Shown here one piece after another: positions 1 through 64,000 of a stretch of 64,000 nucleotides of DNA; the stretch's first letter is position 1, and each line of letters starts with the position of its first letter. The stretch lies in assembly GCA_012862575.1 (NCBI GenBank), contig BLSF01000014.1, positions 496,001 to 560,000 on the forward strand. The letters are read 5' to 3'. The notes beneath the pieces were generated by a model that was given only the letters and a program-made list of their open reading frames with translations, was not told where the DNA came from and did not search any database. Made by a program: the position numbers and the translations under genes. Source of the stretch: Parietichytrium sp. I65-24A. Its lineage: Eukaryota; Sar; Bigyra; Thraustochytrida; Thraustochytriidae.

Positions 1-1
1 G

Positions 2-1400
2 AAAGATATTATCAAAAGGTTTCCGACAATCAAGGAGTGCCAGAGTCTCATGCACGCAGATCTCAGGNACAAGTCCAAATCCAAGTCAAAAAGCAGGAGC
101 CGGAGTAGGAGTAGGAGCCGAAAGGGCTCTTCTTCGTCTTCAAGCTCTGGCTCTGGCAGCGACGACGAGGCGGAGATTAAGAGCGTTCTGAAAAGCGTCG
201 TATATGAACCAGCACGCGAAGGATATTGTGAAGAAGTTTCCGACAATCAAGGAGTGCCAGAGTCTCACGCACTCAGATCTCAGGGGCTTGGGGGTGTCTC
301 TATTTGGGCAGCGCGACAAGATCATCACTGCATTCAAGGAATACAAACCGAAGAAGAAAGGCAAGAGCAAGTCTCGAAGCAGAAGCAGGAGCAGGAGCAG
401 GAGTCGAAGCCGTAAAGGGTCGTCCTCGTCAGGAAGTGGAAGCGATGACGAGGCCGAAATCAAAAAGGTGCTGAAGGGAGTAGATATGGAAAAGTTTGCC
501 AGAGAAATTACGAAGAAATTTCCAACAATAGACGAGTGCAGAGGTCTCACACACAGTGACCTGCGCACCCTTGGAATCAATCTTTTTGGCCAGAGGGATA
601 AGATCATCAATGCATTTAAAGAGTACAAGCCTAAGAAGAGCAAGTCAAAGAGCAGAAGTAGGAGTAGGAGCAGGAGTAGGAGCCGAAAGGGCTCGTCCAG
701 CTCCTCAAGCAGCTCTTCCGGAGACGAAGAAGAAATCAGAAAAGTGCTCAAGTCAATTCGCTTGCCCGAGCATGCCAGAGCTGTGCTGAAGGCTGCGCCC
801 ACGATCAAAGAGTGTAAAACGCTGTCTTCGGCGAATCTGCGAGAAGCCGGAGTGACGAATTACTCTGATCGCGCCAAGATTATGGATGCCTTCAAGGAAT
901 ATAAGCCGAGAAGAAAAAGCCGCAGTCGAAGCAGAGGTTCGTCTTCGTCCATGTCCGACTCTGAGATAATTCTAGAGATTCTGGGTACTGTCCATCAAAA
1001 GCAGCTCTATAGAGCCTTGGCAAAAGCAGGATTTGATACCGTTGCTAAGTGCAAACGGCTTACGCAAGCAAATTTGAGGGAAATGGGCATTACTACGTAT
1101 CAAGATAGGGACAAAGTCTTGAGAGCGTTCAGAGACTATTCTTCGGGCGATTCTTCCGATTCATATGCTGTCTCGAAGAGCAGGTCAAACTCGAGGTCCT
1201 TTAAGCGTTTCATGGTCGGGGATTACGTGTATCATGTGGAAGCCCCTTCTAAAATCGGAGTCATCGACAGCGCTTCGCGAGGCCAATATAACGTCAAGTT
1301 TGGCAGGAAGGTATGGGGGCCGTATGATGCCTCTATGCTGAACTACTCTCCTCGTCCCCCGAAGAAGAAAGGCTGGCTGAGTCGTTTAATGTCAGTTTAA
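2..1400 (+). CDS. Tandem SAM-like / RS-linker repeat protein, 5' incomplete, with frameshift
   Basis: The frame is open from the window edge and stops at TAA 1398-1400. The protein is a string of about 50-residue helical units with a shared core (F-P-T-I-K-E-C, S-D-L-R-x-L-G, Q-R-D-K-I, A-F-K-E-Y-K-P) that resembles SAM domains. Units are separated by Lys/Arg-Ser dipeptide runs followed by poly-Ser and an acidic stretch. Four units follow the ATG at 204 and part of another precedes it; the last two are more diverged. The C-terminal ~55 residues (V-G-D-Y-V-Y-H ... Y-N-V-K-F-G) look like a small SH3/KOW or Tudor-type barrel. Arg-Ser runs suggest a nuclear, splicing-related or condensate-forming role; this is inference. 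The upstream unit reads in another frame: one extra base lies near 200-203 relative to the other units, and an N at 68 deletes most of a unit. Both look like repeat mis-assembly, though ATG 204 could also serve as a start. Confidence 0.6.
68..68. other. Assembly gap (single N) inside a repeat unit
   Basis: The N follows the D-L-R of one SAM-like unit and is followed directly by the Lys-Ser linker. About 25 codons present in the sister units are missing, so the N marks a collapsed repeat and not one unknown base. Confidence 0.75.
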
Positions 1401-1889
1401 GTCCAGACCTCAGAATACCACTTAATTTGTAGTCGGTTTCTCTCATGGGAACGTCTATTCCAATTTCATTGATCAAGAACCAAGTAAATATGTATTTATC
1501 GTATTTTTCTTATCTTTTCTTTCTCGAATTTAGAGACCTAACAACGAGTACAGACCTAGTGGTCATCTCTGACGTCTCTCTATCATGATACCAAAACTGA
1601 GAACCGAGTACAGAGAATTGCGAGCACCGATGAGCACCGGCAAACGAGTTTGAGAACAAAGCGTGGAACCAAAACTGAATGATTGATGCCCAACAAAGCA
1701 CGTTAAGCTGATATAGTCTTCTGGACAAATGAGACTTTTTGCTGGACACATTATGTACAAGGAACGTGGGCCCTGACTTTTGGGCACATCTTCTGACATC
1801 CTATAACGCCAACAGGAATGTAGAAATCAGAGGAAGAAAGACAGCGAAAACGAAAATTTTTGAATTAAGCAGTAGCGAATTCTAAGCGT

Positions 1890-2475
1890 CCGTAAATAGT
1901 AATCAGCTGAAGGAGAATTTTGTTGGGTGATTTTTTTTCATGGTTGTGGCCAGTAGGTTTGAGACAAAAATACAGCGCTTTAGGACTTCCTAGTCCGCAA
2001 ATATTTCTAAAAAGGTAAATAGTTGCTTCGTGGAGGTCAGGTACAAACATACACCTGCACTTTGCAGGTATCGAATGGCCTTAAGTAGAGAAATTCAGAT
2101 TCACCGTACCAAATCCGGTTAATAAGTATTATCGAATTTCTCTAGCTGAGTTTTTTTCGTGGTTGTGGACAGTAGGTTTGAGACAAAAATACAGCGCTTT
2201 AGGACTTCCTAGTCCGTAAATATTGTTGAAAAGGTGAATAGTTGCTTTGTGGACATCAGGTACAAACATACACCTGCACTATGCAGGTATTGAATGGCCT
2301 TATTCCGAGTTATTGGGATTCACAGTACCAAACTCTGTTAAGAAGTAGTATCGAATTTCTCCAGCTGAGTTTTTTGGGTGGTTGTGGACAGTAGGTTTGA
2401 GAAAAAAATACAGCGCTTTAGGACTTCCTAGTCCGTAAATATTGCTAAAGAGGTAAATAGTTGCTTCGTGGACGT
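1890..2475. repeat. Tandem repeat, ~219-bp unit, nearly three copies
   Basis: The segment beginning CAGTAGGTTTGAGA recurs at 1951, 2170 and 2389, an exact 219-base spacing. Copies share the tract around ATACAGCGCTTTAGGACTTC and differ by few substitutions, so the duplication is young. The first copy is more diverged at its left end, and the third breaks off near 2475 in unrelated sequence. Confidence 0.85.
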
Positions 2476-2754
2476 TACCCTCACCACCCTCTTTTGAGTT
2501 GCCCGCCGAGATTTGCTCCGATGCACAATGAATGTCCTTACCTCGTTTCTGTGATTCATTTTTGTGTGGTGAGTCACTCTCGGGTTCCCCAGCTGGCGTT
2601 TTGTACCTCGTGTTTGCGAGGGCGACAACCCAGCGGGGCTGAGAACCCCTGCCACAACTTCTCCTTTTCACCTCTCTGTGTTTTTTGTTGTCAATTGAAA
2701 TTCACAAATATATAACGCGCACGCCTCACGGACGAATAGACGCCTTCACATCTG

Positions 2755-2912
2755 TTGGCACAAACATACATCGCAAAGTGCAGGTGTTGAAGATTCACAG
2801 TACCTATCTCTGTTAAGAAATAGTATCGAATTTCGTTAGCTGAGTTTTTTTCGTTGTTGTGGCCAGTACCGTACGTTTTAGTCCGTAAATAGCTGAGAAG
2901 GTAAATCGTTCC
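2755..2912. repeat. Displaced, diverged copy of the 219-bp repeat
   Basis: After about 280 bases of unrelated sequence, a partial fourth copy appears. It holds the GCACAAACATACA tract, the AGTATCGAATTTC tract, a T-run, GTTGTGGCCAGTA and TAGTCCGTAAATA in the same order as the array, but has lost the block around TACAGCGCTTTAGG. Confidence 0.7.
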
Positions 2913-3104
2913 GACTGCCTTTGAACGACCGCGTAGTACACACTTCTGACACAGCAACAGCAGCAACAGGATGCAACAGGACCACAAGCAGACACGCAAC
3001 ACTCTCTCGCTGCACGTTGCTTCCATCCATCCATCCGTCCCTACCGACCCACCTACCGAGACGCGCGTGCGTGCGCTTCCGCACCTCATCAGCCAGGAAA
3101 AAAA

Positions 3105-3161
3105 ATGGAGCAGTTGCGACAAGACTTGAAGCTCAACAAGAAGGACTCGAAGGAGAAGAAG
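3105..3161 (+). CDS. Possible gene start cut off at an assembly gap
   Basis: An ATG in a purine-rich context (AAAAAAATGG) opens 19 codons rich in Lys, Asp, Gln and Leu, which look coding and hydrophilic. The frame runs into the N at 3162. Sequence after the N is AT-rich and looks non-coding, which fits two contigs having been joined there. The product cannot be identified. It may be chance. Confidence 0.25.
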
Positions 3162-3162
3162 N
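3162..3162. other. Assembly gap (single N)
   Basis: Second ambiguous base in the window. Sequence character changes across it from Lys-rich coding-like to AT-rich spacer. Confidence 0.6.
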
Positions 3163-5243
3163 TCCACAGACGCATTTTTGGTTTGGTTGTGTTCTCATTT
3201 CTGATCTGTGAATTCTGTGAAGAACAAGGCACGGCAAGCACCTTGGCACAAAGCACGCAAGAAAGAACATTCGTTTCGTTTGAACCCACCCGTTTGATTA
3301 CAACAGTAAATTCAGAACAGCTGAACAGCTGAGAGTGAGCTGCGAAGTTTAGTCTGAATTCCGTTCCGAACATTCTAAATTTATTTAGAACTTGCTGAAC
3401 TTGCCAACATGTCATCCAGAAGAGGTGAAAGAGTTCCTTCTGACTCAGGCGGCCACGTCACACTATGTCACACTCATTCTCGAGCACAATGGAACCCAAG
3501 TCAGTTCTGAGCCGAGTTTCACGGACATCTTTCATGAACAGTTTCTCAGAATAGGTTGACTGCGAAAACATCTCAGACGGCCCAGACAGCATAGGGTTCC
3601 GTATGGAGTATGAAACTTGGTGGGACCTGTGTGCCAACAAGACATGCATGCGCCAAGAAGCACGGCGTTTGCATGTGTTTGCCGTTGTTCTTGTTCAACT
3701 TGGTCCGCCCAGCACTATGACTGCTATGAGTTCGAGCTATCGTCTCAGAGTCAGTACTAAAATGTACTGAGCAGTGGTAGCTGTGGTTGAGACATGCATT
3801 GCGTCGTGCCATGGACGAGCGATGCTGCGGATGTGACTAGGACGTGTGGTAGCAACTTGGCGTGCTTTGCTTCCGGAGCCCGATGACTCATGAATACCAG
3901 AGTAGTACCAGGTCAGGCTCGAGTTCTGGACGTCAAACAACAAGTTGAGCATAGTTGAGCTGGAAAATAACTCGTATTTGTTTAAATTCAATTTGCTTTT
4001 AATGTAATTTAGTGTAGTATCAAATTGCTTCGACCCACTTTGCGGATGTTGAGAGTAGCAAGCAACCGGGCAGATACAATGGGTTTGGAACTAACTCCAA
4101 TACTCAATCAAAAGCTTCAAGCACTTCAAACGCACCTTTCGCCAAAATCGCGGAAGGCATCGGAAGGCGCTTGCTTGGATGGCCTGACTGTGCGTAGCAT
4201 CGCCCCAGGGGCGTCGTTCCGAGCAGCAAACAAAGCTGACAACATCTGACAACGATACCGATGGATAGGTACGGACAGTACTCACTGTCAGTACACAATA
4301 GATGTGTCAACGCATCGCGTCATGAAGTCTGTGAGGATGAGCTGACCCGGATTCGCGACTCAGAGAAGCTGTCATGCAAACACAATGTCTGTGGCTCAAC
4401 CCTCATTCTTCGCAGCTTCGAAATAAGTATAAAAGTTACCGGGAAATGCTTTGTGCACACAGATGGAAGCAAGGCAAGGGCAAAAAGGTGGCCAAAGGAA
4501 AGAGATCGTGATGGAGTGGAGAGACGGGATACGAACGCATCCAAGCTTTGCTAATGTACTGCGCAATGTGTTAGACGTAGTACGCGACGGAAGACAAAGA
4601 TCAACAAAATGTCTCAAGGCTGAGGATCGCAATCACATGGAAATTTCCCACAAACCGCACGGCTCGCACGGAGTCTCGCTGGCAGTAGCGTCATAGAAAG
4701 AATTCCAAGTTGTCGTGACTCACGTTCAAGCTCCTCCTAGTCATGCCATGGTCCGCTCAAGTTTGATCCCAACGCGCTCACAGTTCGTGTCCGAGTCGGT
4801 GCAGTGAGTACCAGTGACCGTAGAGTAAACTAGCCCCGAGACCTCTGCTCAGCAATCCGTCAGAGGGCGACGTTGTTCATTTGGGTTGCGAAGCGAAACG
4901 AATGAGCTTGCAACAACCGTCGATGGAGCGCGCTATGAAATAGCCTTTCACATCTTTTCCGTCCTCAATTCTCGCATCAATTGGCTCCCGCGGCGCCCCA
5001 ACCCGGTCTCGGATCAAGCATTTCATAAGCGCTGCGTAGTCGGACAACCCTGCGCACTGCTGGTCCTTCCAAGATTCTCATTGCCGCACATGTTTGATCT
5101 TGATCATGCATTGATTGAGAAACATAGTACAAATCTGCCACGCCGATCCCTACGGTGCGCCATCCAACCTACATACAGGTCTCCTCACAGAACCTTTCCC
5201 TTGCATCACATCTCCCGTGCACTGTAGCAGATCCCAAACTGAC

Positions 5244-5283
5244 AAACCCGCGCAGTGGTCGTGAAACCCGCGCAGTGGTCGTG
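5244..5283. repeat. Perfect 20-bp tandem duplication upstream of the desaturase
   Basis: The unit AAACCCGCGCAGTGGTCGTG occurs twice head to tail, ending 57 bases before the desaturase ATG. The position suggests 5' leader or core promoter; any regulatory role is inference. Confidence 0.85.
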
Positions 5284-5340
5284 AAAAAACCACAAACAGA
5301 CGGCTTCGGGCTTGGAAGAAAAGAATATTAAAGTCGAAGA

Positions 5341-6525
5341 ATGGCAGCTGCCAACTTGCAAACGATGCAGAACGCCTCACTGGTCGATGCGGACGCGCAA
5401 GCCGAGGCGCTCTACGCAAGCCGCATGATGGGCATCACGATCACCTTGGCAATCGGAGGAGTGATGACCTACTTTGGTACACGGCAGCCGAGGGACGATG
5501 CGCCCATGCGGATCAAGGACATGCCAGAAGGCTACAAGCCTCGAGATGAGTTGGAGCAGAAGGCAGTCGACTCTTATGAGAGAAAACAGGAACTCCCTCT
5601 CATCCCATGGCTCATGGCCAACATTAGGTGGGTCATGGCCACCTACATCACCGGAGTTCACGTCCTTGCTGTCGTTGGGCTCCCTTACCTCCTCGACTGC
5701 AAGGTCGAGACACTCTTGGCCTTGCCCGTGTTTTACATCTTTAGCGGCTTCGGAATTACTGGAGGGGCGCACCGCCTGTGGAGCCACAAGGCATACAAGG
5801 GCTACACCCCATACCGCTTCTTCGTCATGCTGTGCAACTCGATGGCCAACCAAGGTACAATTTACCACTGGAGCCGCGATCATCGCACTCACCACAAGTA
5901 CAGCGAGACCAAGGCCGACCCACACAACGCTCTGCGCGGATTCTTTTACGCACATGTGGGATGGCTCCTCTTCAAAAAGGACCCACGCGTGAAGTTCGCC
6001 GGCGCGCACATCAACATGAGCGATCTCGCGGCTCTTCCCGAGATCAAGCTGCAGCGCCGCTTTGACCCATGGTGGAATCTGTTCTGGTGCTTTGGCTTTC
6101 CAACGCTGGTGGCTTCGATCGGCTGGGGCGAGTCTCCAACCAAGGCCTACTTCATCCTCGGAGTGCTGCGCTACGTGCTCGTGCTGAACGCCACTTGGCT
6201 GGTCAACAGCGCAGCGCACATTTGGGGCGGCCACCCGTACGAAGACTCGCACCCAGCTGAGAATCCATCGGTGGCCATTCTGAGCATGGGCGAGGGTTGG
6301 CACAACTGGCACCACGCATTTCCGCATGACTATGCCGCATCTGAGCTTGGCGTGTCTGCGCAGTTCAACCCCACCAAACTGTTCATCGACTTTTGCGCCA
6401 AGATCGGGCTCGTATACGAGCGCCGCAGAGCCACCGAAATGTGGAGCACCCGCCGCAAGAACAAGGGGTACAAGAACGTGGACCTCGTTGGGCCACCGTT
6501 CCTGCGCCAACGCGTGGTCAGCTAA
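5341..6525 (+). CDS. Acyl-CoA delta-9 desaturase (stearoyl-CoA desaturase type)
   Basis: 394 residues from ATG 5341. This family introduces the first cis double bond into saturated acyl-CoA at the ER membrane, using O2 and electrons from cytochrome b5. The three histidine clusters that hold the di-iron centre are intact: HRLWSH at 144-149, HRTHH at 181-185 and HNWHH at 321-325. The extra conserved N-S-A-A-H stands at 279-283. Hydrophobic segments flank the first cluster (about 97-140) and lie at about 230-280. There is no C-terminal cytochrome b5 domain of the yeast Ole1 kind, so a separate b5 donor is expected. The ~85-residue N-terminus has one hydrophobic stretch (about 30-45) and could hold a signal anchor. 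No intron. Substrate preference and exact position of the double bond cannot be read from sequence. Confidence 0.92.
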   Translation: MAAANLQTMQNASLVDADAQAEALYASRMMGITITLAIGGVMTYFGTRQPRDDAPMRIKDMPEGYKPRDELEQKAVDSYERKQELPLIPWLMANIRWVMATYITGVHVLAVVGLPYLLDCKVETLLALPVFYIFSGFGITGGAHRLWSHKAYKGYTPYRFFVMLCNSMANQGTIYHWSRDHRTHHKYSETKADPHNALRGFFYAHVGWLLFKKDPRVKFAGAHINMSDLAALPEIKLQRRFDPWWNLFWCFGFPTLVASIGWGESPTKAYFILGVLRYVLVLNATWLVNSAAHIWGGHPYEDSHPAENPSVAILSMGEGWHNWHHAFPHDYAASELGVSAQFNPTKLFIDFCAKIGLVYERRRATEMWSTRRKNKGYKNVDLVGPPFLRQRVVS

Positions 6526-7245
6526 ACGTGTCTGTCCTCGCCGCGCCAGCGCCTTTGTCCACACCCACGCTCGCGTGCGCTTGCGAGCTCAAAACGCCGT
6601 AGCCCAAGTGTCAGCGCGCACACTCGAGCGATATCGTTCCCAGTCGCACACCGAGATACTCTGTAAGCCTTGCCCACACATTATGCTTTCCCTGACCTGC
6701 GCCAAGCGGCATCTCGAGCGCCAATTGCAAGTATCAGTGAGTGCTCGAGAACCTTTGCAAGCCGGGCACTCGAGGATCCAACACGTACGCTTACTCGCGC
6801 GTCACGCTTTTTTGGAGTACGTGCTTGGCTAGAGTAGAGCTCTGTCAAATCTGGCTGTACAGGGCAATTAGTAGCATCGTTCGGAATTCTGTCTATTTCT
6901 AAAAGTTTTTATATAATTACAACATCTGCGATAATATCCACTCCGCACTTCCTCTGCACTGCACGACCCGTCTTCTTCACGAACTCGACCGAACCTGTGC
7001 TGTTAGTCCATTCGATCCCATGCGTGTTTTGCTGTGCGTACTTGCATGATCATTGGGGATTGGATGTGTGATGGCGGTATGCGCGCTTGCGATTGTTGAA
7101 AGACTCGACGGTTTGGGATGCAATAATATCGTTTGTCGTGTTTGGTTAGTTTGTTGGTTTGCTGTGCGGAAAGTAGTTAAAATTCGCACGTTGGAACTGC
7201 GAGCTTGACGATCGTTGGGAATTGATGTTTACAAATTGTTTTTTT
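6526..7245. other. Spacer between desaturase and ARL2BP genes
   Basis: 720 bases between two convergent genes, serving as the 3' flank of both. I see AT-rich stretches near 6900 and 7230 but no gene or RNA. Confidence 0.6.
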
Positions 7246-7818
7246 TTACATTACAGTCGCGATGCGCTCGACGAGGAGGCCAGAGCCGTCGAATCCAGAG
7301 CCATCGAGAGTAGACTTGTACGCAAGCATAAGTGACTTGAACTCGTCAAAGTCGCCGCAACTGAGAAGAATGTCGAATACATCGCCGGTGATCTCGTTCT
7401 TCCGCTTCTCGCACATGTGCGCAAACCTATCAAGGCGAAAGCCAGGAATGCACCGCTTGAGCTGCTTCTCCAAGTACGACTCAATGGTGTCCGTGTACGA
7501 GTTGAAAACGTCCGTGTATTCGAGCTTGTTTTCGTCGCTGTCCTCAAAAATATCGCAATGCTCTTCGCAAAACGTCTTTTGCAGCTCCACAAACTTATCG
7601 TCCAAGATGATGTCCTCCAAGTGGCCCACCACCTCATCAAACTCGTTGTCTTCTCTCGACCCGCCTGTTCCGCAACAAAGCACATCATCGTCCACTTCGT
7701 CCAGCGCCACCATCTTGGACTCCGCTCGTCGCGAGTCTTCTTCGCGCTCCCCAATCGACATCTCCTTCATCTCCTTCTCCAGCCTCCTGGGCGACGAGCA
7801 CTGCCGAGACGCGAACAT
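7246..7818 (-). CDS. ARL2BP: ADP-ribosylation factor-like 2-binding protein (BART domain)
   Basis: 190 residues from the ATG at 7818; the longer frame begins at GTG 7911 and was not used. Residues ~60-168 form the BART helical domain, with the family's pattern: L-E-D-I-I-L-D-D near 67, F-E-D-S-D-E-N-K-L-E-Y near 91, I-P-G-F near 124 and E-I-T-G-D-V-F-D-I-L-L near 142. BART proteins bind GTP-loaded ARL2 or ARL3 and act in mitochondria, the nucleus and at cilia or basal bodies in animals. The ~60-residue N-terminus is acidic and Ser-rich and not conserved; an inner Met at residue 17, 20 or 36 is an alternative start. The domain length matches the animal protein (about 163 residues in total). 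A (GTGA)n tract lies 5' of the gene. Confidence 0.82.
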   Translation of the reverse strand: MFASRQCSSPRRLEKEMKEMSIGEREEDSRRAESKMVALDEVDDDVLCCGTGGSREDNEFDEVVGHLEDIILDDKFVELQKTFCEEHCDIFEDSDENKLEYTDVFNSYTDTIESYLEKQLKRCIPGFRLDRFAHMCEKRKNEITGDVFDILLSCGDFDEFKSLMLAYKSTLDGSGFDGSGLLVERIATVM

Positions 7819-7956
7819 CCTTTGTGTCCCCTTTGCCAACGCCAACCAACTGCCTACGCCAATAAGCCCGATACGTGCGATGAATCGTTGAATGCGTTGA
7901 ACGCGATGCACGCCTTGTTCGCGCTGCGGAGTGCGAGATGCTGGGATTTACTGACC

Positions 7957-7998
7957 GTGAGTGAGTGAGTGAGTGAGTGAGTGAATGAGTGAGTGAGT
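7957..7998. repeat. (GTGA)n microsatellite
   Basis: About ten GTGA units with one GAAT interruption, located just upstream of the minus-strand ARL2BP gene. Confidence 0.9.
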
Positions 7999-9683
7999 TA
8001 AGGGAGAGGCTCTTTCACGCTGGAAGTAAGCCGAGTTGTCTAACTTTTGAGCTGGCACAGGATTCGAGCTAACACCATTATCGTCCTTTCTTTCTCAGAA
8101 TGGAACCTATCTCGAACGCCTCCTTCTTCACCGTGTCAGACCATTCGTTCAATCTTTCTTTCATTCTTTCATTCTTTCATCTTTCCTTCTTTTATAACTG
8201 TTTTGCAATTTGTAATTTATTGCCTTGAAAGGATTTCATTTTACGATTGCAATGCATTGCAGCTTATTTTCGTTTCGATGTAAGTAAAAAAGACACAAGT
8301 AAACTGAGTAAACTTCAACTCGCAATCTCACGGTCCACAAACCTCCCCGCCAGATACCGCAATCCATAGCAGTCCCTACAACTCGCAAACGGCCATATTT
8401 AGAAAAATCTCTCTAATCCAAACTCATAGCCTCTGCGCAGTGTCCGTTCGCAGGGAGAACGCTTCCTTTGTTCGTTGAGTGATGACGTCAGGCTGGAGGG
8501 GCGAGTTAGCGGCTGGTGACGTCACAGGCTGAAGGTGTCTGAGCAGACTGCTACTGCCAGTGACTATCCGCAGCGCTAGCGCATCGACGTGCGCGTTTGA
8601 CATCCGTGTCGACGAGAAATGATATATTTGTCTAAGAGAGTCGAGAAAACAGAAAAGAAATGAGAGAGATCGTCGTCGTCGTGAAAGAGAAAAAGAATGG
8701 GAAAGAGAGATGTGTTGGCAGGTGTCGATAGTGCCGATCGACGGTGAAAGTGAGACTATCGAGAGCTAATTGCACATTGTAACTTTCAATGTACAATGCA
8801 CTTGCTTCGGTTTGGCTATGAAAGGAAGTATGGATGTACAAACGGATGCACTACTCTTGGACCGAGTGCAGCCTGTCGCGGCAAGCAGCCTCCCTCCCTC
8901 CCCTCCTCCAGCGCTTCCCCTTTCTTTCTCTTACTCTTTCGAGTTTTGAGCTTTGAATTTTGAGCTTAAAAGTCTTGGATTTTGATGATCGCTCAAAGCT
9001 TTCTTGTTGTGTAAGCTTACTGAGTACCGGTCACGTTGTCCTGAAAAGATGAACTGCAGCGTTCACACAACACCGGGACAGAACATATAAACTGATGTTT
9101 ATCTTTTAGAAGTTATCGAAACTGACAGTTTGCACTACGCTAGAAAGTGTGCCGGAGCGTCGAGTTTGGGATCCCGCGCCGTTCATGTTGAAAGTGCACC
9201 TTGCACTTTGCAAATTAACGAAGAGAAACTGGAGGGAAATGGAAGCGGCCTTGACCTCTCCGCCCTCGACTTGCTAGCAAGCCGTGACCGCTGGAACATC
9301 GACGACAAGCACGACACGCAAGTCTCCGCTCACGCGCGAGCAATCTTGTCGAACTTGGGTTCCGGCCGCTGCACTTGAGACCTCGTCGTCGTAGACATTC
9401 AGAGCATTCAGTGCATTCATTCTATCTGACTTTTCGTTACTCGAGCACAGTGCCAAGAAATGCGGCCATGCCCAGCCACAGCCACAGCGAAATTAAAAAA
9501 ATTTAGAGTTTAGCAAATAGTACTTTCATATATTTTCATGTTGAATCGAAACGAGCACGAGCTGACTGACTGTCACGGTGAGAACAACCAACTCACAGCG
9601 AGCGAGTGAGTGAACGAGCGAGTAAGTGAGTGAGAGAAAAAGCTTTTCTTGTTTCGTAGCAGAGCTGAGCAATGCTGAGCCAG

Positions 9684-9686
9684 GGA

Positions 9687-9717
<31 letters not shown>
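9684..9717. repeat. (GAAA)n microsatellite
   Basis: Eight uninterrupted GAAA units followed by a G-run in the spacer 5' of the adrenodoxin reductase gene. Confidence 0.9.
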
Positions 9718-9936
9718 GGGTCCAAGCTTAGCGGCACTTATCCTCTCGCATAGGCAAGAGACCCAGGGTGCACCGGCTGCGGCGATCTCTCATGATCTCT
9801 CATGATCTCTCACTCTCTTTCTCTCTTTCTCACTTTCTCTCTGTCTCACTGTGGCTGCCTTCTACTCCGCGAGTACAAACGCGCTCGGCGGCTCCAAAGA
9901 AACAAGCATAACGTGCCAGACTCGCAACGCAGGTAC

Positions 9937-9976
9937 GCAGGTGAGCAGGTGAGCAGGTGAGCAGGTGAGCAGGTGG
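9937..9976. repeat. 8-bp tandem repeat (GCAGGTGA) in the 5' flank
   Basis: Four perfect GCAGGTGA units plus a fifth ending in GG, 70 bases before the ATG of the adrenodoxin reductase gene. The unit contains the E-box-like hexamer CAGGTG and also GGTGAG, which resembles a splice donor. Confidence 0.9.
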
Positions 9977-10046
9977 CTCTCGCGTGGAGAAAGGTACACA
10001 CAGGTGCAGGGCGGCATCGCAGAGAGTTTCGAGAACAAGTGTCGTC

Positions 10047-11411
10047 ATGTTGCGAGTGTGCGTCGTGGGCTCGGGGCCAGGCGGGTTGTACGCGGCCAAG
10101 TATCTGCTCAAGAGCGGTATTGCGAAGAAGCTGCGCGTGGATGTGGTAGACAAGCTGCCGATGTGCTACGGGCTGGTCAGATATGGCGTGGCGCCGGACC
10201 ATCCCGAGGTCAAGTCTGTGAGCAATGACTTTGACGCGGTAATGCAGGACAGCAGGGTCAAGTTTTACGGAAACGTGGATGTGGGAAAAGACGTGTCCGT
10301 GGACAAGCTCAAGGAGGTGTACGACGCCGTGGTTCTCGCGTACGGGGCCACGAGCGAGCGAGAGCTCGGGCTCTCCGGCGAGAGCGAGGCGAAGAATGTG
10401 TGGGGCGCAAGAGAGTTTGTCAACTGGTACAATGGCCACCCGGAGATGACCGACCGTGCTCCGCCAATGCTCGACTGCGAGTCCGCTGTCATCGTTGGAA
10501 ACGGGAACGTGGCGCTGGACTGCGCTCGTGTCCTGACCAAAAGCGTGGACGAGCTCGCAAAGACTGACATCTGTACCAGAGCCCTCGAGATGCTCTCGCA
10601 GAGCAAGATCCGTAAGGTCTCCGTCCTGGGAAGGCGCGGCGCTGTGCAGTCTGCATTCACAATCAAGGAAATGCGCGAGCTCACGAAGCTCGAAGGAGTG
10701 GGCTGCCTTGTCCACCCCGAAGAGCTGGAGAAGAGCATGACCAGTGCCTCCTTGGAGGAGATTAAGCAGCAGCGTCCAGTCGCTCGCATTCAACAGCTCT
10801 TAGCCAAAACTGCAGAGTCCTTTGAAGAGAACTTGAAGCAGAATAAATTCGTGGATATGCGCTTCCTCGTTGCCCCTACCGAACTCCGTACCGATTCTAG
10901 CGGCAGGGTCTCCGGTGTGAGGGTTCAGCGCGCAAAGCTTGAAGGCTCGCCATTTGCGCAGTACGCGGTTCCGCTCGAGACAGAGTACGAGGACCTCGAT
11001 TGCGGACTGCTCATTCGCTCTATTGGATTCAAGTCTGAGGCTATCCCTGGCGTCCCATTTGACAAGCGCTCCAACACAATCAGCCACGTTGCCGGCAGAG
11101 CAACCGACGCCCCTGGCTTGTATGCATCAGGCTGGGTGAAGCGTGGGCCCCGCGGAATTATCGGAACCAACATCACCGACGCTCGCGAAACCGTGGACAA
11201 CATGGTTGCGGATCTCACCAGTGCAACTCCAAAGGGGTCAACGGTTGACCTTAAAGACCTTGTTGGATCTGGCACTTCCATCGTGGATTGGCAGGGATAC
11301 GTCCGCATCCACGATGAGGAGGTCCGCCGCGGCGAGTCCAGCAACCCTCCAAAGCCTCGTGATAAGGTAATTGCCGTCTCTGAGATGCTCCAGCTTGCAG
11401 GAGCTGCTTGA
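10047..11411 (+). CDS. FDXR: NADPH:adrenodoxin (ferredoxin) oxidoreductase
   Basis: 454 residues from ATG 10047; the frame extends upstream to a GTG at 9984 that I do not accept. The FAD dinucleotide-binding motif V-G-S-G-P-G-G begins at residue 7. The family's V-D-K-L-P-x-C-Y-G-L-V-R-Y-G-V-A-P-D-H loop follows near 35-53. The NADPH-binding motif (V-G-N-G-N-V-A-L-D-C-A-R) is at about 149-160, and the C-terminal flavin-contact motif G-W-V-K-R-G-P-R-G-I-I-G-T-N at about 363. The enzyme passes electrons from NADPH to a mitochondrial [2Fe-2S] ferredoxin for Fe-S cluster and haem A synthesis. Oddity: the protein starts directly at the FAD fold, so no mitochondrial presequence is visible; an unrecognised upstream exon would explain this. 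Length without presequence matches the mature animal enzyme. Confidence 0.92.
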   Translation: MLRVCVVGSGPGGLYAAKYLLKSGIAKKLRVDVVDKLPMCYGLVRYGVAPDHPEVKSVSNDFDAVMQDSRVKFYGNVDVGKDVSVDKLKEVYDAVVLAYGATSERELGLSGESEAKNVWGAREFVNWYNGHPEMTDRAPPMLDCESAVIVGNGNVALDCARVLTKSVDELAKTDICTRALEMLSQSKIRKVSVLGRRGAVQSAFTIKEMRELTKLEGVGCLVHPEELEKSMTSASLEEIKQQRPVARIQQLLAKTAESFEENLKQNKFVDMRFLVAPTELRTDSSGRVSGVRVQRAKLEGSPFAQYAVPLETEYEDLDCGLLIRSIGFKSEAIPGVPFDKRSNTISHVAGRATDAPGLYASGWVKRGPRGIIGTNITDARETVDNMVADLTSATPKGSTVDLKDLVGSGTSIVDWQGYVRIHDEEVRRGESSNPPKPRDKVIAVSEMLQLAGAA

Positions 11412-11700
11412 GCATTTCCTGTGTACCCACTACGTCGCCGTACCGCTTGCACGGAAATCGATCGAGCGCCGGCACAGCGCGCCCGCCCGCTTATTATATA
11501 CTCTCATAAAAACGACCCATCCACCCACTCGCCAAACACTACCTAGCTATAGAACCACATCATCCATACACATCCATCTTCCAGGCACTCCATCCTCATC
11601 ACCATTCCATCAACAACCCAACCCACTCCCCGTCGCAGTGCGGTTCGCGGTGCCTTCCTCACTGCGCCAGGTCCGTCCCAACCACATTTCCATTCGATAG

Positions 11701-11730
11701 CATGGCGTGGCATGGCATGGCATGGCATGG
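11701..11730. repeat. (CATGG)n tandem repeat
   Basis: Six CATGG-type units, one changed to CGTGG. Confidence 0.9.
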
Positions 11731-11774
11731 AACCCAAGATATCTCCAGGTCCATATCCATTTCCCGCTCTCACG

Positions 11775-11809
11775 TGCAAATGCATATGCAAATGCAAATG
11801 CAAATGCAA
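11775..11809. repeat. (ATGCAA)n tandem repeat
   Basis: Five ATGCAA/ATGCAT units; several contain the ATGCAAAT octamer. The tract lies in the leader of the GCFC gene. Confidence 0.85.
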
Positions 11810-11816
11810 CCGCATA

Positions 11817-11849
11817 CGTCATTCGTCATTCGTCATTCGTCATTCGTCC
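11817..11849. repeat. 7-bp tandem repeat (GTCATTC)
   Basis: Four perfect GTCATTC units and a fifth with CCTTC, immediately after the ATGCAA tract. Confidence 0.85.
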
Positions 11850-12104
11850 TTCGGCGCTCTGCTTCTGTGCATCAAATCTTTGAAGCAAGTCACGAAAAAA
11901 AACGAAACCGACCATCAAAACTTGCCCTGGCGACCTGTTCAAAATGCACCAATCACTAAATCACTCACTCACTGTCACCTTGCAAAAACAGCGAAAACAC
12001 TGCAAAACCATTGCCTACCTAACCTCTCTTACCTGCCCATCCCCGCAGTACATACGTACGCGACCAAGTACGCGTACCCTCTCTCTCCCACCGCCCAGCC
12101 CAGT

Positions 12105-13985
12105 ATGTTCCGTCCGAAGAAGAAGAAGAAGCACAGCGCCGGGCTCTCCTTCTCCACGCGCGCGCCATCCCCATCCGCTGCCTCCGCCGATGCTCCCTCG
12201 CGACCATCCACGGGTGGTGTCCGCGGGGACCGCGTGGTACGCGGCGCGTACGCGGAGGATGAGGAGGAGGAGGAGGAAGAAGTAGAATTGGACCGATGGT
12301 CCGCGGTGCTGACGCAGATGGATGCGAAGCATGGCGCCATGGAGCAGGCCAATGCCAATGCGAACGACGAGAACGAAGCGAAAGAGAGGTACTCGGCGGA
12401 GTCGCTGCGGCGGATGAGGGAAGAGTCAGCGAAGAGGCCTCCAGATTCAGAGCGCGATGGAGACGACGCAGTTGCGCGAGAGGAGAAGGAGAAGGAGATG
12501 GAGATGGAGAAGGGCGAAAGCGAGGACGATGAATTTGACGCGCAGATGAAGAAGAAGACGGAGATGCAGAGGAAGATGAGGATGGACAGGGAGAATGAGA
12601 TGGAAGCGGAGGGCGACGAAGAGTGGGAGCGGGAGCTGCTGCGGCGCGCGGGGCAGAAGAAGAACGCTGGGGACGAAGACACCGCCAAGTCAAGCAGCCG
12701 AGCGCTCAAGCGGGCGAGCCTGAAGGAGATTCTTGTAGCGTTGCAGACGAAATCGGACGACGAGAAGCTAGTCAGGGAGCAGCTAGAGAGGAAGTTGCTC
12801 GCCAGAAGAGAGGCGCTTAAAGCCGTGTCCAACGAGGCTGATCAGAGGGAGATCGACGTATCAATGGCGGCGGCGAGGTTCGACGCAATTCAGGACGTGT
12901 ACAGGTTCGTGCAGGGATTAAGATCTTGCCTGAACGCCAAGGAGCAGGAGCTCGTGAGCGTGGAGATAGCGCTGGCAAAATGGTTACAGATGAGAGCGAA
13001 AGCACTGCGCACTTGTCGGGAGAATGTTCTCACGTTACCGGTTCAGGCTCTGCGCGGTCGTGGAGTCGAATTTGACGCTGAGCTTGGACCGCTCGACATG
13101 GCTGTGGACGAGTTTGGTCGCAGCAAACTGCCACAGCTAGAGTCTCGGCTGCGCGAGCTTGGAGATGCGGCTCGATTGGCTGGTGAAGCGGTGGATCCTC
13201 ACGATCTCGCCCTGATACAGATCTGCACCGCTGACAGTGTGGCAGCTTTAGAGGAGCAAAAAGGAAATATTCTGAAGGCAGTGGCGCTTGTCAAGTCCGA
13301 CGTCCAAGAGCCTTATGACTCGCCCGTCAAATGGCTTCCGACCATACTTGGCATGAGAGTTAAGCTCCCACAGGAGTACAGCCGGGCCTTCGTTGATTTG
13401 GCGCTTGCAGGACTGCTGGACGTTGATGCGCGAATGAATTTAGTGACCTTCTGTTTGCAGCAGAGCCAGTGCCAGCTGGAAGACCCTCTCCCATGGCTCG
13501 ATGCCTACCGCACCTGTGGATGCGCCGAAACCACTCTCTCCAGGTTGTGTAATAAGACCGTGGTTCCAATTCTCACGCGCTTTATTGGCCTCGGCCACTT
13601 TGACCCTTTACTCATGAAGGTCCCGGTCGAAAAAGCGTGGGCGGCCCTTTATTCGTGCCTGAAGAGGAATGCATGCGACGAGGGCTCCCTAAAGGCATTG
13701 TGCGCAAGTCTTGCGGATTCGTTAGAGCGTCTTGCAGGGAAGGTGCCTCCGCCTTTCACTCCGCGCGGGGATTTGGAGCAACTAGATGTGGACTTGCGGG
13801 CGTCCTGGATGTGTGTTAAGAATTGGCTGCTCGCTCGACTTGTTTACTTCCGATCTTGTGTGGAGCTTTTGGCAAGCTCTGTTGAAGACAGCGACGCCGC
13901 ACAAAGGTTGAAGGCTCTAGCGGACCGATACAGTGATAGTGAACCTGGCCGTGACGCAACCGTTGAGAGCGCGCGAAGCGACTAG
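12105..13985 (+). CDS. GC-rich-sequence-binding-factor-like protein (PAXBP1/GCFC family)
   Basis: 626 residues from ATG 12105. The N-terminus M-F-R-P-K-K-K-K-K matches the M-F-R-basic start of PAXBP1-like proteins and decides the start over the upstream in-frame ATG at 11712. Residues ~40-230 are low-complexity acidic and coiled-coil sequence. A helical region at ~245-300 (R-E-I-D-V-S-M-A-A-A-R-F-D-A-I-Q ... R-F-V-Q-G-L-R-S-C-L) matches the conserved coiled segment before the GCFC domain. The C-terminal ~200 residues, with D-P-L-L-M-K near 505 and a helical end, would be the GCFC domain. Family members act in the nucleus, with spliceosome disassembly factors or as chromatin adaptors. The C-terminal domain is diverged, so this is a family-level call. 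No intron. Confidence 0.6.
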   Translation: MFRPKKKKKHSAGLSFSTRAPSPSAASADAPSRPSTGGVRGDRVVRGAYAEDEEEEEEEVELDRWSAVLTQMDAKHGAMEQANANANDENEAKERYSAESLRRMREESAKRPPDSERDGDDAVAREEKEKEMEMEKGESEDDEFDAQMKKKTEMQRKMRMDRENEMEAEGDEEWERELLRRAGQKKNAGDEDTAKSSSRALKRASLKEILVALQTKSDDEKLVREQLERKLLARREALKAVSNEADQREIDVSMAAARFDAIQDVYRFVQGLRSCLNAKEQELVSVEIALAKWLQMRAKALRTCRENVLTLPVQALRGRGVEFDAELGPLDMAVDEFGRSKLPQLESRLRELGDAARLAGEAVDPHDLALIQICTADSVAALEEQKGNILKAVALVKSDVQEPYDSPVKWLPTILGMRVKLPQEYSRAFVDLALAGLLDVDARMNLVTFCLQQSQCQLEDPLPWLDAYRTCGCAETTLSRLCNKTVVPILTRFIGLGHFDPLLMKVPVEKAWAALYSCLKRNACDEGSLKALCASLADSLERLAGKVPPPFTPRGDLEQLDVDLRASWMCVKNWLLARLVYFRSCVELLASSVEDSDAAQRLKALADRYSDSEPGRDATVESARSD

Positions 13986-14239
13986 TCAAATAGTGAAAAA
14001 TGGCAACTGTAAAAGTATTGTTTTATTATCATTTTTTGCCACTAGCGGGTAGATCCCCGTGATATTTCTGCCCCGCTCAACTTGTGACGCCAAAAGAGCT
14101 GGTTGCCTCTTTCTAAATAGAGTCTCATATTCTGACGCCCGATACGGGGAAAGTCAGGAATAATATATAGCTGGAGAAGCACAAGCTGCTGTTCTTTTCC
14201 AACAATAATAGTAGAGCCGATGGAAGGGCAAGACTAAGC

Positions 14240-16573
14240 TCATTTGGAGGCTACATTCTGTTGAGTCCTACTTCCCAACTCTTGTATTTCGTCTTTGCGG
14301 TGATCAACGACAGGTGGTCGATCTACGCAACCCGCCGCGTCACAAAAGCTATCAGGCATCAGGCTAGATCCTCCACCCAGAGCGACACCATCATCGACAG
14401 CCAAAGCGGAAAACAAGTCGCCACCCTTGCCGGCCTCAGCGTCCTTGTCTCTCTTGCTTTGCTCACGCTTGAGAATGGAAGCAATATGAGACTTGCCAGA
14501 ATGATTTGTGTTTGCAAGATGCTTCCTTCTGGTGCTCGATGATTCAGACGTGTCGGTTGCGTTTGTACTGGCGAGTGGTGCGACGTGCGCGCCGAGGCTG
14601 AGTGGCGTCAGGTTTCCTGCGAGTCGCTCGTACTCTTCTTGCGAAATCTCCTCGTAGGGCATCTGGTCGTAGGCGCCGATCGGCAACCTTGGAAGAAACG
14701 ATACACCCTTAAGCTGGTATTGGAACACCTCCAAAGCATTCACCAGAGATTTACCTTCCGTCTCAGGATCAAAGGTGACAGTGCAGCTCACCTGATTGTC
14801 TGCCCAATGCCTTTGCAAGAACGCGGCCAGCGAGAGCTGCTCCCACATGCCAATGTCCTTCGAAGTTCGGACGCCTTCGCCGACATCAATAGGGAAGGCA
14901 ACAACCACGGTGTTCTCCGGATCGGTAGATGCTGGCTCCACTGGGTAGCCAGCATCAATAAGAGGCTGAACGTACTCCGAATGCTTGTTGATGCGCACCC
15001 GTCGAAGGTAGAACCTACTTTCAGGGGCATGCATTCCAGGTGTCGCCCCAGCGAGCAGGGATACCGTTCCAGAAGGCTTGATGCACGTGGTCTTTATGGA
15101 GGTGGGAATTGCCAGCCACTCCGAGTACTCCTTATCGCACTTTTGTACATGCTCGTACCCTTGCTCAGCCCACTCCTTGAGCTCATGCAGCCCACGTTCA
15201 GCCACAAATTGCGCGATTCCGCTCATGGAAGTTCCGATGCGCCTGTTTCGCAGCATGACACGGTTGCTCTTGGGCCAGTGGGTTTTCCCTAGAGTGACAG
15301 TCTTTGCGTAGAGAAAAGCGCACTCCAGCGTCTTCTTGTAGTCCTCCAGGTCCTCGTGATGGTTGGGGAAGGTCTCCACAAGACAGCACAGCTCGTGTGA
15401 CTCTAGCGTTTGCTCCAGGCACGGATTGCCACCCATCGCGCGCCAATCGCGGCCGTCCGGGATGCCGTTCATGCGCCCAAAATTGCGCATGTTGTCAAGC
15501 CAAGCGAATCCTGGCTCGCCATTCTTGCACACGCGCTCGACGACCTTGGAGTAGTCCATCCCGTGGCGCGCAAATACCGAGTTATTGCTGGTCCAGCCGT
15601 ACTCCATGCGGTGGGGGTTCACCTCATAATTCTTCAGCTCGATGTACTCCAGTGACTCGGCGTCCCCGAACGCAATCTCCGCCGTGCGTCGTACGTTCCC
15701 AGCAACCACGCACCTGCCGACCAAATTCATGATATCTACAATCGCCGTGACGGACAGCGCTCCGCCGTCCAACGGATCCAGCACCTTGCGCACCGCTTGA
15801 TGTAGCGTCTTGAGCGGCTCAGGCCCTGAGCTAGTCCCTCCAAACCCTTTAATGGGTTCTCCAGCCTTACGGATGAGCGAATAGTCAAACTCTAACCTGC
15901 ATTTCCCCTCCCCAACATAGCTGTACAACAGCTGACGCAATGAGTCCACCCATCCGTCCCTGGAGTCCGCCACCACGTACGTCTCCGGGCGCGACTCATC
16001 CGGGCGGCGCAACCGCACTCTGCCTGCTCCTTCCGTGTCGAACCCTACCCCGACGCCTAGCATGGATGCGTCCATCGTGAAGCAGAATGCCTCCGCAAAA
16101 TCCTCGTCCACTCCAACCGTGCTCACAAACGCGCAGTTATTCAACGCCGCAAACAGCCCTCGCTCCTCAGTAACCGCGGTTCCCATGCACCACAAACCCC
16201 TTCCCGGGGGCAGCATCTTCATGTGAAACACGCGATCGAACATCTCCTTCGCCCGGGCCTGCGCCAGATCCTCGTCCCAGCCCAGAACATTCTCCTGAGC
16301 CCAGCGCTCTTGCATGGAAAACGCCCCGTTCACGACGCGCTCCACCGTCTCGTGCCATCTTTCCCGGACCCCGTCGCCTTTCAGCCGCGAGTATGTGCGG
16401 TAGTACACCAGCTCGCCAAGTCCGTTAAAACCGAACGGAGCGGCGCGGTTCGCGAACGAGTCCACCACTGCCCGGGACACGCGGAACCCGCGACGCCAAC
16501 TTGCCCACGAGAACCCACCCGTCCGGGTCCTCCACGCACCCGCTCGCCGCGCAGCGCCACTCACTCCGCGCAT
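14240..16573 (-). CDS. Adenosylcobalamin-dependent ribonucleoside-triphosphate reductase (class II)
   Basis: 777 residues from ATG 16573 (the frame extends two codons further to a GTG). The enzyme reduces ribonucleotides to deoxyribonucleotides with a coenzyme-B12-generated thiyl radical. It matches the monomeric Lactobacillus/Euglena type in length and motifs. Cys147 in N-N-C-A-F-V is the likely first redox cysteine. N-P-C-L-E (Cys385, Glu387) holds the thiyl-radical cysteine and catalytic glutamate, and Cys396 is the second redox cysteine, with the same 11-residue spacing as C408/C419 of the Lactobacillus enzyme. K-P-S-G-T-V-S-L-L-A-G is near 499. Cys744-x4-Cys749 near the C-terminus is the expected shuttle pair. 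The first ~45 residues are rich in Arg, Ala, Ser and Trp with almost no acids, like an organelle-targeting sequence. Residues ~665-725 form a low-complexity stretch before the Cys pair. No intron. It converges on the GCFC gene 254 bases away. Confidence 0.93.
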   Translation of the reverse strand: MRGVSGAARRAGAWRTRTGGFSWASWRRGFRVSRAVVDSFANRAAPFGFNGLGELVYYRTYSRLKGDGVRERWHETVERVVNGAFSMQERWAQENVLGWDEDLAQARAKEMFDRVFHMKMLPPGRGLWCMGTAVTEERGLFAALNNCAFVSTVGVDEDFAEAFCFTMDASMLGVGVGFDTEGAGRVRLRRPDESRPETYVVADSRDGWVDSLRQLLYSYVGEGKCRLEFDYSLIRKAGEPIKGFGGTSSGPEPLKTLHQAVRKVLDPLDGGALSVTAIVDIMNLVGRCVVAGNVRRTAEIAFGDAESLEYIELKNYEVNPHRMEYGWTSNNSVFARHGMDYSKVVERVCKNGEPGFAWLDNMRNFGRMNGIPDGRDWRAMGGNPCLEQTLESHELCCLVETFPNHHEDLEDYKKTLECAFLYAKTVTLGKTHWPKSNRVMLRNRRIGTSMSGIAQFVAERGLHELKEWAEQGYEHVQKCDKEYSEWLAIPTSIKTTCIKPSGTVSLLAGATPGMHAPESRFYLRRVRINKHSEYVQPLIDAGYPVEPASTDPENTVVVAFPIDVGEGVRTSKDIGMWEQLSLAAFLQRHWADNQVSCTVTFDPETEGKSLVNALEVFQYQLKGVSFLPRLPIGAYDQMPYEEISQEEYERLAGNLTPLSLGAHVAPLASTNATDTSESSSTRRKHLANTNHSGKSHIASILKREQSKRDKDAEAGKGGDLFSALAVDDGVALGGGSSLMPDSFCDAAGCVDRPPVVDHRKDEIQELGSRTQQNVASK

Positions 16574-16705
16574 CGCCACCTAACACTTCCCGCCACTCCG
16601 TACGCGATTCCTTAGGGTCCCCGCACAGCGTCTCTCTCTCCCCTCTCTCACACACACTCTCTCTCTCTCTTTTCTCCCTCTCTCTCACTCACCTTTTCCT
16701 TCCTT

Positions 16706-16710
<5 letters not shown>

Positions 16711-16754
<44 letters not shown>
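16711..16754. repeat. (TC)n microsatellite
   Basis: 22 uninterrupted TC units, embedded in ~110 bases of nearly pure pyrimidine beginning near 16636, directly 5' of the minus-strand ribonucleotide reductase gene. Confidence 0.95.
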
Positions 16755-16756
<2 letters not shown>

Positions 16757-16772
16757 CGCCGCGGCCAGCCTT

Positions 16773-16814
16773 CGCGGAACGCTTTTCAGCAGTCGCGGAA
16801 CGCTTTTCAGCAGT
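16773..16814. repeat. Perfect 21-bp tandem duplication
   Basis: Two identical 21-base units beginning CGCGGAACGCTTTTC, about 200 bases upstream of the ribonucleotide reductase start. A similar GCGGAACGCTTTCC core appears at 53297, far upstream of the myosin gene. Confidence 0.85.
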
Positions 16815-17538
16815 GCGCGAAGACAGCGTGAGTGCGCGCCGGGGCCAGTGGGGGCGCGGTGTGTTTTGTGTGTTTGGTTGTTTGTTTTGTTTTTGGCGTT
16901 GTTCGAGACGGACGGGTTTGTAATGCACTTGGGAAGGGTTGGCTGGGAGGCGATGGGGCGGGTTCTTTGGTTCTTCGTACGGTTCCTTACCCGGTTCTTC
17001 TGAGGCTCATCCCAGATAGGGCTGCAGCCTGGTGGGTAGGGATGAAGGTAGAGGAGGAAGGTATCCTCCGGGGGTTCTTTTGGAATGTTCGGTTTCGTTC
17101 ATGGGGTTCTAGGAGCTCGTTCCTTGGGCATTTAGCAGATTTTAGCAGAAGAAGATAGAACAGTAAACAATCAACCGTGACAGCACCGGTACTCTAAATA
17201 CGAACGCAAAACGTCCTCAGACGAACGTGTTCACCAGTCGCGGCTCCGTCTTCTATCAAGAGCAAACAAACAGACAAACAACAAGCAAGAAACAAATAAA
17301 CAAACAAATAACAAATAAACAAACAAATCTCTTGGAAAGAGTACTCAGTACAGTGATACTAACTCAACGGTTCACCCAAGTCCAGAAACTTGAGAATTCC
17401 CGGCCTTCTATCCTCTGGCAGTATCCGCCATCTAGCAGAAACTCTAACTTAAATTGCATGCAGCCTATTCAGTCTATGTCCCTTTCTTCGTTCGTCAGAT
17501 TCGTCAGACACTTTCTTTGCTGTCCCATTTGTTCAATG

Positions 17539-17601
17539 AACAAAACAAAACAAAACAGAACAGAACAGAACAGAACAGAACAAAACAAAACAAAACAAAA
17601 A
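17539..17601. repeat. Pentanucleotide repeat AACAA/AACAG
   Basis: About twelve 5-bp units: AACAA at both ends and a block of AACAG in the middle, symmetric in arrangement. Confidence 0.9.
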
Positions 17602-18064
17602 TCAACCCAACTCCAAAGCAAACAAACAAATCTCAAAGCTACGGCTTCAAATGACGCCTCAACTCCTTCGAGTGCGAGGAAGCGACAGTTGCCAGTGCCA
17701 CATAACGCCACATCATCCATGATCGCCACGAGGTGTGTGTCGTAGTTTTCATGGTACAAGGTTAGGATAGGTTGTGCGTAGTGTCAAGTAGCGGAGATGT
17801 GAAACGATGGAGAAGATTCATAGAAGATCGTCTGACATGTCTGACATTTCTGACATAGTCTGACTGTGAATGCGCGTGGCCAAGAACAGAGTAACAGAGT
17901 AACAGAGTGAAGAGAAGGAGTAGGACAGAACACAACATTGGGAGACGAAGCGACACACTTGCAGAGACAGAGAGACAGAGAGACGGACTCGGAGCGATAC
18001 AGGTTGAGCGAAGAGAGACAGGGATTACAAGGAGTACAGGGATCGAGCAAGTTAAGATAAGAAG

Positions 18065-19754
18065 ATGTCTACGGCGCCGACAAGGGAGTTTTCCATTACG
18101 CAAGCGCTGCGGATGGGCAAGCGCATGGCGGGGTCGCGAGTGGCGACGATTTCTTTCGAAGGGAAGAAGACCACCTATGCAGAAACGCATGACCGAGTGG
18201 CCAGAGCTTCCGCGAATCTCGTCAAGGCAGCCGGGCTGAAGAAGGGTGACCCGGTCGCGATTCTGGCACTCAACAGCGAAAAGTACTTGGAGTCGATGTA
18301 CGTCTGCCCGTGGAATGGGTCGCTGGTGGTGCCTCTCAACATCCGACTGGCGGTTCCGGAAAATGCCGCCGTGCTAAATGACTGCAAAGCAAAAGTCCTC
18401 ATCGTAGACGATGCATTTGCGCCTGCGCTGGAGCCTATGAAAAACGCTGTGCCATCTTTGGAGCACTTTGTGTACATCGGGTCTAAAGCAGAGGCTCCTG
18501 AAGGTTGCCTGCATTACGAGAAAGACCTCGTGGAAGGCGAGCTTCCTGGCGAGGAGGCTGCAAACGTTGGCGGAGAAGACCTCTACGGAATCTTTTACAC
18601 CGGTGGGACCACAGGAAAGTCAAAGGGGGTTCTGCTCACGCACACAAATCTCTTGTGCAATGCGTATTGCGTCATGTTCGGCTTGTTGTATGACCAGCAC
18701 ACCGTGTATTTGCACTGCGGCCCGATGTTTCATCTTGCAGACGGCGCGAGCACTTTTGCTGTCACCATGAACTGTAAGTTTCCCCATGACCTATGTGCGC
18801 TCCGGACTTGTTTCTCACTTTTGTGATTGCATTCTCACAGGCGGAACGCACACCTTCGTGCCAAAATTCGTCCCAGCCGACACTGTGACAGCGATTCTCA
18901 ATCACAAGGTTACTCACACGCTGATGGTGCCCACCATGATTGCAATGCTTCTTCCATGCGAAGGGGTCGCCACTCTCAAGGAGACACTGAAGACCGTGAT
19001 CTACGGGGCGTCACCAATGCCCGAGAGCCTCCTCACGAAGGCAATGAGCACGTTTGGGTGCGACTTTGTACAAGGCTATGGCATGACCGAAACCTCTCCA
19101 GTAAGTACTATGCTGAACGCCGCCGATCACAAGAGGGGTGGCAAAATCCTTCGATCGGCTGGTCGCGCTGTTCCCCACGCGGAGCTCAAAGTCGTCGACG
19201 AGAGCGGACAAGAGCTCCCCAATGGCACGGTGGGCGAGCTTTTGGTCCGAGGTCCACATGTGATGGTGGGCTATCTCAACATGCCTGAGCAAACAGCGCA
19301 TGCCCTCAAAGATGGATGGATGCACACTGGAGATGGCGCAATGATTGATGATGATGGATACGTTTACATCGTGGATCGCATCAAAGACATGATTATCACT
19401 GGCGCTGAAAATGTCTACTCCAGTGAGGTTGAAAGCACGATTTCGAAGCTCGAAGGGGTCGCCATGTGTGCAGTAATCGGTACTCCGGACGAGAAGCTCG
19501 GCGAGAAAGTCACTGCCCTTGTAATTCCGACGGAAGCTGCCAAGGACGACATTACGCCAGAAAAAGTCATTGAGCATTGCAAAGCCCTCATCGCGGGGTA
19601 TAAATGCCCTCGCTTGGTCCTGATTAGGCACGAGCCTTTTCCAATCAGTGGCGCTGGAAAAGTGCTGAAGACTGAGCTCCGAAAGCCATTCTGGGAGAAC
19701 ACCAATGCGCATATCTATAGTGAGGACGCGAGCCGCACAACCGAGTACCAATAG
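18065..19754 (+). CDS. AMP-forming acyl-CoA synthetase, two exons
   Basis: Exon 1 is 18065-18773 and exon 2 is 18841-19754; together they encode 540 residues. The enzyme activates a carboxylic acid as acyl-AMP and transfers it to CoA. The P-loop-like motif T-G-G-T-T-G-K-S-K-G is at ~179-188. G-Y-G-M-T-E-T-S follows in the C-terminal half of the large domain. H-T-G-D precedes the hinge, and the R-I-K-D-M-I-I-T-G-A-E-N motif marks the small domain. The catalytic lysine is in G-A-G-K-V-L-K-T-E-L near the C-terminus. The sequence resembles the broad 4-coumarate/medium-chain/FadD-like branch, so the substrate is open. The C-terminus (T-E-Y-Q) is not a peroxisomal PTS1, and no transmembrane segment is evident. 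It is the only gene here with a clear intron. Confidence 0.88.
18774..18840 (+). other. Spliceosomal intron, 67 bp
   Basis: Begins GTAAGT and ends TTCTCACAG. It splits a Cys codon after its first base (T|GC). Removal restores the M-N-C-G-T-H-T-F-V-P core typical of acyl-CoA synthetases; reading through it meets a stop at the 3' end. CTCAC about 20-25 bases from the acceptor or ATTGCATTC could serve as branch region. Confidence 0.93.
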
Positions 19755-20310
19755 CCTTCAAATTAACAGAATTCAGAAAAAGGAAATCTAGAGATAAAAT
19801 CGAAAAATTTTATTGAAAATTTATTATCTATAGAGTGATTAAAATCGAACCAACAAACAGTGGATTGCAGTTTGCCTACCTACTAGTGCAGTGCTTAGCT
19901 AACGGAAACATACGATACCGGTACTTGTTTTTATGCCCTGTATGCGTTGAGGTGGATTTCATCTTCGTCATAAATGCCGGGGAACCTGGCCAGCACAAGA
20001 GTTGCTGTAATTGAGGTCCAGAATTAACACAAGTTCAGGTCCAAATTGACACATTGCTGAAAGGGAAAGCTTCAGCAGATAGAGAAGCTTCTTTGGAGAT
20101 ATTGGCTCTGTGCGGAGCTCACAAATTGCGCTTGCTGCGACGCGAAATTTGCTAGTGGCACTTGCAATTTGCTGCGATTCAGCTGAGTTCGTCCACCATT
20201 AGTCAATGTAACGGCTCAAATCTTGGCAATGCTTCGGAGTGTGCAAGGTTGTGCAGAATTCAGGTATTCCGGCGCCACGCTTGCGCAAAAACTTGCGCCG
20301 CGAGTGGAGC
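19755..20310. other. Spacer before the membrane-protein cluster
   Basis: 556 bases, AT-rich near 19790-19850, with one TACCGGTA palindrome at 19915. No gene seen. Confidence 0.6.
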
Positions 20311-21999
20311 ATGGCCACAACGGCGGACTTGAAGTCAGGAGGGCCTGGCAATGCCGCCGTCTATAAAGGCGGAGAGCACGGAGTGCAGCACATCTATTAC
20401 ACAGAGCGAAATAAGACTATGATCGATTTTCGCGAGGATACACTCCTCAAAGCACTCCTTGGCGAAAGCTGGAATCAGTGGAGGGCGCAGAACGCGCGAC
20501 GCCTGTTCCCAATTCAGATCCTACTGCTGTCGCTTGCTTTCGCCGGGCTGTCAGCTTCTCTCGCCGTTCCAAAGTTGGAGTATCTGAGTTGGCTTGGTCT
20601 TGTCCTTTTCCCTCTCGCACCCCTCAATCTTGGAAGCTGGAACATCCATATGATGAGATTGATTGTGCGCACTTTTGACGGAGTGTTCCTAATTGCCAAT
20701 GTCATTGGGTACACCAGTATGCTTCTCCTTTTGCACGCCGGAAAGCCCGCGATTCAAGCCACCGTCGCAGGATTTGGATTGCATCTGATGGTGATTCCGT
20801 TTTACGACGCTTACCCCCCACCAATCCGCCAGCGAAGCAGACTTCTAAATCTGGTCTTTGTTTTAACGCTGGTCGTCTTGGGCTTCCATGGGTTCTTCTT
20901 CGTGGATGACGTCTCGATTCCTTTAGGGGCAGACTCTGTTTCGGCGAAGAACAGGTTGCTGGGCTTCTCAATGACTTTGACTCCGTTTCACTTGAAGAAC
21001 ATTTACGTCAGCATTTTCAACGACGCAAGAACTCTGTCCACCCTTAAAGTCCCGATCAAATGTGCACTCACCTCCAAGATGACACGCTCTGGAAAGTGCG
21101 GTGGGACAAGTGCGGTGCTTGACACGACTCACGCCCAAACTCTTTCCGCAAAAATCGCGCCAGGAGAAGAGAGCTTGTCGGCGTTAAAGAAAACCTCATT
21201 GACTCGTTTGGTATCTAGGATGGAGCCATTCAGCGTCACCTTTCGACATGATACGGTCGCTTTCAGGCTGATTGGCAAGTCTTACGCGAAAGTTTGCAAC
21301 ACTGTAGCAAAAAACCGTCCCATCTTGATCCCGGTTCTAATCTCTCACTGGCTGGGGCTCTGTTGCATGTTCCTATCAATGTTTGGAGGCTTCTCGAATG
21401 TGGGGTGGCTCGCCGGCCTCATGCTCCCCGCCGAACTCACGCTGGGAATTCCCATGCTCAGCGTGACGATCCTCAAAAGACTTGCTCGATCGTTTGGAAA
21501 TCTATTTATGCTTGGAAATGCGCTGGCCTTGGTAGGGAGCATGTTATATTTGTTCAGGGGCGTTCCGCCTGTATTTTTTGCTTTGATGTGCTCGATTTTG
21601 ACTATCATCTTCGTCACTTTCTGCGACGCGATGCACCCGAAAACGAAACGCATGCTCGTGTTTCCTCTATTCTGCTGCATGGGAGTCAGTCTCGCCGTAA
21701 CTGTTGGAATTTTTACAGACTCCTTATCTTTGACAGACTCAAGCGCAGCCAACACTATCATAGACTTTGGCAAATTTCAGCTGTCGGTATTGAGCATGAC
21801 GGTATCGTTTGCGCTCACCCTGAGCACTTTTTCAGCCAGGAACTTTTTAGCGGCTGTAATGCTTTCAGGGGAGCGGCTCATAATCCTGCAGAGTACGCTG
21901 CATCTTTCAAGCAGCGAAGAGCCATGTCCGAACCCTCCTCGCCCCAAGGGTCCCAAAGCGTCTAGATTGTGCATGGAAGAAACAGCCAGCAGCGAGTAG
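20311..21999 (+). CDS. Two-repeat 12-TM membrane protein, family member 1
   Basis: 562 residues from ATG 20311 (upstream frame starts at GTG). Family not recognised. Half 1 spans ~26-250 and half 2 ~302-530. Each half has a soluble entry segment (I-Y-Y-T-E-R ... I-D-F-R-E-D-T-L at 28-45; M-E-P-F-S-V-T-F-R-H-D-T-V at 304-316) and about six hydrophobic segments. Half 1 segments are near 65-85, 91-110, 118-140, 147-165, 177-198 and 210-235. Signature 1 is F-Y-D-A-Y-P-P-P-I-R at 164-173; signature 2 is C-D-A-M-H-P-K-T-K-R at 438-447. After the sixth segment come T-L-K-V-P-I-K (244-250) and R-L-I-I-L-Q (522-527). This is the shortest member, with almost no N-terminal domain and a ~50-residue linker. 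No signal peptide or intron. It converges on member 2, 104 bases away. Transport, channel or lipid-handling roles are all possible. Confidence 0.8.
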   Translation: MATTADLKSGGPGNAAVYKGGEHGVQHIYYTERNKTMIDFREDTLLKALLGESWNQWRAQNARRLFPIQILLLSLAFAGLSASLAVPKLEYLSWLGLVLFPLAPLNLGSWNIHMMRLIVRTFDGVFLIANVIGYTSMLLLLHAGKPAIQATVAGFGLHLMVIPFYDAYPPPIRQRSRLLNLVFVLTLVVLGFHGFFFVDDVSIPLGADSVSAKNRLLGFSMTLTPFHLKNIYVSIFNDARTLSTLKVPIKCALTSKMTRSGKCGGTSAVLDTTHAQTLSAKIAPGEESLSALKKTSLTRLVSRMEPFSVTFRHDTVAFRLIGKSYAKVCNTVAKNRPILIPVLISHWLGLCCMFLSMFGGFSNVGWLAGLMLPAELTLGIPMLSVTILKRLARSFGNLFMLGNALALVGSMLYLFRGVPPVFFALMCSILTIIFVTFCDAMHPKTKRMLVFPLFCCMGVSLAVTVGIFTDSLSLTDSSAANTIIDFGKFQLSVLSMTVSFALTLSTFSARNFLAAVMLSGERLIILQSTLHLSSSEEPCPNPPRPKGPKASRLCMEETASSE

Positions 22000-22103
22000 A
22001 TTAGCTGTTGTGATCTGTTGTGTAGTTTTGGACTTTTTTAACTTCTTCCTATCTTCTTTCTCTTCAATGCACTTTAAAATATTAAAAAATATTGCTGAAA
22101 CCA

Positions 22104-24038
22104 TCAAGAGGGCCGTAGATCTCCGGATCGTGCCCTACGGAGCTCGCTTGCAAGTCTATTTTTGTCGACTTCGCAGTAAAGTCTAGATGCTTGCTTTCCC
22201 ATCGAAAATACTCTTAACCACCCTCGCAACTCGACTAAAACCTCACAGCGCTTTGTTATTGAAATCACAAAATTTCGCACGGAAAATAAGCCCAATGTAA
22301 AAGAGAAAGACATGGCTCGGCTAAACATGGAGAGCTCCATGTTCCCAGATGGAATGTCATAGTCCTTCACATCAGTGAATCCCATGAAGGAGAAGAATAT
22401 CAGCAAGAAGAGCAAGGCTGCTGTCAAAAACATGCCTGCTGTACCAATACGTTTCGACTTTGGATGCATGGCATCAATGAAGCAGAGATTAGCTATCAAA
22501 GTAGGCGACGTGCAGACCAGTGCAAATTCACGACTTGGATGCTCTCTAAATAGCACAGCCAGCGAGAGTATTAGGCCCAACCCGTTCAACAACACGAAAA
22601 AACATCGAAACGACTCGGTGATCTTCCAAAAGATGGTCCTGCTCATCAAGGGATACGTCAAGAGCAGATATGCAGGGAGCTGAAGGCCCGCAGCCAAGCC
22701 AAATTGCCCCATGCCTTTAAACAAGGAGGCATACGCGGCTGCCACTCCAACCAATTGCAAGAGTATAAGTGTATTTGCGAGCGCTGTGTTCCGACCAATT
22801 TTTTGACACAGCCTTGCAAACGACTTTCCACAATAGAATTCGGCAAGGGTGTCAGCATGGAAGTCGACATTAAATAATTCCCATCTTGGGTAAACGAGGG
22901 TGACATGCTCGTCCTCTATCGCAGTGTTTGCCTCCCCGTCTGCACGCTCTCTGCCAGAGGACAAATTGGGTTGTGAACGAGCTGTTGATACCCAGCTGCT
23001 TATCTTCGAACACCAATTCCGTGGACTCTTTGATGCGGATTCTTTGACGGAAAGAGTCGCATGCCGCATCTTCGACTTTGCCCGCCATGCACGTATGACT
23101 GCATTCGAGTCTATCGATTTAAGTGCTACGAACACGGGTCTACTGATCCTCATGCTTCTAGCCCTTGCCTTCAGCATCGCTAGTTTTGACGATTGGAACC
23201 ATCCCGTCTGGAGATTTCTTCCGTGGAAAGCGATCAAAGTGCTCAAAAATCCGAACAGACGATTTTTCGCGGAAACAAAGTGCACCCCAACGTAAAATCT
23301 ACGATCGGCGAGGTTGGTGAGCATAAGCTCGCAAATGACAACACCAAAAAAAACGGCTAGTCCAATATTGGGCAAAATGGCTTTTCTCCGCACTTGCTGA
23401 GGGTGAGCATCGTAGAAAGCGATGGACAACATGTGTATTCCGAAAATCACAAAGCCGAACTGAAGGCTCGTATGCCCAGCGTGAAGCAAACAGAGCATTG
23501 TCGTGAAGCCAACTATGTTATAGAGAACGTAGCAAGCCTCGAAGCACTTGAGCAGCCGTTCACAGATCTCGACGTTTAGATCTTGAAAAGCTAGTGGTGA
23601 GAAGACCAAGGTGAGTGCACTAGTCCATGCAAGATAGCCATGCCTCGTGTAGAAAATCGCAAAGGCCAGACTCGAAACAAAGATTAAGAATACAAACCCG
23701 AACAAAGTCGAATATCTGCGGGTGAAACCCCACAATCGCCTTGCAAGCTCTGGTCCCCCAAGTTGGTAAGCTAGAGAACCCTTCCGAAAGCTCAGTGCGA
23801 ACGACTCGGTTTCTGCGTAATAAACATAAATGAAGTCGTCTGGAGAAGTCGAGCTCTCTAAACGCTTCAAACGCTCTAGGAGCTGCTTCCCGAGAAGCTC
23901 TCTCTCTCGGCCCTCTTGTATCGACCTCAGCACGGCGAGTTGAGACACTCTCAGCTCATAATCCTCAGCGTCTGCCCTCTCCTGTCCATCGTCCGCCACG
24001 CGCGAATCTGCCAGCCCTCCTCGCCCATTCGATATCAT
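22104..24038 (-). CDS. Two-repeat 12-TM membrane protein, family member 2
   Basis: 644 residues from ATG 24038; the longer frame begins at TTG. The N-terminal ~65 residues are charged and probably helical. Half 1 spans ~70-295 with F-Y-D-A-H-P-Q-Q-V-R-R-K at 208-219 and S-A-K-N-R-L-F-G-F at 256-264. A basic linker (~295-375) leads to half 2 (~378-605) with V-D-F-H-A-D-T-L at 391-398 and I-D-A-M-H-P-K-S-K-R at 521-530. The strand motif after half 1 is degenerate (A-M-L-K-A-R-A-R). Half 2 also departs from the usual G-G-R-L-I-T-L-Q. Divergent from member 3 across ~970 bases. Function unknown. Confidence 0.8.
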   Translation of the reverse strand: MISNGRGGLADSRVADDGQERADAEDYELRVSQLAVLRSIQEGRERELLGKQLLERLKRLESSTSPDDFIYVYYAETESFALSFRKGSLAYQLGGPELARRLWGFTRRYSTLFGFVFLIFVSSLAFAIFYTRHGYLAWTSALTLVFSPLAFQDLNVEICERLLKCFEACYVLYNIVGFTTMLCLLHAGHTSLQFGFVIFGIHMLSIAFYDAHPQQVRRKAILPNIGLAVFFGVVICELMLTNLADRRFYVGVHFVSAKNRLFGFLSTLIAFHGRNLQTGWFQSSKLAMLKARARSMRISRPVFVALKSIDSNAVIRAWRAKSKMRHATLSVKESASKSPRNWCSKISSWVSTARSQPNLSSGRERADGEANTAIEDEHVTLVYPRWELFNVDFHADTLAEFYCGKSFARLCQKIGRNTALANTLILLQLVGVAAAYASLFKGMGQFGLAAGLQLPAYLLLTYPLMSRTIFWKITESFRCFFVLLNGLGLILSLAVLFREHPSREFALVCTSPTLIANLCFIDAMHPKSKRIGTAGMFLTAALLFLLIFFSFMGFTDVKDYDIPSGNMELSMFSRAMSFSFTLGLFSVRNFVISITKRCEVLVELRGWLRVFSMGKQASRLYCEVDKNRLASELRRARSGDLRPS

Positions 24039-25003
24039 TGCTGCTCTGCCTCCGTTCGTCCTGAATGAACGTCCTGAATGAACACTTTTGGCCGGAGCCA
24101 AGCTCCATCAATTAATTACACATCGCCAACCCTCACAGGACCGCACCACCTGCCGGCATAAGGAAAAAGTGATCTCGTGTTGGCTTCTAGTCGCTCGCGC
24201 CAATGAGAACCGGTAATCGTGGTCATCGCATCGTTTTCGCACCGATGTTATTCAACATAATTCTTGCTGTTATTACGATGTTACCGTTGCGACGTGTCAC
24301 AATGGCACTACGGCACACTTTAGCATGGCACCGTGACCTCAATGCTGCTGTTGAAGTCAAAAGTGCGAGGGGTATGACCGCGGGGATCTTGGCCGCATCC
24401 AGTCATGATGTAATTCGCTCAATTCGTACTCGCATACTCAATTCGCACTGGACGATTGTTTCATAAACGCCGTCGACTGTATGGTCGGTCTCAAGCACCA
24501 AGCTCCGCCAGCCAAGCACCACATCGGGCCAGTTCCTTGGAATTTTTCATGAACATGTCCGTTGAACAGGAGCCACCCGGTGCCCGGCCCGGCCCAGCAC
24601 GCCAAGAGTACAATACCGGTACTGGTATAGGACCGGTCTCGACGACTTGTGAGTGGGGTGAGTGCGTTGTGAGGAAGCGAGAGCAAAACATCACAAAAGG
24701 ACGCTAGGTTGGCTTGGCTGAGAAGGGCAATCCAAATCCATGCCAGCACGTCCATCCAACACATCCAATGAAGACAAATGCCAGGAGGTGAGTGTTCAGT
24801 ACTCACTACCCAATCAACTTATATAACAGGAGAAAAAAAACAAAGAAAAAGAAAATGTTGAACTGCAAGTGGGATTACACAATTAAAGTTCCTGCTCGTG
24901 TTCCTACGACTCAACGGATTCACGAATCCCTGTGGATTCCAGTCGGAGGTCCTCTTGTCCGCGCAACAACTGCCTTCCGAGCAGCGCTGGTGGTGAGTAT
25001 GCA
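24039..25003. other. Spacer between divergent members 2 and 3
   Basis: 965 bases. It holds a short stretch resembling a LINE reverse transcriptase (24203-24300), a TACCGGTA palindrome at 24614 and an A-rich tract at 24830-24855. GGTGAGTAT at 24991 could be a splice donor, but I find no convincing exon for it. Confidence 0.5.
24203..24300 (+). mobile_element. Possible relic of a non-LTR (LINE) reverse transcriptase
   Basis: One frame reads G-H-R-I-V-F-A-P-M-L-F-N-I-I-L-A-V-I, close to the LINE consensus Q-G-C-V-L-A-P-x-L-F-N-I-x-x-A-x-V around the RT motif between the two catalytic aspartate blocks. No Y-x-D-D box, endonuclease, poly-A tail or target-site duplication was found nearby, so at most a short fragment survives. 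Chance resemblance is possible. Confidence 0.25.
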
Positions 25004-26905
25004 ATGCATGGCCATGACGCATGCGGAGAATGCCCCGTTGAGGAGCCTCTGCGTGCGGTAGTGGAGCAGTATGCAGCAGCTTTTTCGGCGGAGGGACTGG
25101 GCACTCTGAGTGATTGGAGTTCAGAGGCTGTGGATGCGGAGTTCGTGACTGCAAAGCTGAAGGCGCTCGAGGAGCGGGAATCCTCACAAAGGAAAGTTCA
25201 TTTATTTTACTCGGATCGGACGTGCTTCGTGTTAAATTACCGCCGGGATTCCATCGGAAGGGCGGTGGGTTTGGGTCGCTTCGCAAAAATTCTCTGGATG
25301 CTCACAAAGAAGCTGCACATTTTGTTTACGCTGATTCTGACGTTCAGCTGCTTCTGTACGGTCGCGGCACTCTTCTTCGGTGAGCTGCGCCACCTATCCT
25401 ATTTCGGTGTTGCCATCATCCCATTAATCCCTGTAGCTTTTAATGGGATGAATACCGTGTTGATCGCCAAGCTCTTGCAGTCCTTTGACGGGCTGTACTT
25501 AATCTTCAACATTTTGGGATTCGTGCTCACGAACATGTTATTGCATCGGCGTGAGCTAGGAGTCATGTTGGCTACATTCTCCTTCGGAACATATCTCTTC
25601 TTCGTCCCGTTCTATGACGCGCTGCCTCCACCGCTGAGGAATCGCTCAATCATTCCAAACACCCTCTGCTTAGTCTTGTATCTCAGCTTTGGAGCAAAGA
25701 GTTTTATGTCGGACGTGGAAGATCTCGAATTACAAATTGGAAGCCAACACACGGTGTCTGCCAGAAATCGAGGCTGGGGTTTCCTCAACACGCTATTAAT
25801 CTTTCACATAAAGAACATGTACTTGAGTCACATCCAGGGAGGGTCTGTGCTCACAACGCTGAAGGTCCCGATTCGTAGCATCGAGGTTTCGCCGGCAACT
25901 GCTCGTGTTTTACAGTGCACAAGCATGCGAAGTATTCTCGCTTCTCTTGGGTCACGGGATGAAAAGCATGGAACCCCTAAAGATCCTCTTGATGCCGCGA
26001 GCTCTTTCAACCCCCATGCTTCTAGTGAGGCCGCAAGCACTTCAACAGTGTATCCTTCTAACAATCTGCACAAGCAAGATTCTGCTCCGAAGAAGAGGAT
26101 CACAAATGTGGGAGATGTTCGCGAAACTCTATTCTACTCCGCATTTCCGATGTTTTCCGTGTCATATTCTCACGATGCAGTAGCACTCTCCATACTCGGG
26201 CCGAGGTACACAGCGCTTTGTCGCAAAGTCGCCAGGAACCGGCCTTTGAGTTTGTTCTTGGTGGCGACGCATTCGACGGGGCTTCTGTGCTTTCTTTTGT
26301 CTCTATTTCAAGATCTCGATCACCTCGGGTGGTTGACGGTCCTGGTGTTCCCGGCTGAATTGATGCTGGCCACCCCAATGCTCAGCAAAACGATTTTGCG
26401 TCAGTTGCTGGGCACCTTTGGCAACTTATTCGTGCTTTTCAACGCACTTGGTTTCATGTTCACTTTGCTTATATTGTATTCGCACCAGCCTGCAACACAG
26501 TTCGGTGCGGTCTGCGCTACGCCATCAATCATAATCATGACTTCCTTCGACGCTATGCATCCCAAGACTAAAAGAAGAGCGTTTGGGCCACTTCTTGTGG
26601 GTGCTTCAATCTTCTACGGCTTCATCATCTCCCTCTATCTTGACCTACTCGGTGCCAAGGAGACCAAGCTGACCATTGGCTCGGTGGAGATTTCCGTCTT
26701 GAGTAGAGCTATCTCATGTGCATTCACATTGTGCATTTATTCCACTAAAAACATAGTGGCCGTCTTGAGGAATTCTGGCGGCCGTCTTATTACTGTCCAG
26801 GGCAGTATGCGTATGGTGCGGGCACCTTCGCAGGTTGCTCGGCGCGCAGAGGCCTGGGAGCCCTCCAGATTTGCGCAAAAGATCGCCGAAGACGCTTCAG
26901 TTTAA
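25004..26905 (+). CDS. Two-repeat 12-TM membrane protein, family member 3
   Basis: 633 residues from ATG 25004 (the frame begins at GTG 24932). A short N-terminal domain (~1-60) has C-x-x-C and helical character. Half 1 spans ~64-292: H-L-F-Y-S-D-R-T at 66-73, F-Y-D-A-L-P-P-P-L-R-N-R at 203-214, S-A-R-N-R-G-W-G-F at 252-260 and T-L-K-V-P-I-R at 285-291. A Ser-rich linker (~295-370) follows. Half 2 spans ~374-605: F-S-V-S-Y-S-H-D-A-V at 384-393, F-D-A-M-H-P-K-T-K-R at 515-524 and G-G-R-L-I-T-V-Q at 592-599. It is closest in motif detail to members 1 and 4. No intron. The C-terminal tail is ~30 residues and basic. Function unknown. Confidence 0.8.
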   Translation: MHGHDACGECPVEEPLRAVVEQYAAAFSAEGLGTLSDWSSEAVDAEFVTAKLKALEERESSQRKVHLFYSDRTCFVLNYRRDSIGRAVGLGRFAKILWMLTKKLHILFTLILTFSCFCTVAALFFGELRHLSYFGVAIIPLIPVAFNGMNTVLIAKLLQSFDGLYLIFNILGFVLTNMLLHRRELGVMLATFSFGTYLFFVPFYDALPPPLRNRSIIPNTLCLVLYLSFGAKSFMSDVEDLELQIGSQHTVSARNRGWGFLNTLLIFHIKNMYLSHIQGGSVLTTLKVPIRSIEVSPATARVLQCTSMRSILASLGSRDEKHGTPKDPLDAASSFNPHASSEAASTSTVYPSNNLHKQDSAPKKRITNVGDVRETLFYSAFPMFSVSYSHDAVALSILGPRYTALCRKVARNRPLSLFLVATHSTGLLCFLLSLFQDLDHLGWLTVLVFPAELMLATPMLSKTILRQLLGTFGNLFVLFNALGFMFTLLILYSHQPATQFGAVCATPSIIIMTSFDAMHPKTKRRAFGPLLVGASIFYGFIISLYLDLLGAKETKLTIGSVEISVLSRAISCAFTLCIYSTKNIVAVLRNSGGRLITVQGSMRMVRAPSQVARRAEAWEPSRFAQKIAEDASV

Positions 26906-28630
26906 TTTTTTCCCCTGAACAGCGATTGTTTATAATAAAGAACAGAGAAAACATTTTTTAAATTAACAGTAAATCGCTTTGTTGATCGTATTCTGTTCAC
27001 GAAATACTTTTACCCGCTATGCCAGGGGTTACAGCTGCTCACTGTCGTTCGCCTCCGCTGTAAATAAATTATGCGAGAAGTCCATTCCCTCCTGGTAAGA
27101 ATTGCGATCTCCTTTGGCACTTCTCAAGCCGTTCGAGACTCGCACGCCGACAGTTGTGATAACGCTCGCCAATGGCCTAGCATCTAAAGTTTCTTTGCCC
27201 CAGCTTTCCAATGGTTACACCTGCGTGTGTTGATCGCGCTCCTCGCGATCGCAACTTAACGAATATATTATCGGTCCCAAGCGACTGCTCGACAAGCGCG
27301 GAGCGAAAATAGCTCGCGATTAAGCCAGGCTTCTGGCTTCTGGCTTCCATGAGTCTACGAGAAGGAAGGATGTCTGGCAGGCGGGCCGGCGGCGGGAAGC
27401 CCGTCGGAGACTTGGAGGCCATAGTCTGAAGACGAAGGCTTACACCAAAGCCAGCATTCGCTTTTTTTTTTGGGGGGGGGGGGGGGGCGTCATGTTGCTC
27501 CTATTTTTGCAGTGCACTGATAGTGCGTGTACGATGGAACGCTCTCCTCGTGGGCAAACCAAGCATCCAGCATCCAGCATCGCATCCAATGGCATTCGCA
27601 TTGGCATTGGCACTGGCACTGGCACTGCGGCGTCGCAACGGTACTATCAGAAATGCAATACACCGGGATGTCGACTATTGTCGACTACGGCAGCTTCACC
27701 ATCGCTGCAGGAACCAAGTAGGTCCCGTTCGACGGGTAACGGGTCCGGAGGTAACGGGTAACGCCTAGGGCGAGGCCACTTCAGTGGATGAGCTACCCGC
27801 AGCTGCCTAGCACCCAACAAACAAACAAACAAACGCGTTTGCAAATCGAGACTCACGAGGAGTTGCACTGCGGGAGGGAGGCAGAGAGAGAAAATCGAGG
27901 TACCGGTACTGAGTACTGCCTGTGAGTAAGCATGTTTACTTGCAAGCTCCCTTCCTCCTCCAGTCTGCCCGGCGATGGTTAGCCTGTGAAGATAGACTGG
28001 TGTTTGCTATAAATTAATCGCCGTTCTCACGCGCACGTTCGTGATATTTCGTGACTCGCATCATCATGTTTCGAGGCAGGACGTACTGCACAGGTAATTG
28101 GTATTAACAGTGAATGTGAGTCGCTGCGCTGCTTGGTCTTGGTACCGGTACTGACTTTTCCCGATTCATGTGCGATTCGAAAAGAGTTGGCTCAATAAAA
28201 GGTTGGTAGCACGGTGGAGTTGAGAGCCACTGGCAATATTGGCAGACTCAGATATGTTGGCTGGCAATTGAGCTCTCTTGAGCTCTTGAGACCCGGGGAG
28301 TCCGAAGAGTTGAACCTAGTCGGGAGAGGGCGAGTCTTGACTGACTCTGCGAGTTGGTGCGTTATCGGAGATGGTAAAGTTTAAGTGCTCTCATGGGAAC
28401 TTCCAGAGGGACCTGATTGTGAATTCTCATCCGTTTGCAGTATGAGTTGCAGTACGCACGACAAATTCACAAGGTAATAATCTCGGCAGCTAAGATTGTA
28501 CGGCTATGTTTGCCCAGCTCGACGCAACCTGTTGTGTAGTTTTCGTTTCACAACACCGACCTTGCCAAGTGCCAGGTTCCAGGTACCAGGTGCCTGACGA
28601 CTTGAGCACTCGGGAGACCGTCGAGGATGA
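26906..28630. other. Spacer between members 3 and 4
   Basis: 1.7 kb with no supported gene. It carries the T10G16 run, short GGCATT/GGCACT repeats near 27593-27627, (CAAA)n near 27817-27835, and TACCGGTA palindromes at 27901 and 28143. Confidence 0.6.
27462..27487. repeat. Homopolymer junction T10-G16
   Basis: Ten T followed directly by sixteen G. The G-run can form a quadruplex and is a likely site of sequencing or replication slippage. Confidence 0.95.
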
Positions 28631-31279
28631 ATGATGGCGCGGACTGATCCTGCGAGGACGGTGTCTCCGGAGTGCAGTGACCGGCCACAATCTTCCATTC
28701 GAAGCGAACAAGATGCTGGAGAGCAACTGGACACCGTCATCGCTGAGTATTTGCGAGACTTTGATAGCCCGCGAAGCGCAGGCCAGGATGCATCGTTTGG
28801 AGCGGAGAGCAGCGACTTTGATCCAGCGGACACAGATCTTTCACCAAAATCGAGCGCCATGAACAAGATTCTTGCACAGATTCAGAGCATAGAGTACGAG
28901 AACGAAGGAAGAAACCTTGTGCAAGTATTCTATCCTGACCGGCGGCCATTCACTGTTAATTTTCGCGAGGACGCTTTGGCGAGAGCTCTATTTGGGCCGG
29001 AGCTCGCCCACAAATGCTGGAGTTTCGGTCTCAAATATCGGCACCTGCACACCATGACCATCTTTGTTGCTATTCTCTGTATTGTAGTGCCGCTGTTTTC
29101 GAGAGATCTGAGGTACTTTTCGAGCGGCGGAGCTCTCCTGTTACCAACTGCTCCATTTCTACTGCAAAGCGCAAGTTTACAACTTGTGAAAAAGCTGATG
29201 CGCTCTTTCGACGCCTTGTTTTTGGTGTACAACATTTTTGGGTTCATGACGTCAGTCTTCATCTTGAACCCGGACAATCTTTCGCTAGGTTTCTCTGTGA
29301 TTTGCGCTTTCCCGTACTTGCTCATGGTACCTTTTCATGACGCCCTCCCCCCGAAACTGAGGGCAAACACTCTTATCCCCAACTTGCTTTTGATGTGCTT
29401 CATGTTGTCGTTTGGCATCAGCAGTTTTTTAAACCAATCATTCGCGGAAGACGGGCTTTCCGTGTCGACTTCCGGTATATTATCTCCAAGGAACAGGTTG
29501 TTTGGCTTTTTGTCAACCTTGATAGCCTTCCACAGCAGAAACATATACTTCAGCGCATCCATGGGAGGCCGAAGACTATCTATACTGAACGTGCCTATCA
29601 AGTCTGTGCAACTAACTTCAGCTGCCGCGCAAGCGCTTCGGAGGCTCGAAGCGTCGAACATACTACGACGCCTTGAATCTAGATCTACTTTGGTGCCATT
29701 CCGGCCAGATTCGAAGGATTTTGCGAGTAGTCGGCCAACAATCGAAACCCTGGATACGAGCACCGGCTATAGCACCAGCACCAGCTTCCAGACAAGCAGC
29801 TCAGCTCGAATGCGGCAAGACCGCGAAAGCATCAGCTTTCGGGTGAAGAGAGAAGCTGGTTTTGGAGTAAAACTTGCTTCTTCGAAGATGGAACCGGCGG
29901 ACCAGGACCCTGAAGATCAAAGAAGGGAGGACTCGCGCGAGCTTTCGGAGGAAAACTCCCACCGTCTCCATTCGCATCGAGCTGCGTCAGAACGGAATTC
30001 TGATTCTCAAACGCGCTCATCCGGTAAAACGACCTTGAGTGAGAGAAAGGCCAAACATTTTGATTCTGCCCGCGATCGGAAGCTTGCTTGGCATCAGGAA
30101 CCAGTCTCAGCTAATGAAAACTCCCAACTGCGACACCGATCCTGTAAAGTAGTGCCACTGGATACGTCGTTTAACATTAGGTCCGGAGCGGCTCACTCCA
30201 CGGAGTCTGGAGTAGCAGATGCGAGTCGCTCCTCTGAGGAGGAGAGCCTGTCCTTGTTCTACTCAGAACTAAAATCGTTTGAGGTCCGTTTTAGCCAAGA
30301 TATGCTGGGACTGCGTCTGCATCGTAGGTATGGCAAGATTTGCCTGGCTGTGGCACGTGAGCCACTAGCTGTCATGATTCTGATTGCATTCCACACCATT
30401 GGATTGGCATGCACCTTCTTGTCGCTATTAAGAGGAAAATCTCATTTAGGCTGGTTTGCTGCCCTGATCATACCGGCCGAAACTCTTTTGACAGTACCTT
30501 TGCTCAGCAAAACCCTGGTCTTTAAGCTGCTGCGGACGTTCGGAAATCTTTTCATTCTAACGAACGCTTTCGGCTTAATGTTTTGCCTCTTCATAGTCTT
30601 CCGAGGGCAACACGCAACCCAATTTGCCCTCGTTTGCGCAACGCCAACAATCTTTGTGACAATGACCTTTTTCGATGCTATGCATCCCAGAGCAAAGCAG
30701 AGGGCCACTCTGTCACTCTTCTTTGGTGCAGTCCTCTTCATGCTCGTGATTCTGGGAATGATTCTTGACATCTTTGGAGGGCATGACGTTCACTTTCACA
30801 TCGACGTTTTCAAATTTTCTATGCTTGGCCGTGTGGCGTCGTTTGCTCTCAACTTGACTATTTATGCTTCTAGAAACGCTTTTGCTTCCGGGACCACTTA
30901 TGGCGGCCGACTTATTACTCTGCAAGCAACTCTCGTGGTTCGCAAGACGTCAAGAAGCATTGCTAGAGGATTCACGATGGCAGAGCCCGGCGGTGTAGCC
31001 CAGGAGCTTCGGAGAACCCAGATCCTGTCCAAGAAGTCGAGCGCTGCCTTTATGAAAAGATCCAGCAGCTCTCAGCTGCTCCACAAGAGCAGCAAAATTA
31101 TTAACGCATTCCGTGTACCGACATCACCCCTCTCCGCCCCAGCTCCCGCTGGCGATGGTATGTATCTGACCCAGGGAATTGTACAACCCCATACCTCGCG
31201 TGAAGTCGACAAAGATAGTGACTCGTTTGGGAGTGACATTATCCAGGTTGACTCGCGTCCAATATCTCCTGAACATTAA
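28631..31279 (+). CDS. Two-repeat 12-TM membrane protein, family member 4 (longest)
   Basis: 882 residues from ATG 28631 (a second ATG follows directly). The N-terminal ~95 residues are acidic and hydrophilic. Half 1 (~97-325): V-F-Y-P-D-R-R-P-F-T-V-N-F at 99-111, hydrophobic segments near 140-156, 163-180, 190-212, 218-236, 248-266 and 284-305, F-H-D-A-L-P-P-K-L-R at 235-244, L-N-V-P-I-K at 319-324. Half 2 (~541-770): L-F-Y-S-E-L-K-S-F-E-V-R-F at 542-554, F-F-D-A-M-H-P-R-A-K-Q at 680-690, G-G-R-L-I-T-L-Q at 758-765. The two halves have nearly equal length (229 and 230). A ~215-residue Ser/Arg/Glu-rich linker separates them, much longer than in the sister genes, and a ~110-residue Ser/Lys-rich tail follows half 2; both are likely cytosolic and open to phosphorylation (inference). 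Confidence 0.82.
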   Translation: MMARTDPARTVSPECSDRPQSSIRSEQDAGEQLDTVIAEYLRDFDSPRSAGQDASFGAESSDFDPADTDLSPKSSAMNKILAQIQSIEYENEGRNLVQVFYPDRRPFTVNFREDALARALFGPELAHKCWSFGLKYRHLHTMTIFVAILCIVVPLFSRDLRYFSSGGALLLPTAPFLLQSASLQLVKKLMRSFDALFLVYNIFGFMTSVFILNPDNLSLGFSVICAFPYLLMVPFHDALPPKLRANTLIPNLLLMCFMLSFGISSFLNQSFAEDGLSVSTSGILSPRNRLFGFLSTLIAFHSRNIYFSASMGGRRLSILNVPIKSVQLTSAAAQALRRLEASNILRRLESRSTLVPFRPDSKDFASSRPTIETLDTSTGYSTSTSFQTSSSARMRQDRESISFRVKREAGFGVKLASSKMEPADQDPEDQRREDSRELSEENSHRLHSHRAASERNSDSQTRSSGKTTLSERKAKHFDSARDRKLAWHQEPVSANENSQLRHRSCKVVPLDTSFNIRSGAAHSTESGVADASRSSEEESLSLFYSELKSFEVRFSQDMLGLRLHRRYGKICLAVAREPLAVMILIAFHTIGLACTFLSLLRGKSHLGWFAALIIPAETLLTVPLLSKTLVFKLLRTFGNLFILTNAFGLMFCLFIVFRGQHATQFALVCATPTIFVTMTFFDAMHPRAKQRATLSLFFGAVLFMLVILGMILDIFGGHDVHFHIDVFKFSMLGRVASFALNLTIYASRNAFASGTTYGGRLITLQATLVVRKTSRSIARGFTMAEPGGVAQELRRTQILSKKSSAAFMKRSSSSQLLHKSSKIINAFRVPTSPLSAPAPAGDGMYLTQGIVQPHTSREVDKDSDSFGSDIIQVDSRPISPEH

Positions 31280-32653
31280 AAACGAAAATTTAACGATGCA
31301 AAAGTTCCAAATTCCACTTTTCTTTTCCTTCGTTCTGTTCTTTCCCTCTGAGCCACAATTTCGTGCTCGAGCTCCTCAACATCATATCCGATTCCTTCGT
31401 CAAAGTAGCCGAGTATCGGTATTCGCGATTCGATGCAGATTAAGAGGAACATGAACATGAACACAAACAGAATTTAGAGCTACAATACAATTTGATCTCA
31501 AGTTCTGTTGCCGCCTTTCTCCAGACCTACGAAAGCCCGCGAGCGAAAGGCGCTCTTGTAGCTTGTGGCAGCATATCCGCATTCGCATCCTCCAATCCTC
31601 CAATCCTCCAAGATTCACTTGGGAAAAACAATAATTTTGGCTTACCGGTACAGTCACGATTGCCCTTTTTCGTTCTAGAGTGAAACAGAACGATACAAAT
31701 CTGAAAATCGGTACTCAGCTTGATTTGTAAATCAAGTTCAAACACAGAAAACATACAGACAGAAGCGAATATTCGAACGAGGCAAAAAAGAATCTCAAGC
31801 CACCATTCTCGCATATGCATATGACGCGAACAAGGAGCAAGAGCTTTGCCCTCGAGATCTATTTTTATTTTGAAACAAGTGCAGGACAAAGACTGCGTGC
31901 GCCAGCGACAGCGACGTTCAAAATCTGCGCAATTCACTGTCAGAACTGTGAAAACGACTTTGTTCTCCTTGTTCCCGTCCTCTCCTATCGAACCCTCTAA
32001 CAATCCTCTCTACGGCTCCTCCCCTAACCCATTCCTACCCACTACCTTGACCCCTTTCCTACTCCATATGACTAATAACACTACGCTATTACCTACCCTC
32101 TCTCTAATAGGCACTTATTGTAGGGCCAAGTGAAAAAAAATGCAATGCCTGAAATGCCTGAGTTGTGAGAGTTTCCTCCATGACTATCCCAAACCCTATA
32201 TGCACTGCTAAGTCTACAGCCATTTGGACGGCAGACTACGGATGGCTAGATTTTAAGGTACGTAAATGTACACTATAAATCTACTAGTAGATAGAGATTG
32301 TCGTCGCGGAAAGAGTCAGGAAGAAAACTAAAACTAACTCACTGTCACTGTTGAGTATGTACTGCTAGTCCTCGAGTACTGCAAGTTTAAAGCCGCTCAA
32401 ACAAGAAACATAATCAACAGAAACATAAACATAAATATAAACAGAAGAGGAAGAAGAAGAAGAAGGAGGAGGAAGTGTGAGGGCTCAGTGTTCAAACACA
32501 GTCCCCCAAAGCAGTACATACCGTACATAGGGTGCATAGATTGTTGAGAGAGGGTGCGCGAGGACATTTGCTAGCACACACACAGGAGTTACTTACTTGC
32601 GGTGGGTGCAGATTAGTGCGGCACCGCACGTGCGGGCAAAGAGCGGAGGGAGA
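31280..32653. other. Spacer between member 4 and the J-domain gene
   Basis: 1.4 kb, AT-rich, with one TACCGGTA palindrome at 31643 and an AGGAAGAAGAAG tract near 32447-32475. The longest frames begin at TTG or lack any domain. No gene seen. Confidence 0.6.
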
Positions 32654-34051
32654 ATGTTCAAGCAACGCACTGGCGCCGGCCTAGAGCTTCTGCGAGGGCC
32701 GAGTGGCGTGAGAGCGCAGGTTATAGACTCGGTGACGAGACTGCCAAAGAAGGGCACCGTGCTGAAGAGGTTGCTGAGTAGAGCCAAGAGCAAACGGCAA
32801 GAAGGCGAAGCAGCGGACGGCTTGGAGAAAATTCGGTGGCTGACATTGTGTAAAGACGAGCTAGGAGATGTGTACGTGGTGATTTTTAAGGACAAGCAGA
32901 AACGAAAGTCCTTCGATGCCAGACTGGACGGCGCGCCTTCATCAGGACAGATCCTGACGCATAAAATATTCTGCTCCTTTCTGCTCAAGCGTCAGGATAA
33001 AAAGCACCTTTGCGTCTCAATCAAGCGCGTGACCAGCTCAGTGTATGAGATAAGCTTCGAAGGGAACAACAAGACGCTTTTACTTAAGCTTGTTCAAAGC
33101 CAGAGTGGACTTTGGTTCGGCAAAGAAACCAGCGCGGGCACGCAGGCTTCTTCTACCAATCACAACGCGAATCAGGATTCGAACCAAACCGCGAATCGCA
33201 GCCCGCGCTCAAATAATCAGAAGGACCAAGAGCCGAGCACCCCGGAAGCGGACGAAGCGTCTTCATCTGCATCGTCTTCGACCAGCGAAGAGGTCCACCC
33301 CGAAGCAGCTGCGATTCTTGAAGAGGAAGACCCATACGTTTTGCTCAATATACCAAAGCGTGCCTCGCGCGAGCGGGTGCGCAAGGCTTACCGAGAGTTG
33401 GCTTTGACTTGGCATCCTGACAAGTGCAGGGATCCGAAAGCATCCGAATGTTTCGCCAAAATCCACTCTGCATTTGCGCTGGTCATCAAAACTGCATCGA
33501 GTGAGCAATCGAGCGAGCAGAGCAATCGAGATGTCACTTTTGAAGAAGGCGACAAGCGATCTTCGGCTTCCTTTCCATCTCGTGTACATAGGAATAACTC
33601 TCGAGATCTTTCCTCGATCAACTCTCAGCAAAGCCAGTCGTTCAAAAACACTCGAGCTCCACTGAATCAAAACACCCACAAGGACATCCCCACATTCAGC
33701 CAATCGCACCGATTCTTCAGAGAGGAAGAGCCCGATTACTTGTTTCAGTCCTCTACAGAATTCCTCCACAAACGTAGCGTCTCTAGACAGGAAAAATCCT
33801 TCGCGAACAGGGGCATCAATTTTTGCGAAACTCCATTTGAGCTAGTAGGCGGGTCATCACTGGAGATTTTTGTTCCTCAACTTCGCGAGTGGGTTCCTGC
33901 AGTAGTTGAGAGTGTGGGGGAGTATTTAGACATGTTTGTTGCCCGTGATGAGAACGGCAACTCCCACCAAGTGTCAATGGGAGGGAAATTTTTGGCACGA
34001 GCTGCGGAATCCAGAGCTCCAGTTGCTCTTCGCGGCGTTGTCTTCTACTAA
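32654..34051 (+). CDS. J-domain protein with N-terminal PH-like region
   Basis: 465 residues from ATG 32654 (the frame opens at TTG 32597). Residues ~55-155 show alternating strands and a final helix-like stretch (R-W-L-T-L-C-K ... V-Y-V-V-I-F-K ... L-L-L-K-L-V-Q) compatible with a PH-type barrel. A Ser/Asn/Glu-rich linker follows. A J domain at ~225-280 has the H-P-D-K loop near 253-256 and the K-A-Y-R-E-L-A-L helix, so it should stimulate an Hsp70 partner. The C-terminal ~50 residues (L-E-I-F-V-P-Q-L-R-E-W-V-P-A-V-V-E-S) look like a small beta domain. No zinc finger or CTD of class A/B DnaJ, so class C. Partner and membrane target are unknown. It lies between members 4 and 5 of the membrane-protein family and converges on the PH gene. 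Confidence 0.72.
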   Translation: MFKQRTGAGLELLRGPSGVRAQVIDSVTRLPKKGTVLKRLLSRAKSKRQEGEAADGLEKIRWLTLCKDELGDVYVVIFKDKQKRKSFDARLDGAPSSGQILTHKIFCSFLLKRQDKKHLCVSIKRVTSSVYEISFEGNNKTLLLKLVQSQSGLWFGKETSAGTQASSTNHNANQDSNQTANRSPRSNNQKDQEPSTPEADEASSSASSSTSEEVHPEAAAILEEEDPYVLLNIPKRASRERVRKAYRELALTWHPDKCRDPKASECFAKIHSAFALVIKTASSEQSSEQSNRDVTFEEGDKRSSASFPSRVHRNNSRDLSSINSQQSQSFKNTRAPLNQNTHKDIPTFSQSHRFFREEEPDYLFQSSTEFLHKRSVSRQEKSFANRGINFCETPFELVGGSSLEIFVPQLREWVPAVVESVGEYLDMFVARDENGNSHQVSMGGKFLARAAESRAPVALRGVVFY

Positions 34052-34374
34052 TTTTTTGTTTATATTATTATTCTCGATGAGCCGTCCAGCAAGCTCTTAC
34101 AGCACGTCAGTCGGATGCTCAACCGAGATATTGCAAACGCAGATGCTCAGACTTCTCAATTCTTAAAAGATAAAACATTTTTTTAAACTTTCGGTCATGT
34201 TGAAAAAATTCCTTCTTTTCCTCTTCATCTCTCAACACCATCGGCGTCTGGGGGAAAACTCGACCGAAGCAAAGGAAAAGGTTGTGGTTGCAGATGCTAA
34301 CTTCGTTCATTTATATCATTATAAAACTGTGCTTGTTGCTCGTTTGACCTCTTTCTTCAATGAAAAAGAAGGAT
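34052..34374. other. Short spacer between convergent genes
   Basis: 323 bases forming the 3' flanks of the J-domain and PH genes. AT-rich; nothing else seen. Confidence 0.6.
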
Positions 34375-36696
34375 TTATATACTGAGACATCCAAAGCCAT
34401 CATCGTTACGCATGCCTGTCACGCTCCCCCAACTCACAACCCCCATCCCGTGAGCGGTGAGAGTGTTGACCCACCAATCACAGTCCACGTCAGTATCTGC
34501 AAGCAAGGTCGTCTTCCCCTGCTCAGTGGTTTGGATACAAAAGGTCCGACCAATATCTTCAAAGAGTCTGGACGCCTTGCGCCTTACCTCGGGTTTCCAT
34601 ACTCTGGCATGCGAGTCGAGCAAGATTACGCGCACGGATTTCCGCTTTCGAGGGTGTTGGTAAAGGTGGATTCCGTCCGTCCGAAGCACCGCGAAAAACC
34701 GTGCTAGGTGCGTTTTTTCATCATCTGCACCATCGATGGACACGGTGATGTATCCTGCCGCAAAACGCCGAGGCCTGACCGCAACACTCGTGCTTTGTTT
34801 TTGGATATGCTCCGCCCAAATAGACATTTCATCGTGGGTCGGAGCGGAAAAATAAACGACTGGTCTACGGGGGTGCCACAGATGGAACTCGTGCAAGACG
34901 CGCCCGTTTCTTTCGTTCGAATGCGAATGCGAGTTCGGAACAAACACATTCGTGAACGACCTTGAACGAGCGGCTGTGCCTTTGTTTTTTGACTTTCGCT
35001 GCTTTTCCAACGCTTTTGGGTCGAGTTTAAAATCGCGATCTGCAAAGCTCCCATCAAAGGCGTGGTCCCGATGCGGCCGACGTACCATTCGTACCTCTGT
35101 TCCGTCAATAGGAATAATCTTATTTGGCTTTGCGTCCCATTCATTCCTAAAGAAGAGCAAATGCGGCCCTCGGAGCTCTACGAGACGAGCTTTCCACTTC
35201 TGAGTTGCCATACCGAACGGCATCTTTTTCGAAAACTTGACAAGAAGCGGCCCGCTGTAACCGTCTCTCTTGATGCGTTGGTACTCCTCGGTGTCCTGAA
35301 GAGGGACTTGTTTGGGCAACATGGAGTCATCCGTGCTCACCCCCACGTCGCAAGTCGCAAACATTTTGCGATTCATTCTCTTTCGGCGAAGGACGCCCTG
35401 GTTTCCCTGGAGATCGTAATACCTCTCTTCAAGGTCCAGCAATCGATTGATCATGGTCTCTAAGTCATCCCCGCGCAGAGCAGCCAAGAGATGCGCATTG
35501 TCCGCCTCGTTCTTCAGCTTGTCCAACTCTTGCTGAAGAAGGATAGCCTCGAGCGAGGTTCCGTTGTCCTCTTTGTCCGAGTTCTCATCATCGTAATTAT
35601 CTCGAAAAGATCGCTTCATCTCGGACTGCGCTTCCATGATCTCTTGATACTCAGTAAGACTCTGCTCAAGGCTATGCATCTTTCGAACACTCTTTTGGCG
35701 CTCCAGCTGGTGCTCTTGCAGCGCGTGCTCCAAATCGAATATTCGTCGCTTGCTACTCTCATTCTCTGCCCTCGCTGCAAAAAGCTGATCCTGGAGACGT
35801 TTCTTTCTTGGCTCTGGCGTCTCCGGCAACAAACTGTCTCCCCCGTCGCTGTCAAAATCTTCTGCGTCAAGCTCGTCCATGTCAGGTTTTTTCCTTGACA
35901 TGGTTTTCTCCAGCGTCTGCCGCCTCAAATTCCTATTGGACAGGTGCTTAGGGGACTGGGACGCGTTGGACAGTCCGCCAAGAGAGGTTCTCCCGCTGCC
36001 GGAATATTCCCCCATTTTAAGTTTGACGATTTGAGACTGGAGTTCTCCGATTTTCTTCGCATTCAAATCGCGCTCCATCGTTAAAGTATTCAGCTTCTCT
36101 TCATACTCTGAGAGCGTGGCGCTCAGCTTTAGAGCTTCTCGGTTCACCTTCTCAAGCTTTTGACCGAGCTGCACGTTCCGCGTGGAGAGCAGCTCGCATT
36201 CTGCCTTGGACTCCTCCAACACTTCGGTGTTTGCGCAATTTTGCCCTGTTATTGCGCTGATTTGTTCACGCAGACTTGTAATCTCCTCGTTCTGATCATG
36301 GACGGCTGCTTTCAGCTTTTCAATCTCTTCACTCTTCGCTTTGTCCTGCAGATACAGCAACTGCCCAAACTCTGCTGCTGTCCTTGCCTCCTCTTTGGCG
36401 ACCAACAGCTCCTGGCTCAGTACCCGAAGCTTGCCGGACGAGGTGCTCGACTTTACATCCCGCTTCCCCGGCTCCTCTTCGCCGTTGTTGTTGGTGTTCT
36501 TCCTGTTTTCATTGTTTCCCGCTGCAAAGTTCTCCTCCTCCTCATCATCATCATCGCCAAGCTTGCTGACTCTGCTGTCCGACGACTCTCTTCTCTCGCT
36601 CCCAAGCACAATTCTCTCCTCTGCGCCCCTTGAAACGCGCTTCCTCAGCTGCTTTGCCGGCGAGCTATTGGTGTCTGGAGACAGCCACCCGAACAT
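34375..36696 (-). CDS. Coiled-coil protein with two C-terminal PH domains
   Basis: 773 residues from ATG 36696 (the frame begins three codons earlier at GTG). The N-terminus is basic, then acidic (D-D-D-D-E-E-E-E near 50). A long coiled coil spans ~70-235 and a second one ~290-430. PH domain 1 lies at ~490-630 (Q-K-W-K-A-R-L-V-E-L-R ... M-S-I-W-A-E-H-I-Q) with a basic insert. PH domain 2 lies at ~643-750 (A-R-F-F-A-V-L-R-T-D-G-I-H-L-Y ... W-W-V-N-T-L). The invariant C-terminal tryptophan is present in both. Such proteins usually tether membranes or the cytoskeleton through phosphoinositides. No catalytic domain was seen. Antisense frames of up to 200 codons are shadows. Confidence 0.75.
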   Translation of the reverse strand: MFGWLSPDTNSSPAKQLRKRVSRGAEERIVLGSERRESSDSRVSKLGDDDDEEEENFAAGNNENRKNTNNNGEEEPGKRDVKSSTSSGKLRVLSQELLVAKEEARTAAEFGQLLYLQDKAKSEEIEKLKAAVHDQNEEITSLREQISAITGQNCANTEVLEESKAECELLSTRNVQLGQKLEKVNREALKLSATLSEYEEKLNTLTMERDLNAKKIGELQSQIVKLKMGEYSGSGRTSLGGLSNASQSPKHLSNRNLRRQTLEKTMSRKKPDMDELDAEDFDSDGGDSLLPETPEPRKKRLQDQLFAARAENESSKRRIFDLEHALQEHQLERQKSVRKMHSLEQSLTEYQEIMEAQSEMKRSFRDNYDDENSDKEDNGTSLEAILLQQELDKLKNEADNAHLLAALRGDDLETMINRLLDLEERYYDLQGNQGVLRRKRMNRKMFATCDVGVSTDDSMLPKQVPLQDTEEYQRIKRDGYSGPLLVKFSKKMPFGMATQKWKARLVELRGPHLLFFRNEWDAKPNKIIPIDGTEVRMVRRPHRDHAFDGSFADRDFKLDPKALEKQRKSKNKGTAARSRSFTNVFVPNSHSHSNERNGRVLHEFHLWHPRRPVVYFSAPTHDEMSIWAEHIQKQSTSVAVRPRRFAAGYITVSIDGADDEKTHLARFFAVLRTDGIHLYQHPRKRKSVRVILLDSHARVWKPEVRRKASRLFEDIGRTFCIQTTEQGKTTLLADTDVDCDWWVNTLTAHGMGVVSWGSVTGMRNDDGFGCLSI

Positions 36697-36868
36697 CCTC
36701 TCCACGTCCCACGCCTCAAATTCCGTTACGCCTCCAAGCGTTTCGCGCTCTCAAACTGTGCGTAAACTTCTTCCCCGACCTGCCTGTCTGCCACTCGCAC
36801 AGAGCCGAGATGCGCCAAAACTACCCACCTTCCCGTTGAAAGAGGGCCGATCGAGCCTCGCGGACGCC

Positions 36869-36894
36869 GTCTGTCTGTCTGTCTGTCTGTCTGT
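36869..36894. repeat. (GTCT)n microsatellite
   Basis: Six GTCT units directly upstream of the minus-strand PH gene. Confidence 0.9.
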
Positions 36895-37061
36895 ACTCGC
36901 TGTGTGTACTGGCTGTATGTACGCTACCTGTCCTCGCAGTTAGCAGCTCACAGCTCTGTGTACTTAATACCGGTAGAGAGAGAATGAGAAAGTGAGTGAG
37001 GTGAAGCGTTTCCTGGCATGCGAAGGAAAGAAAGAAGAAAGTGAATAAGAAAGAAAGACAA

Positions 37062-37115
37062 CATGAATGATGGATGAATGGATGAATGGATGAATGGATG
37101 AATGAATGAGTGAAT
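37062..37115. repeat. GATGAATG minisatellite
   Basis: Runs of GGATGAAT/GAATGGAT octamers with decay at the right end; a related GGAT tract lies at 37247-37293. Confidence 0.85.
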
Positions 37116-37246
37116 GGATTTATGTTTAGTTTTCCGATTCGGAAGACGGCGGAGAGCTCAGATAGGGAGGGGTGAAGTGGTTGATCGGCGAGTATTTGGC
37201 AGCGACTGGGTCGTCGATGCACTGTCTGACTGGTTCAATGAGATAA

Positions 37247-37293
37247 ATGATGGGTGGATGGATGGATTGATGGATGGATGGATGGATGGATGA
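37247..37293. repeat. (GGAT)n microsatellite
   Basis: About eleven GGAT units with GGGT and GATT variants. Confidence 0.85.
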
Positions 37294-38544
37294 TCGAGAT
37301 CGGCATGTGGCACGGTGGGTGGATCGATCAACGGAGAGATAGTTTGACGCCAGAGCGACGATTCGTCGACGGTGGAACAATCAACGCTACCAATGGCGTC
37401 GTGCATGGCCACCCCGTCCGTACTCAAGGGCTTTGAGCGACAGTGTGCCAGCACACAGTACACCGGTATTCACAGTGTTCATTCATGTCCATGCTGCTCG
37501 AAGAAAAAGCCACTTTCTTTCCTGATTTCATAGTACGGCACGGTTGGACTTTCTGAAGTTTGAGAAAGTCTGAGCTTTGATCATGGACTGCGAAGGTTGT
37601 CTCTATGCACTTTACGCGGCCTTCAAACACTTTCAAACGCAAAGAAGATTTTGATTTCTTTCAGTTTAAAATAAAAAAGAAGACGACAAAAGACAAAGAG
37701 AGCATCGCCCTGAATTGTGTTCCCTTCGAAGTTGCGGAGTTGTTAGCGTTTTTGGCTAACCACCTAATACATGAGAATCTTCATTTGTCTTCGCCATTTG
37801 TCATTTGCACGAACGCTACTCGCGAATGAAGGGATGCTAGGGTCGGGTTTGCGGGCGGCGCACTGGCGCCTCTGTTATGGACTTGGGTTTTTGTGGGAGA
37901 AACTGTGAGTGTGCGCCGTGTCCTGTGTGATCATGGGCTTTGAACGAGCTGGTGTGAGGGCGAATGGCGACAACCTAACGGTACCTGAGAGAGGGGGTAG
38001 GGCACTCCCGCGTTCCGGGGAATCCGCCTGATCCTCCTGGTTTTGATCATGTTCAGTGCTCGCTAATTTCACTAACAGCAGCGAACGAGTGATTCTGAAA
38101 CTAACTGTAGAAGGCGCAGACAAGTGCGAACGCCGAAATGGTCCAGATGGAAAGATCGAACCTGAAAACCGATGATGACGAGCGCAGAGGGAGCGTTACA
38201 TAGGGCCGCGCTTCACACTGGAGGATTGAGAGCGAGCTCTAGAGTACCATGTCTGAGGCTACTTGGCTTTCTCGAGTATTTGACCTTTTTCGTCGGAAGG
38301 AAAAGCAAGGTGAAATGTCTGAGCTTTTTATCCACAGTCGACAACAGAGCGTCTGGGGCTCGAAGAAAAGCATTTCATCAAGGATCAGAGTTTAAGTTTG
38401 TGCTTGACGAGAGTCAGTTGCAATGCACCTGGAATAGAGATCGGGTGGACGAAAGAAGAGAAGATAAACATTTAGAGTACGTTTAGAATTTCTTCTTCTT
38501 TAGACTAATAGTTTAAAAAACTGCATCATTCCCAGTCAGTCGCG

Positions 38545-40629
38545 TCATGTCGCGTCGCGATCAAGCATTGCCGTCTCAGTAATATTAGGAAGAGATTTCC
38601 CGTTTGGCGCCTCGTGGTAGTGCCGCGCGATTCGCAAAGGTGCCCCAATAGAGGTCAGCTTTTCCCCCGATGACGCGATAGCGTTGAAACTAAACTTGAG
38701 GCAGAAGACCACGACGTTAAATGCAAAGGAGAGAAGACGCTCCGCGACGGATATGTGGAACCCGCCAATGACGATTATATAATCCTGCAGCTCCAGCATG
38801 TTGTTCGTTAACATGCGAACGATGATGAGGCACGCGAAAGCACCGGCGAATATCATAAAAGCGACAAATCTTCTCTTCAACTTCGGGTGGAATGCGTCAA
38901 AAAAGACGACCGAAACCAAGACGGACGGGGCCATGCAGACTATCGAGAATTGTGCAGAGGGTCTTGATCTCAACATAATCATCAGGCAACCGAGGTAGCC
39001 AAATATGTTTGCACACAGATACCAGCTTTCAAAGGTTCGACAAAGTCGAGAAACGATCGTTCTGCTCATGAGAGGATTTGCCAGCACAAAGTTAGCAGGT
39101 AGCGTTAAGGCGGTGAACCATCCACTAGTTGGATGAGTCGAATTTATCGTCCAGGAAAAACACGAAATTCCGACACAATAAGCAGTAAAAAGCGAGAGAT
39201 TCAGAATCTTGGAGTGGTTGGCTTCGACGAAGAGTCGAGCAAGCCGCCTGCTCAAAAACGCACTGGCGAGCGTGTCCCTTTTGAAATCAACCTGGAATGC
39301 TTTCACGTCGGAATAGAACAAATGCGCTCCCTGCAGTGGCAGAGTTCTGTTTCCATTTTGTTCTTTTGACGCACAATCCTCCATCTCCGCCGGTATAACT
39401 TTTGTGATTGCTGATTTCTGTTTTGACAAAGAACTTCGGCAGTTCTCTATCTCAGCTACCCACAGACTCAACACTTGGCCTGCGCAGCTTTGCTCCTGGT
39501 GCTTCATGAGTTCCTGAAGCTTTTGCAGAGAGTGTCTAAGCCAAGATATCGGCACCAGGCCATGGGCACCAATTTTAAGCTTAGACTTGGTCTCTGCCTT
39601 TTCAACAAACACGCCCACTCCGACAGCTTGTAGTTCGCTTTGCGTGTGTATCGTAACGAGTTCACGTGCGGCTCGTTCAGAGAGCTTCATGGTTTTTAAT
39701 TGTACCTTTAGGGTGTTGCAAACATTCGGCCCCTTGAAATGCAAAAGCATTTGGTTCTTCACTTGATAGACGGTCACATTTGTCAAGAAGGCGTAGAATC
39801 GAGACTTGACGGATAATACAGGGTTTCCAAACAGTGCTTGGTCTTCCAACGGAAGCACATCAAGTGCAATAAGCGAGCCCAAAAGAATCTCCAATATGAG
39901 AAACATTCCTACGGAAGCCTGAGTTCTGAGTCTTGCCGTAGGTGAAAGTGAGTCGTGGAACGGTTCGAAAAGCAGATGCGGCGAGAATAATAAGAGAGCC
40001 AGTTGAACAAGGGGCCTCCCGGTCAAAAGAGACAAGCCGCAGACTATCATCCCCAGGCCGTTCATGAAGAGATACAGGGCAGAGAAAGAAGCGAGCAGCT
40101 TTTTCAAGAGTGTAACGCTCGATCCGTGGAATATTGTGATAAAAAGTGGGATGGAGAGCAGGGTGAGCCAAGCCAGCTTCTCTGTTGCTGGGAAGAAAGC
40201 CAGTAGCGCTCCGGATAAGCAAGTCAGATTTGAAATGAGACTCATAGCCTTCCATCTCCGAATAAACCTCCAGAACCTATTTGCTTTCTCCTTGCCAAAT
40301 AACCACGCAAAGACAGAGTCCTCCTGGAAGTTTACTGCAAACGGGTGCGTGTCAGAGTAAAACATCTGAACTGTTCCTTCGTGAGGTAATCGTGCGCAAC
40401 GGCGGGGTGACTGTTTGCTCGCTTGAGCCGTGGACTCCGAGTAGAGTGAAAATGTTGACTGGTTCGCCCTCAACACTTTTCTGGCATAATGGACCCCAGA
40501 AGGCGCGCCAATCTCTTTGAGACATTGATTCACAAACTCAACCGCGTCGCCTGTGATCCCGTCTTCTTTGAACAGGTTCAAGATCAACTGAAAGCGGCAC
40601 ACCACCACATTAGACTCGGCGACGTTCAT
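38545..40629 (-). CDS. Two-repeat 12-TM membrane protein, family member 5
   Basis: 694 residues from ATG 40629; 80 more codons are open upstream but begin at TTG and are not conserved. N-terminal domain ~1-85, partly helical. Half 1 (~86-312): M-F-Y-S-D-T-H-P-F-A-V-N-F at 89-101, F-H-D-S-L-S-P-T-A-R at 224-233, V-K-S-R-F-Y-A-F near 274 and T-L-K-V-Q-L-K at 306-312. The linker (~313-430) is longer than in members 1-3 and looks helical. Half 2 (~434-668): L-F-Y-S-D-V-K-A-F-Q-V-D-F at 437-449, F-F-D-A-F-H-P-K-L-K-R-R at 577-588 and K-L-T-S-I-G at 657-662. Here the half 1 signature has Ser for Ala and the half 2 signature Phe for Met. Tandem with member 6 on the same strand. Confidence 0.8.
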   Translation of the reverse strand: MNVAESNVVVCRFQLILNLFKEDGITGDAVEFVNQCLKEIGAPSGVHYARKVLRANQSTFSLYSESTAQASKQSPRRCARLPHEGTVQMFYSDTHPFAVNFQEDSVFAWLFGKEKANRFWRFIRRWKAMSLISNLTCLSGALLAFFPATEKLAWLTLLSIPLFITIFHGSSVTLLKKLLASFSALYLFMNGLGMIVCGLSLLTGRPLVQLALLLFSPHLLFEPFHDSLSPTARLRTQASVGMFLILEILLGSLIALDVLPLEDQALFGNPVLSVKSRFYAFLTNVTVYQVKNQMLLHFKGPNVCNTLKVQLKTMKLSERAARELVTIHTQSELQAVGVGVFVEKAETKSKLKIGAHGLVPISWLRHSLQKLQELMKHQEQSCAGQVLSLWVAEIENCRSSLSKQKSAITKVIPAEMEDCASKEQNGNRTLPLQGAHLFYSDVKAFQVDFKRDTLASAFLSRRLARLFVEANHSKILNLSLFTAYCVGISCFSWTINSTHPTSGWFTALTLPANFVLANPLMSRTIVSRLCRTFESWYLCANIFGYLGCLMIMLRSRPSAQFSIVCMAPSVLVSVVFFDAFHPKLKRRFVAFMIFAGAFACLIIVRMLTNNMLELQDYIIVIGGFHISVAERLLSFAFNVVVFCLKFSFNAIASSGEKLTSIGAPLRIARHYHEAPNGKSLPNITETAMLDRDAT

Positions 40630-42142
40630 GGCATCCCCCGCACCAGCCGACGGCGACAAGTGCCTCGCCACGTACAAGAGACGACGGAGTCGCCTTGCTT
40701 GCCATGCAACTCCGCTTTGCTGCGTTTGTACCAGGCTGATTGTGTCAGACTTGAGTTTGCAGGGTCGGCAAAAAGAAAATGGTAAGCCCTGACCTACATT
40801 CTTACCCACACAGGAATACACACACTCTCCCTCTCTGTCTGACAGCGAAAGAAAGAAAACCACAGTCAAGACTTGTCAATGAATTCCTCAGTAGAGAGCT
40901 CAGAGATTGATAGACTCAGGTCACTCTTGAGCAATCGGAGAAAGAGAGAGCGCACTTCTCTTCAACCAGCTCTTGCACTTCATGTCGCAAATGTTTTTAT
41001 CCGTTCAGAGTTTTACAGGTGTTTGTATACGAAGTCACTAGCACGTACAAATCGCGGCTTGAGGCCCTCATGCGATGTAGATTTAAGTGAAGCCACGAAG
41101 TGAAAGCGTAAACAAACCCTATCAGAAGGTGGGGTGATGTAGAGCTGGCAGTTGCAGCGAATCCTGCCCGATTGCTTGAAACACCAGCGGCTCCAGCATT
41201 CCCTGTCAGGAAAGTCACCGCCAATTCTTGGATGACCGCTTGTAAACGCGAGCCACAGCAGACTAGCAGCGACAAGCTCCGCCTGCGTGCTTCGACACCA
41301 CCAGCGCCAGTATTGAATTGAAATGAGAATAAGAATTCACATGAGACGTCTCGTAACCTCTTGTTTCCGCTGTTGAACGCAGTTGCAGTGCGTCGCAGAG
41401 CGTTCCTGTGACTGCTGTCCATGTACTGTTCCTGTGCGAGAGGTTCATCAAAGACGTCAAATGTAGCTTTCATTGTCATGCGGCACTTGGTCTGCGTCAC
41501 ACATCGCTCCACCATTGCCCGAAAAAAACACCGGTGAAATTAAGTGCAAGTCACATGACTTTGGTATGACGTTATATAAGTCACACAGTCCTACCGCGGC
41601 CGCGGCGGATGATCATGTAACGGATAGATGGTGTCGTCGAAACTGACAGTGAGTTTGGGTGAGTATGAGCTCGCAGGGAAAAAAAACTTTTGATGTTTTG
41701 CGCAGTCAAGAGTGTCGGGAGACTTTTCGGTATGCTTGAACAAAGGGTACTCTGTGAGAAACGCGTTCTCCTGTAAAAGTAAAAGTTAATTTCCATCTCC
41801 CGACTCAAATACGTGATCAGTCTTTAAAGGGATGAAACTGTGAGTACAGTCATAGATTTATTCTTCTCTGCCACAAGTTTGGACAGGAATAGCTGTACAC
41901 ATCACTAAAGGATTGAACTCTTCTTCTCTCTCCTCTGAGAAGTTGCTTGTAAAAGCGCAAGTTCAGTAGTGAGTAAAAATGATAATGTATGGTGGCCATC
42001 TTTTGTGTTCCGTCTACTGGGCGTTACAGTTTTGCTGTCCGGAGTCCAGTTCTGAGCATGCGGTCTGGATGCAAAAAAATGCCGGAGGAGATGACTTGCG
42101 CAAAGCGTGTAGATGGTTCTGAGATAGCACAATGACATCGAC
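40630..42142. other. Spacer between members 5 and 6
   Basis: 1.5 kb. Apart from the doubtful frame at 40997-41515 nothing is supported. An ACACCGGTG palindrome stands near 41530. Confidence 0.55.
40997..41515 (-). CDS. Hypothetical small protein (doubtful)
   Basis: 172 codons from ATG 41515 with two further Met in the first 15 residues. The product is of mixed composition, with a Gly/Ala/Ser-rich middle (~100-130), and shows no domain or membrane segment I recognise. It lies alone between two family members on the same strand. Length alone is the support; codon use is not clearly coding. Confidence 0.3.
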   Translation of the reverse strand: MVERCVTQTKCRMTMKATFDVFDEPLAQEQYMDSSHRNALRRTATAFNSGNKRLRDVSCEFLFSFQFNTGAGGVEARRRSLSLLVCCGSRLQAVIQELAVTFLTGNAGAAGVSSNRAGFAATASSTSPHLLIGFVYAFTSWLHLNLHRMRASSRDLYVLVTSYTNTCKTLNG

Positions 42143-44305
42143 TTAATTCTTTCCTGCCTGAGATCTCGGGAGGCTTGGGAACAGTTTCGCCGAGCGCAAT
42201 GCCGATTTGGATTTGTAAGCGGCTCTCTGCGCTTGCAATTCTCCGACTATGTTGGAGATATCGAACTCCACCATGAATCTCGCGACGGATCTTGGAAGAT
42301 TGAGCACGCGAAGTGAAGAGACCAGCAGGACATTGGAAGACCCATCTGGGGATGAACCAAGGGCTGCTACGTTTTTAAATGAGAAGACGGCCAACGTCGT
42401 CGAAAAAGAAAAGAGCCTTGCCTTGAGGGACACCTTCATTCCAAACATCTCCCATAACACGTCATCAACACTGAACCAATCGAGGAGGAGGCCTACGCTA
42501 GTGTAGATGAACACCGCTAGACCAACGATCATTCCTACGGCGGCGCGACGTTTTATCTTTGGGTTCATCGCATCGAAAAACTGCATCGAAACTACGGATG
42601 TTGGCCCTATACAGAGAATTCCAAACATTGAGTCGGGATGATTACGAAAGAGCACGAGAAGAGCTCCGACATAAGCTATAGCGTTCAAGACCATGAAAAA
42701 ACTCGTGAAACGAAAAAATACTCGCTTCACCACTGTCTTGCTCATTAGAGGGATGATCAGCAATAGATCTGCGGGCAAAGTTAAACAAGAAAACCACCCT
42801 TGCCCTCGCTGGTGAGGAAGCATGGCATAAGCAAAGCTGGTGATGCCAACGACGTACAATCCTATAGAAATCAATCCCATCAAAGGGAATTTCGATATTT
42901 TGATCCCGATCTTCATCAACCACCTGCCCACAAGTGCTTCTCCGACAGAATCTTCGCGAAATACAACCTCGAAAGGCAACTCTTCGCTAAAAACAACGCT
43001 AACATGCTCGTCTTCCTCGCCTGTGGCGAGCGTAGATGCGTGGTATTTGGAGATGCTGGGTGTCACGGGGGAAATCTTGAACAGAGAGTTTGACCTCACT
43101 TTTGTGTGCTGGAGGGCTCTCCGTGTTTCGGCAATCCACTGAGACACCTTATTTTCAAAATCGACCGCATGCGACACTCGTGAAACCTCCTGGAAATAAT
43201 GTAACAGATACTTTGTGTATGTGCGCGGCAGAACACGGTGAATTCTCTCATACTCAAGAGCGGTGGTAAGGACTTTGATGACGTGCAACAATCTGATTTC
43301 ACTGACTACTGCTTTTGGGAGCATGGTAGACTTGAAACGCGCGTGGTAAAAACAAAGAGCAGTTGGCCCGTGTCGTTGCAAATGAACAAACATTTGAAAT
43401 TGGAAGAGCATGAGGCTGGTCAGAAAGCCGATACTGCGGCTCGATACAGACACAACGTATTCTGCTTTCCCGATCTGATAGTCGTCTGTAACCTCAAACA
43501 ACTCGAGGAAGACACCGATAATCCAAAAGGCGCAGTACATGGCGGTAAAAGCGAGGGTGTGGCGCACCTTGCCCCTGACTTTTGGCACGAGACTGTCGAA
43601 CAGTGGCATAGCAATTAGGTAAGGGAGGAACGCGAGAAGTGAAATTTGCACTCTAATCTCCGTGGGAAACAAAAACACAATGCACACCATGAACCCCACT
43701 GCGTTCATAATTGAGTAGATGATGGGAAAGCTCGTGAGAAGCCGAAGTGAGAGAGGGACGCAAAATCCTTGCAACATTGTGAACAGAGCTGGAAGCGCAA
43801 GGCATCCAAGTAATAAGAAGTTTCGGAAACGAGGGAACATGCCAACAAACAGCGCCAAATAGCCGACGACATGAAGCGAATATGTTATTCGAGAGGTTTG
43901 CTTGGTGAAGCGTGCAAATTTTGCCGCGGCTTGTCTTCCAAAGAGTCTTGCAGAAAGTGCATCTTCTTTGTAATTCACCGTAAATGGCTTCAGGTCCGAA
44001 TAAAAGAACTGCACTGCATGCTGGCCATCTCGTCGTTTGTACAAGTTGAACAAGTGCTCCACAACCTGTGCTCTGCTCCATAAACCCTCCGGCCCTTTAT
44101 TTAAATAGTCTTCGAGCGCTTGGCTCGCCAAAGCATTGCCTTCGCCCTCTTTATGGAAGAGCTCGCGCACAATAATTACGAGTGGAAACAACAGTGAATC
44201 AGCGCTCGCACTCATATTCCATCCGGCCGAAGCCGCAGCCGCAGCCGGAAGCGATCGGCCGCTCACGCTCTCTTCAAACACTTTTGAGCGTGGTCCGCCA
44301 TACAT
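42143..44305 (-). CDS. Two-repeat 12-TM membrane protein, family member 6
   Basis: 720 residues from ATG 44305. The N-terminal domain (~1-95) has an Ala-rich stretch at 20-27 and a hydrophobic helix near 38-50. Half 1 (~97-325): F-F-Y-S-D-L-K-P-F-T-V-N-Y at 100-112, L-F-D-S-L-V-P-K-V-R-G-K at 235-246, S-S-R-S-I-G-F at 288-294; the exit strand is lost. The linker (~325-430) contains helical, Arg-rich sequence. Half 2 (~433-668): V-F-S-E-E-L-P-F-E-V-V-F at 438-449, F-F-D-A-M-N-P-K-I-K-R-R at 577-588 (Asn replaces the usual His) and a degenerate exit strand. This is the most diverged member in half 1. Function unknown. Confidence 0.8.
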   Translation of the reverse strand: MYGGPRSKVFEESVSGRSLPAAAAASAGWNMSASADSLLFPLVIIVRELFHKEGEGNALASQALEDYLNKGPEGLWSRAQVVEHLFNLYKRRDGQHAVQFFYSDLKPFTVNYKEDALSARLFGRQAAAKFARFTKQTSRITYSLHVVGYLALFVGMFPRFRNFLLLGCLALPALFTMLQGFCVPLSLRLLTSFPIIYSIMNAVGFMVCIVFLFPTEIRVQISLLAFLPYLIAMPLFDSLVPKVRGKVRHTLAFTAMYCAFWIIGVFLELFEVTDDYQIGKAEYVVSVSSRSIGFLTSLMLFQFQMFVHLQRHGPTALCFYHARFKSTMLPKAVVSEIRLLHVIKVLTTALEYERIHRVLPRTYTKYLLHYFQEVSRVSHAVDFENKVSQWIAETRRALQHTKVRSNSLFKISPVTPSISKYHASTLATGEEDEHVSVVFSEELPFEVVFREDSVGEALVGRWLMKIGIKISKFPLMGLISIGLYVVGITSFAYAMLPHQRGQGWFSCLTLPADLLLIIPLMSKTVVKRVFFRFTSFFMVLNAIAYVGALLVLFRNHPDSMFGILCIGPTSVVSMQFFDAMNPKIKRRAAVGMIVGLAVFIYTSVGLLLDWFSVDDVLWEMFGMKVSLKARLFSFSTTLAVFSFKNVAALGSSPDGSSNVLLVSSLRVLNLPRSVARFMVEFDISNIVGELQAQRAAYKSKSALRSAKLFPSLPRSQAGKN

Positions 44306-46271
44306 GCGACGAGGGTGCTCGTGAGTCTGCTGCTCTTGCTTGTGTCTCAGTCAAGACCTCTATTCAAGACTCTCAATCAAAACAAGTTCCGGTGATTAAG
44401 TGTGGACCTCATTTGCCGCACCTACCCGTTGCTACTCGTTATTTCCAAGTTTCGGACCTCCTGCTCCGACCTGTTAACGCAAGTTACTGAAGTCAAGATA
44501 AGCTGTGCACGGAATGCCGGATGATTGTGAATTTAGCCCATTCTCTGTCATTCAAGACTCGATCACAGAGTCTTTCTCAGTCTCTCTCAGCTCGGCAGGC
44601 AGCAAAGAAGATGAGCACTAACTGTAAGGACGAAAACAACAAACCAATTCTCTCACTACAAGTGTTTGTTCGCTTCCTTCTCCTCTCGCGGTGTTCCTTG
44701 CTTTGTTCGAGAGACCCCCGCGCATAGAGCGCGCGACTCACTGAAAATCGTACCAGTGTAAAGCCGAGTGAAGCCTGTGCGTCAGGGCTCGTCTCCTCTG
44801 ATGCCTCAGGCCGCTGTGGCGAAATAGCGTCCGGGGGGGTGGTCTGAGCAACCTCTGATGCAGCGTAGGGAAGCGCTACTTGCCCGTCTCGGAATCAATC
44901 CGTTGCAGACTGAAGAAGCTCAGTTTGCAGTGTTAATTAATGCTTTGGTGCGAAGGTTTTCGCTGCCGACGAAGAGCGACGAGCATGGGAACGATTGAGT
45001 GGGGATGATGGCACGAAAACTGTGTCGCGGGGGTATTGACAGTGAGTAGAGGCGATGTCTTTGGGACCTGAACTGTCACGCTGAAAGTGAATCAATCAGT
45101 ATTCAGCTTTCTTGACTAGCTGCTGACACGAAAGGTGAGATGGCTAACGTAAAAACTTGATTTTGAATCTTGGCGCTGATACAGCGTGAAACGTTCTGCG
45201 AGGAGTGCGGAATTCTGCTTTCCGTCTCGGAGGTGCATTACACAGTGAAGCATCGATCGAGGGTACGGAATCAGTGTGCTTTGCACCACCTTCCAACCCG
45301 ACGGGGCTTTTGCAGAATTCACAGAACAGAATAACGATCTACCTTTTAGCGTTGAGGGCGACGGCGACGTGAGGTGAGGTGTTGGTGTGCTTACCTTCCT
45401 CCCGAGCTCTCCAAGAGCGGAACATACAAATGGACCTTGGTCTTTGATGCAGCAGTTAAACTCGACGCTATGAAGCTGAACAGGGATTCGCGGACAGAAT
45501 AATTCTCCTTCTTGACGAAAGAAGCTGTTATTCAGTCATCTTTACCAAAGTTGACATGCTAATTCACCGTCCGACGTGAGCAAGACGTGAGACGGTCCAA
45601 GTCCGAGTCGCCGAGTCCAGGTCAGACCCAACGGATCTTTTGGGTAGGAGTACACAATCCACCAATCCACCAACTATGGTCACTGTTCTATTGTTTCTCC
45701 TAATTCCGAAGAACCCGATGCAAAATCTCCCTTCGTTCCGGTTCTCGACTCGCTCGGTTCCTTTCGTGCGGAACCCAAATCATCCTCAGCAATATCTAGA
45801 GCAACATATAATAACATATAGCTCTATATAGAAAACATAGTACTCGTTCGTATCCTTGCGGTCCAAGTACCAAGAACAGTAGTGGCGTACACAAAAGTGT
45901 CCTCGGCATACGCGGCGTTCAGCTCTCCCGCGCACCTTCCACCCACCACCTCTCCGTTGCGTTTGCCAGCTTTCCCTTCCCTCTCTCAAGGGTGCGGCCG
46001 CCGTCGTTTCCGGCTGCGAACAAAGGAAGCGCTCCCCGCCTTAACAACACGCTAGAACCTTCCTACCCTCGCCCCACACGACCGAGTACCAGTCCACGCC
46101 ACCCCGGCAGTACGCGGGAACCCACTCCTAGCGAATCCCTAGCCATCTGTTACCGGCTACCATCCCCACAGGTCCCACAAGTCGACTTGCAGTGAAAAAG
46201 TGAAACAAGTTTCACAAAGCCTAGTGGGTCAACTACGCGGGGGAGTAAGACGACGGGGAAAAAACAACGTG
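44306..46271. other. Spacer between member 6 and UBC12
   Basis: 2 kb between divergent genes. I find no domain-bearing frame. AT-rich palindromic-looking sequence lies at 45795-45840, followed by a C-rich leader before UBC12. Confidence 0.6.
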
Positions 46272-47000
46272 ATGATCGGGCTGGCGAAGAAGCGCGAAGA
46301 GGCGAAAGCCAAGGCGGCGGCGCAGCAGAAGGAGGAGCAGGAGGAGGAGGCGCGGAATTTGGCGCAGGAACAGAAGAACGGTTCGTCGACAGGAGCTGCC
46401 GGGGAAAGCGAGGCGGATGCAGACAAGGCAGAGAAGAAGGCGGGAGGACGCGGGAGGGGAGTTTCGATCTTTGGAGTGAAAGGTGCGAGCGGAGCGGGGA
46501 AGAAGAGCGGGAGGAGACTGCGGCCAGGGGAGATTAGGGTGCAGAAAGATGTGTCCGAGCTGGATGGCGGGGACTGTGCGCAGCCGGTGTTCCCAAATCC
46601 GAATGACTTGATGAATTTCGAGGTGGTGGTCAGCCCTGACGATGGGTACTGGGCCGGGTACAAGTACAGGTTCCAGTTCGCTGTGCCGGACATGTACCCG
46701 CACGAGCCGCCGAAAGTGACGTGCAAGGATAAGATCTACCACCCGAACATTGACCTCGAAGGAAACGTGTGCTTAAATATCTTGCGAGCGGATTGGAAGC
46801 CTGTTTTAGACATCAATGCAGTGATCTATGGCCTCATCGTCTTGTTCGTGCAGCCCAACCCGGATGATCCTCTGAACCACGCCGCTGCAGAGTGCTTGCG
46901 CACCAACAAGAGCAAATTCGCGCAAAACGTTGCCCGCAGCCTCCGCGGATACAGTGTGGACGGCGAAAATTTTCCGCCAGCGAACAAAGCTGACAAATAA
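46272..47000 (+). CDS. UBC12: NEDD8-conjugating enzyme E2 UBC12
   Basis: 242 residues from ATG 46272. That start was chosen because M-I-G-L-A-K-K resembles the M-I/L-K-L docking peptide of UBC12; the upstream frame is not conserved. The E2 fold runs ~85-235 with H-P-N at 157-159, the catalytic Cys167 in G-N-V-C-L-N-I-L-R-A-D-W-K-P-V-L, and P-N-P-D-D-P-L-N at 195-202. These motifs are specific to UBC12 rather than to ubiquitin E2s. It carries NEDD8 from the NAE1-UBA3 E1 to cullins, activating cullin-RING ligases. The docking peptide and fold are separated by ~70 residues of Lys/Glu/Ala and Gly/Lys/Arg-rich sequence, making this protein longer than the 183-residue human one. No intron. It converges on the MINDY gene. 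Confidence 0.92.
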   Translation: MIGLAKKREEAKAKAAAQQKEEQEEEARNLAQEQKNGSSTGAAGESEADADKAEKKAGGRGRGVSIFGVKGASGAGKKSGRRLRPGEIRVQKDVSELDGGDCAQPVFPNPNDLMNFEVVVSPDDGYWAGYKYRFQFAVPDMYPHEPPKVTCKDKIYHPNIDLEGNVCLNILRADWKPVLDINAVIYGLIVLFVQPNPDDPLNHAAAECLRTNKSKFAQNVARSLRGYSVDGENFPPANKADK

Positions 47001-47363
47001 AGAGTATCTCGCAACTAAAAGTACTCGTGTATCAACGCACTATCAATATATTTCCTTTTCTTATATTTTTTTTTAAATGAAAAAATAAACTAAACAGCAA
47101 ACGCAACGAGCTCCTTTTCTCAGTACCACTGATCGCTGGCCTTTGTGAATAGGAATATGTGTTTTATTTTGATTCGGTTCTATGATCAAAGTACTTTGTC
47201 CGTCGCGAAAGAGGAATTCCACAATGTCTTTTATCAATTGCTACCGCGCTGAGGAGATATTGGTAAGCAAAATACTCACTGTATACAGCTCATAAAAGAG
47301 CGAATGACGACGAGCGTCCCCACCAGATGTCACACTGGTTCGAAGGCACTCCCTGTCCGCCTC
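47001..47363. other. Spacer between convergent UBC12 and MINDY genes
   Basis: 363 bases of AT-rich 3' flank; AATAAA overlaps the UBC12 stop region and AAAATAAAC occurs near 47082. No gene. Confidence 0.55.
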
Positions 47364-48755
47364 CTATCCTCCAATTGGCGGAGGGTTGTCATTCGGCCAC
47401 AAAAACACGGATCCTGGCCAACGGGTGTGAAGCACCTCTTCCATCGGAATCCCCAATCCATGGGTGGAGGGGGCTTGGAGGTCCTTACTCACTATTGTCA
47501 AAAGAAACTTTGTCACAGTTGGTCCTTGCAGCTCGCCTTGCCTTCGCGATACAAGCCCGTTGATATGAAGGAGGTCCAGGGTTTTGGGGCTGTCGTCCTC
47601 ACCTTCCTCGCCATCGTCTCCGACGATGACATCGTCAGTTCTCCTGCCCCCACACATTGAGCACGAGTCGGCGTTTGCTTCGTTGAGAAACGTGCAAGCA
47701 GGGCAGCTCCACTCCAGCTGAGGAACCACAAGAGGCTTTAGTGCCGACCAAAATGGCCCCCACAAAACGATACCAGCACCTTGCATCTCCACTTTGGAGA
47801 CAAATCCCGCCAGCCTCTCCTCCGAGAGACTTAGGCCAATTGCACGTAAAACATCCCCCACCTTCTCGACGGCAATGAAGGAGGCCTCGTCCTGAGCTTG
47901 CTCATTGAAGGCTCTCTTTGCGTTGTTGAGCTGTAGAGTCCGCATGGATTCGTCATTTACAGACTTGTCCAGCCCGCAGAGCACGGTGAAATGCGAATCG
48001 CTCCCGATAACCCAAAGCGGAAATCGCGGCTTCTTGTAGTACGTTCCCACTTCGCAGTACCTCAAGGACTCTAGATGGGACAGGTAACCCACGAGAGGGC
48101 GATCCTGCACTCCGCGAAGAGTCATGCCTCCCCCGAGGCTCACACTTCCGTCGTGCACTTGCGATGCCGCGTACCCAAGAAGCAAGAGATTCATAAGCTC
48201 TTGAGTACAGTGCCCGAATTGCCCCGTCAGGCCTTGAGATTGGTCGTCCATGTCGCTCTTTACCACTTCAAGCCCACGTGTGAGCAAAACAGAATAAATG
48301 AAAAGCATAACCCCGCCAGGCTTCGAATATGCAGGCAGCAAATCTGCGAGGTAGTCTTTTGCCGCTTGCCCGCCCTCAATCTCCGACGCCTCCACCTGGT
48401 CGCCCTCCACATCTCCCGAGCAAATAATCAGCGGCTTGCCACTGGGCCGTGCGCGCAAGATGATTTCCACGAGAGCATTCACCAACGCTTCGTTCACCTC
48501 CTCAGTGCTGAGGTCTTCCAAAGCGCTGAAGCCCCGCTTCGCCCTGTCATCTTCGAACAAGAGTTCCAGCAACACACCGCACTGCACAGTTGCGATCACC
48601 CCGCACGGGCCGCCCTGTCTCTGTGTGAGCACGAACTTCTCCTTGCTGGACGTGGCGAACACAAACCCTTCCTTCACCCACCGTTCAACGTCCAGGTCGC
48701 TCACCACATCGGGCGGGAACGCCAAAGCGCGCAAAGCCGACACGTCCACGATCAT
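47364..48755 (-). CDS. MINDY-type ubiquitin carboxyl-terminal hydrolase with RanBP2 zinc finger
   Basis: 463 residues from ATG 48755. The MINDY/FAM188 catalytic core spans ~40-350. Q-G-G-P-C-G-V-I-A gives the oxyanion Gln47 and nucleophile Cys51, and H255 in G-S-D-S-H-F-T-V-L is the expected catalytic histidine. An EF-hand-like helical segment lies at ~290-325, as in MINDY-3. Residues 349-368 form a RanBP2-type zinc finger (W-S-C-x2-C-x10-C-x2-C: Cys351, 354, 365, 368), which usually binds ubiquitin or RNA. These enzymes trim Lys48-linked polyubiquitin. The zinc finger is placed just before the C-terminal ~60 residues of the fold, an uncommon position. No intron. A 250-codon antisense frame is a shadow. 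Confidence 0.86.
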   Translation of the reverse strand: MIVDVSALRALAFPPDVVSDLDVERWVKEGFVFATSSKEKFVLTQRQGGPCGVIATVQCGVLLELLFEDDRAKRGFSALEDLSTEEVNEALVNALVEIILRARPSGKPLIICSGDVEGDQVEASEIEGGQAAKDYLADLLPAYSKPGGVMLFIYSVLLTRGLEVVKSDMDDQSQGLTGQFGHCTQELMNLLLLGYAASQVHDGSVSLGGGMTLRGVQDRPLVGYLSHLESLRYCEVGTYYKKPRFPLWVIGSDSHFTVLCGLDKSVNDESMRTLQLNNAKRAFNEQAQDEASFIAVEKVGDVLRAIGLSLSEERLAGFVSKVEMQGAGIVLWGPFWSALKPLVVPQLEWSCPACTFLNEANADSCSMCGGRRTDDVIVGDDGEEGEDDSPKTLDLLHINGLVSRRQGELQGPTVTKFLLTIVSKDLQAPSTHGLGIPMEEVLHTRWPGSVFLWPNDNPPPIGG

Positions 48756-49092
48756 TCTCGCTGCAAAATCCCTTCACCGCTTATCTCACAGACTTTTGGT
48801 CTATGCCAGACTCGCCTCCAAGTGCTGTGACACTTTGGCGAACTGCTTCTTCCAACACTACTTTTCACTGTTTGTGTGAATGTTCACACAGAACACGCCC
48901 TATTCTTCAGTAGGCGCGCTTACACAAGAGCACAGCACCCAGCAATATCTCCAAGCAACGTTTCGCCTCTTTTGTCTCTCGGATCCCAGGCAATTTGGGA
49001 CTTGCTCCGTTTCCTAAAATCTGAATTCCATTCTGAATAATTCTAACTGTAAATTCTGATTTCTGAATCTGATTCTGAACGCAGACGCTTTA

Positions 49093-49500
49093 ATGATTGA
49101 CTCTTTGGCGCGATTCAAGTTTCAAAGAGAGATCTCGGTGTGGGCCGAGGCCATTCGGGCCCGTATGGAATCGCGACGGAAGTACATTCCAAGGTACTAC
49201 AAGTCGCTCGAAGTTCGATCGTTTCTCAACAGAACCGGCAGAAGACTTGTTGATCCCGGTGTTCAAAGCCTGCTGACTGCGGGTGGAGGACCTCCTGCAA
49301 CTGATCGGATGCCAGCGAGGGGTTGGTTTCAGATGATGTGCCACGTGCCTCTTCCGAAATTGCCGTCGCACGCCACTGTGGTAGCGGTCTTCCAAATCAT
49401 CAATCAGTTCAAGCTCTCCTTCACGATGAGCGATGGTCGCCTCGCCGGTCGAATAGGGGCTATTTTTCTAAATTCTAAAGTTTCCAAATTAAAGAATTAG
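49093..49500 (+). CDS. Hypothetical small protein (doubtful)
   Basis: 135 codons from an ATG. The product is basic, without low complexity, and has no domain I recognise. An antisense frame is open over most of the same stretch, so coding strand cannot be decided. Weak evidence only. Confidence 0.2.
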   Translation: MIDSLARFKFQREISVWAEAIRARMESRRKYIPRYYKSLEVRSFLNRTGRRLVDPGVQSLLTAGGGPPATDRMPARGWFQMMCHVPLPKLPSHATVVAVFQIINQFKLSFTMSDGRLAGRIGAIFLNSKVSKLKN

Positions 49501-50123
49501 CCCGAGAGCCCACAATAATCTGGTCTGATGGATAGATTGCAAACCCTGAAACAACCTCACAATCAGACACCGCACTTTCCGTGTCAAGCGCGCCAAAACA
49601 CCTCGAAACCCCACCCAACAGCCTTGTCAACGACCGCGTCAGGGCCCGTTCGACATCAAGCCACCTCGCAATCATCTCTGATCTAAAGTTCCCGCGAGCT
49701 GTCCAACTTTGTCCAATTTCCAATTTCATCCATAAGTAACTTACCGGTACCGGTACATACTAGTAGCAGAACAAGATCTTCCCAAACCGTTCCGCAAAAC
49801 CGTTCCGCACATTAGGTTACCGCCCTATCACTGGATACTCTAGGACGCCTCAGAGCCGACAGGGTTGGCGCATCGTACCCGCCGTGAGTAAGGGTGACTA
49901 GCTAGTCAGCCTGCGTAGCCGCATCGTAGCGAGGGCGTAGTCTACTTAGTGTGTGGAGTAATGAATGCGATTAGTGCGATCCCAAAGTGCGCAATGCGAT
50001 TGGAATCAATGTCTACAAATGTCTACAATGAACACAGTGATAGTAAAGAGTCTACAGAGATAACAGAGATGAGCGAACAACAAAAAAGGCAAAGTCGCGC
50101 ACGCGTGAAGGGCTTTGCGTTGA

Positions 50124-50144
50124 AGAGTTCAGAGTTCAGAGTTC
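50124..50144. repeat. 7-bp tandem repeat (AGAGTTC) in 5' leader
   Basis: Three perfect AGAGTTC units 46-66 bases before the ATG of the PLP enzyme. Confidence 0.85.
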
Positions 50145-50189
50145 AGAGTGAAGATCGAAGGAGAGAGTGTGATTGAGAGCTGATAAGAG

Positions 50190-51419
50190 ATGAGCTCGCC
50201 GATCGAGAAGAAGAAGGTGGAGGCCGGGGGCGGCACTGGAACGTGGGACGAGCGTGAATATGCGTTCGGGACTGATATTGTGCACGGCACCATTGGGCCT
50301 GACGAAGCCACGGGAGCGATTCTGACGCCAGTGTACATGAGCACCACGTTTGTGCAGCCCAGCGTGGAGGAGTATCTCTCGAAAGGGTACTCGTACTCTC
50401 GAAGCGGAAACCCCACCGTGCGCGCTCTGGAGGAGAAGATCGCCTTTGTGGAGAAAGGTGCCGGAGCGGCTGCGTTCTCGACGGGGATGGCGGCCACCGT
50501 GAGCGTGATGAGTGGGTTTCTGAAGCAGGGAGACCATTGCATTCTGACGAATGTCTCATACGGAGGCACGAATCGAGTCACCCGCAAGATGTTTGCAGAC
50601 TTTGGCATCGAGTTTTCGTACGTCGACTTTACCAACCCGGAGAATGTTCAGTCGGCTATCAAGGAGAACACCAAACTAGTTTTCAGCGAGACGCCGACAA
50701 ATCCGCTATGCACCCTCACAGACCTTGACGCGATCAGCAAATTGTGCAAGGAAAAGGGCGTTTTGCACGTTTGTGACTCCACGTTTGCAACCCCGGTCAT
50801 CTGCCGCCCGATGGACCACGGATGCGACATGGTCATCCAGTCGCTGACCAAGTTTTACTGCGGACACAACATCAACGTTGGCGGGGCCGTAATTAGCGCT
50901 ACGAAAGAGCTGGACGAACGTATTCACTTTATGCAAAACATGCACGGCAACATCATGGCTCCCCAGGTTGCCTTCTCCATCCTACAAACTATGAAGACAA
51001 TGGAGCTCCGCGTCAAACATCAGAGCAGCAGCGCTATGAAGATTGCCCAGTTCCTGGAAGGTCACTCAAAGATTGAGAAGGTTCAGTACCCGGGCCTGCC
51101 GTCGTTTCCGCAGCGCGAGCTTGCTGATCGCATTCATCGGAACGGACTGCACGGGTCAATGCTTTGGTGCGAGGTCGTTGGCGGAATTGAGGCTGGCCGC
51201 AAGCTGATGAATATCGTCCAGCGCCCATGGAGCTTGTGCGAGAACCTGGGGGCCACAGAGTCCATCATCACGGCTTGCAGCGTGATGACACACGCAAACG
51301 TTCCAAAGGAGGACCGCGAGAAGGTTGGCATCACTGATGGTTTCATTCGCATCTCCGTGGGTATTGAAGACCCGGACGATCTTATCCACGCTCTAGGCCA
51401 AGCGCTCGACAAGCTCTGA
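50190..51419 (+). CDS. Cys/Met-metabolism PLP enzyme (cystathionine gamma-lyase / gamma-synthase family)
   Basis: 409 residues from ATG 50190. This family makes or breaks C-S bonds next to the gamma carbon (cystathionine gamma-synthase, gamma-lyase, methionine gamma-lyase, homoserine sulfhydrylase). Y-S-R-S-G-N-P-T (69-76) gives the neighbour-subunit Tyr/Arg that hold the phosphate. Y124-G-G stacks on the cofactor, D196 faces the pyridine nitrogen, and K221 in S-L-T-K-F-Y-C-G-H is the Schiff-base lysine. G-A-T-E-S at ~353-357 and R-I-S-V-G-I-E at ~391-397 complete the active site. I cannot separate lyase from synthase by eye. No organelle-targeting presequence is evident, which fits a cytosolic enzyme. 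No intron. Confidence 0.88.
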   Translation: MSSPIEKKKVEAGGGTGTWDEREYAFGTDIVHGTIGPDEATGAILTPVYMSTTFVQPSVEEYLSKGYSYSRSGNPTVRALEEKIAFVEKGAGAAAFSTGMAATVSVMSGFLKQGDHCILTNVSYGGTNRVTRKMFADFGIEFSYVDFTNPENVQSAIKENTKLVFSETPTNPLCTLTDLDAISKLCKEKGVLHVCDSTFATPVICRPMDHGCDMVIQSLTKFYCGHNINVGGAVISATKELDERIHFMQNMHGNIMAPQVAFSILQTMKTMELRVKHQSSSAMKIAQFLEGHSKIEKVQYPGLPSFPQRELADRIHRNGLHGSMLWCEVVGGIEAGRKLMNIVQRPWSLCENLGATESIITACSVMTHANVPKEDREKVGITDGFIRISVGIEDPDDLIHALGQALDKL

Positions 51420-51768
51420 GCGAGACTTTGAGAGAATCAAACTCTAGCGGGACTTGGTTTTGAGCAATCAAACCGTTCCATCTGCCAACTGAAAGCTAAT
51501 CTATCCATATTTCATATGCCAAATTTCTCAATTTAATTCGCCAAGCAGAACCTGGGATTTTCTCCACTCTTTAAAAATATATAAATAAACCTCGCATCGG
51601 AATGTGCGTGCGGCTCGAGTCGGACTCGAGTTGGAGAACACCACCAAGACAGAAGAACAGATTTCTTTTGGCAAAACACTAATTAAAAGTTGCCATGACC
51701 AGTTTCTTTCCCTCTCTAGTCTAGCTAGACTCTTCAAGTCGAGCGTCAGCTCGATGCATAGAACCAAA
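51420..51768. other. Spacer between convergent PLP enzyme and LSm genes
   Basis: 349 bases of AT-rich 3' flank; no gene seen. Confidence 0.6.
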
Positions 51769-52005
51769 CTACTCTTCCGCCTCAACTGCGCCTCCTTCCC
51801 GCCCCTTCGCGGCAGCCACCACTTCCCTCTCAACCTTCGCCACGTGCTTGCCGGGGATCATAACCCACCCCAGCTCCAAGTCGCGAACAATGACGTTCAT
51901 CCCACTGTCCACGCACTCGAAGGATCCTTGCATAACGCGCCCATCCGAGAGCGTAACGCGCACATTCGCTCCTAGCAGCTCGCCTATCACGTCCCTATCG
52001 CCCAT
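51769..52005 (-). CDS. LSm-domain protein, Naa38/LSMD1-like
   Basis: 78 residues from ATG 52005; the frame is open for 37 more codons, but the short start places the fold at residue 5. Sm1 is at ~7-35 (L-L-G-A-N-V-R-V-T-L-S-D-G-R-V-M-Q-G) and Sm2 at ~48-60 (V-M-I-P-G-K-H-V-A-K-V-E). The V-M-I-P-G-K/H-H form of Sm2 is typical of LSMD1/Naa38, the small auxiliary subunit of the NatC N-terminal acetyltransferase, rather than of the R-G-D/N RNA-binding Sm2 in spliceosomal proteins. The tail is Ala/Glu-rich. Small size limits certainty. Confidence 0.72.
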   Translation of the reverse strand: MGDRDVIGELLGANVRVTLSDGRVMQGSFECVDSGMNVIVRDLELGWVMIPGKHVAKVEREVVAAAKGREGGAVEAEE

Positions 52006-54030
52006 CCTCGATCTCCCACACCCCAACTCCGCGCCAAGTTGTGTGCCCGCGCGCAATAGACTCAATAGAGGTGCACGAATGGCCTCCGCTGGACTAGTGA
52101 GTGTTAAGTAATACATTAAGAGTGCCTCCGGCTGGGTTTCACTGCCACATTATGAATGTTTGTTCACAGTCAATGAACATTTCAATCTCAATGTTGACTT
52201 GTAGATAAGCGCGGGTAATGGGAACCTGTCCCGCGGAGAAAGAACTGTTTTGTTCGTGTCGTGAAATGAGTGCTGCGGAGCAGGCTTGTAGGCTGGTGCT
52301 CGATTTGAAGCTCGAGCGAAAGTGGCTGGCAAGTCGACAAAGTGAAAGTGCTATGCGAATCCGGGCTGCATTGGCGCTTTCTCGTGGACATCACGGGTTC
52401 TGAATACTGAGCGACAACAGTTGGCCATGGCCGCGCGACCCCGATGCTAAACGATGAAGGCCCCTCTAAAATAGAGCTTCTCAAGTAGCGGGTGGGATAT
52501 TTAACGCAACATTTGAGTTGCGCGCTGTTTCGGAGTCAGTGCTCATTCGCGGTTTCTTTTTTTCGGCGAGGCGGAATGAGTTTGGGACATGTAACGCGCG
52601 CGATTTTGAAGCCATGTACCGGTACAGCCACTCCCAGCACGACGAATAACGTGAGTCTCAGAACAACCTTCGATTCAATGCTCGGTTTTTGTAACCGCAA
52701 AGATTGTGTCAAAAGCGATGTTCACACTTTGTGTACCGGTACAGCTGTGCGTAACTTGAAGATGTGCACACTTTGAGCCTTCAAGAGAATGGATGACCAT
52801 CATCGCCGAACGGGCGAGCGTACCCTGCCTCTCTCCTCCTTGGAGGGCATTCTCATAGCTGCTCGGGAGATATTTTAAAAGCTCAAAACCATCTTCTAAA
52901 ACAGACGGCATGACCTGAAGATCCAGCCGAGTGTCATGGGCGGCCAGCTCATCGTTTTGCTTCGCCATCCGCAGCTTCAGAGCGTATCAGCTCGAAATTC
53001 ACCGTTTCACCCATCATCGACCACAATCGCTGAATAGAATTCACAGTCCATTGACTCCAGTTATGGATCAACCAAACTCAATCTCTCTCTTGATTCGATC
53101 ATCAACTAACAGTCAGTCTTTCTTGGCAGTGAACCAATCAATCAATCAATCAAAATCAACAATCGAAAAGAAGGAATGAAAAGAGAAAGTTCGTTCCCAT
53201 TTTTGTTTGCCCATACTCCTTCCCACTCATACCCCATCCACCTAACCCCTCTTACACTCCAATGCGTTCCGCACCATCAACTCTAAACGGTTTCAGCGGA
53301 ACGCTTTCCCCTCGCCTTTCCGGTTGCGCCTCCTATCGTATCCCCTACTCGCCCACTATCCCCCTCACACTTTATGCTCTGACCGACTGGACAGGCCGGA
53401 GGAAGGAAGGAGTAGTGAGCGCGTGGCGACTCCTACCGACCGACTGGCGAGACAGAGACAGAGAAAGAGAAGGTAATGGAGCTGAAGAGTGAGTGAAAAG
53501 AGAGACATTGGCGCGCGGAAAGAGGCGAAAGTATAGCGACAATAGGAGGGCGGCGGCACAGAAGAAGAACAACAACAACAAGAACAAGAACCCGGGACAG
53601 CCTCGCAAAACGCTGAAAGAAAAAGAAAGTCCGGTTCTCTCCGTCACGACCGGTTCTGACCACGCGTCGCCAGCTGCCTGCCTGCCTGTCTGCCTGCCTG
53701 CCTGTATACTTGCACTGTTCGGCGCCTGGCGATTTTCCCTCGGTCTCTACTTTACGCCTTGGCCATCTCGCATCTTGCGGCAGTCGGATTCTAGCTTGGC
53801 AGACTCAGTCTCAGAGGCTCTTCACGTTCGAAACGGTTGGAAAAGAAACGTTTCACATTGGCAGGCCGGGAAAACCGTTTGTTTCATCGCCTCTGACATA
53901 AAACCGGGAATTGTTTAGTGCGAAGCGTCCGAGAGAAGGCGGGAAAAGTGCGAAAAGTAGAACAGTGCCGGAAGCGCAAGTGGTGGAGCTGGTTGATCGA
54001 AATTGTGAGGCGGGTATCAGCGGAGACGAG
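52006..54030. other. Spacer between LSm and myosin genes
   Basis: 2 kb between divergent genes. It holds two copies of GTACCGGTACAGC (52616 and 52733), (CCTG)n at 53676-53704 and an AACAACAACAAG tract near 53568. No gene is supported. The myosin frame is open to 53911 without ATG. Confidence 0.6.
53676..53704. repeat. (CCTG)n microsatellite
   Basis: Seven CCTG units with one TCTG, about 330 bases before the myosin ATG. Confidence 0.9.
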
Positions 54031-57000
54031 ATGGCGAACTTCGAAGTTGGGGAGTTGGTGTGGGTGCCGCATGAGCGTGATGCATATGTGGCTTGTAAAG
54101 TGACAAAGGGCTTTGCGGCGGGGTCAGCAGGAGCTGCGCAGGTAGTGAAAGGAGAGCACATGGGAGAGGAAATGAGCATAGAGGCCGGCATATCCGGAAA
54201 GGTGGTCAAGCTGGAAGAGATGCAGGATGGGACCACGATGCAGAATATGGTGGAAATGAAGGAGCTGAATGAGGCCGGGATACTGGACAATTTGAAGAGA
54301 AGATTCGAGAAGGACGAAATTTACACGAATGTTGGTACAATATTGATCGCTGTAAATCCTTTCAAGCTCCTGCCGCTGTATACCCCGGAGGTGCTGGAGC
54401 AATACCGCGCGCTAGGGTCCAAGGTGTGCAAGCCACATGTGTTTGCAGTCGCTGATAATGCCTACAAGTCCATGTTCAGCCATTCGAACAATCAGAGCTG
54501 CGTCATCTCGGGAGAATCCGGCGCGGGTAAAACGGAGACGACGAAACTCTTTTTGCAGTATCTCACCGAAATTAGCGCCGTGCCAGAGGGCTCAACCCAC
54601 ACTTCATCTTCGGCTGCCAACTCAACGACACCTGCGAACCAACTTCCTCCCACTGCGCCGAGGCGCAAGTCGAAACCTGTAGCCGCTGACTCCTTCAGGA
54701 ACAAGGGCGGTCTTCAGGAGGAAATTTTACAAGCCAATCCGCTCATGGAAGCTTTTGGAAACGCTAAAACCGTGCGGAACAACAACTCGTCGCGATTCGG
54801 AAAATGGATCGAAATCATGTTTGACGGATTGAAGGGGACCATGAAAGCTGGTAAGATCACGAGCTACCTGCTGGAAAAGTCGCGACTCGTGCACCAGAGC
54901 AATGGCGAAAGGAACTACCACATATTTTACCAACTTTGCGCGGGGGCGCGTGCAGACAGAAAGCTTCGCGAGTGGTTGGAGCTTGGCGAGCCAGAGGAGT
55001 ATCACTATTTGAACCAGAGCGACATTCTCGTCGTCGAAGGAATCAATGACGAGAAGCACTGGGAAAAGGTGAGGCGTGCAATGAGTGTGATTAAAATTTC
55101 GGAGGAAGACGTTTCTCAGTGCTTAGAGACCCTCGCGGGCATTCTGCACCTCGGAAACGTTGTCTTTGACGAGGTGGAGAAAAGCGGGGACGGTCACGCC
55201 AAAGTTGCCAATCCTGGGGCGCTCGCCATTTGCGCTCGCCAGTTGCACGTCAATGTCAACACCTTGGAGAGAGTCTTGACATCAAAAAGTGTCGGCGTGC
55301 GCTCCGTGGTGCTAAAGCCGTATAACAAGGAGGAGGCCTGCGATGCTCGCGATGCTCTCGCAAAGGCTATTTATGGTCAGCTCTTTGAGTGGCTAATCAG
55401 AAAGATTAATCGGTGTCTTCAAGCCCCCTCAGAGAGCCTTGAAAATTTGGAAATGCGCTCCATCGGTGTGTTGGATATTTTTGGCTTCGAATCTTTTGAG
55501 TGCAACTCCTTTGAACAGCTATGCATCAATTATTGCAATGAGAAATTGCAGCTCCACTTCAACGAGCACATCTTCAAGCTGGAGCAAGACGAGTACTGCA
55601 AAGAGGGTCTTGAAATCCATCAGATTGGGTTTGTCGACAATCAGCCGTGCGTGGATGTTTTGGAGAGCAAAGGTTCGGGGGTGTTCTCAATGATTGATGA
55701 AGAGATTGCAATTCCAAAGGGATCCGACTCGGGGTTTCTCAACAAGGTCATTCAACGATCTACGATCTCTTCGGACGTTTTAAAGCGCCCTTCCGTAAAA
55801 GAAATTGGTTCGGACAAATGCTTTATCGTGTCTCATTACGCTGGTCCCGTGGCGTACAATGTGTCCGGATTCCTGGAGAAAAACAAGGACGCCCTGCATG
55901 ATGACCTCATGTCATGCATGCTCACCTCAGACCAGCTACTCATACAAGTGCTGTTTGAGGGCTTTAATCAAGAGCAAGACTTGGCGATGAAGAACAACAG
56001 CCGAGGCTCCAGGTCTTCCTCACGCGCTAGGGCAAAGACCCTCGGTTCGAAGTTCAAGGAGCAGTTGCAAACACTCATGACCACGCTGCAGAAAACACAG
56101 CCGCACTTTATTCGATGCTTGAAGCCCAATGGACAAAAGGTGGGTGACGTATTTGAGAGCCCCATGGTGCTGTCTCAGCTGCGTTGTGCCGGAGTGCTGG
56201 AGGTTTGCAGAATTAGGCAAATTGGATTCCCTGTAAGATTTGACTTTGATAACGCTATCCGGAGATTTGCGTGCATTGTCCAGCCTTTTACGCCGGGACA
56301 GAACAGCGCCCAGGACATCGAAATACTGTGCCAGGCACTTACTGTTCGCGGTATTTTGGAGCCAGGGCGGTGGCAGCTTGGAAAAACAAAGCTGTTTTTG
56401 AAAAATGACCAACAAGTGGTCCTGGAAGCTTCTCGCGCCGAGGCATTGCAGTCCATCGCAACAAAAGTGCAGGCCACTGTGCGCATGTTCAGCTGTCGCG
56501 TCACCTATGGCGAGTGGATCCAGGTATTGGCGCTGCTGGACGCCGCGAAGGAAATCGATTCATTATTTTATGCATTGGAAGTATCTTCCGACCTTCCGTA
56601 CGGCGGAAAGCATATGCCCCAAGTACAGCGCGCGAAAGAGAGGCTGTCTCGCCTGCAAGACGAGAAACGTGTCTCTGATCTTCTGAGAGGCGCCCTCGGT
56701 TCTCTGGACATGACTTCTCTTCATAAAGCTATTGAGGCAGCCAAGGAGATCAATCTGGACAACTCGCTCGTGGAAGAGGCACGCGAGGCGCTCGCAAAGG
56801 TGCAAAAGGCAAAGGCGCTACGCGTGGAGCTTGACGGCGCAATTTCTGATCGGAATCATGACAGACTAGTTGTTCTTATCGATCAAGCTAAAAATGAGCT
56901 TGGGTTGATTGAGGAAGAGGATGACAAGCTCCGACAGGCGGTGGCTATGTTGGACCGCCTAAGTGGTGAGAAGTGCCTGATTGAAAAGCTAGACAAGACT

Positions 57001-60000
57001 CTGGCTACGTGCAAGGACCCAGACGAACTCGACCATGTAATAAACGAACTCGAGGAGTGGGGCTTTAAGCAGGATGGACCGCTCTCACAAGCCCAAACCA
57101 TTTGCCACCTTATGTATCAAGTTCGTGACGCAGAAAAGACCCGCAACTACATAAAACTCCGGGATTCTTTGCATTCTAAAGACCTGCCCGCGGCAAATCG
57201 CTCAGAGTCGGCGCTCCAGCTTCTGGAGCAGCTTAAAGTCGAGCATGACCTTCGCAGTGAGCTAGATGCTGGGAACTTTGAAGCTGCGAAAAGAATTTTA
57301 TACACGCTGCCAAGTGATACACCGCGAGAATTTCGTGAAGAGGCAGAGAGCGACTTGCGCAAGTTGCAGATAATGCACGATCTTGGCATCGCGTGTGACA
57401 CAAATGACGTTGACAAAATCCAGGACATGGTGTCTCGAGCTGCAGATTTGAACCTCAAGCGTGACCACTTTCCAGTACTCAATAAGGCGCACCAGCTACT
57501 GGAAGAAGCTGGAGAGGACGCCAAATTCTTTTCTGACATCAGTGCGTGCATTACGGCCAAAGACGCCAGCAGGCTGCAAGAGTTGGCAGAGCTTGCAAAT
57601 GAGCGCGGTAAGGACAGTCTAGCGAAGCGAGCTCGTGAGGAAGGCGCGCGTATCGAGTCCGACTTGGATTTAGCTCAAAAGCTGCAAAAGTGCTTTACCT
57701 TGGAGCAGGTGAGTGACGTTTGCAAGGCTAGTCGCTCAGACCTCGCGCCCAAGTGCATTGAAGCCGCGCGCCGTGCTGAGAAGGCTTTGTCTGAGCCTAC
57801 TGCGGAGAAATCTGTATTAGAGCAGGCCAAGAAGGCTCTTGATGAGCTGCAAATGCCACAAATGTCCTCGAGGCTCGAAGATGCAATCGAAAGATGCTCC
57901 TCACGCCTGGAACTTGAGCAGCAGCTCCGGGAAGCGATGGCGAATAATAACCAGTCCAAGATGACTCAACTTCTGGATGATATTGAACAGACGTACGAGC
58001 CAAAGCCCATCGCCAACTCGCCTGTCATTCATCACAGCCGTGCCAAGAGCAAGCTGGTAGAGAGCTGCAAAACCATGTTGAACCGCGAAGCAAAGGCCGA
58101 CGAACTTCTTGCCGAACTGGAAACCGCCATGGATGAGGAGGATCTTGACTTGCTCAACAATGTCATGGCAAAGGTCATTCAAGCTGGTGTAACCCTCGAC
58201 CCTGACCGCTTCTCCAGGGCACAAAAGCTCATCATTACGCTGGAAGTCCAGCGCGAGGAATGCGCGAACATAGTCGCAGAAATGCGGGTGCTCAAGGGCA
58301 AGGCGTCTGGGTCGAAAGGGATCACCCCCGGTGATCTCCAGCCTCTTGAGAAAGCATTGCAGAGCAAGCAAGGGAAGAGTGGCGTCGCCGAGGTTCGTCA
58401 TGCGAAAGCGCTTCTCGACCAGGTCCAAAAGCAACTACTTGTCCAGCAAGCTCTCGCAGATGCGCTCAAGACGCGTAAATTCAAAGATTTGAAGCGTGCG
58501 CTGGACTCTGCGCAGGAGCAAGGGGTAACGTATTTGGACAGTGCCGCAAAGGTTAGAGCAGAGCTTCGGGACAAGGACCAAGAGCGACGCGCAGCGCAGC
58601 GAGCGGCTCATGAAGCTGGTGTTCAGTTCAAAGAAGAAAACAGCGGTGATGAATCGGAAGAAGAGAAGGGTTGCGATCCTTCCGACGGAGCTGAAGGCAG
58701 CTCCAGCCCAAATGCTGTCGCGGATAAGATCTTGCTTGAAAGGCGCAGTCTTGCGAGGAACAATAGGTTCGACTTCACGCATTATGACAAGATGCGATCC
58801 GACGAGAGCTTTGCGAAGGGCACCTTTCTTCTTCACAAGAGTCGTGCAAAGAAAGATAAGTGCATCTTTCAAAATTATGTCATCAATAAGTCCTTGCTCG
58901 ACTTTGGCTCAGACAAGACTCTGAACAAAGCCGCCGTTTCCATCCACAAGGCGATCTTGGGATACTGCGGGGACAAATCGATGGCGTTTCCAGCAACTTT
59001 GGCTCGCGACGTTCTCATGAAAGGGCTCGACACGCATGAGCTCGCAGACGAGGTATATCTGCAGCTCTGCAAACAATTGACTCTCAACCCGCGGCCAGAG
59101 TCCATCGGCCGATGTTGGCAGTTGATGTGCATGGTAGTTGGGACCTTTCCACCTTCACACGACTTTGAGCTGTATGTCTTGAACTTTTTACTTCGGAATG
59201 TCGATATCCCTGGGCTCGTGGGCAATTATGCAAGTTTTGCGCTTCGTCGCCTGGAGGGTATGATATCTACTGGAGCGAGTGGATTCTTGCCTTCAATCGA
59301 GGAGATTCAGGCTTACACCGATCGCCCTCCAATTCTCGCTCGTATCGAGCTCGTGGACGGCACTGTGTTGACCGAGGAGCTTCCCGTTACGCCAGATTTG
59401 GAGGTCGGAAAAGTCAACGAAATTTGTGGACACTTTCTCTCGCTTCAAGATACTCGGGCAGACCACTTTGGCATCACCATTGACGGTAAAATTCCTCTGC
59501 GGAGGTCAGATTTTCTCGGCGACGAATTTGTACAGGCCACTCGCACGGGTGACGTGATTCGCTTCGTTTACCAGCGTATCATCGTGCTCAGGATCGATGA
59601 TTACGATGAGCCAAGTGAAGTGGACCCCATGTACAATCGACTGGTTTATCTTCAGGCTCAGGTAGATTTTGCCAAAGGCGAGTTTCATGATGTCAACCCC
59701 AGCGAGGCGATTGAGCTCGTCGCAGAGTCTCTGGCTGTCGACCATGGGGAGGATCTCCCTGAAAACCTTTGCGAGGACTGTGGTTTAGCGGGCTACGTGC
59801 CCCCATTGGAAGGCTGTCGCGATCTTCGAGAGGTAGCGGACAAGGTGGCGGAGCTGTACATCAATCTCGATCTCGGCAGAATGGACCCAGCTGAATTACA
59901 AGAGTCATTTGTGCGCAAGCTGCAGCTAAAGGAGAGGTATGGCCGTCTTTCGTTCTCCACACTGGACCGCGGCGCTCTCGAAATCGATTGCACTGGTATC

Positions 60001-60246
60001 CACTTTGAGGGCGAGTCTTACTCTTTCCCGACTTTGTATCGTTGGGGCGGTTCAGCTAAAACCTTTACCGTGGTAATCTGGGATCCTGACACCCAGGACG
60101 ACAAGCGCGAAGAAACATTCCAGACCCATCTTGGCCCGTACATTGGCGGTGTTCTTCTGGAAATGATTAATCATATTATGAGCATTGTTGATCCCGATGA
60201 AGAGTCTAGCGAAAGCGAAGGCGAGGATGAGATTAAGAACCCTTGA
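54031..60246 (+). CDS. Unconventional myosin with helical repeats and MyTH4-FERM tail
   Basis: 2071 residues from ATG 54031, which starts M-A-N-F-E-V-G-E-L-V-W-V; the frame is open 40 codons further up but without ATG. The motor spans ~70-800: P-loop G-E-S-G-A-G-K-T 161-168, switch I N-N-S-S-R-F-G-K 251-258, switch II D-I-F-G-F-E 482-487, actin-interface H-F-I-R-C-L-K-P-N ~691-699. Loop 1 (~184-228) carries a ~45-residue Ser/Thr/Pro-rich insert with R-R-K-S-K. One degenerate IQ lies at ~810-825. Residues ~830-1530 form repeated helical pairs of ~60-70 residues. Then come an acidic linker, a MyTH4 domain (~1600-1740, K-D-K-C-I-F-Q-N-Y) and a FERM domain (~1765-2056). MyTH4-FERM tails bind microtubules, membranes or adhesion receptors at actin protrusions. 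The whole 6.2-kb frame is intronless. Confidence 0.93.
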   Translation: MANFEVGELVWVPHERDAYVACKVTKGFAAGSAGAAQVVKGEHMGEEMSIEAGISGKVVKLEEMQDGTTMQNMVEMKELNEAGILDNLKRRFEKDEIYTNVGTILIAVNPFKLLPLYTPEVLEQYRALGSKVCKPHVFAVADNAYKSMFSHSNNQSCVISGESGAGKTETTKLFLQYLTEISAVPEGSTHTSSSAANSTTPANQLPPTAPRRKSKPVAADSFRNKGGLQEEILQANPLMEAFGNAKTVRNNNSSRFGKWIEIMFDGLKGTMKAGKITSYLLEKSRLVHQSNGERNYHIFYQLCAGARADRKLREWLELGEPEEYHYLNQSDILVVEGINDEKHWEKVRRAMSVIKISEEDVSQCLETLAGILHLGNVVFDEVEKSGDGHAKVANPGALAICARQLHVNVNTLERVLTSKSVGVRSVVLKPYNKEEACDARDALAKAIYGQLFEWLIRKINRCLQAPSESLENLEMRSIGVLDIFGFESFECNSFEQLCINYCNEKLQLHFNEHIFKLEQDEYCKEGLEIHQIGFVDNQPCVDVLESKGSGVFSMIDEEIAIPKGSDSGFLNKVIQRSTISSDVLKRPSVKEIGSDKCFIVSHYAGPVAYNVSGFLEKNKDALHDDLMSCMLTSDQLLIQVLFEGFNQEQDLAMKNNSRGSRSSSRARAKTLGSKFKEQLQTLMTTLQKTQPHFIRCLKPNGQKVGDVFESPMVLSQLRCAGVLEVCRIRQIGFPVRFDFDNAIRRFACIVQPFTPGQNSAQDIEILCQALTVRGILEPGRWQLGKTKLFLKNDQQVVLEASRAEALQSIATKVQATVRMFSCRVTYGEWIQVLALLDAAKEIDSLFYALEVSSDLPYGGKHMPQVQRAKERLSRLQDEKRVSDLLRGALGSLDMTSLHKAIEAAKEINLDNSLVEEAREALAKVQKAKALRVELDGAISDRNHDRLVVLIDQAKNELGLIEEEDDKLRQAVAMLDRLSGEKCLIEKLDKTLATCKDPDELDHVINELEEWGFKQDGPLSQAQTICHLMYQVRDAEKTRNYIKLRDSLHSKDLPAANRSESALQLLEQLKVEHDLRSELDAGNFEAAKRILYTLPSDTPREFREEAESDLRKLQIMHDLGIACDTNDVDKIQDMVSRAADLNLKRDHFPVLNKAHQLLEEAGEDAKFFSDISACITAKDASRLQELAELANERGKDSLAKRAREEGARIESDLDLAQKLQKCFTLEQVSDVCKASRSDLAPKCIEAARRAEKALSEPTAEKSVLEQAKKALDELQMPQMSSRLEDAIERCSSRLELEQQLREAMANNNQSKMTQLLDDIEQTYEPKPIANSPVIHHSRAKSKLVESCKTMLNREAKADELLAELETAMDEEDLDLLNNVMAKVIQAGVTLDPDRFSRAQKLIITLEVQREECANIVAEMRVLKGKASGSKGITPGDLQPLEKALQSKQGKSGVAEVRHAKALLDQVQKQLLVQQALADALKTRKFKDLKRALDSAQEQGVTYLDSAAKVRAELRDKDQERRAAQRAAHEAGVQFKEENSGDESEEEKGCDPSDGAEGSSSPNAVADKILLERRSLARNNRFDFTHYDKMRSDESFAKGTFLLHKSRAKKDKCIFQNYVINKSLLDFGSDKTLNKAAVSIHKAILGYCGDKSMAFPATLARDVLMKGLDTHELADEVYLQLCKQLTLNPRPESIGRCWQLMCMVVGTFPPSHDFELYVLNFLLRNVDIPGLVGNYASFALRRLEGMISTGASGFLPSIEEIQAYTDRPPILARIELVDGTVLTEELPVTPDLEVGKVNEICGHFLSLQDTRADHFGITIDGKIPLRRSDFLGDEFVQATRTGDVIRFVYQRIIVLRIDDYDEPSEVDPMYNRLVYLQAQVDFAKGEFHDVNPSEAIELVAESLAVDHGEDLPENLCEDCGLAGYVPPLEGCRDLREVADKVAELYINLDLGRMDPAELQESFVRKLQLKERYGRLSFSTLDRGALEIDCTGIHFEGESYSFPTLYRWGGSAKTFTVVIWDPDTQDDKREETFQTHLGPYIGGVLLEMINHIMSIVDPDEESSESEGEDEIKNP

Positions 60247-60830
60247 AATTTTACTATAGATGATTAAATTTATTTTTCCCTTCTTACTTTTTTGATTCCC
60301 AATCAAGCACTGCCGTCGGCAAACCAGTGCATCAATGTCATCCATCGATAGGTCGTTGACAAAGAAAGTGTCCGCGAGCCCTATCAGAGCGAGGATAAGA
60401 AACACCCTTGCGCTTTCTGTGTGGGCTGTGAAGAACGAAGTCTATACTTTGTCAACCTAAAGACGCAACGTGCTAGAAAAAGTGTTGAAAGGAGTGAAGA
60501 CGATTGGATATCGAACTATGCCTGCAATACAGAGCGATTATTTGGCCTGCAAAGTCGTGGGAATCGCCACACTGCCGGCCACCGAATTTTGGGCAGCGCC
60601 TGAAGTTTGTGCGCGTTCGTCCCTTAGACGGTCTTGAAAAACCGGTATCACGTAGAGAAATTCACGAAAAATCGAAGATCTGCTTTATATTGATTTTGAG
60701 AAATAGACAAAACACTCTCTGAACCTGGCTAGCTTGTCAAGCGCTCTGTAGAAATCTTTGATTTACAGAGGAACTGAGTAAGCTATGGCTTGCCAGACCG
60801 AAATTCACGGTCTCCAGCAGAGTGGAGGAT
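60247..60830. other. Spacer between convergent myosin and beta-propeller genes
   Basis: 584 bases; nothing but short frames and an ACCGGTA at 60641. Confidence 0.6.
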
Positions 60831-61703
60831 TTATAATTTCACACTGACTACCTGTCCAGAAGATGATTCAAATATGAACAACTCGCCAGTCTCGTCGTTG
60901 ATGCACAACCCGGTGATTTGTGCCCCGCCAAGCTCTCTGATCTCCATATCTCGAACATGACCACCATCTTTCCCAGTGGGGTCCAGCACTGAGACAAGTG
61001 CTGTCCCTTGAAAGTCGTACCTTGCTACGTACAACAACCCCGTCCTTGCGTCCCACGCTGCGGCCGATGGCCCTAGTCGACCAGAAAAATTGTGCATGAC
61101 CGAGCCAACGAAGGCGCCGTGCGGACGACGCACATAACGAAGTACGCGATTTCGAAGCGTCTCGCACACAAATAAAACACCACCTTCCTCATCGACCGCT
61201 AGCCCGCATGGCTGTGCCAAGCAGTCGAGTGCAATGGGACGAAGTACCTTTGTTGCGCAATCAATAGCGAAGACACTGCCTTTTGCGCTATCTATTCCGG
61301 TTTCGCCCATGGGGCCACCATCTGCAAAGAGCACCAGACCTTCGCCGTCATCTGTGCTCATCGTGCACACAGAAGTCGGACCAAGGAGCCTTCTGCCTTC
61401 GTACTCGCGGACGCCATCCCCGTTATCATCTGATATTGCTCCTGACTCTGACTCGCCCACATCTAGCCGGGAAACGCGCAGTAGGGCAGCATGCTCCAAA
61501 TCGGCTACCCACACTCTGCCGCTGCTATCCACTGCGACATCTACGGGCCTGCCCCTAGTGCTCTCGCTCTCGGTCGTTGCATCGCGCAGGTCTCCAAGTC
61601 GAAACACCTTGGCCGAGGAGGACGACACCGCTATATACTGACCGCTTGTGCCATGGAACACAGCACTCGAAAGCCCACTAGCATCCTCTCGAACGATCTC
61701 CAT
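60831..61703 (-). CDS. SMP-30/NHL-type beta-propeller protein
   Basis: 290 residues from ATG 61703. Repeated blade motifs are visible: G-R-P-V-D-V-A-V-D-S-S-G-R-V-W-V-A-D near 51-68, P-C-G-L-A-V-D-E-E-G-G-V-L-F-V-C-E-T near 165-182, L-G-P-S-A-A-A-W-D-A-R-T-G-L-L-Y-V-A near 207-224, and I-T-G-L-C-I-N-D-E-T-G-E-L-F-I-F near 263-278. This spacing fits a six-bladed gluconolactonase / strictosidine-synthase-like propeller. In SMP-30-like enzymes metal ligands come from such loops, but I cannot assign them, so catalysis is uncertain. The first blade looks short. An ATG-started frame at 61846 in another register could be a 5' exon, but no good donor/acceptor pair joins them. No signal peptide at this start. 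Divergence from homologues looks large; family-level call only. Confidence 0.6.
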   Translation of the reverse strand: MEIVREDASGLSSAVFHGTSGQYIAVSSSSAKVFRLGDLRDATTESESTRGRPVDVAVDSSGRVWVADLEHAALLRVSRLDVGESESGAISDDNGDGVREYEGRRLLGPTSVCTMSTDDGEGLVLFADGGPMGETGIDSAKGSVFAIDCATKVLRPIALDCLAQPCGLAVDEEGGVLFVCETLRNRVLRYVRRPHGAFVGSVMHNFSGRLGPSAAAWDARTGLLYVARYDFQGTALVSVLDPTGKDGGHVRDMEIRELGGAQITGLCINDETGELFIFESSSGQVVSVKL

Positions 61704-62030
61704 CTCGCTAGAGCGAACACTGTTAGAGCAGAGGCCGCAGCGGGAACCTTTTCAGTCTGCTCCGCTCTTCTTGCCAGGCGCAACAATCTGTTCGCAGTTT
61801 CAGCGTCGCAGCAACGCACTTCGCGCTCCCTCCTGAGTCGCTCCATCTTTACATCTCAGCTTACAAATTAGTACTAGCAAGGTCTCATAACGGTCACTTT
61901 TTCCGGTCCAGCAATTACATTTTCCAGTAAGGTTGTGTAGCGAAGAACACCTAGTGCGACGGTGTTCATAGTATTTATACAACGAGATCCCAAAAGCCAA
62001 CAATCCCCGACACATCACATCATGAGCGTG
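61704..62030. other. Short spacer between propeller and ATPase genes
   Basis: 327 bases between two minus-strand genes; promoter region of the propeller gene. A 71-codon ATG frame (61631-61846) overlaps its right part and the start of the propeller gene. Confidence 0.5.
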
Positions 62031-64000
62031 CTAGTCCGATTTGGGGCGAGCTGTAGATTGTGGAATGGCCGAGTCGAAGAGGTTCCACATAATTTTGAGG
62101 GTTTCCTCCAGAGCAAGGACCGGCAGCGAGAGCAGCAGCACGAGATGGAGCTGCTCAGCATTGAGAGGGACAAGGCCGAGAGCCGAGGACACGGCGTCCC
62201 ACGAAAGGACGGCCCAGTAAATGGCGATGCTCAGCGGGACCGCGATGGACATGGGAAAGTGTTTCCAGGGCTGGACCTGAAATATGATTGACGAGCGTTC
62301 CGCTATAGAGGAAATGGACAGCCACAGTTGTGAGACGAAAAGAAGTGTGAGAACGATTGTGCGGACGAGAGGGCTCAGCTCAGCATCTGCGAGAAAGTCC
62401 TCCCAGGAATGCGTGGGAACTTGCGACCCAATAGGTAACAAGGGAACCGAAGATAGGTACCCAGGCCGATGTCGCTCGTCCACGAAGTATAGTATTGGCG
62501 CGACGGTACATGCCGCAGCAATGTACAATGCCGGGAGTGCATACAATTGGAGATACCACGCAGTTGCAAGGTTTGAGGATGCTCGGCCAGCATAAAGCGG
62601 CTCGACGTGCTGAAGTGGCAAGGCCAGCGAAGGAAGTCTAGTAACTGTCGTCAGGAGAAGGATGTGTTGCCATCTTAGCAAGTTATCAAAACCAAGGAAA
62701 GCGCTGAGGCAAACGATGGTCAACGATTGCGAAAAGAACAAAGTCATGACGTATCGCGATGCGGAACGAATTTGGGTGACAAGAGTTCGCCCAAACAACA
62801 CACTGGTCAAAATTGCTTCAAGATTATCGTCCATCAGCAGCAAATCTCCGACCGCTTTGGTCTCACGATGGCCGTTCACGCCCATCACGACCGACACATC
62901 CGCTTGTTGAATCGCATCCTTGTCATCCTCTCCATCTCCAACATAGACCACAGCATGGCCAAGATGCTGCAGGAGCCTCACCAGCGCTAGCTTATGACGA
63001 GGTTCTGCGCGGGACACGATCGCCCCATTTGTCACAGCGTCATCCATGAATGAAGCCTTATCTTTCATCGCGAGTGCGAAAAAGTGCTGTGCGGTTGCTT
63101 GCTTGGCCGACGCAACGTCCATCCCAATCGCCTCTGCGCACCATCTCGCAGTTTGTGGGTGATCACCTGTAACCAAGAGGAAGCCAAGACCCGCCTTCTT
63201 GGCTTCGGTCAGCACGTCTGCTGCCCTGTCTCTTGGAGCGTCCAGGATGCCGACGAGGCCAACGAAACAAAGGCCAGTAGATGGAACAAAGTCATCAACG
63301 TCGGTCTCCAAGTTGCTCGCAATGTGTGACCGCGCGATCGCGAGTACTCGAAGACCTGCTCGAGTAAGGCTCTCTACCTGATCCTCAATTGCCTTCTGCA
63401 GGCTATCATCCAAGTCTATCGGACTCGCGTCCTTGCCTGTACAGAGGTATGAGCACCGCTTGATGACAGTCTCCGGAGCGCCTTTTACAGCAATAGTCCT
63501 GACCATTGAGTCCTTCTCCGTTGACATGGTCGCCATAAATTTATCTGTCGAGCGAAAGGGGACGGTCTTTCGAGTTGAAAACTTTGCATCAACAGTCAGC
63601 GCATACGGGGTCAAGGAGGTCTCGGTCCTTGATGACGGTGCGCATTCGAGACTCAGCTGGCGCGCCAGCTTTTCTACTAGTGTAACAAGCGAGGCCTCAG
63701 TGGGGTCGCCAACGGGTCGAACCTTGCCAGAGTCTGCCGCGGTACGAAGGCTTGCGTCGCGGCACAGCGCAATGGTCTCCAGACACATTTGCATGATTGG
63801 TTTCTCCTGGGTCTGAAGAAGTGTTTCGAGCTCGCCGTCCGCCGGGTCATAACTGCTTCCAGAGACCGCGAGGTTTGCTAGTTGCTTGCCGTTAGGGTGT
63901 GGAAAGACTATCTCGCGACAGCTCATTTCAGCGGCAGTCACTGTGCCTGTTTTGTCGGCAACAATGAACGTCGCATCGCCGGAGCGCTCCAAAAGTTTTC
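62031..64000 (-). CDS. P-type cation-transporting ATPase, 3' part (5' end beyond window)
   Basis: About 656 codons, still open at the window edge. The phosphorylation motif D-K-T-G-T-V-T lies ~45 bases from the edge, so the actuator domain and TM1-4 are outside. Seen in order: K-G-A-P-E (nucleotide domain), G-L-V-G-I-L-D-A-P-R-D, T-G-D-H-P-Q-T-A, V-G-D-G-E-D-D-K-D-A-I (canonical G-D-G-V-N-D-A-P-A-L), then about six membrane segments. The layout is that of P2-type pumps. Two features are odd. The hinge motif has Asp for the conserved Asn. The TM6 motif W-V-N-L-V-T-D of Ca2+ and Na+/K+ pumps reads L-L-T-T-V-T-R, so the usual ion-binding Asn and Asp are Thr and Arg. The catalytic Asp and hinge Asp remain, so it should hydrolyse ATP, but the substrate is open. 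Confidence 0.85.
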   Translation of the reverse strand, partial: KLLERSGDATFIVADKTGTVTAAEMSCREIVFPHPNGKQLANLAVSGSSYDPADGELETLLQTQEKPIMQMCLETIALCRDASLRTAADSGKVRPVGDPTEASLVTLVEKLARQLSLECAPSSRTETSLTPYALTVDAKFSTRKTVPFRSTDKFMATMSTEKDSMVRTIAVKGAPETVIKRCSYLCTGKDASPIDLDDSLQKAIEDQVESLTRAGLRVLAIARSHIASNLETDVDDFVPSTGLCFVGLVGILDAPRDRAADVLTEAKKAGLGFLLVTGDHPQTARWCAEAIGMDVASAKQATAQHFFALAMKDKASFMDDAVTNGAIVSRAEPRHKLALVRLLQHLGHAVVYVGDGEDDKDAIQQADVSVVMGVNGHRETKAVGDLLLMDDNLEAILTSVLFGRTLVTQIRSASRYVMTLFFSQSLTIVCLSAFLGFDNLLRWQHILLLTTVTRLPSLALPLQHVEPLYAGRASSNLATAWYLQLYALPALYIAAACTVAPILYFVDERHRPGYLSSVPLLPIGSQVPTHSWEDFLADAELSPLVRTIVLTLLFVSQLWLSISSIAERSSIIFQVQPWKHFPMSIAVPLSIAIYWAVLSWDAVSSALGLVPLNAEQLHLVLLLSLPVLALEETLKIMWNLFDSAIPQSTARPKSD

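Follow-up and report, generated by a model that had tools for sequence, protein, structure and literature searches.

The window analysed here, a 64-kb stretch of contig C14 from an assembly of 42.5 Mb in 172 contigs, contains six long genes that encode members of one membrane protein family (Table 1). All six had been reported in the initial annotation, and we recovered every open reading frame with exactly matching coordinates and lengths; each gene is a single open frame, as judged from the DNA only, in line with its earlier description as intronless. The low overall identity noted between the copies is likewise evident, as full-length identity to P0001, used as the reference, is 23-32% for P0002 to P0006. 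A six-frame scan of the window returned these six genes and no seventh copy or fragment, the next best match having an E-value of 0.39.

Table 1. Genes of the family in the window and the extents of their two halves (window positions)
Gene	Position	Strand	Protein (aa)	Halves	Basis
P0001	20311..21999	+	562	20380-21096, 21193-21939	ORF and half-repeat profile
P0002	22104..24038	-	644	23121-23837 (N), 22176-22910 (C)	ORF and half-repeat profile
P0003	25004..26905	+	633	25190-25912, 26117-26848	ORF and half-repeat profile; modelled
P0004	28631..31279	+	882	28913-29638, 30242-30973	ORF and half-repeat profile
P0005	38545..40629	-	694	39658-40377 (N), 38596-39333 (C)	ORF and half-repeat profile
P0006	42143..44305	-	720	43295-44020 (N), 42272-43009 (C)	ORF and half-repeat profile

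Repeat, conserved core and topology

Both halves of all six proteins belong to a single repeat family of about 240 residues. Building a profile from the half-repeats had been proposed earlier, and a 238-position profile made from the 12 window halves detects two copies per protein in the six from which it was itself built. To avoid the circularity of testing halves against themselves, we also built a profile from the 23 halves outside the window; it recovers all 12 window halves, with domain E-values from 2.5e-61 to 2.1e-35, and lists none of the six reversed window proteins, used as a control, at E-values up to 1000. Over the 66 pairs that the 12 window halves form, identity ranges from 16 to 43%, with a mean of 25%. 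Hydropathy gives 11-15 candidate membrane segments per window protein and the predicted models have six long helices per half, so that repeat profile and models agree with the proposed plan of two halves and about twelve segments. Linker length between the halves varies widely, P0001 having about 32 residues there and P0004 about 200. We considered and rejected the idea that a common cytosolic helical module precedes each half, as there was no signal above reversed controls: a profile of five linkers recovers its five sources, and the best forward matches beyond these, the P0002 linker (E 0.035) and the P0004 N-terminal region (E 0.42), do not surpass the best reversed control among the matches listed (E 0.03).

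The three motifs by which the proteins had been grouped are present on alignment, although as a looser consensus than originally written, and two of them are much rarer than implied. The exact entry motif F-Y-S-D-x-x-x-F-x-V-x-F-x-x-D occurs in 2 of the 12 window halves (8 of 12 in a relaxed form), F-x-D-A-x-x-P in 8 of 12, and S-A-K/R-N-R-x-x-G-F in three, all of them N halves. A firmer core emerges from the genome-wide alignment of 35 halves, where, with gaps and X uncounted, Phe 101 (35/35) and Asn 109 (33/35) in helix 3 and Asp 145 (34/34) after helix 4 are near-constant, the last being followed in most rows by Ala, Pro and a basic residue. Charge counts in the loops bear on orientation. 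Counted per row as Lys+Arg versus Asp+Glu, the N-terminal-side stretches have 5.1/3.5, 2.5/0.4, 2.5/1.2 and 2.9/1.3, the helix 5-6 loop has 1.0 versus 3.0, and the two short loops on the outer side show a slight basic excess (0.6/0.3 and 0.7/0.4). On balance, this positive-inside count favours a topology in which both ends of the protein would lie in the cytosol.

Family members elsewhere in the genome

A genome search with P0003, P0006 and two diverged members as queries, followed by open reading frame and profile analysis of the loci, answers the earlier call for a genome-wide count: six contigs together carry at least 15 full-length members, and there are fragments besides, these counts being lower bounds. 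Outside the window, C79 has three members in tandem, C88 and C17 have two each, C2 has one and C101 a single diverged one. The suggestion that the copies stayed within 24 kb thus holds for the six window genes but not for the nine further full-length copies on five other contigs. Several partial members on C41 adjoin masked bases or lie at the contig end; two C-half fragments there (275424-275945 and 277279-277800), equal in length and score, 1855 bases apart and with masked bases nearby, are perhaps a tandem array of partial copies. On C92, at about 16308-19043, a member lies in pieces, with the N half running to 17042 in one frame, its end starting at 16862 in another and the C half from 17931, which may reflect either an intron or a decayed copy. 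The same search gave a weak match on C71 (E 0.012). Synonymous divergence is saturated in the C88 pair; among the three C79 copies dS is 0.16-0.19 and dN/dS 0.23-0.26, which indicates that at least these copies are under constraint.

The internal duplication itself appears to be old. We built a tree from 28 halves, omitting four near-copies and three short fragments from the full set of 35; in it, 9 of the 13 N halves group together with support of 91/98 (below the program's star), and C halves fall elsewhere. N and C labels change three times each, against shuffle means of 9.6 and 9.5, and none of 500 shuffles gave so low a count; neither label forms a single group in any of 200 bootstrap trees (0%). 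This clustering of labels points to an internal duplication that probably predates most of the gene copies, with exceptions in C101, whose two long-branched halves join each other, and in the N halves of C2 and of the two C17 members, which fall outside the N group.

Relatives, fold and possible function

The proteins had been described as belonging to no recognised family, and we found none in the family libraries searched (Pfam, NCBIfam, PHROGs) or among PDB sequences. A Pfam search with the six window proteins listed nothing at E-values up to 10. Among the 24,736 models of Pfam-A there was no convincing match in hmmscan searches of the 15 full-length members (E up to 1) and the 35 halves (E up to 10), bearing in mind that HMMER filters drop most matches above about 0.1 even with an E limit of 10. 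Candidates dismissed as too weak were DctQ (best E 0.0016, 3 of 35 halves), Asterix (E 0.0058, two halves), TssN (E 0.014, one half), single NCBIfam and PHROGs matches (best E 0.066 and 0.0053) and, from PDB sequences, a kinetochore scaffold (E 0.54) and an ammonium transporter (E 3.1). Viral predicted structures, searched with a C half only, gave 139 matches up to E 10 and none at E 0.001; a four-sequence alignment gave 18 and 50 pattern matches in IMG/VR and GTDB genomes and no confirmed relative; P0003 alone matched nothing in phages and plasmids. Literature listings on protist gene families did not include this family, and the available portions of a study of thraustochytrid genomes (PMC12258536) and of one of ion channels across life (PMC13183375) name no such family. 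Taken with the open frames, the conservation and the predicted helices, what emerges is a membrane protein family that is real, old and duplicated and that has no sequence relative in the libraries searched.

In predicted shape the family comes nearest to the otopetrin proton channels found in animals, a suggestive resemblance that we treat as a lead and not as proof. In a structural comparison of the whole P0003 model, otopetrin was the best match and aligned over both halves, with a weak Z score; the fold match comes from this one whole-protein model and from one half, the C half of P0003. Twelve helices in two homologous six-helix halves are an otopetrin feature according to the accessible text of PMC6483595, and the repeat profile and predicted model give our family the same plan. 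In contrast, there is neither sequence nor profile similarity: the Otopetrin model PF03189 is absent from the hmmscan results for the six window proteins, the 15 full-length members and the 35 halves, and hhalign comparisons of two family alignments (A4 and A2) with four aligned sequences of solved otopetrins from the PDB gave a probability of 0.1 and E-values of 0.47 and 0.5, against an otopetrin profile that is thin (Neff 2.2) and lacks helices 11-12. The same portion of PMC6483595 describes a constriction triad, Gln-Asp/Asn-Tyr, in each half of XtOTOP3; compared by helix number only, with the triad put on helices 4, 5 and 6 by our own reading of the spacing, it has no conserved counterpart columns in the family. 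Because the profile comparison was empty and the triad lacks a counterpart, we do not claim otopetrin membership, and of a confident match of all six proteins to one well-described family, which the initial annotation held would overturn its proposal, we found none, the otopetrin fold match being suggestive only. In the models, each half also has one beta strand ahead of helix 1 and another following helix 6, which to our knowledge is not an otopetrin feature. A search of this genome for the Otopetrin family was empty, as was its control, and we found no literature on otopetrin in thraustochytrids.

The reading we favour, tentatively and with less than even confidence, is that these 12-helix proteins arose by duplication of a six-helix unit, adopt an otopetrin-like double barrel and most likely work as a channel or leak pathway for ions, possibly protons. 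The linker and both ends would be cytosolic, and each unit would open with a short strand in the F-Y-S-D region and close with another in the L-x-T-L-K-V-P-I region; both strands appear in the models, and they may pair to form a clasp on the cytosolic face of the unit. In each half, helices 2-6 would form a barrel, and two near-constant residues, the Asn of helix 3 and the Asp where helix 4 reaches the cytosol, could line or gate a path there, conduction or leak of ions, possibly protons, through the protein being our guess. The available part of PMC12549899 describes otopetrins as having no relationship to known transporters or channels and as being conserved across animals from nematodes to humans. 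It is possible, if rather doubtful, that the otopetrin fold has a distant branch, unrecognisable by sequence, in this non-animal-looking genome, with at least 15 diverged copies, a cytosolic beta clasp and different constant residues. If the otopetrin-like reading is true, the fold would have relatives beyond the animal range given in that part of PMC12549899, with a bearing on its origin, and the family would show which residues a double barrel needs.

The weak Z score and absent sequence link also leave room for a duplicated six-helix fold unrelated to otopetrins, that of a small-solute carrier whose copies diverged for different substrates, which we consider somewhat unlikely. Such substrate diversification would fit the large number of diverged copies and the constraint found on C79, where it was measurable, and the architecture fits as well. 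The proteins heading the Foldseek list are, we assume, major facilitators, a superfamily that shares with our family two parallel six-helix halves and a long cytosolic middle loop; yet they superpose poorly, with TM-scores of only about 0.1-0.2 and an rmsd near 20 A, none is among the best 50 matches of the second structural comparison (an absence that a major facilitator fold would still allow), no major facilitator matched in the Pfam scans, and the nearest approach to a Pfam transporter was the DctQ match. The N-terminal membrane domain of ABCC proteins (SUR1, MRP, Ycf1), presumably TMD0, matched structurally over one half only and ranked below otopetrin. We find it quite unlikely that these are receptors or membrane-organising proteins that bind partners through long, variable cytosolic linkers and tails and use their helices to sense ligand, lipid or stretch instead of conducting. 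Old, diverged tandem copies are common among receptor families, and the linkers of P0001 and P0004 differ as widely as they do while the helix domains are conserved, but no receptor family matched in the Pfam scans, and in both halves alike conservation is highest within helices or right beside them, which suggests a repeated core function and not one ligand site. That the family has already been described in related protists under another name, outside the libraries searched, seems improbable given the lack of a convincing Pfam-A match, even though the genome searches covered prokaryotes, viral contigs, phages and plasmids only and found no relative there. Should the otopetrin-like reading fail, what stands is a membrane family of at least 15 members without a match in the searched sequence libraries, with a conserved core that is by now clear enough to support a family model and expression tests.

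Neighbouring genes and other loci

Among 15 scanned neighbours in the window, 14 match ordinary families, the exception lying at 11712-13985. They include a fatty acid desaturase, a DnaJ protein, a PH domain protein, a ubiquitin-conjugating enzyme, a MINDY deubiquitinase, a Cys/Met metabolism enzyme, a myosin with MyTH4 and a P-type ATPase. Several of the matched families are eukaryotic, which is what gives the genome its eukaryotic appearance. A B12-type ribonucleotide reductase at 14240-16573 on the minus strand is of the adenosylcobalamin-type class II (RNR_Alpha and RNR-II insertion domain), in a genome that is eukaryote-like. An AMP-binding enzyme of the acyl-CoA synthetase type (18065-19754, plus strand) is spread over two overlapping frames, which between them match the two parts of a single Pfam model, reflecting either an intron or a frame change. 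At 204-1400 on the plus strand lies a protein with SAM-like domains and Arg-Ser stretches between them.

Genome size, gene style and a desaturase had raised the suspicion of a thraustochytrid, to which three tests, for 18S, a primer site and a fatty acid synthase, lent no support. The assembly gave no match to a universal 18S stretch and no exact labyrinthulomycete primer site; ribosomal DNA may therefore be missing from it, and the absence of primer sites says little. No light-harvesting family was found in the genome, with a control that was positive in 1 of 14 genomes (Synechococcus), so the organism may be heterotrophic. No match to a polyunsaturated fatty acid synthase exceeded the cut-off in the genome, and a 5583-residue open frame on C66 (8562-22499) with four ketosynthase-like matches is probably a multimodular polyketide synthase.
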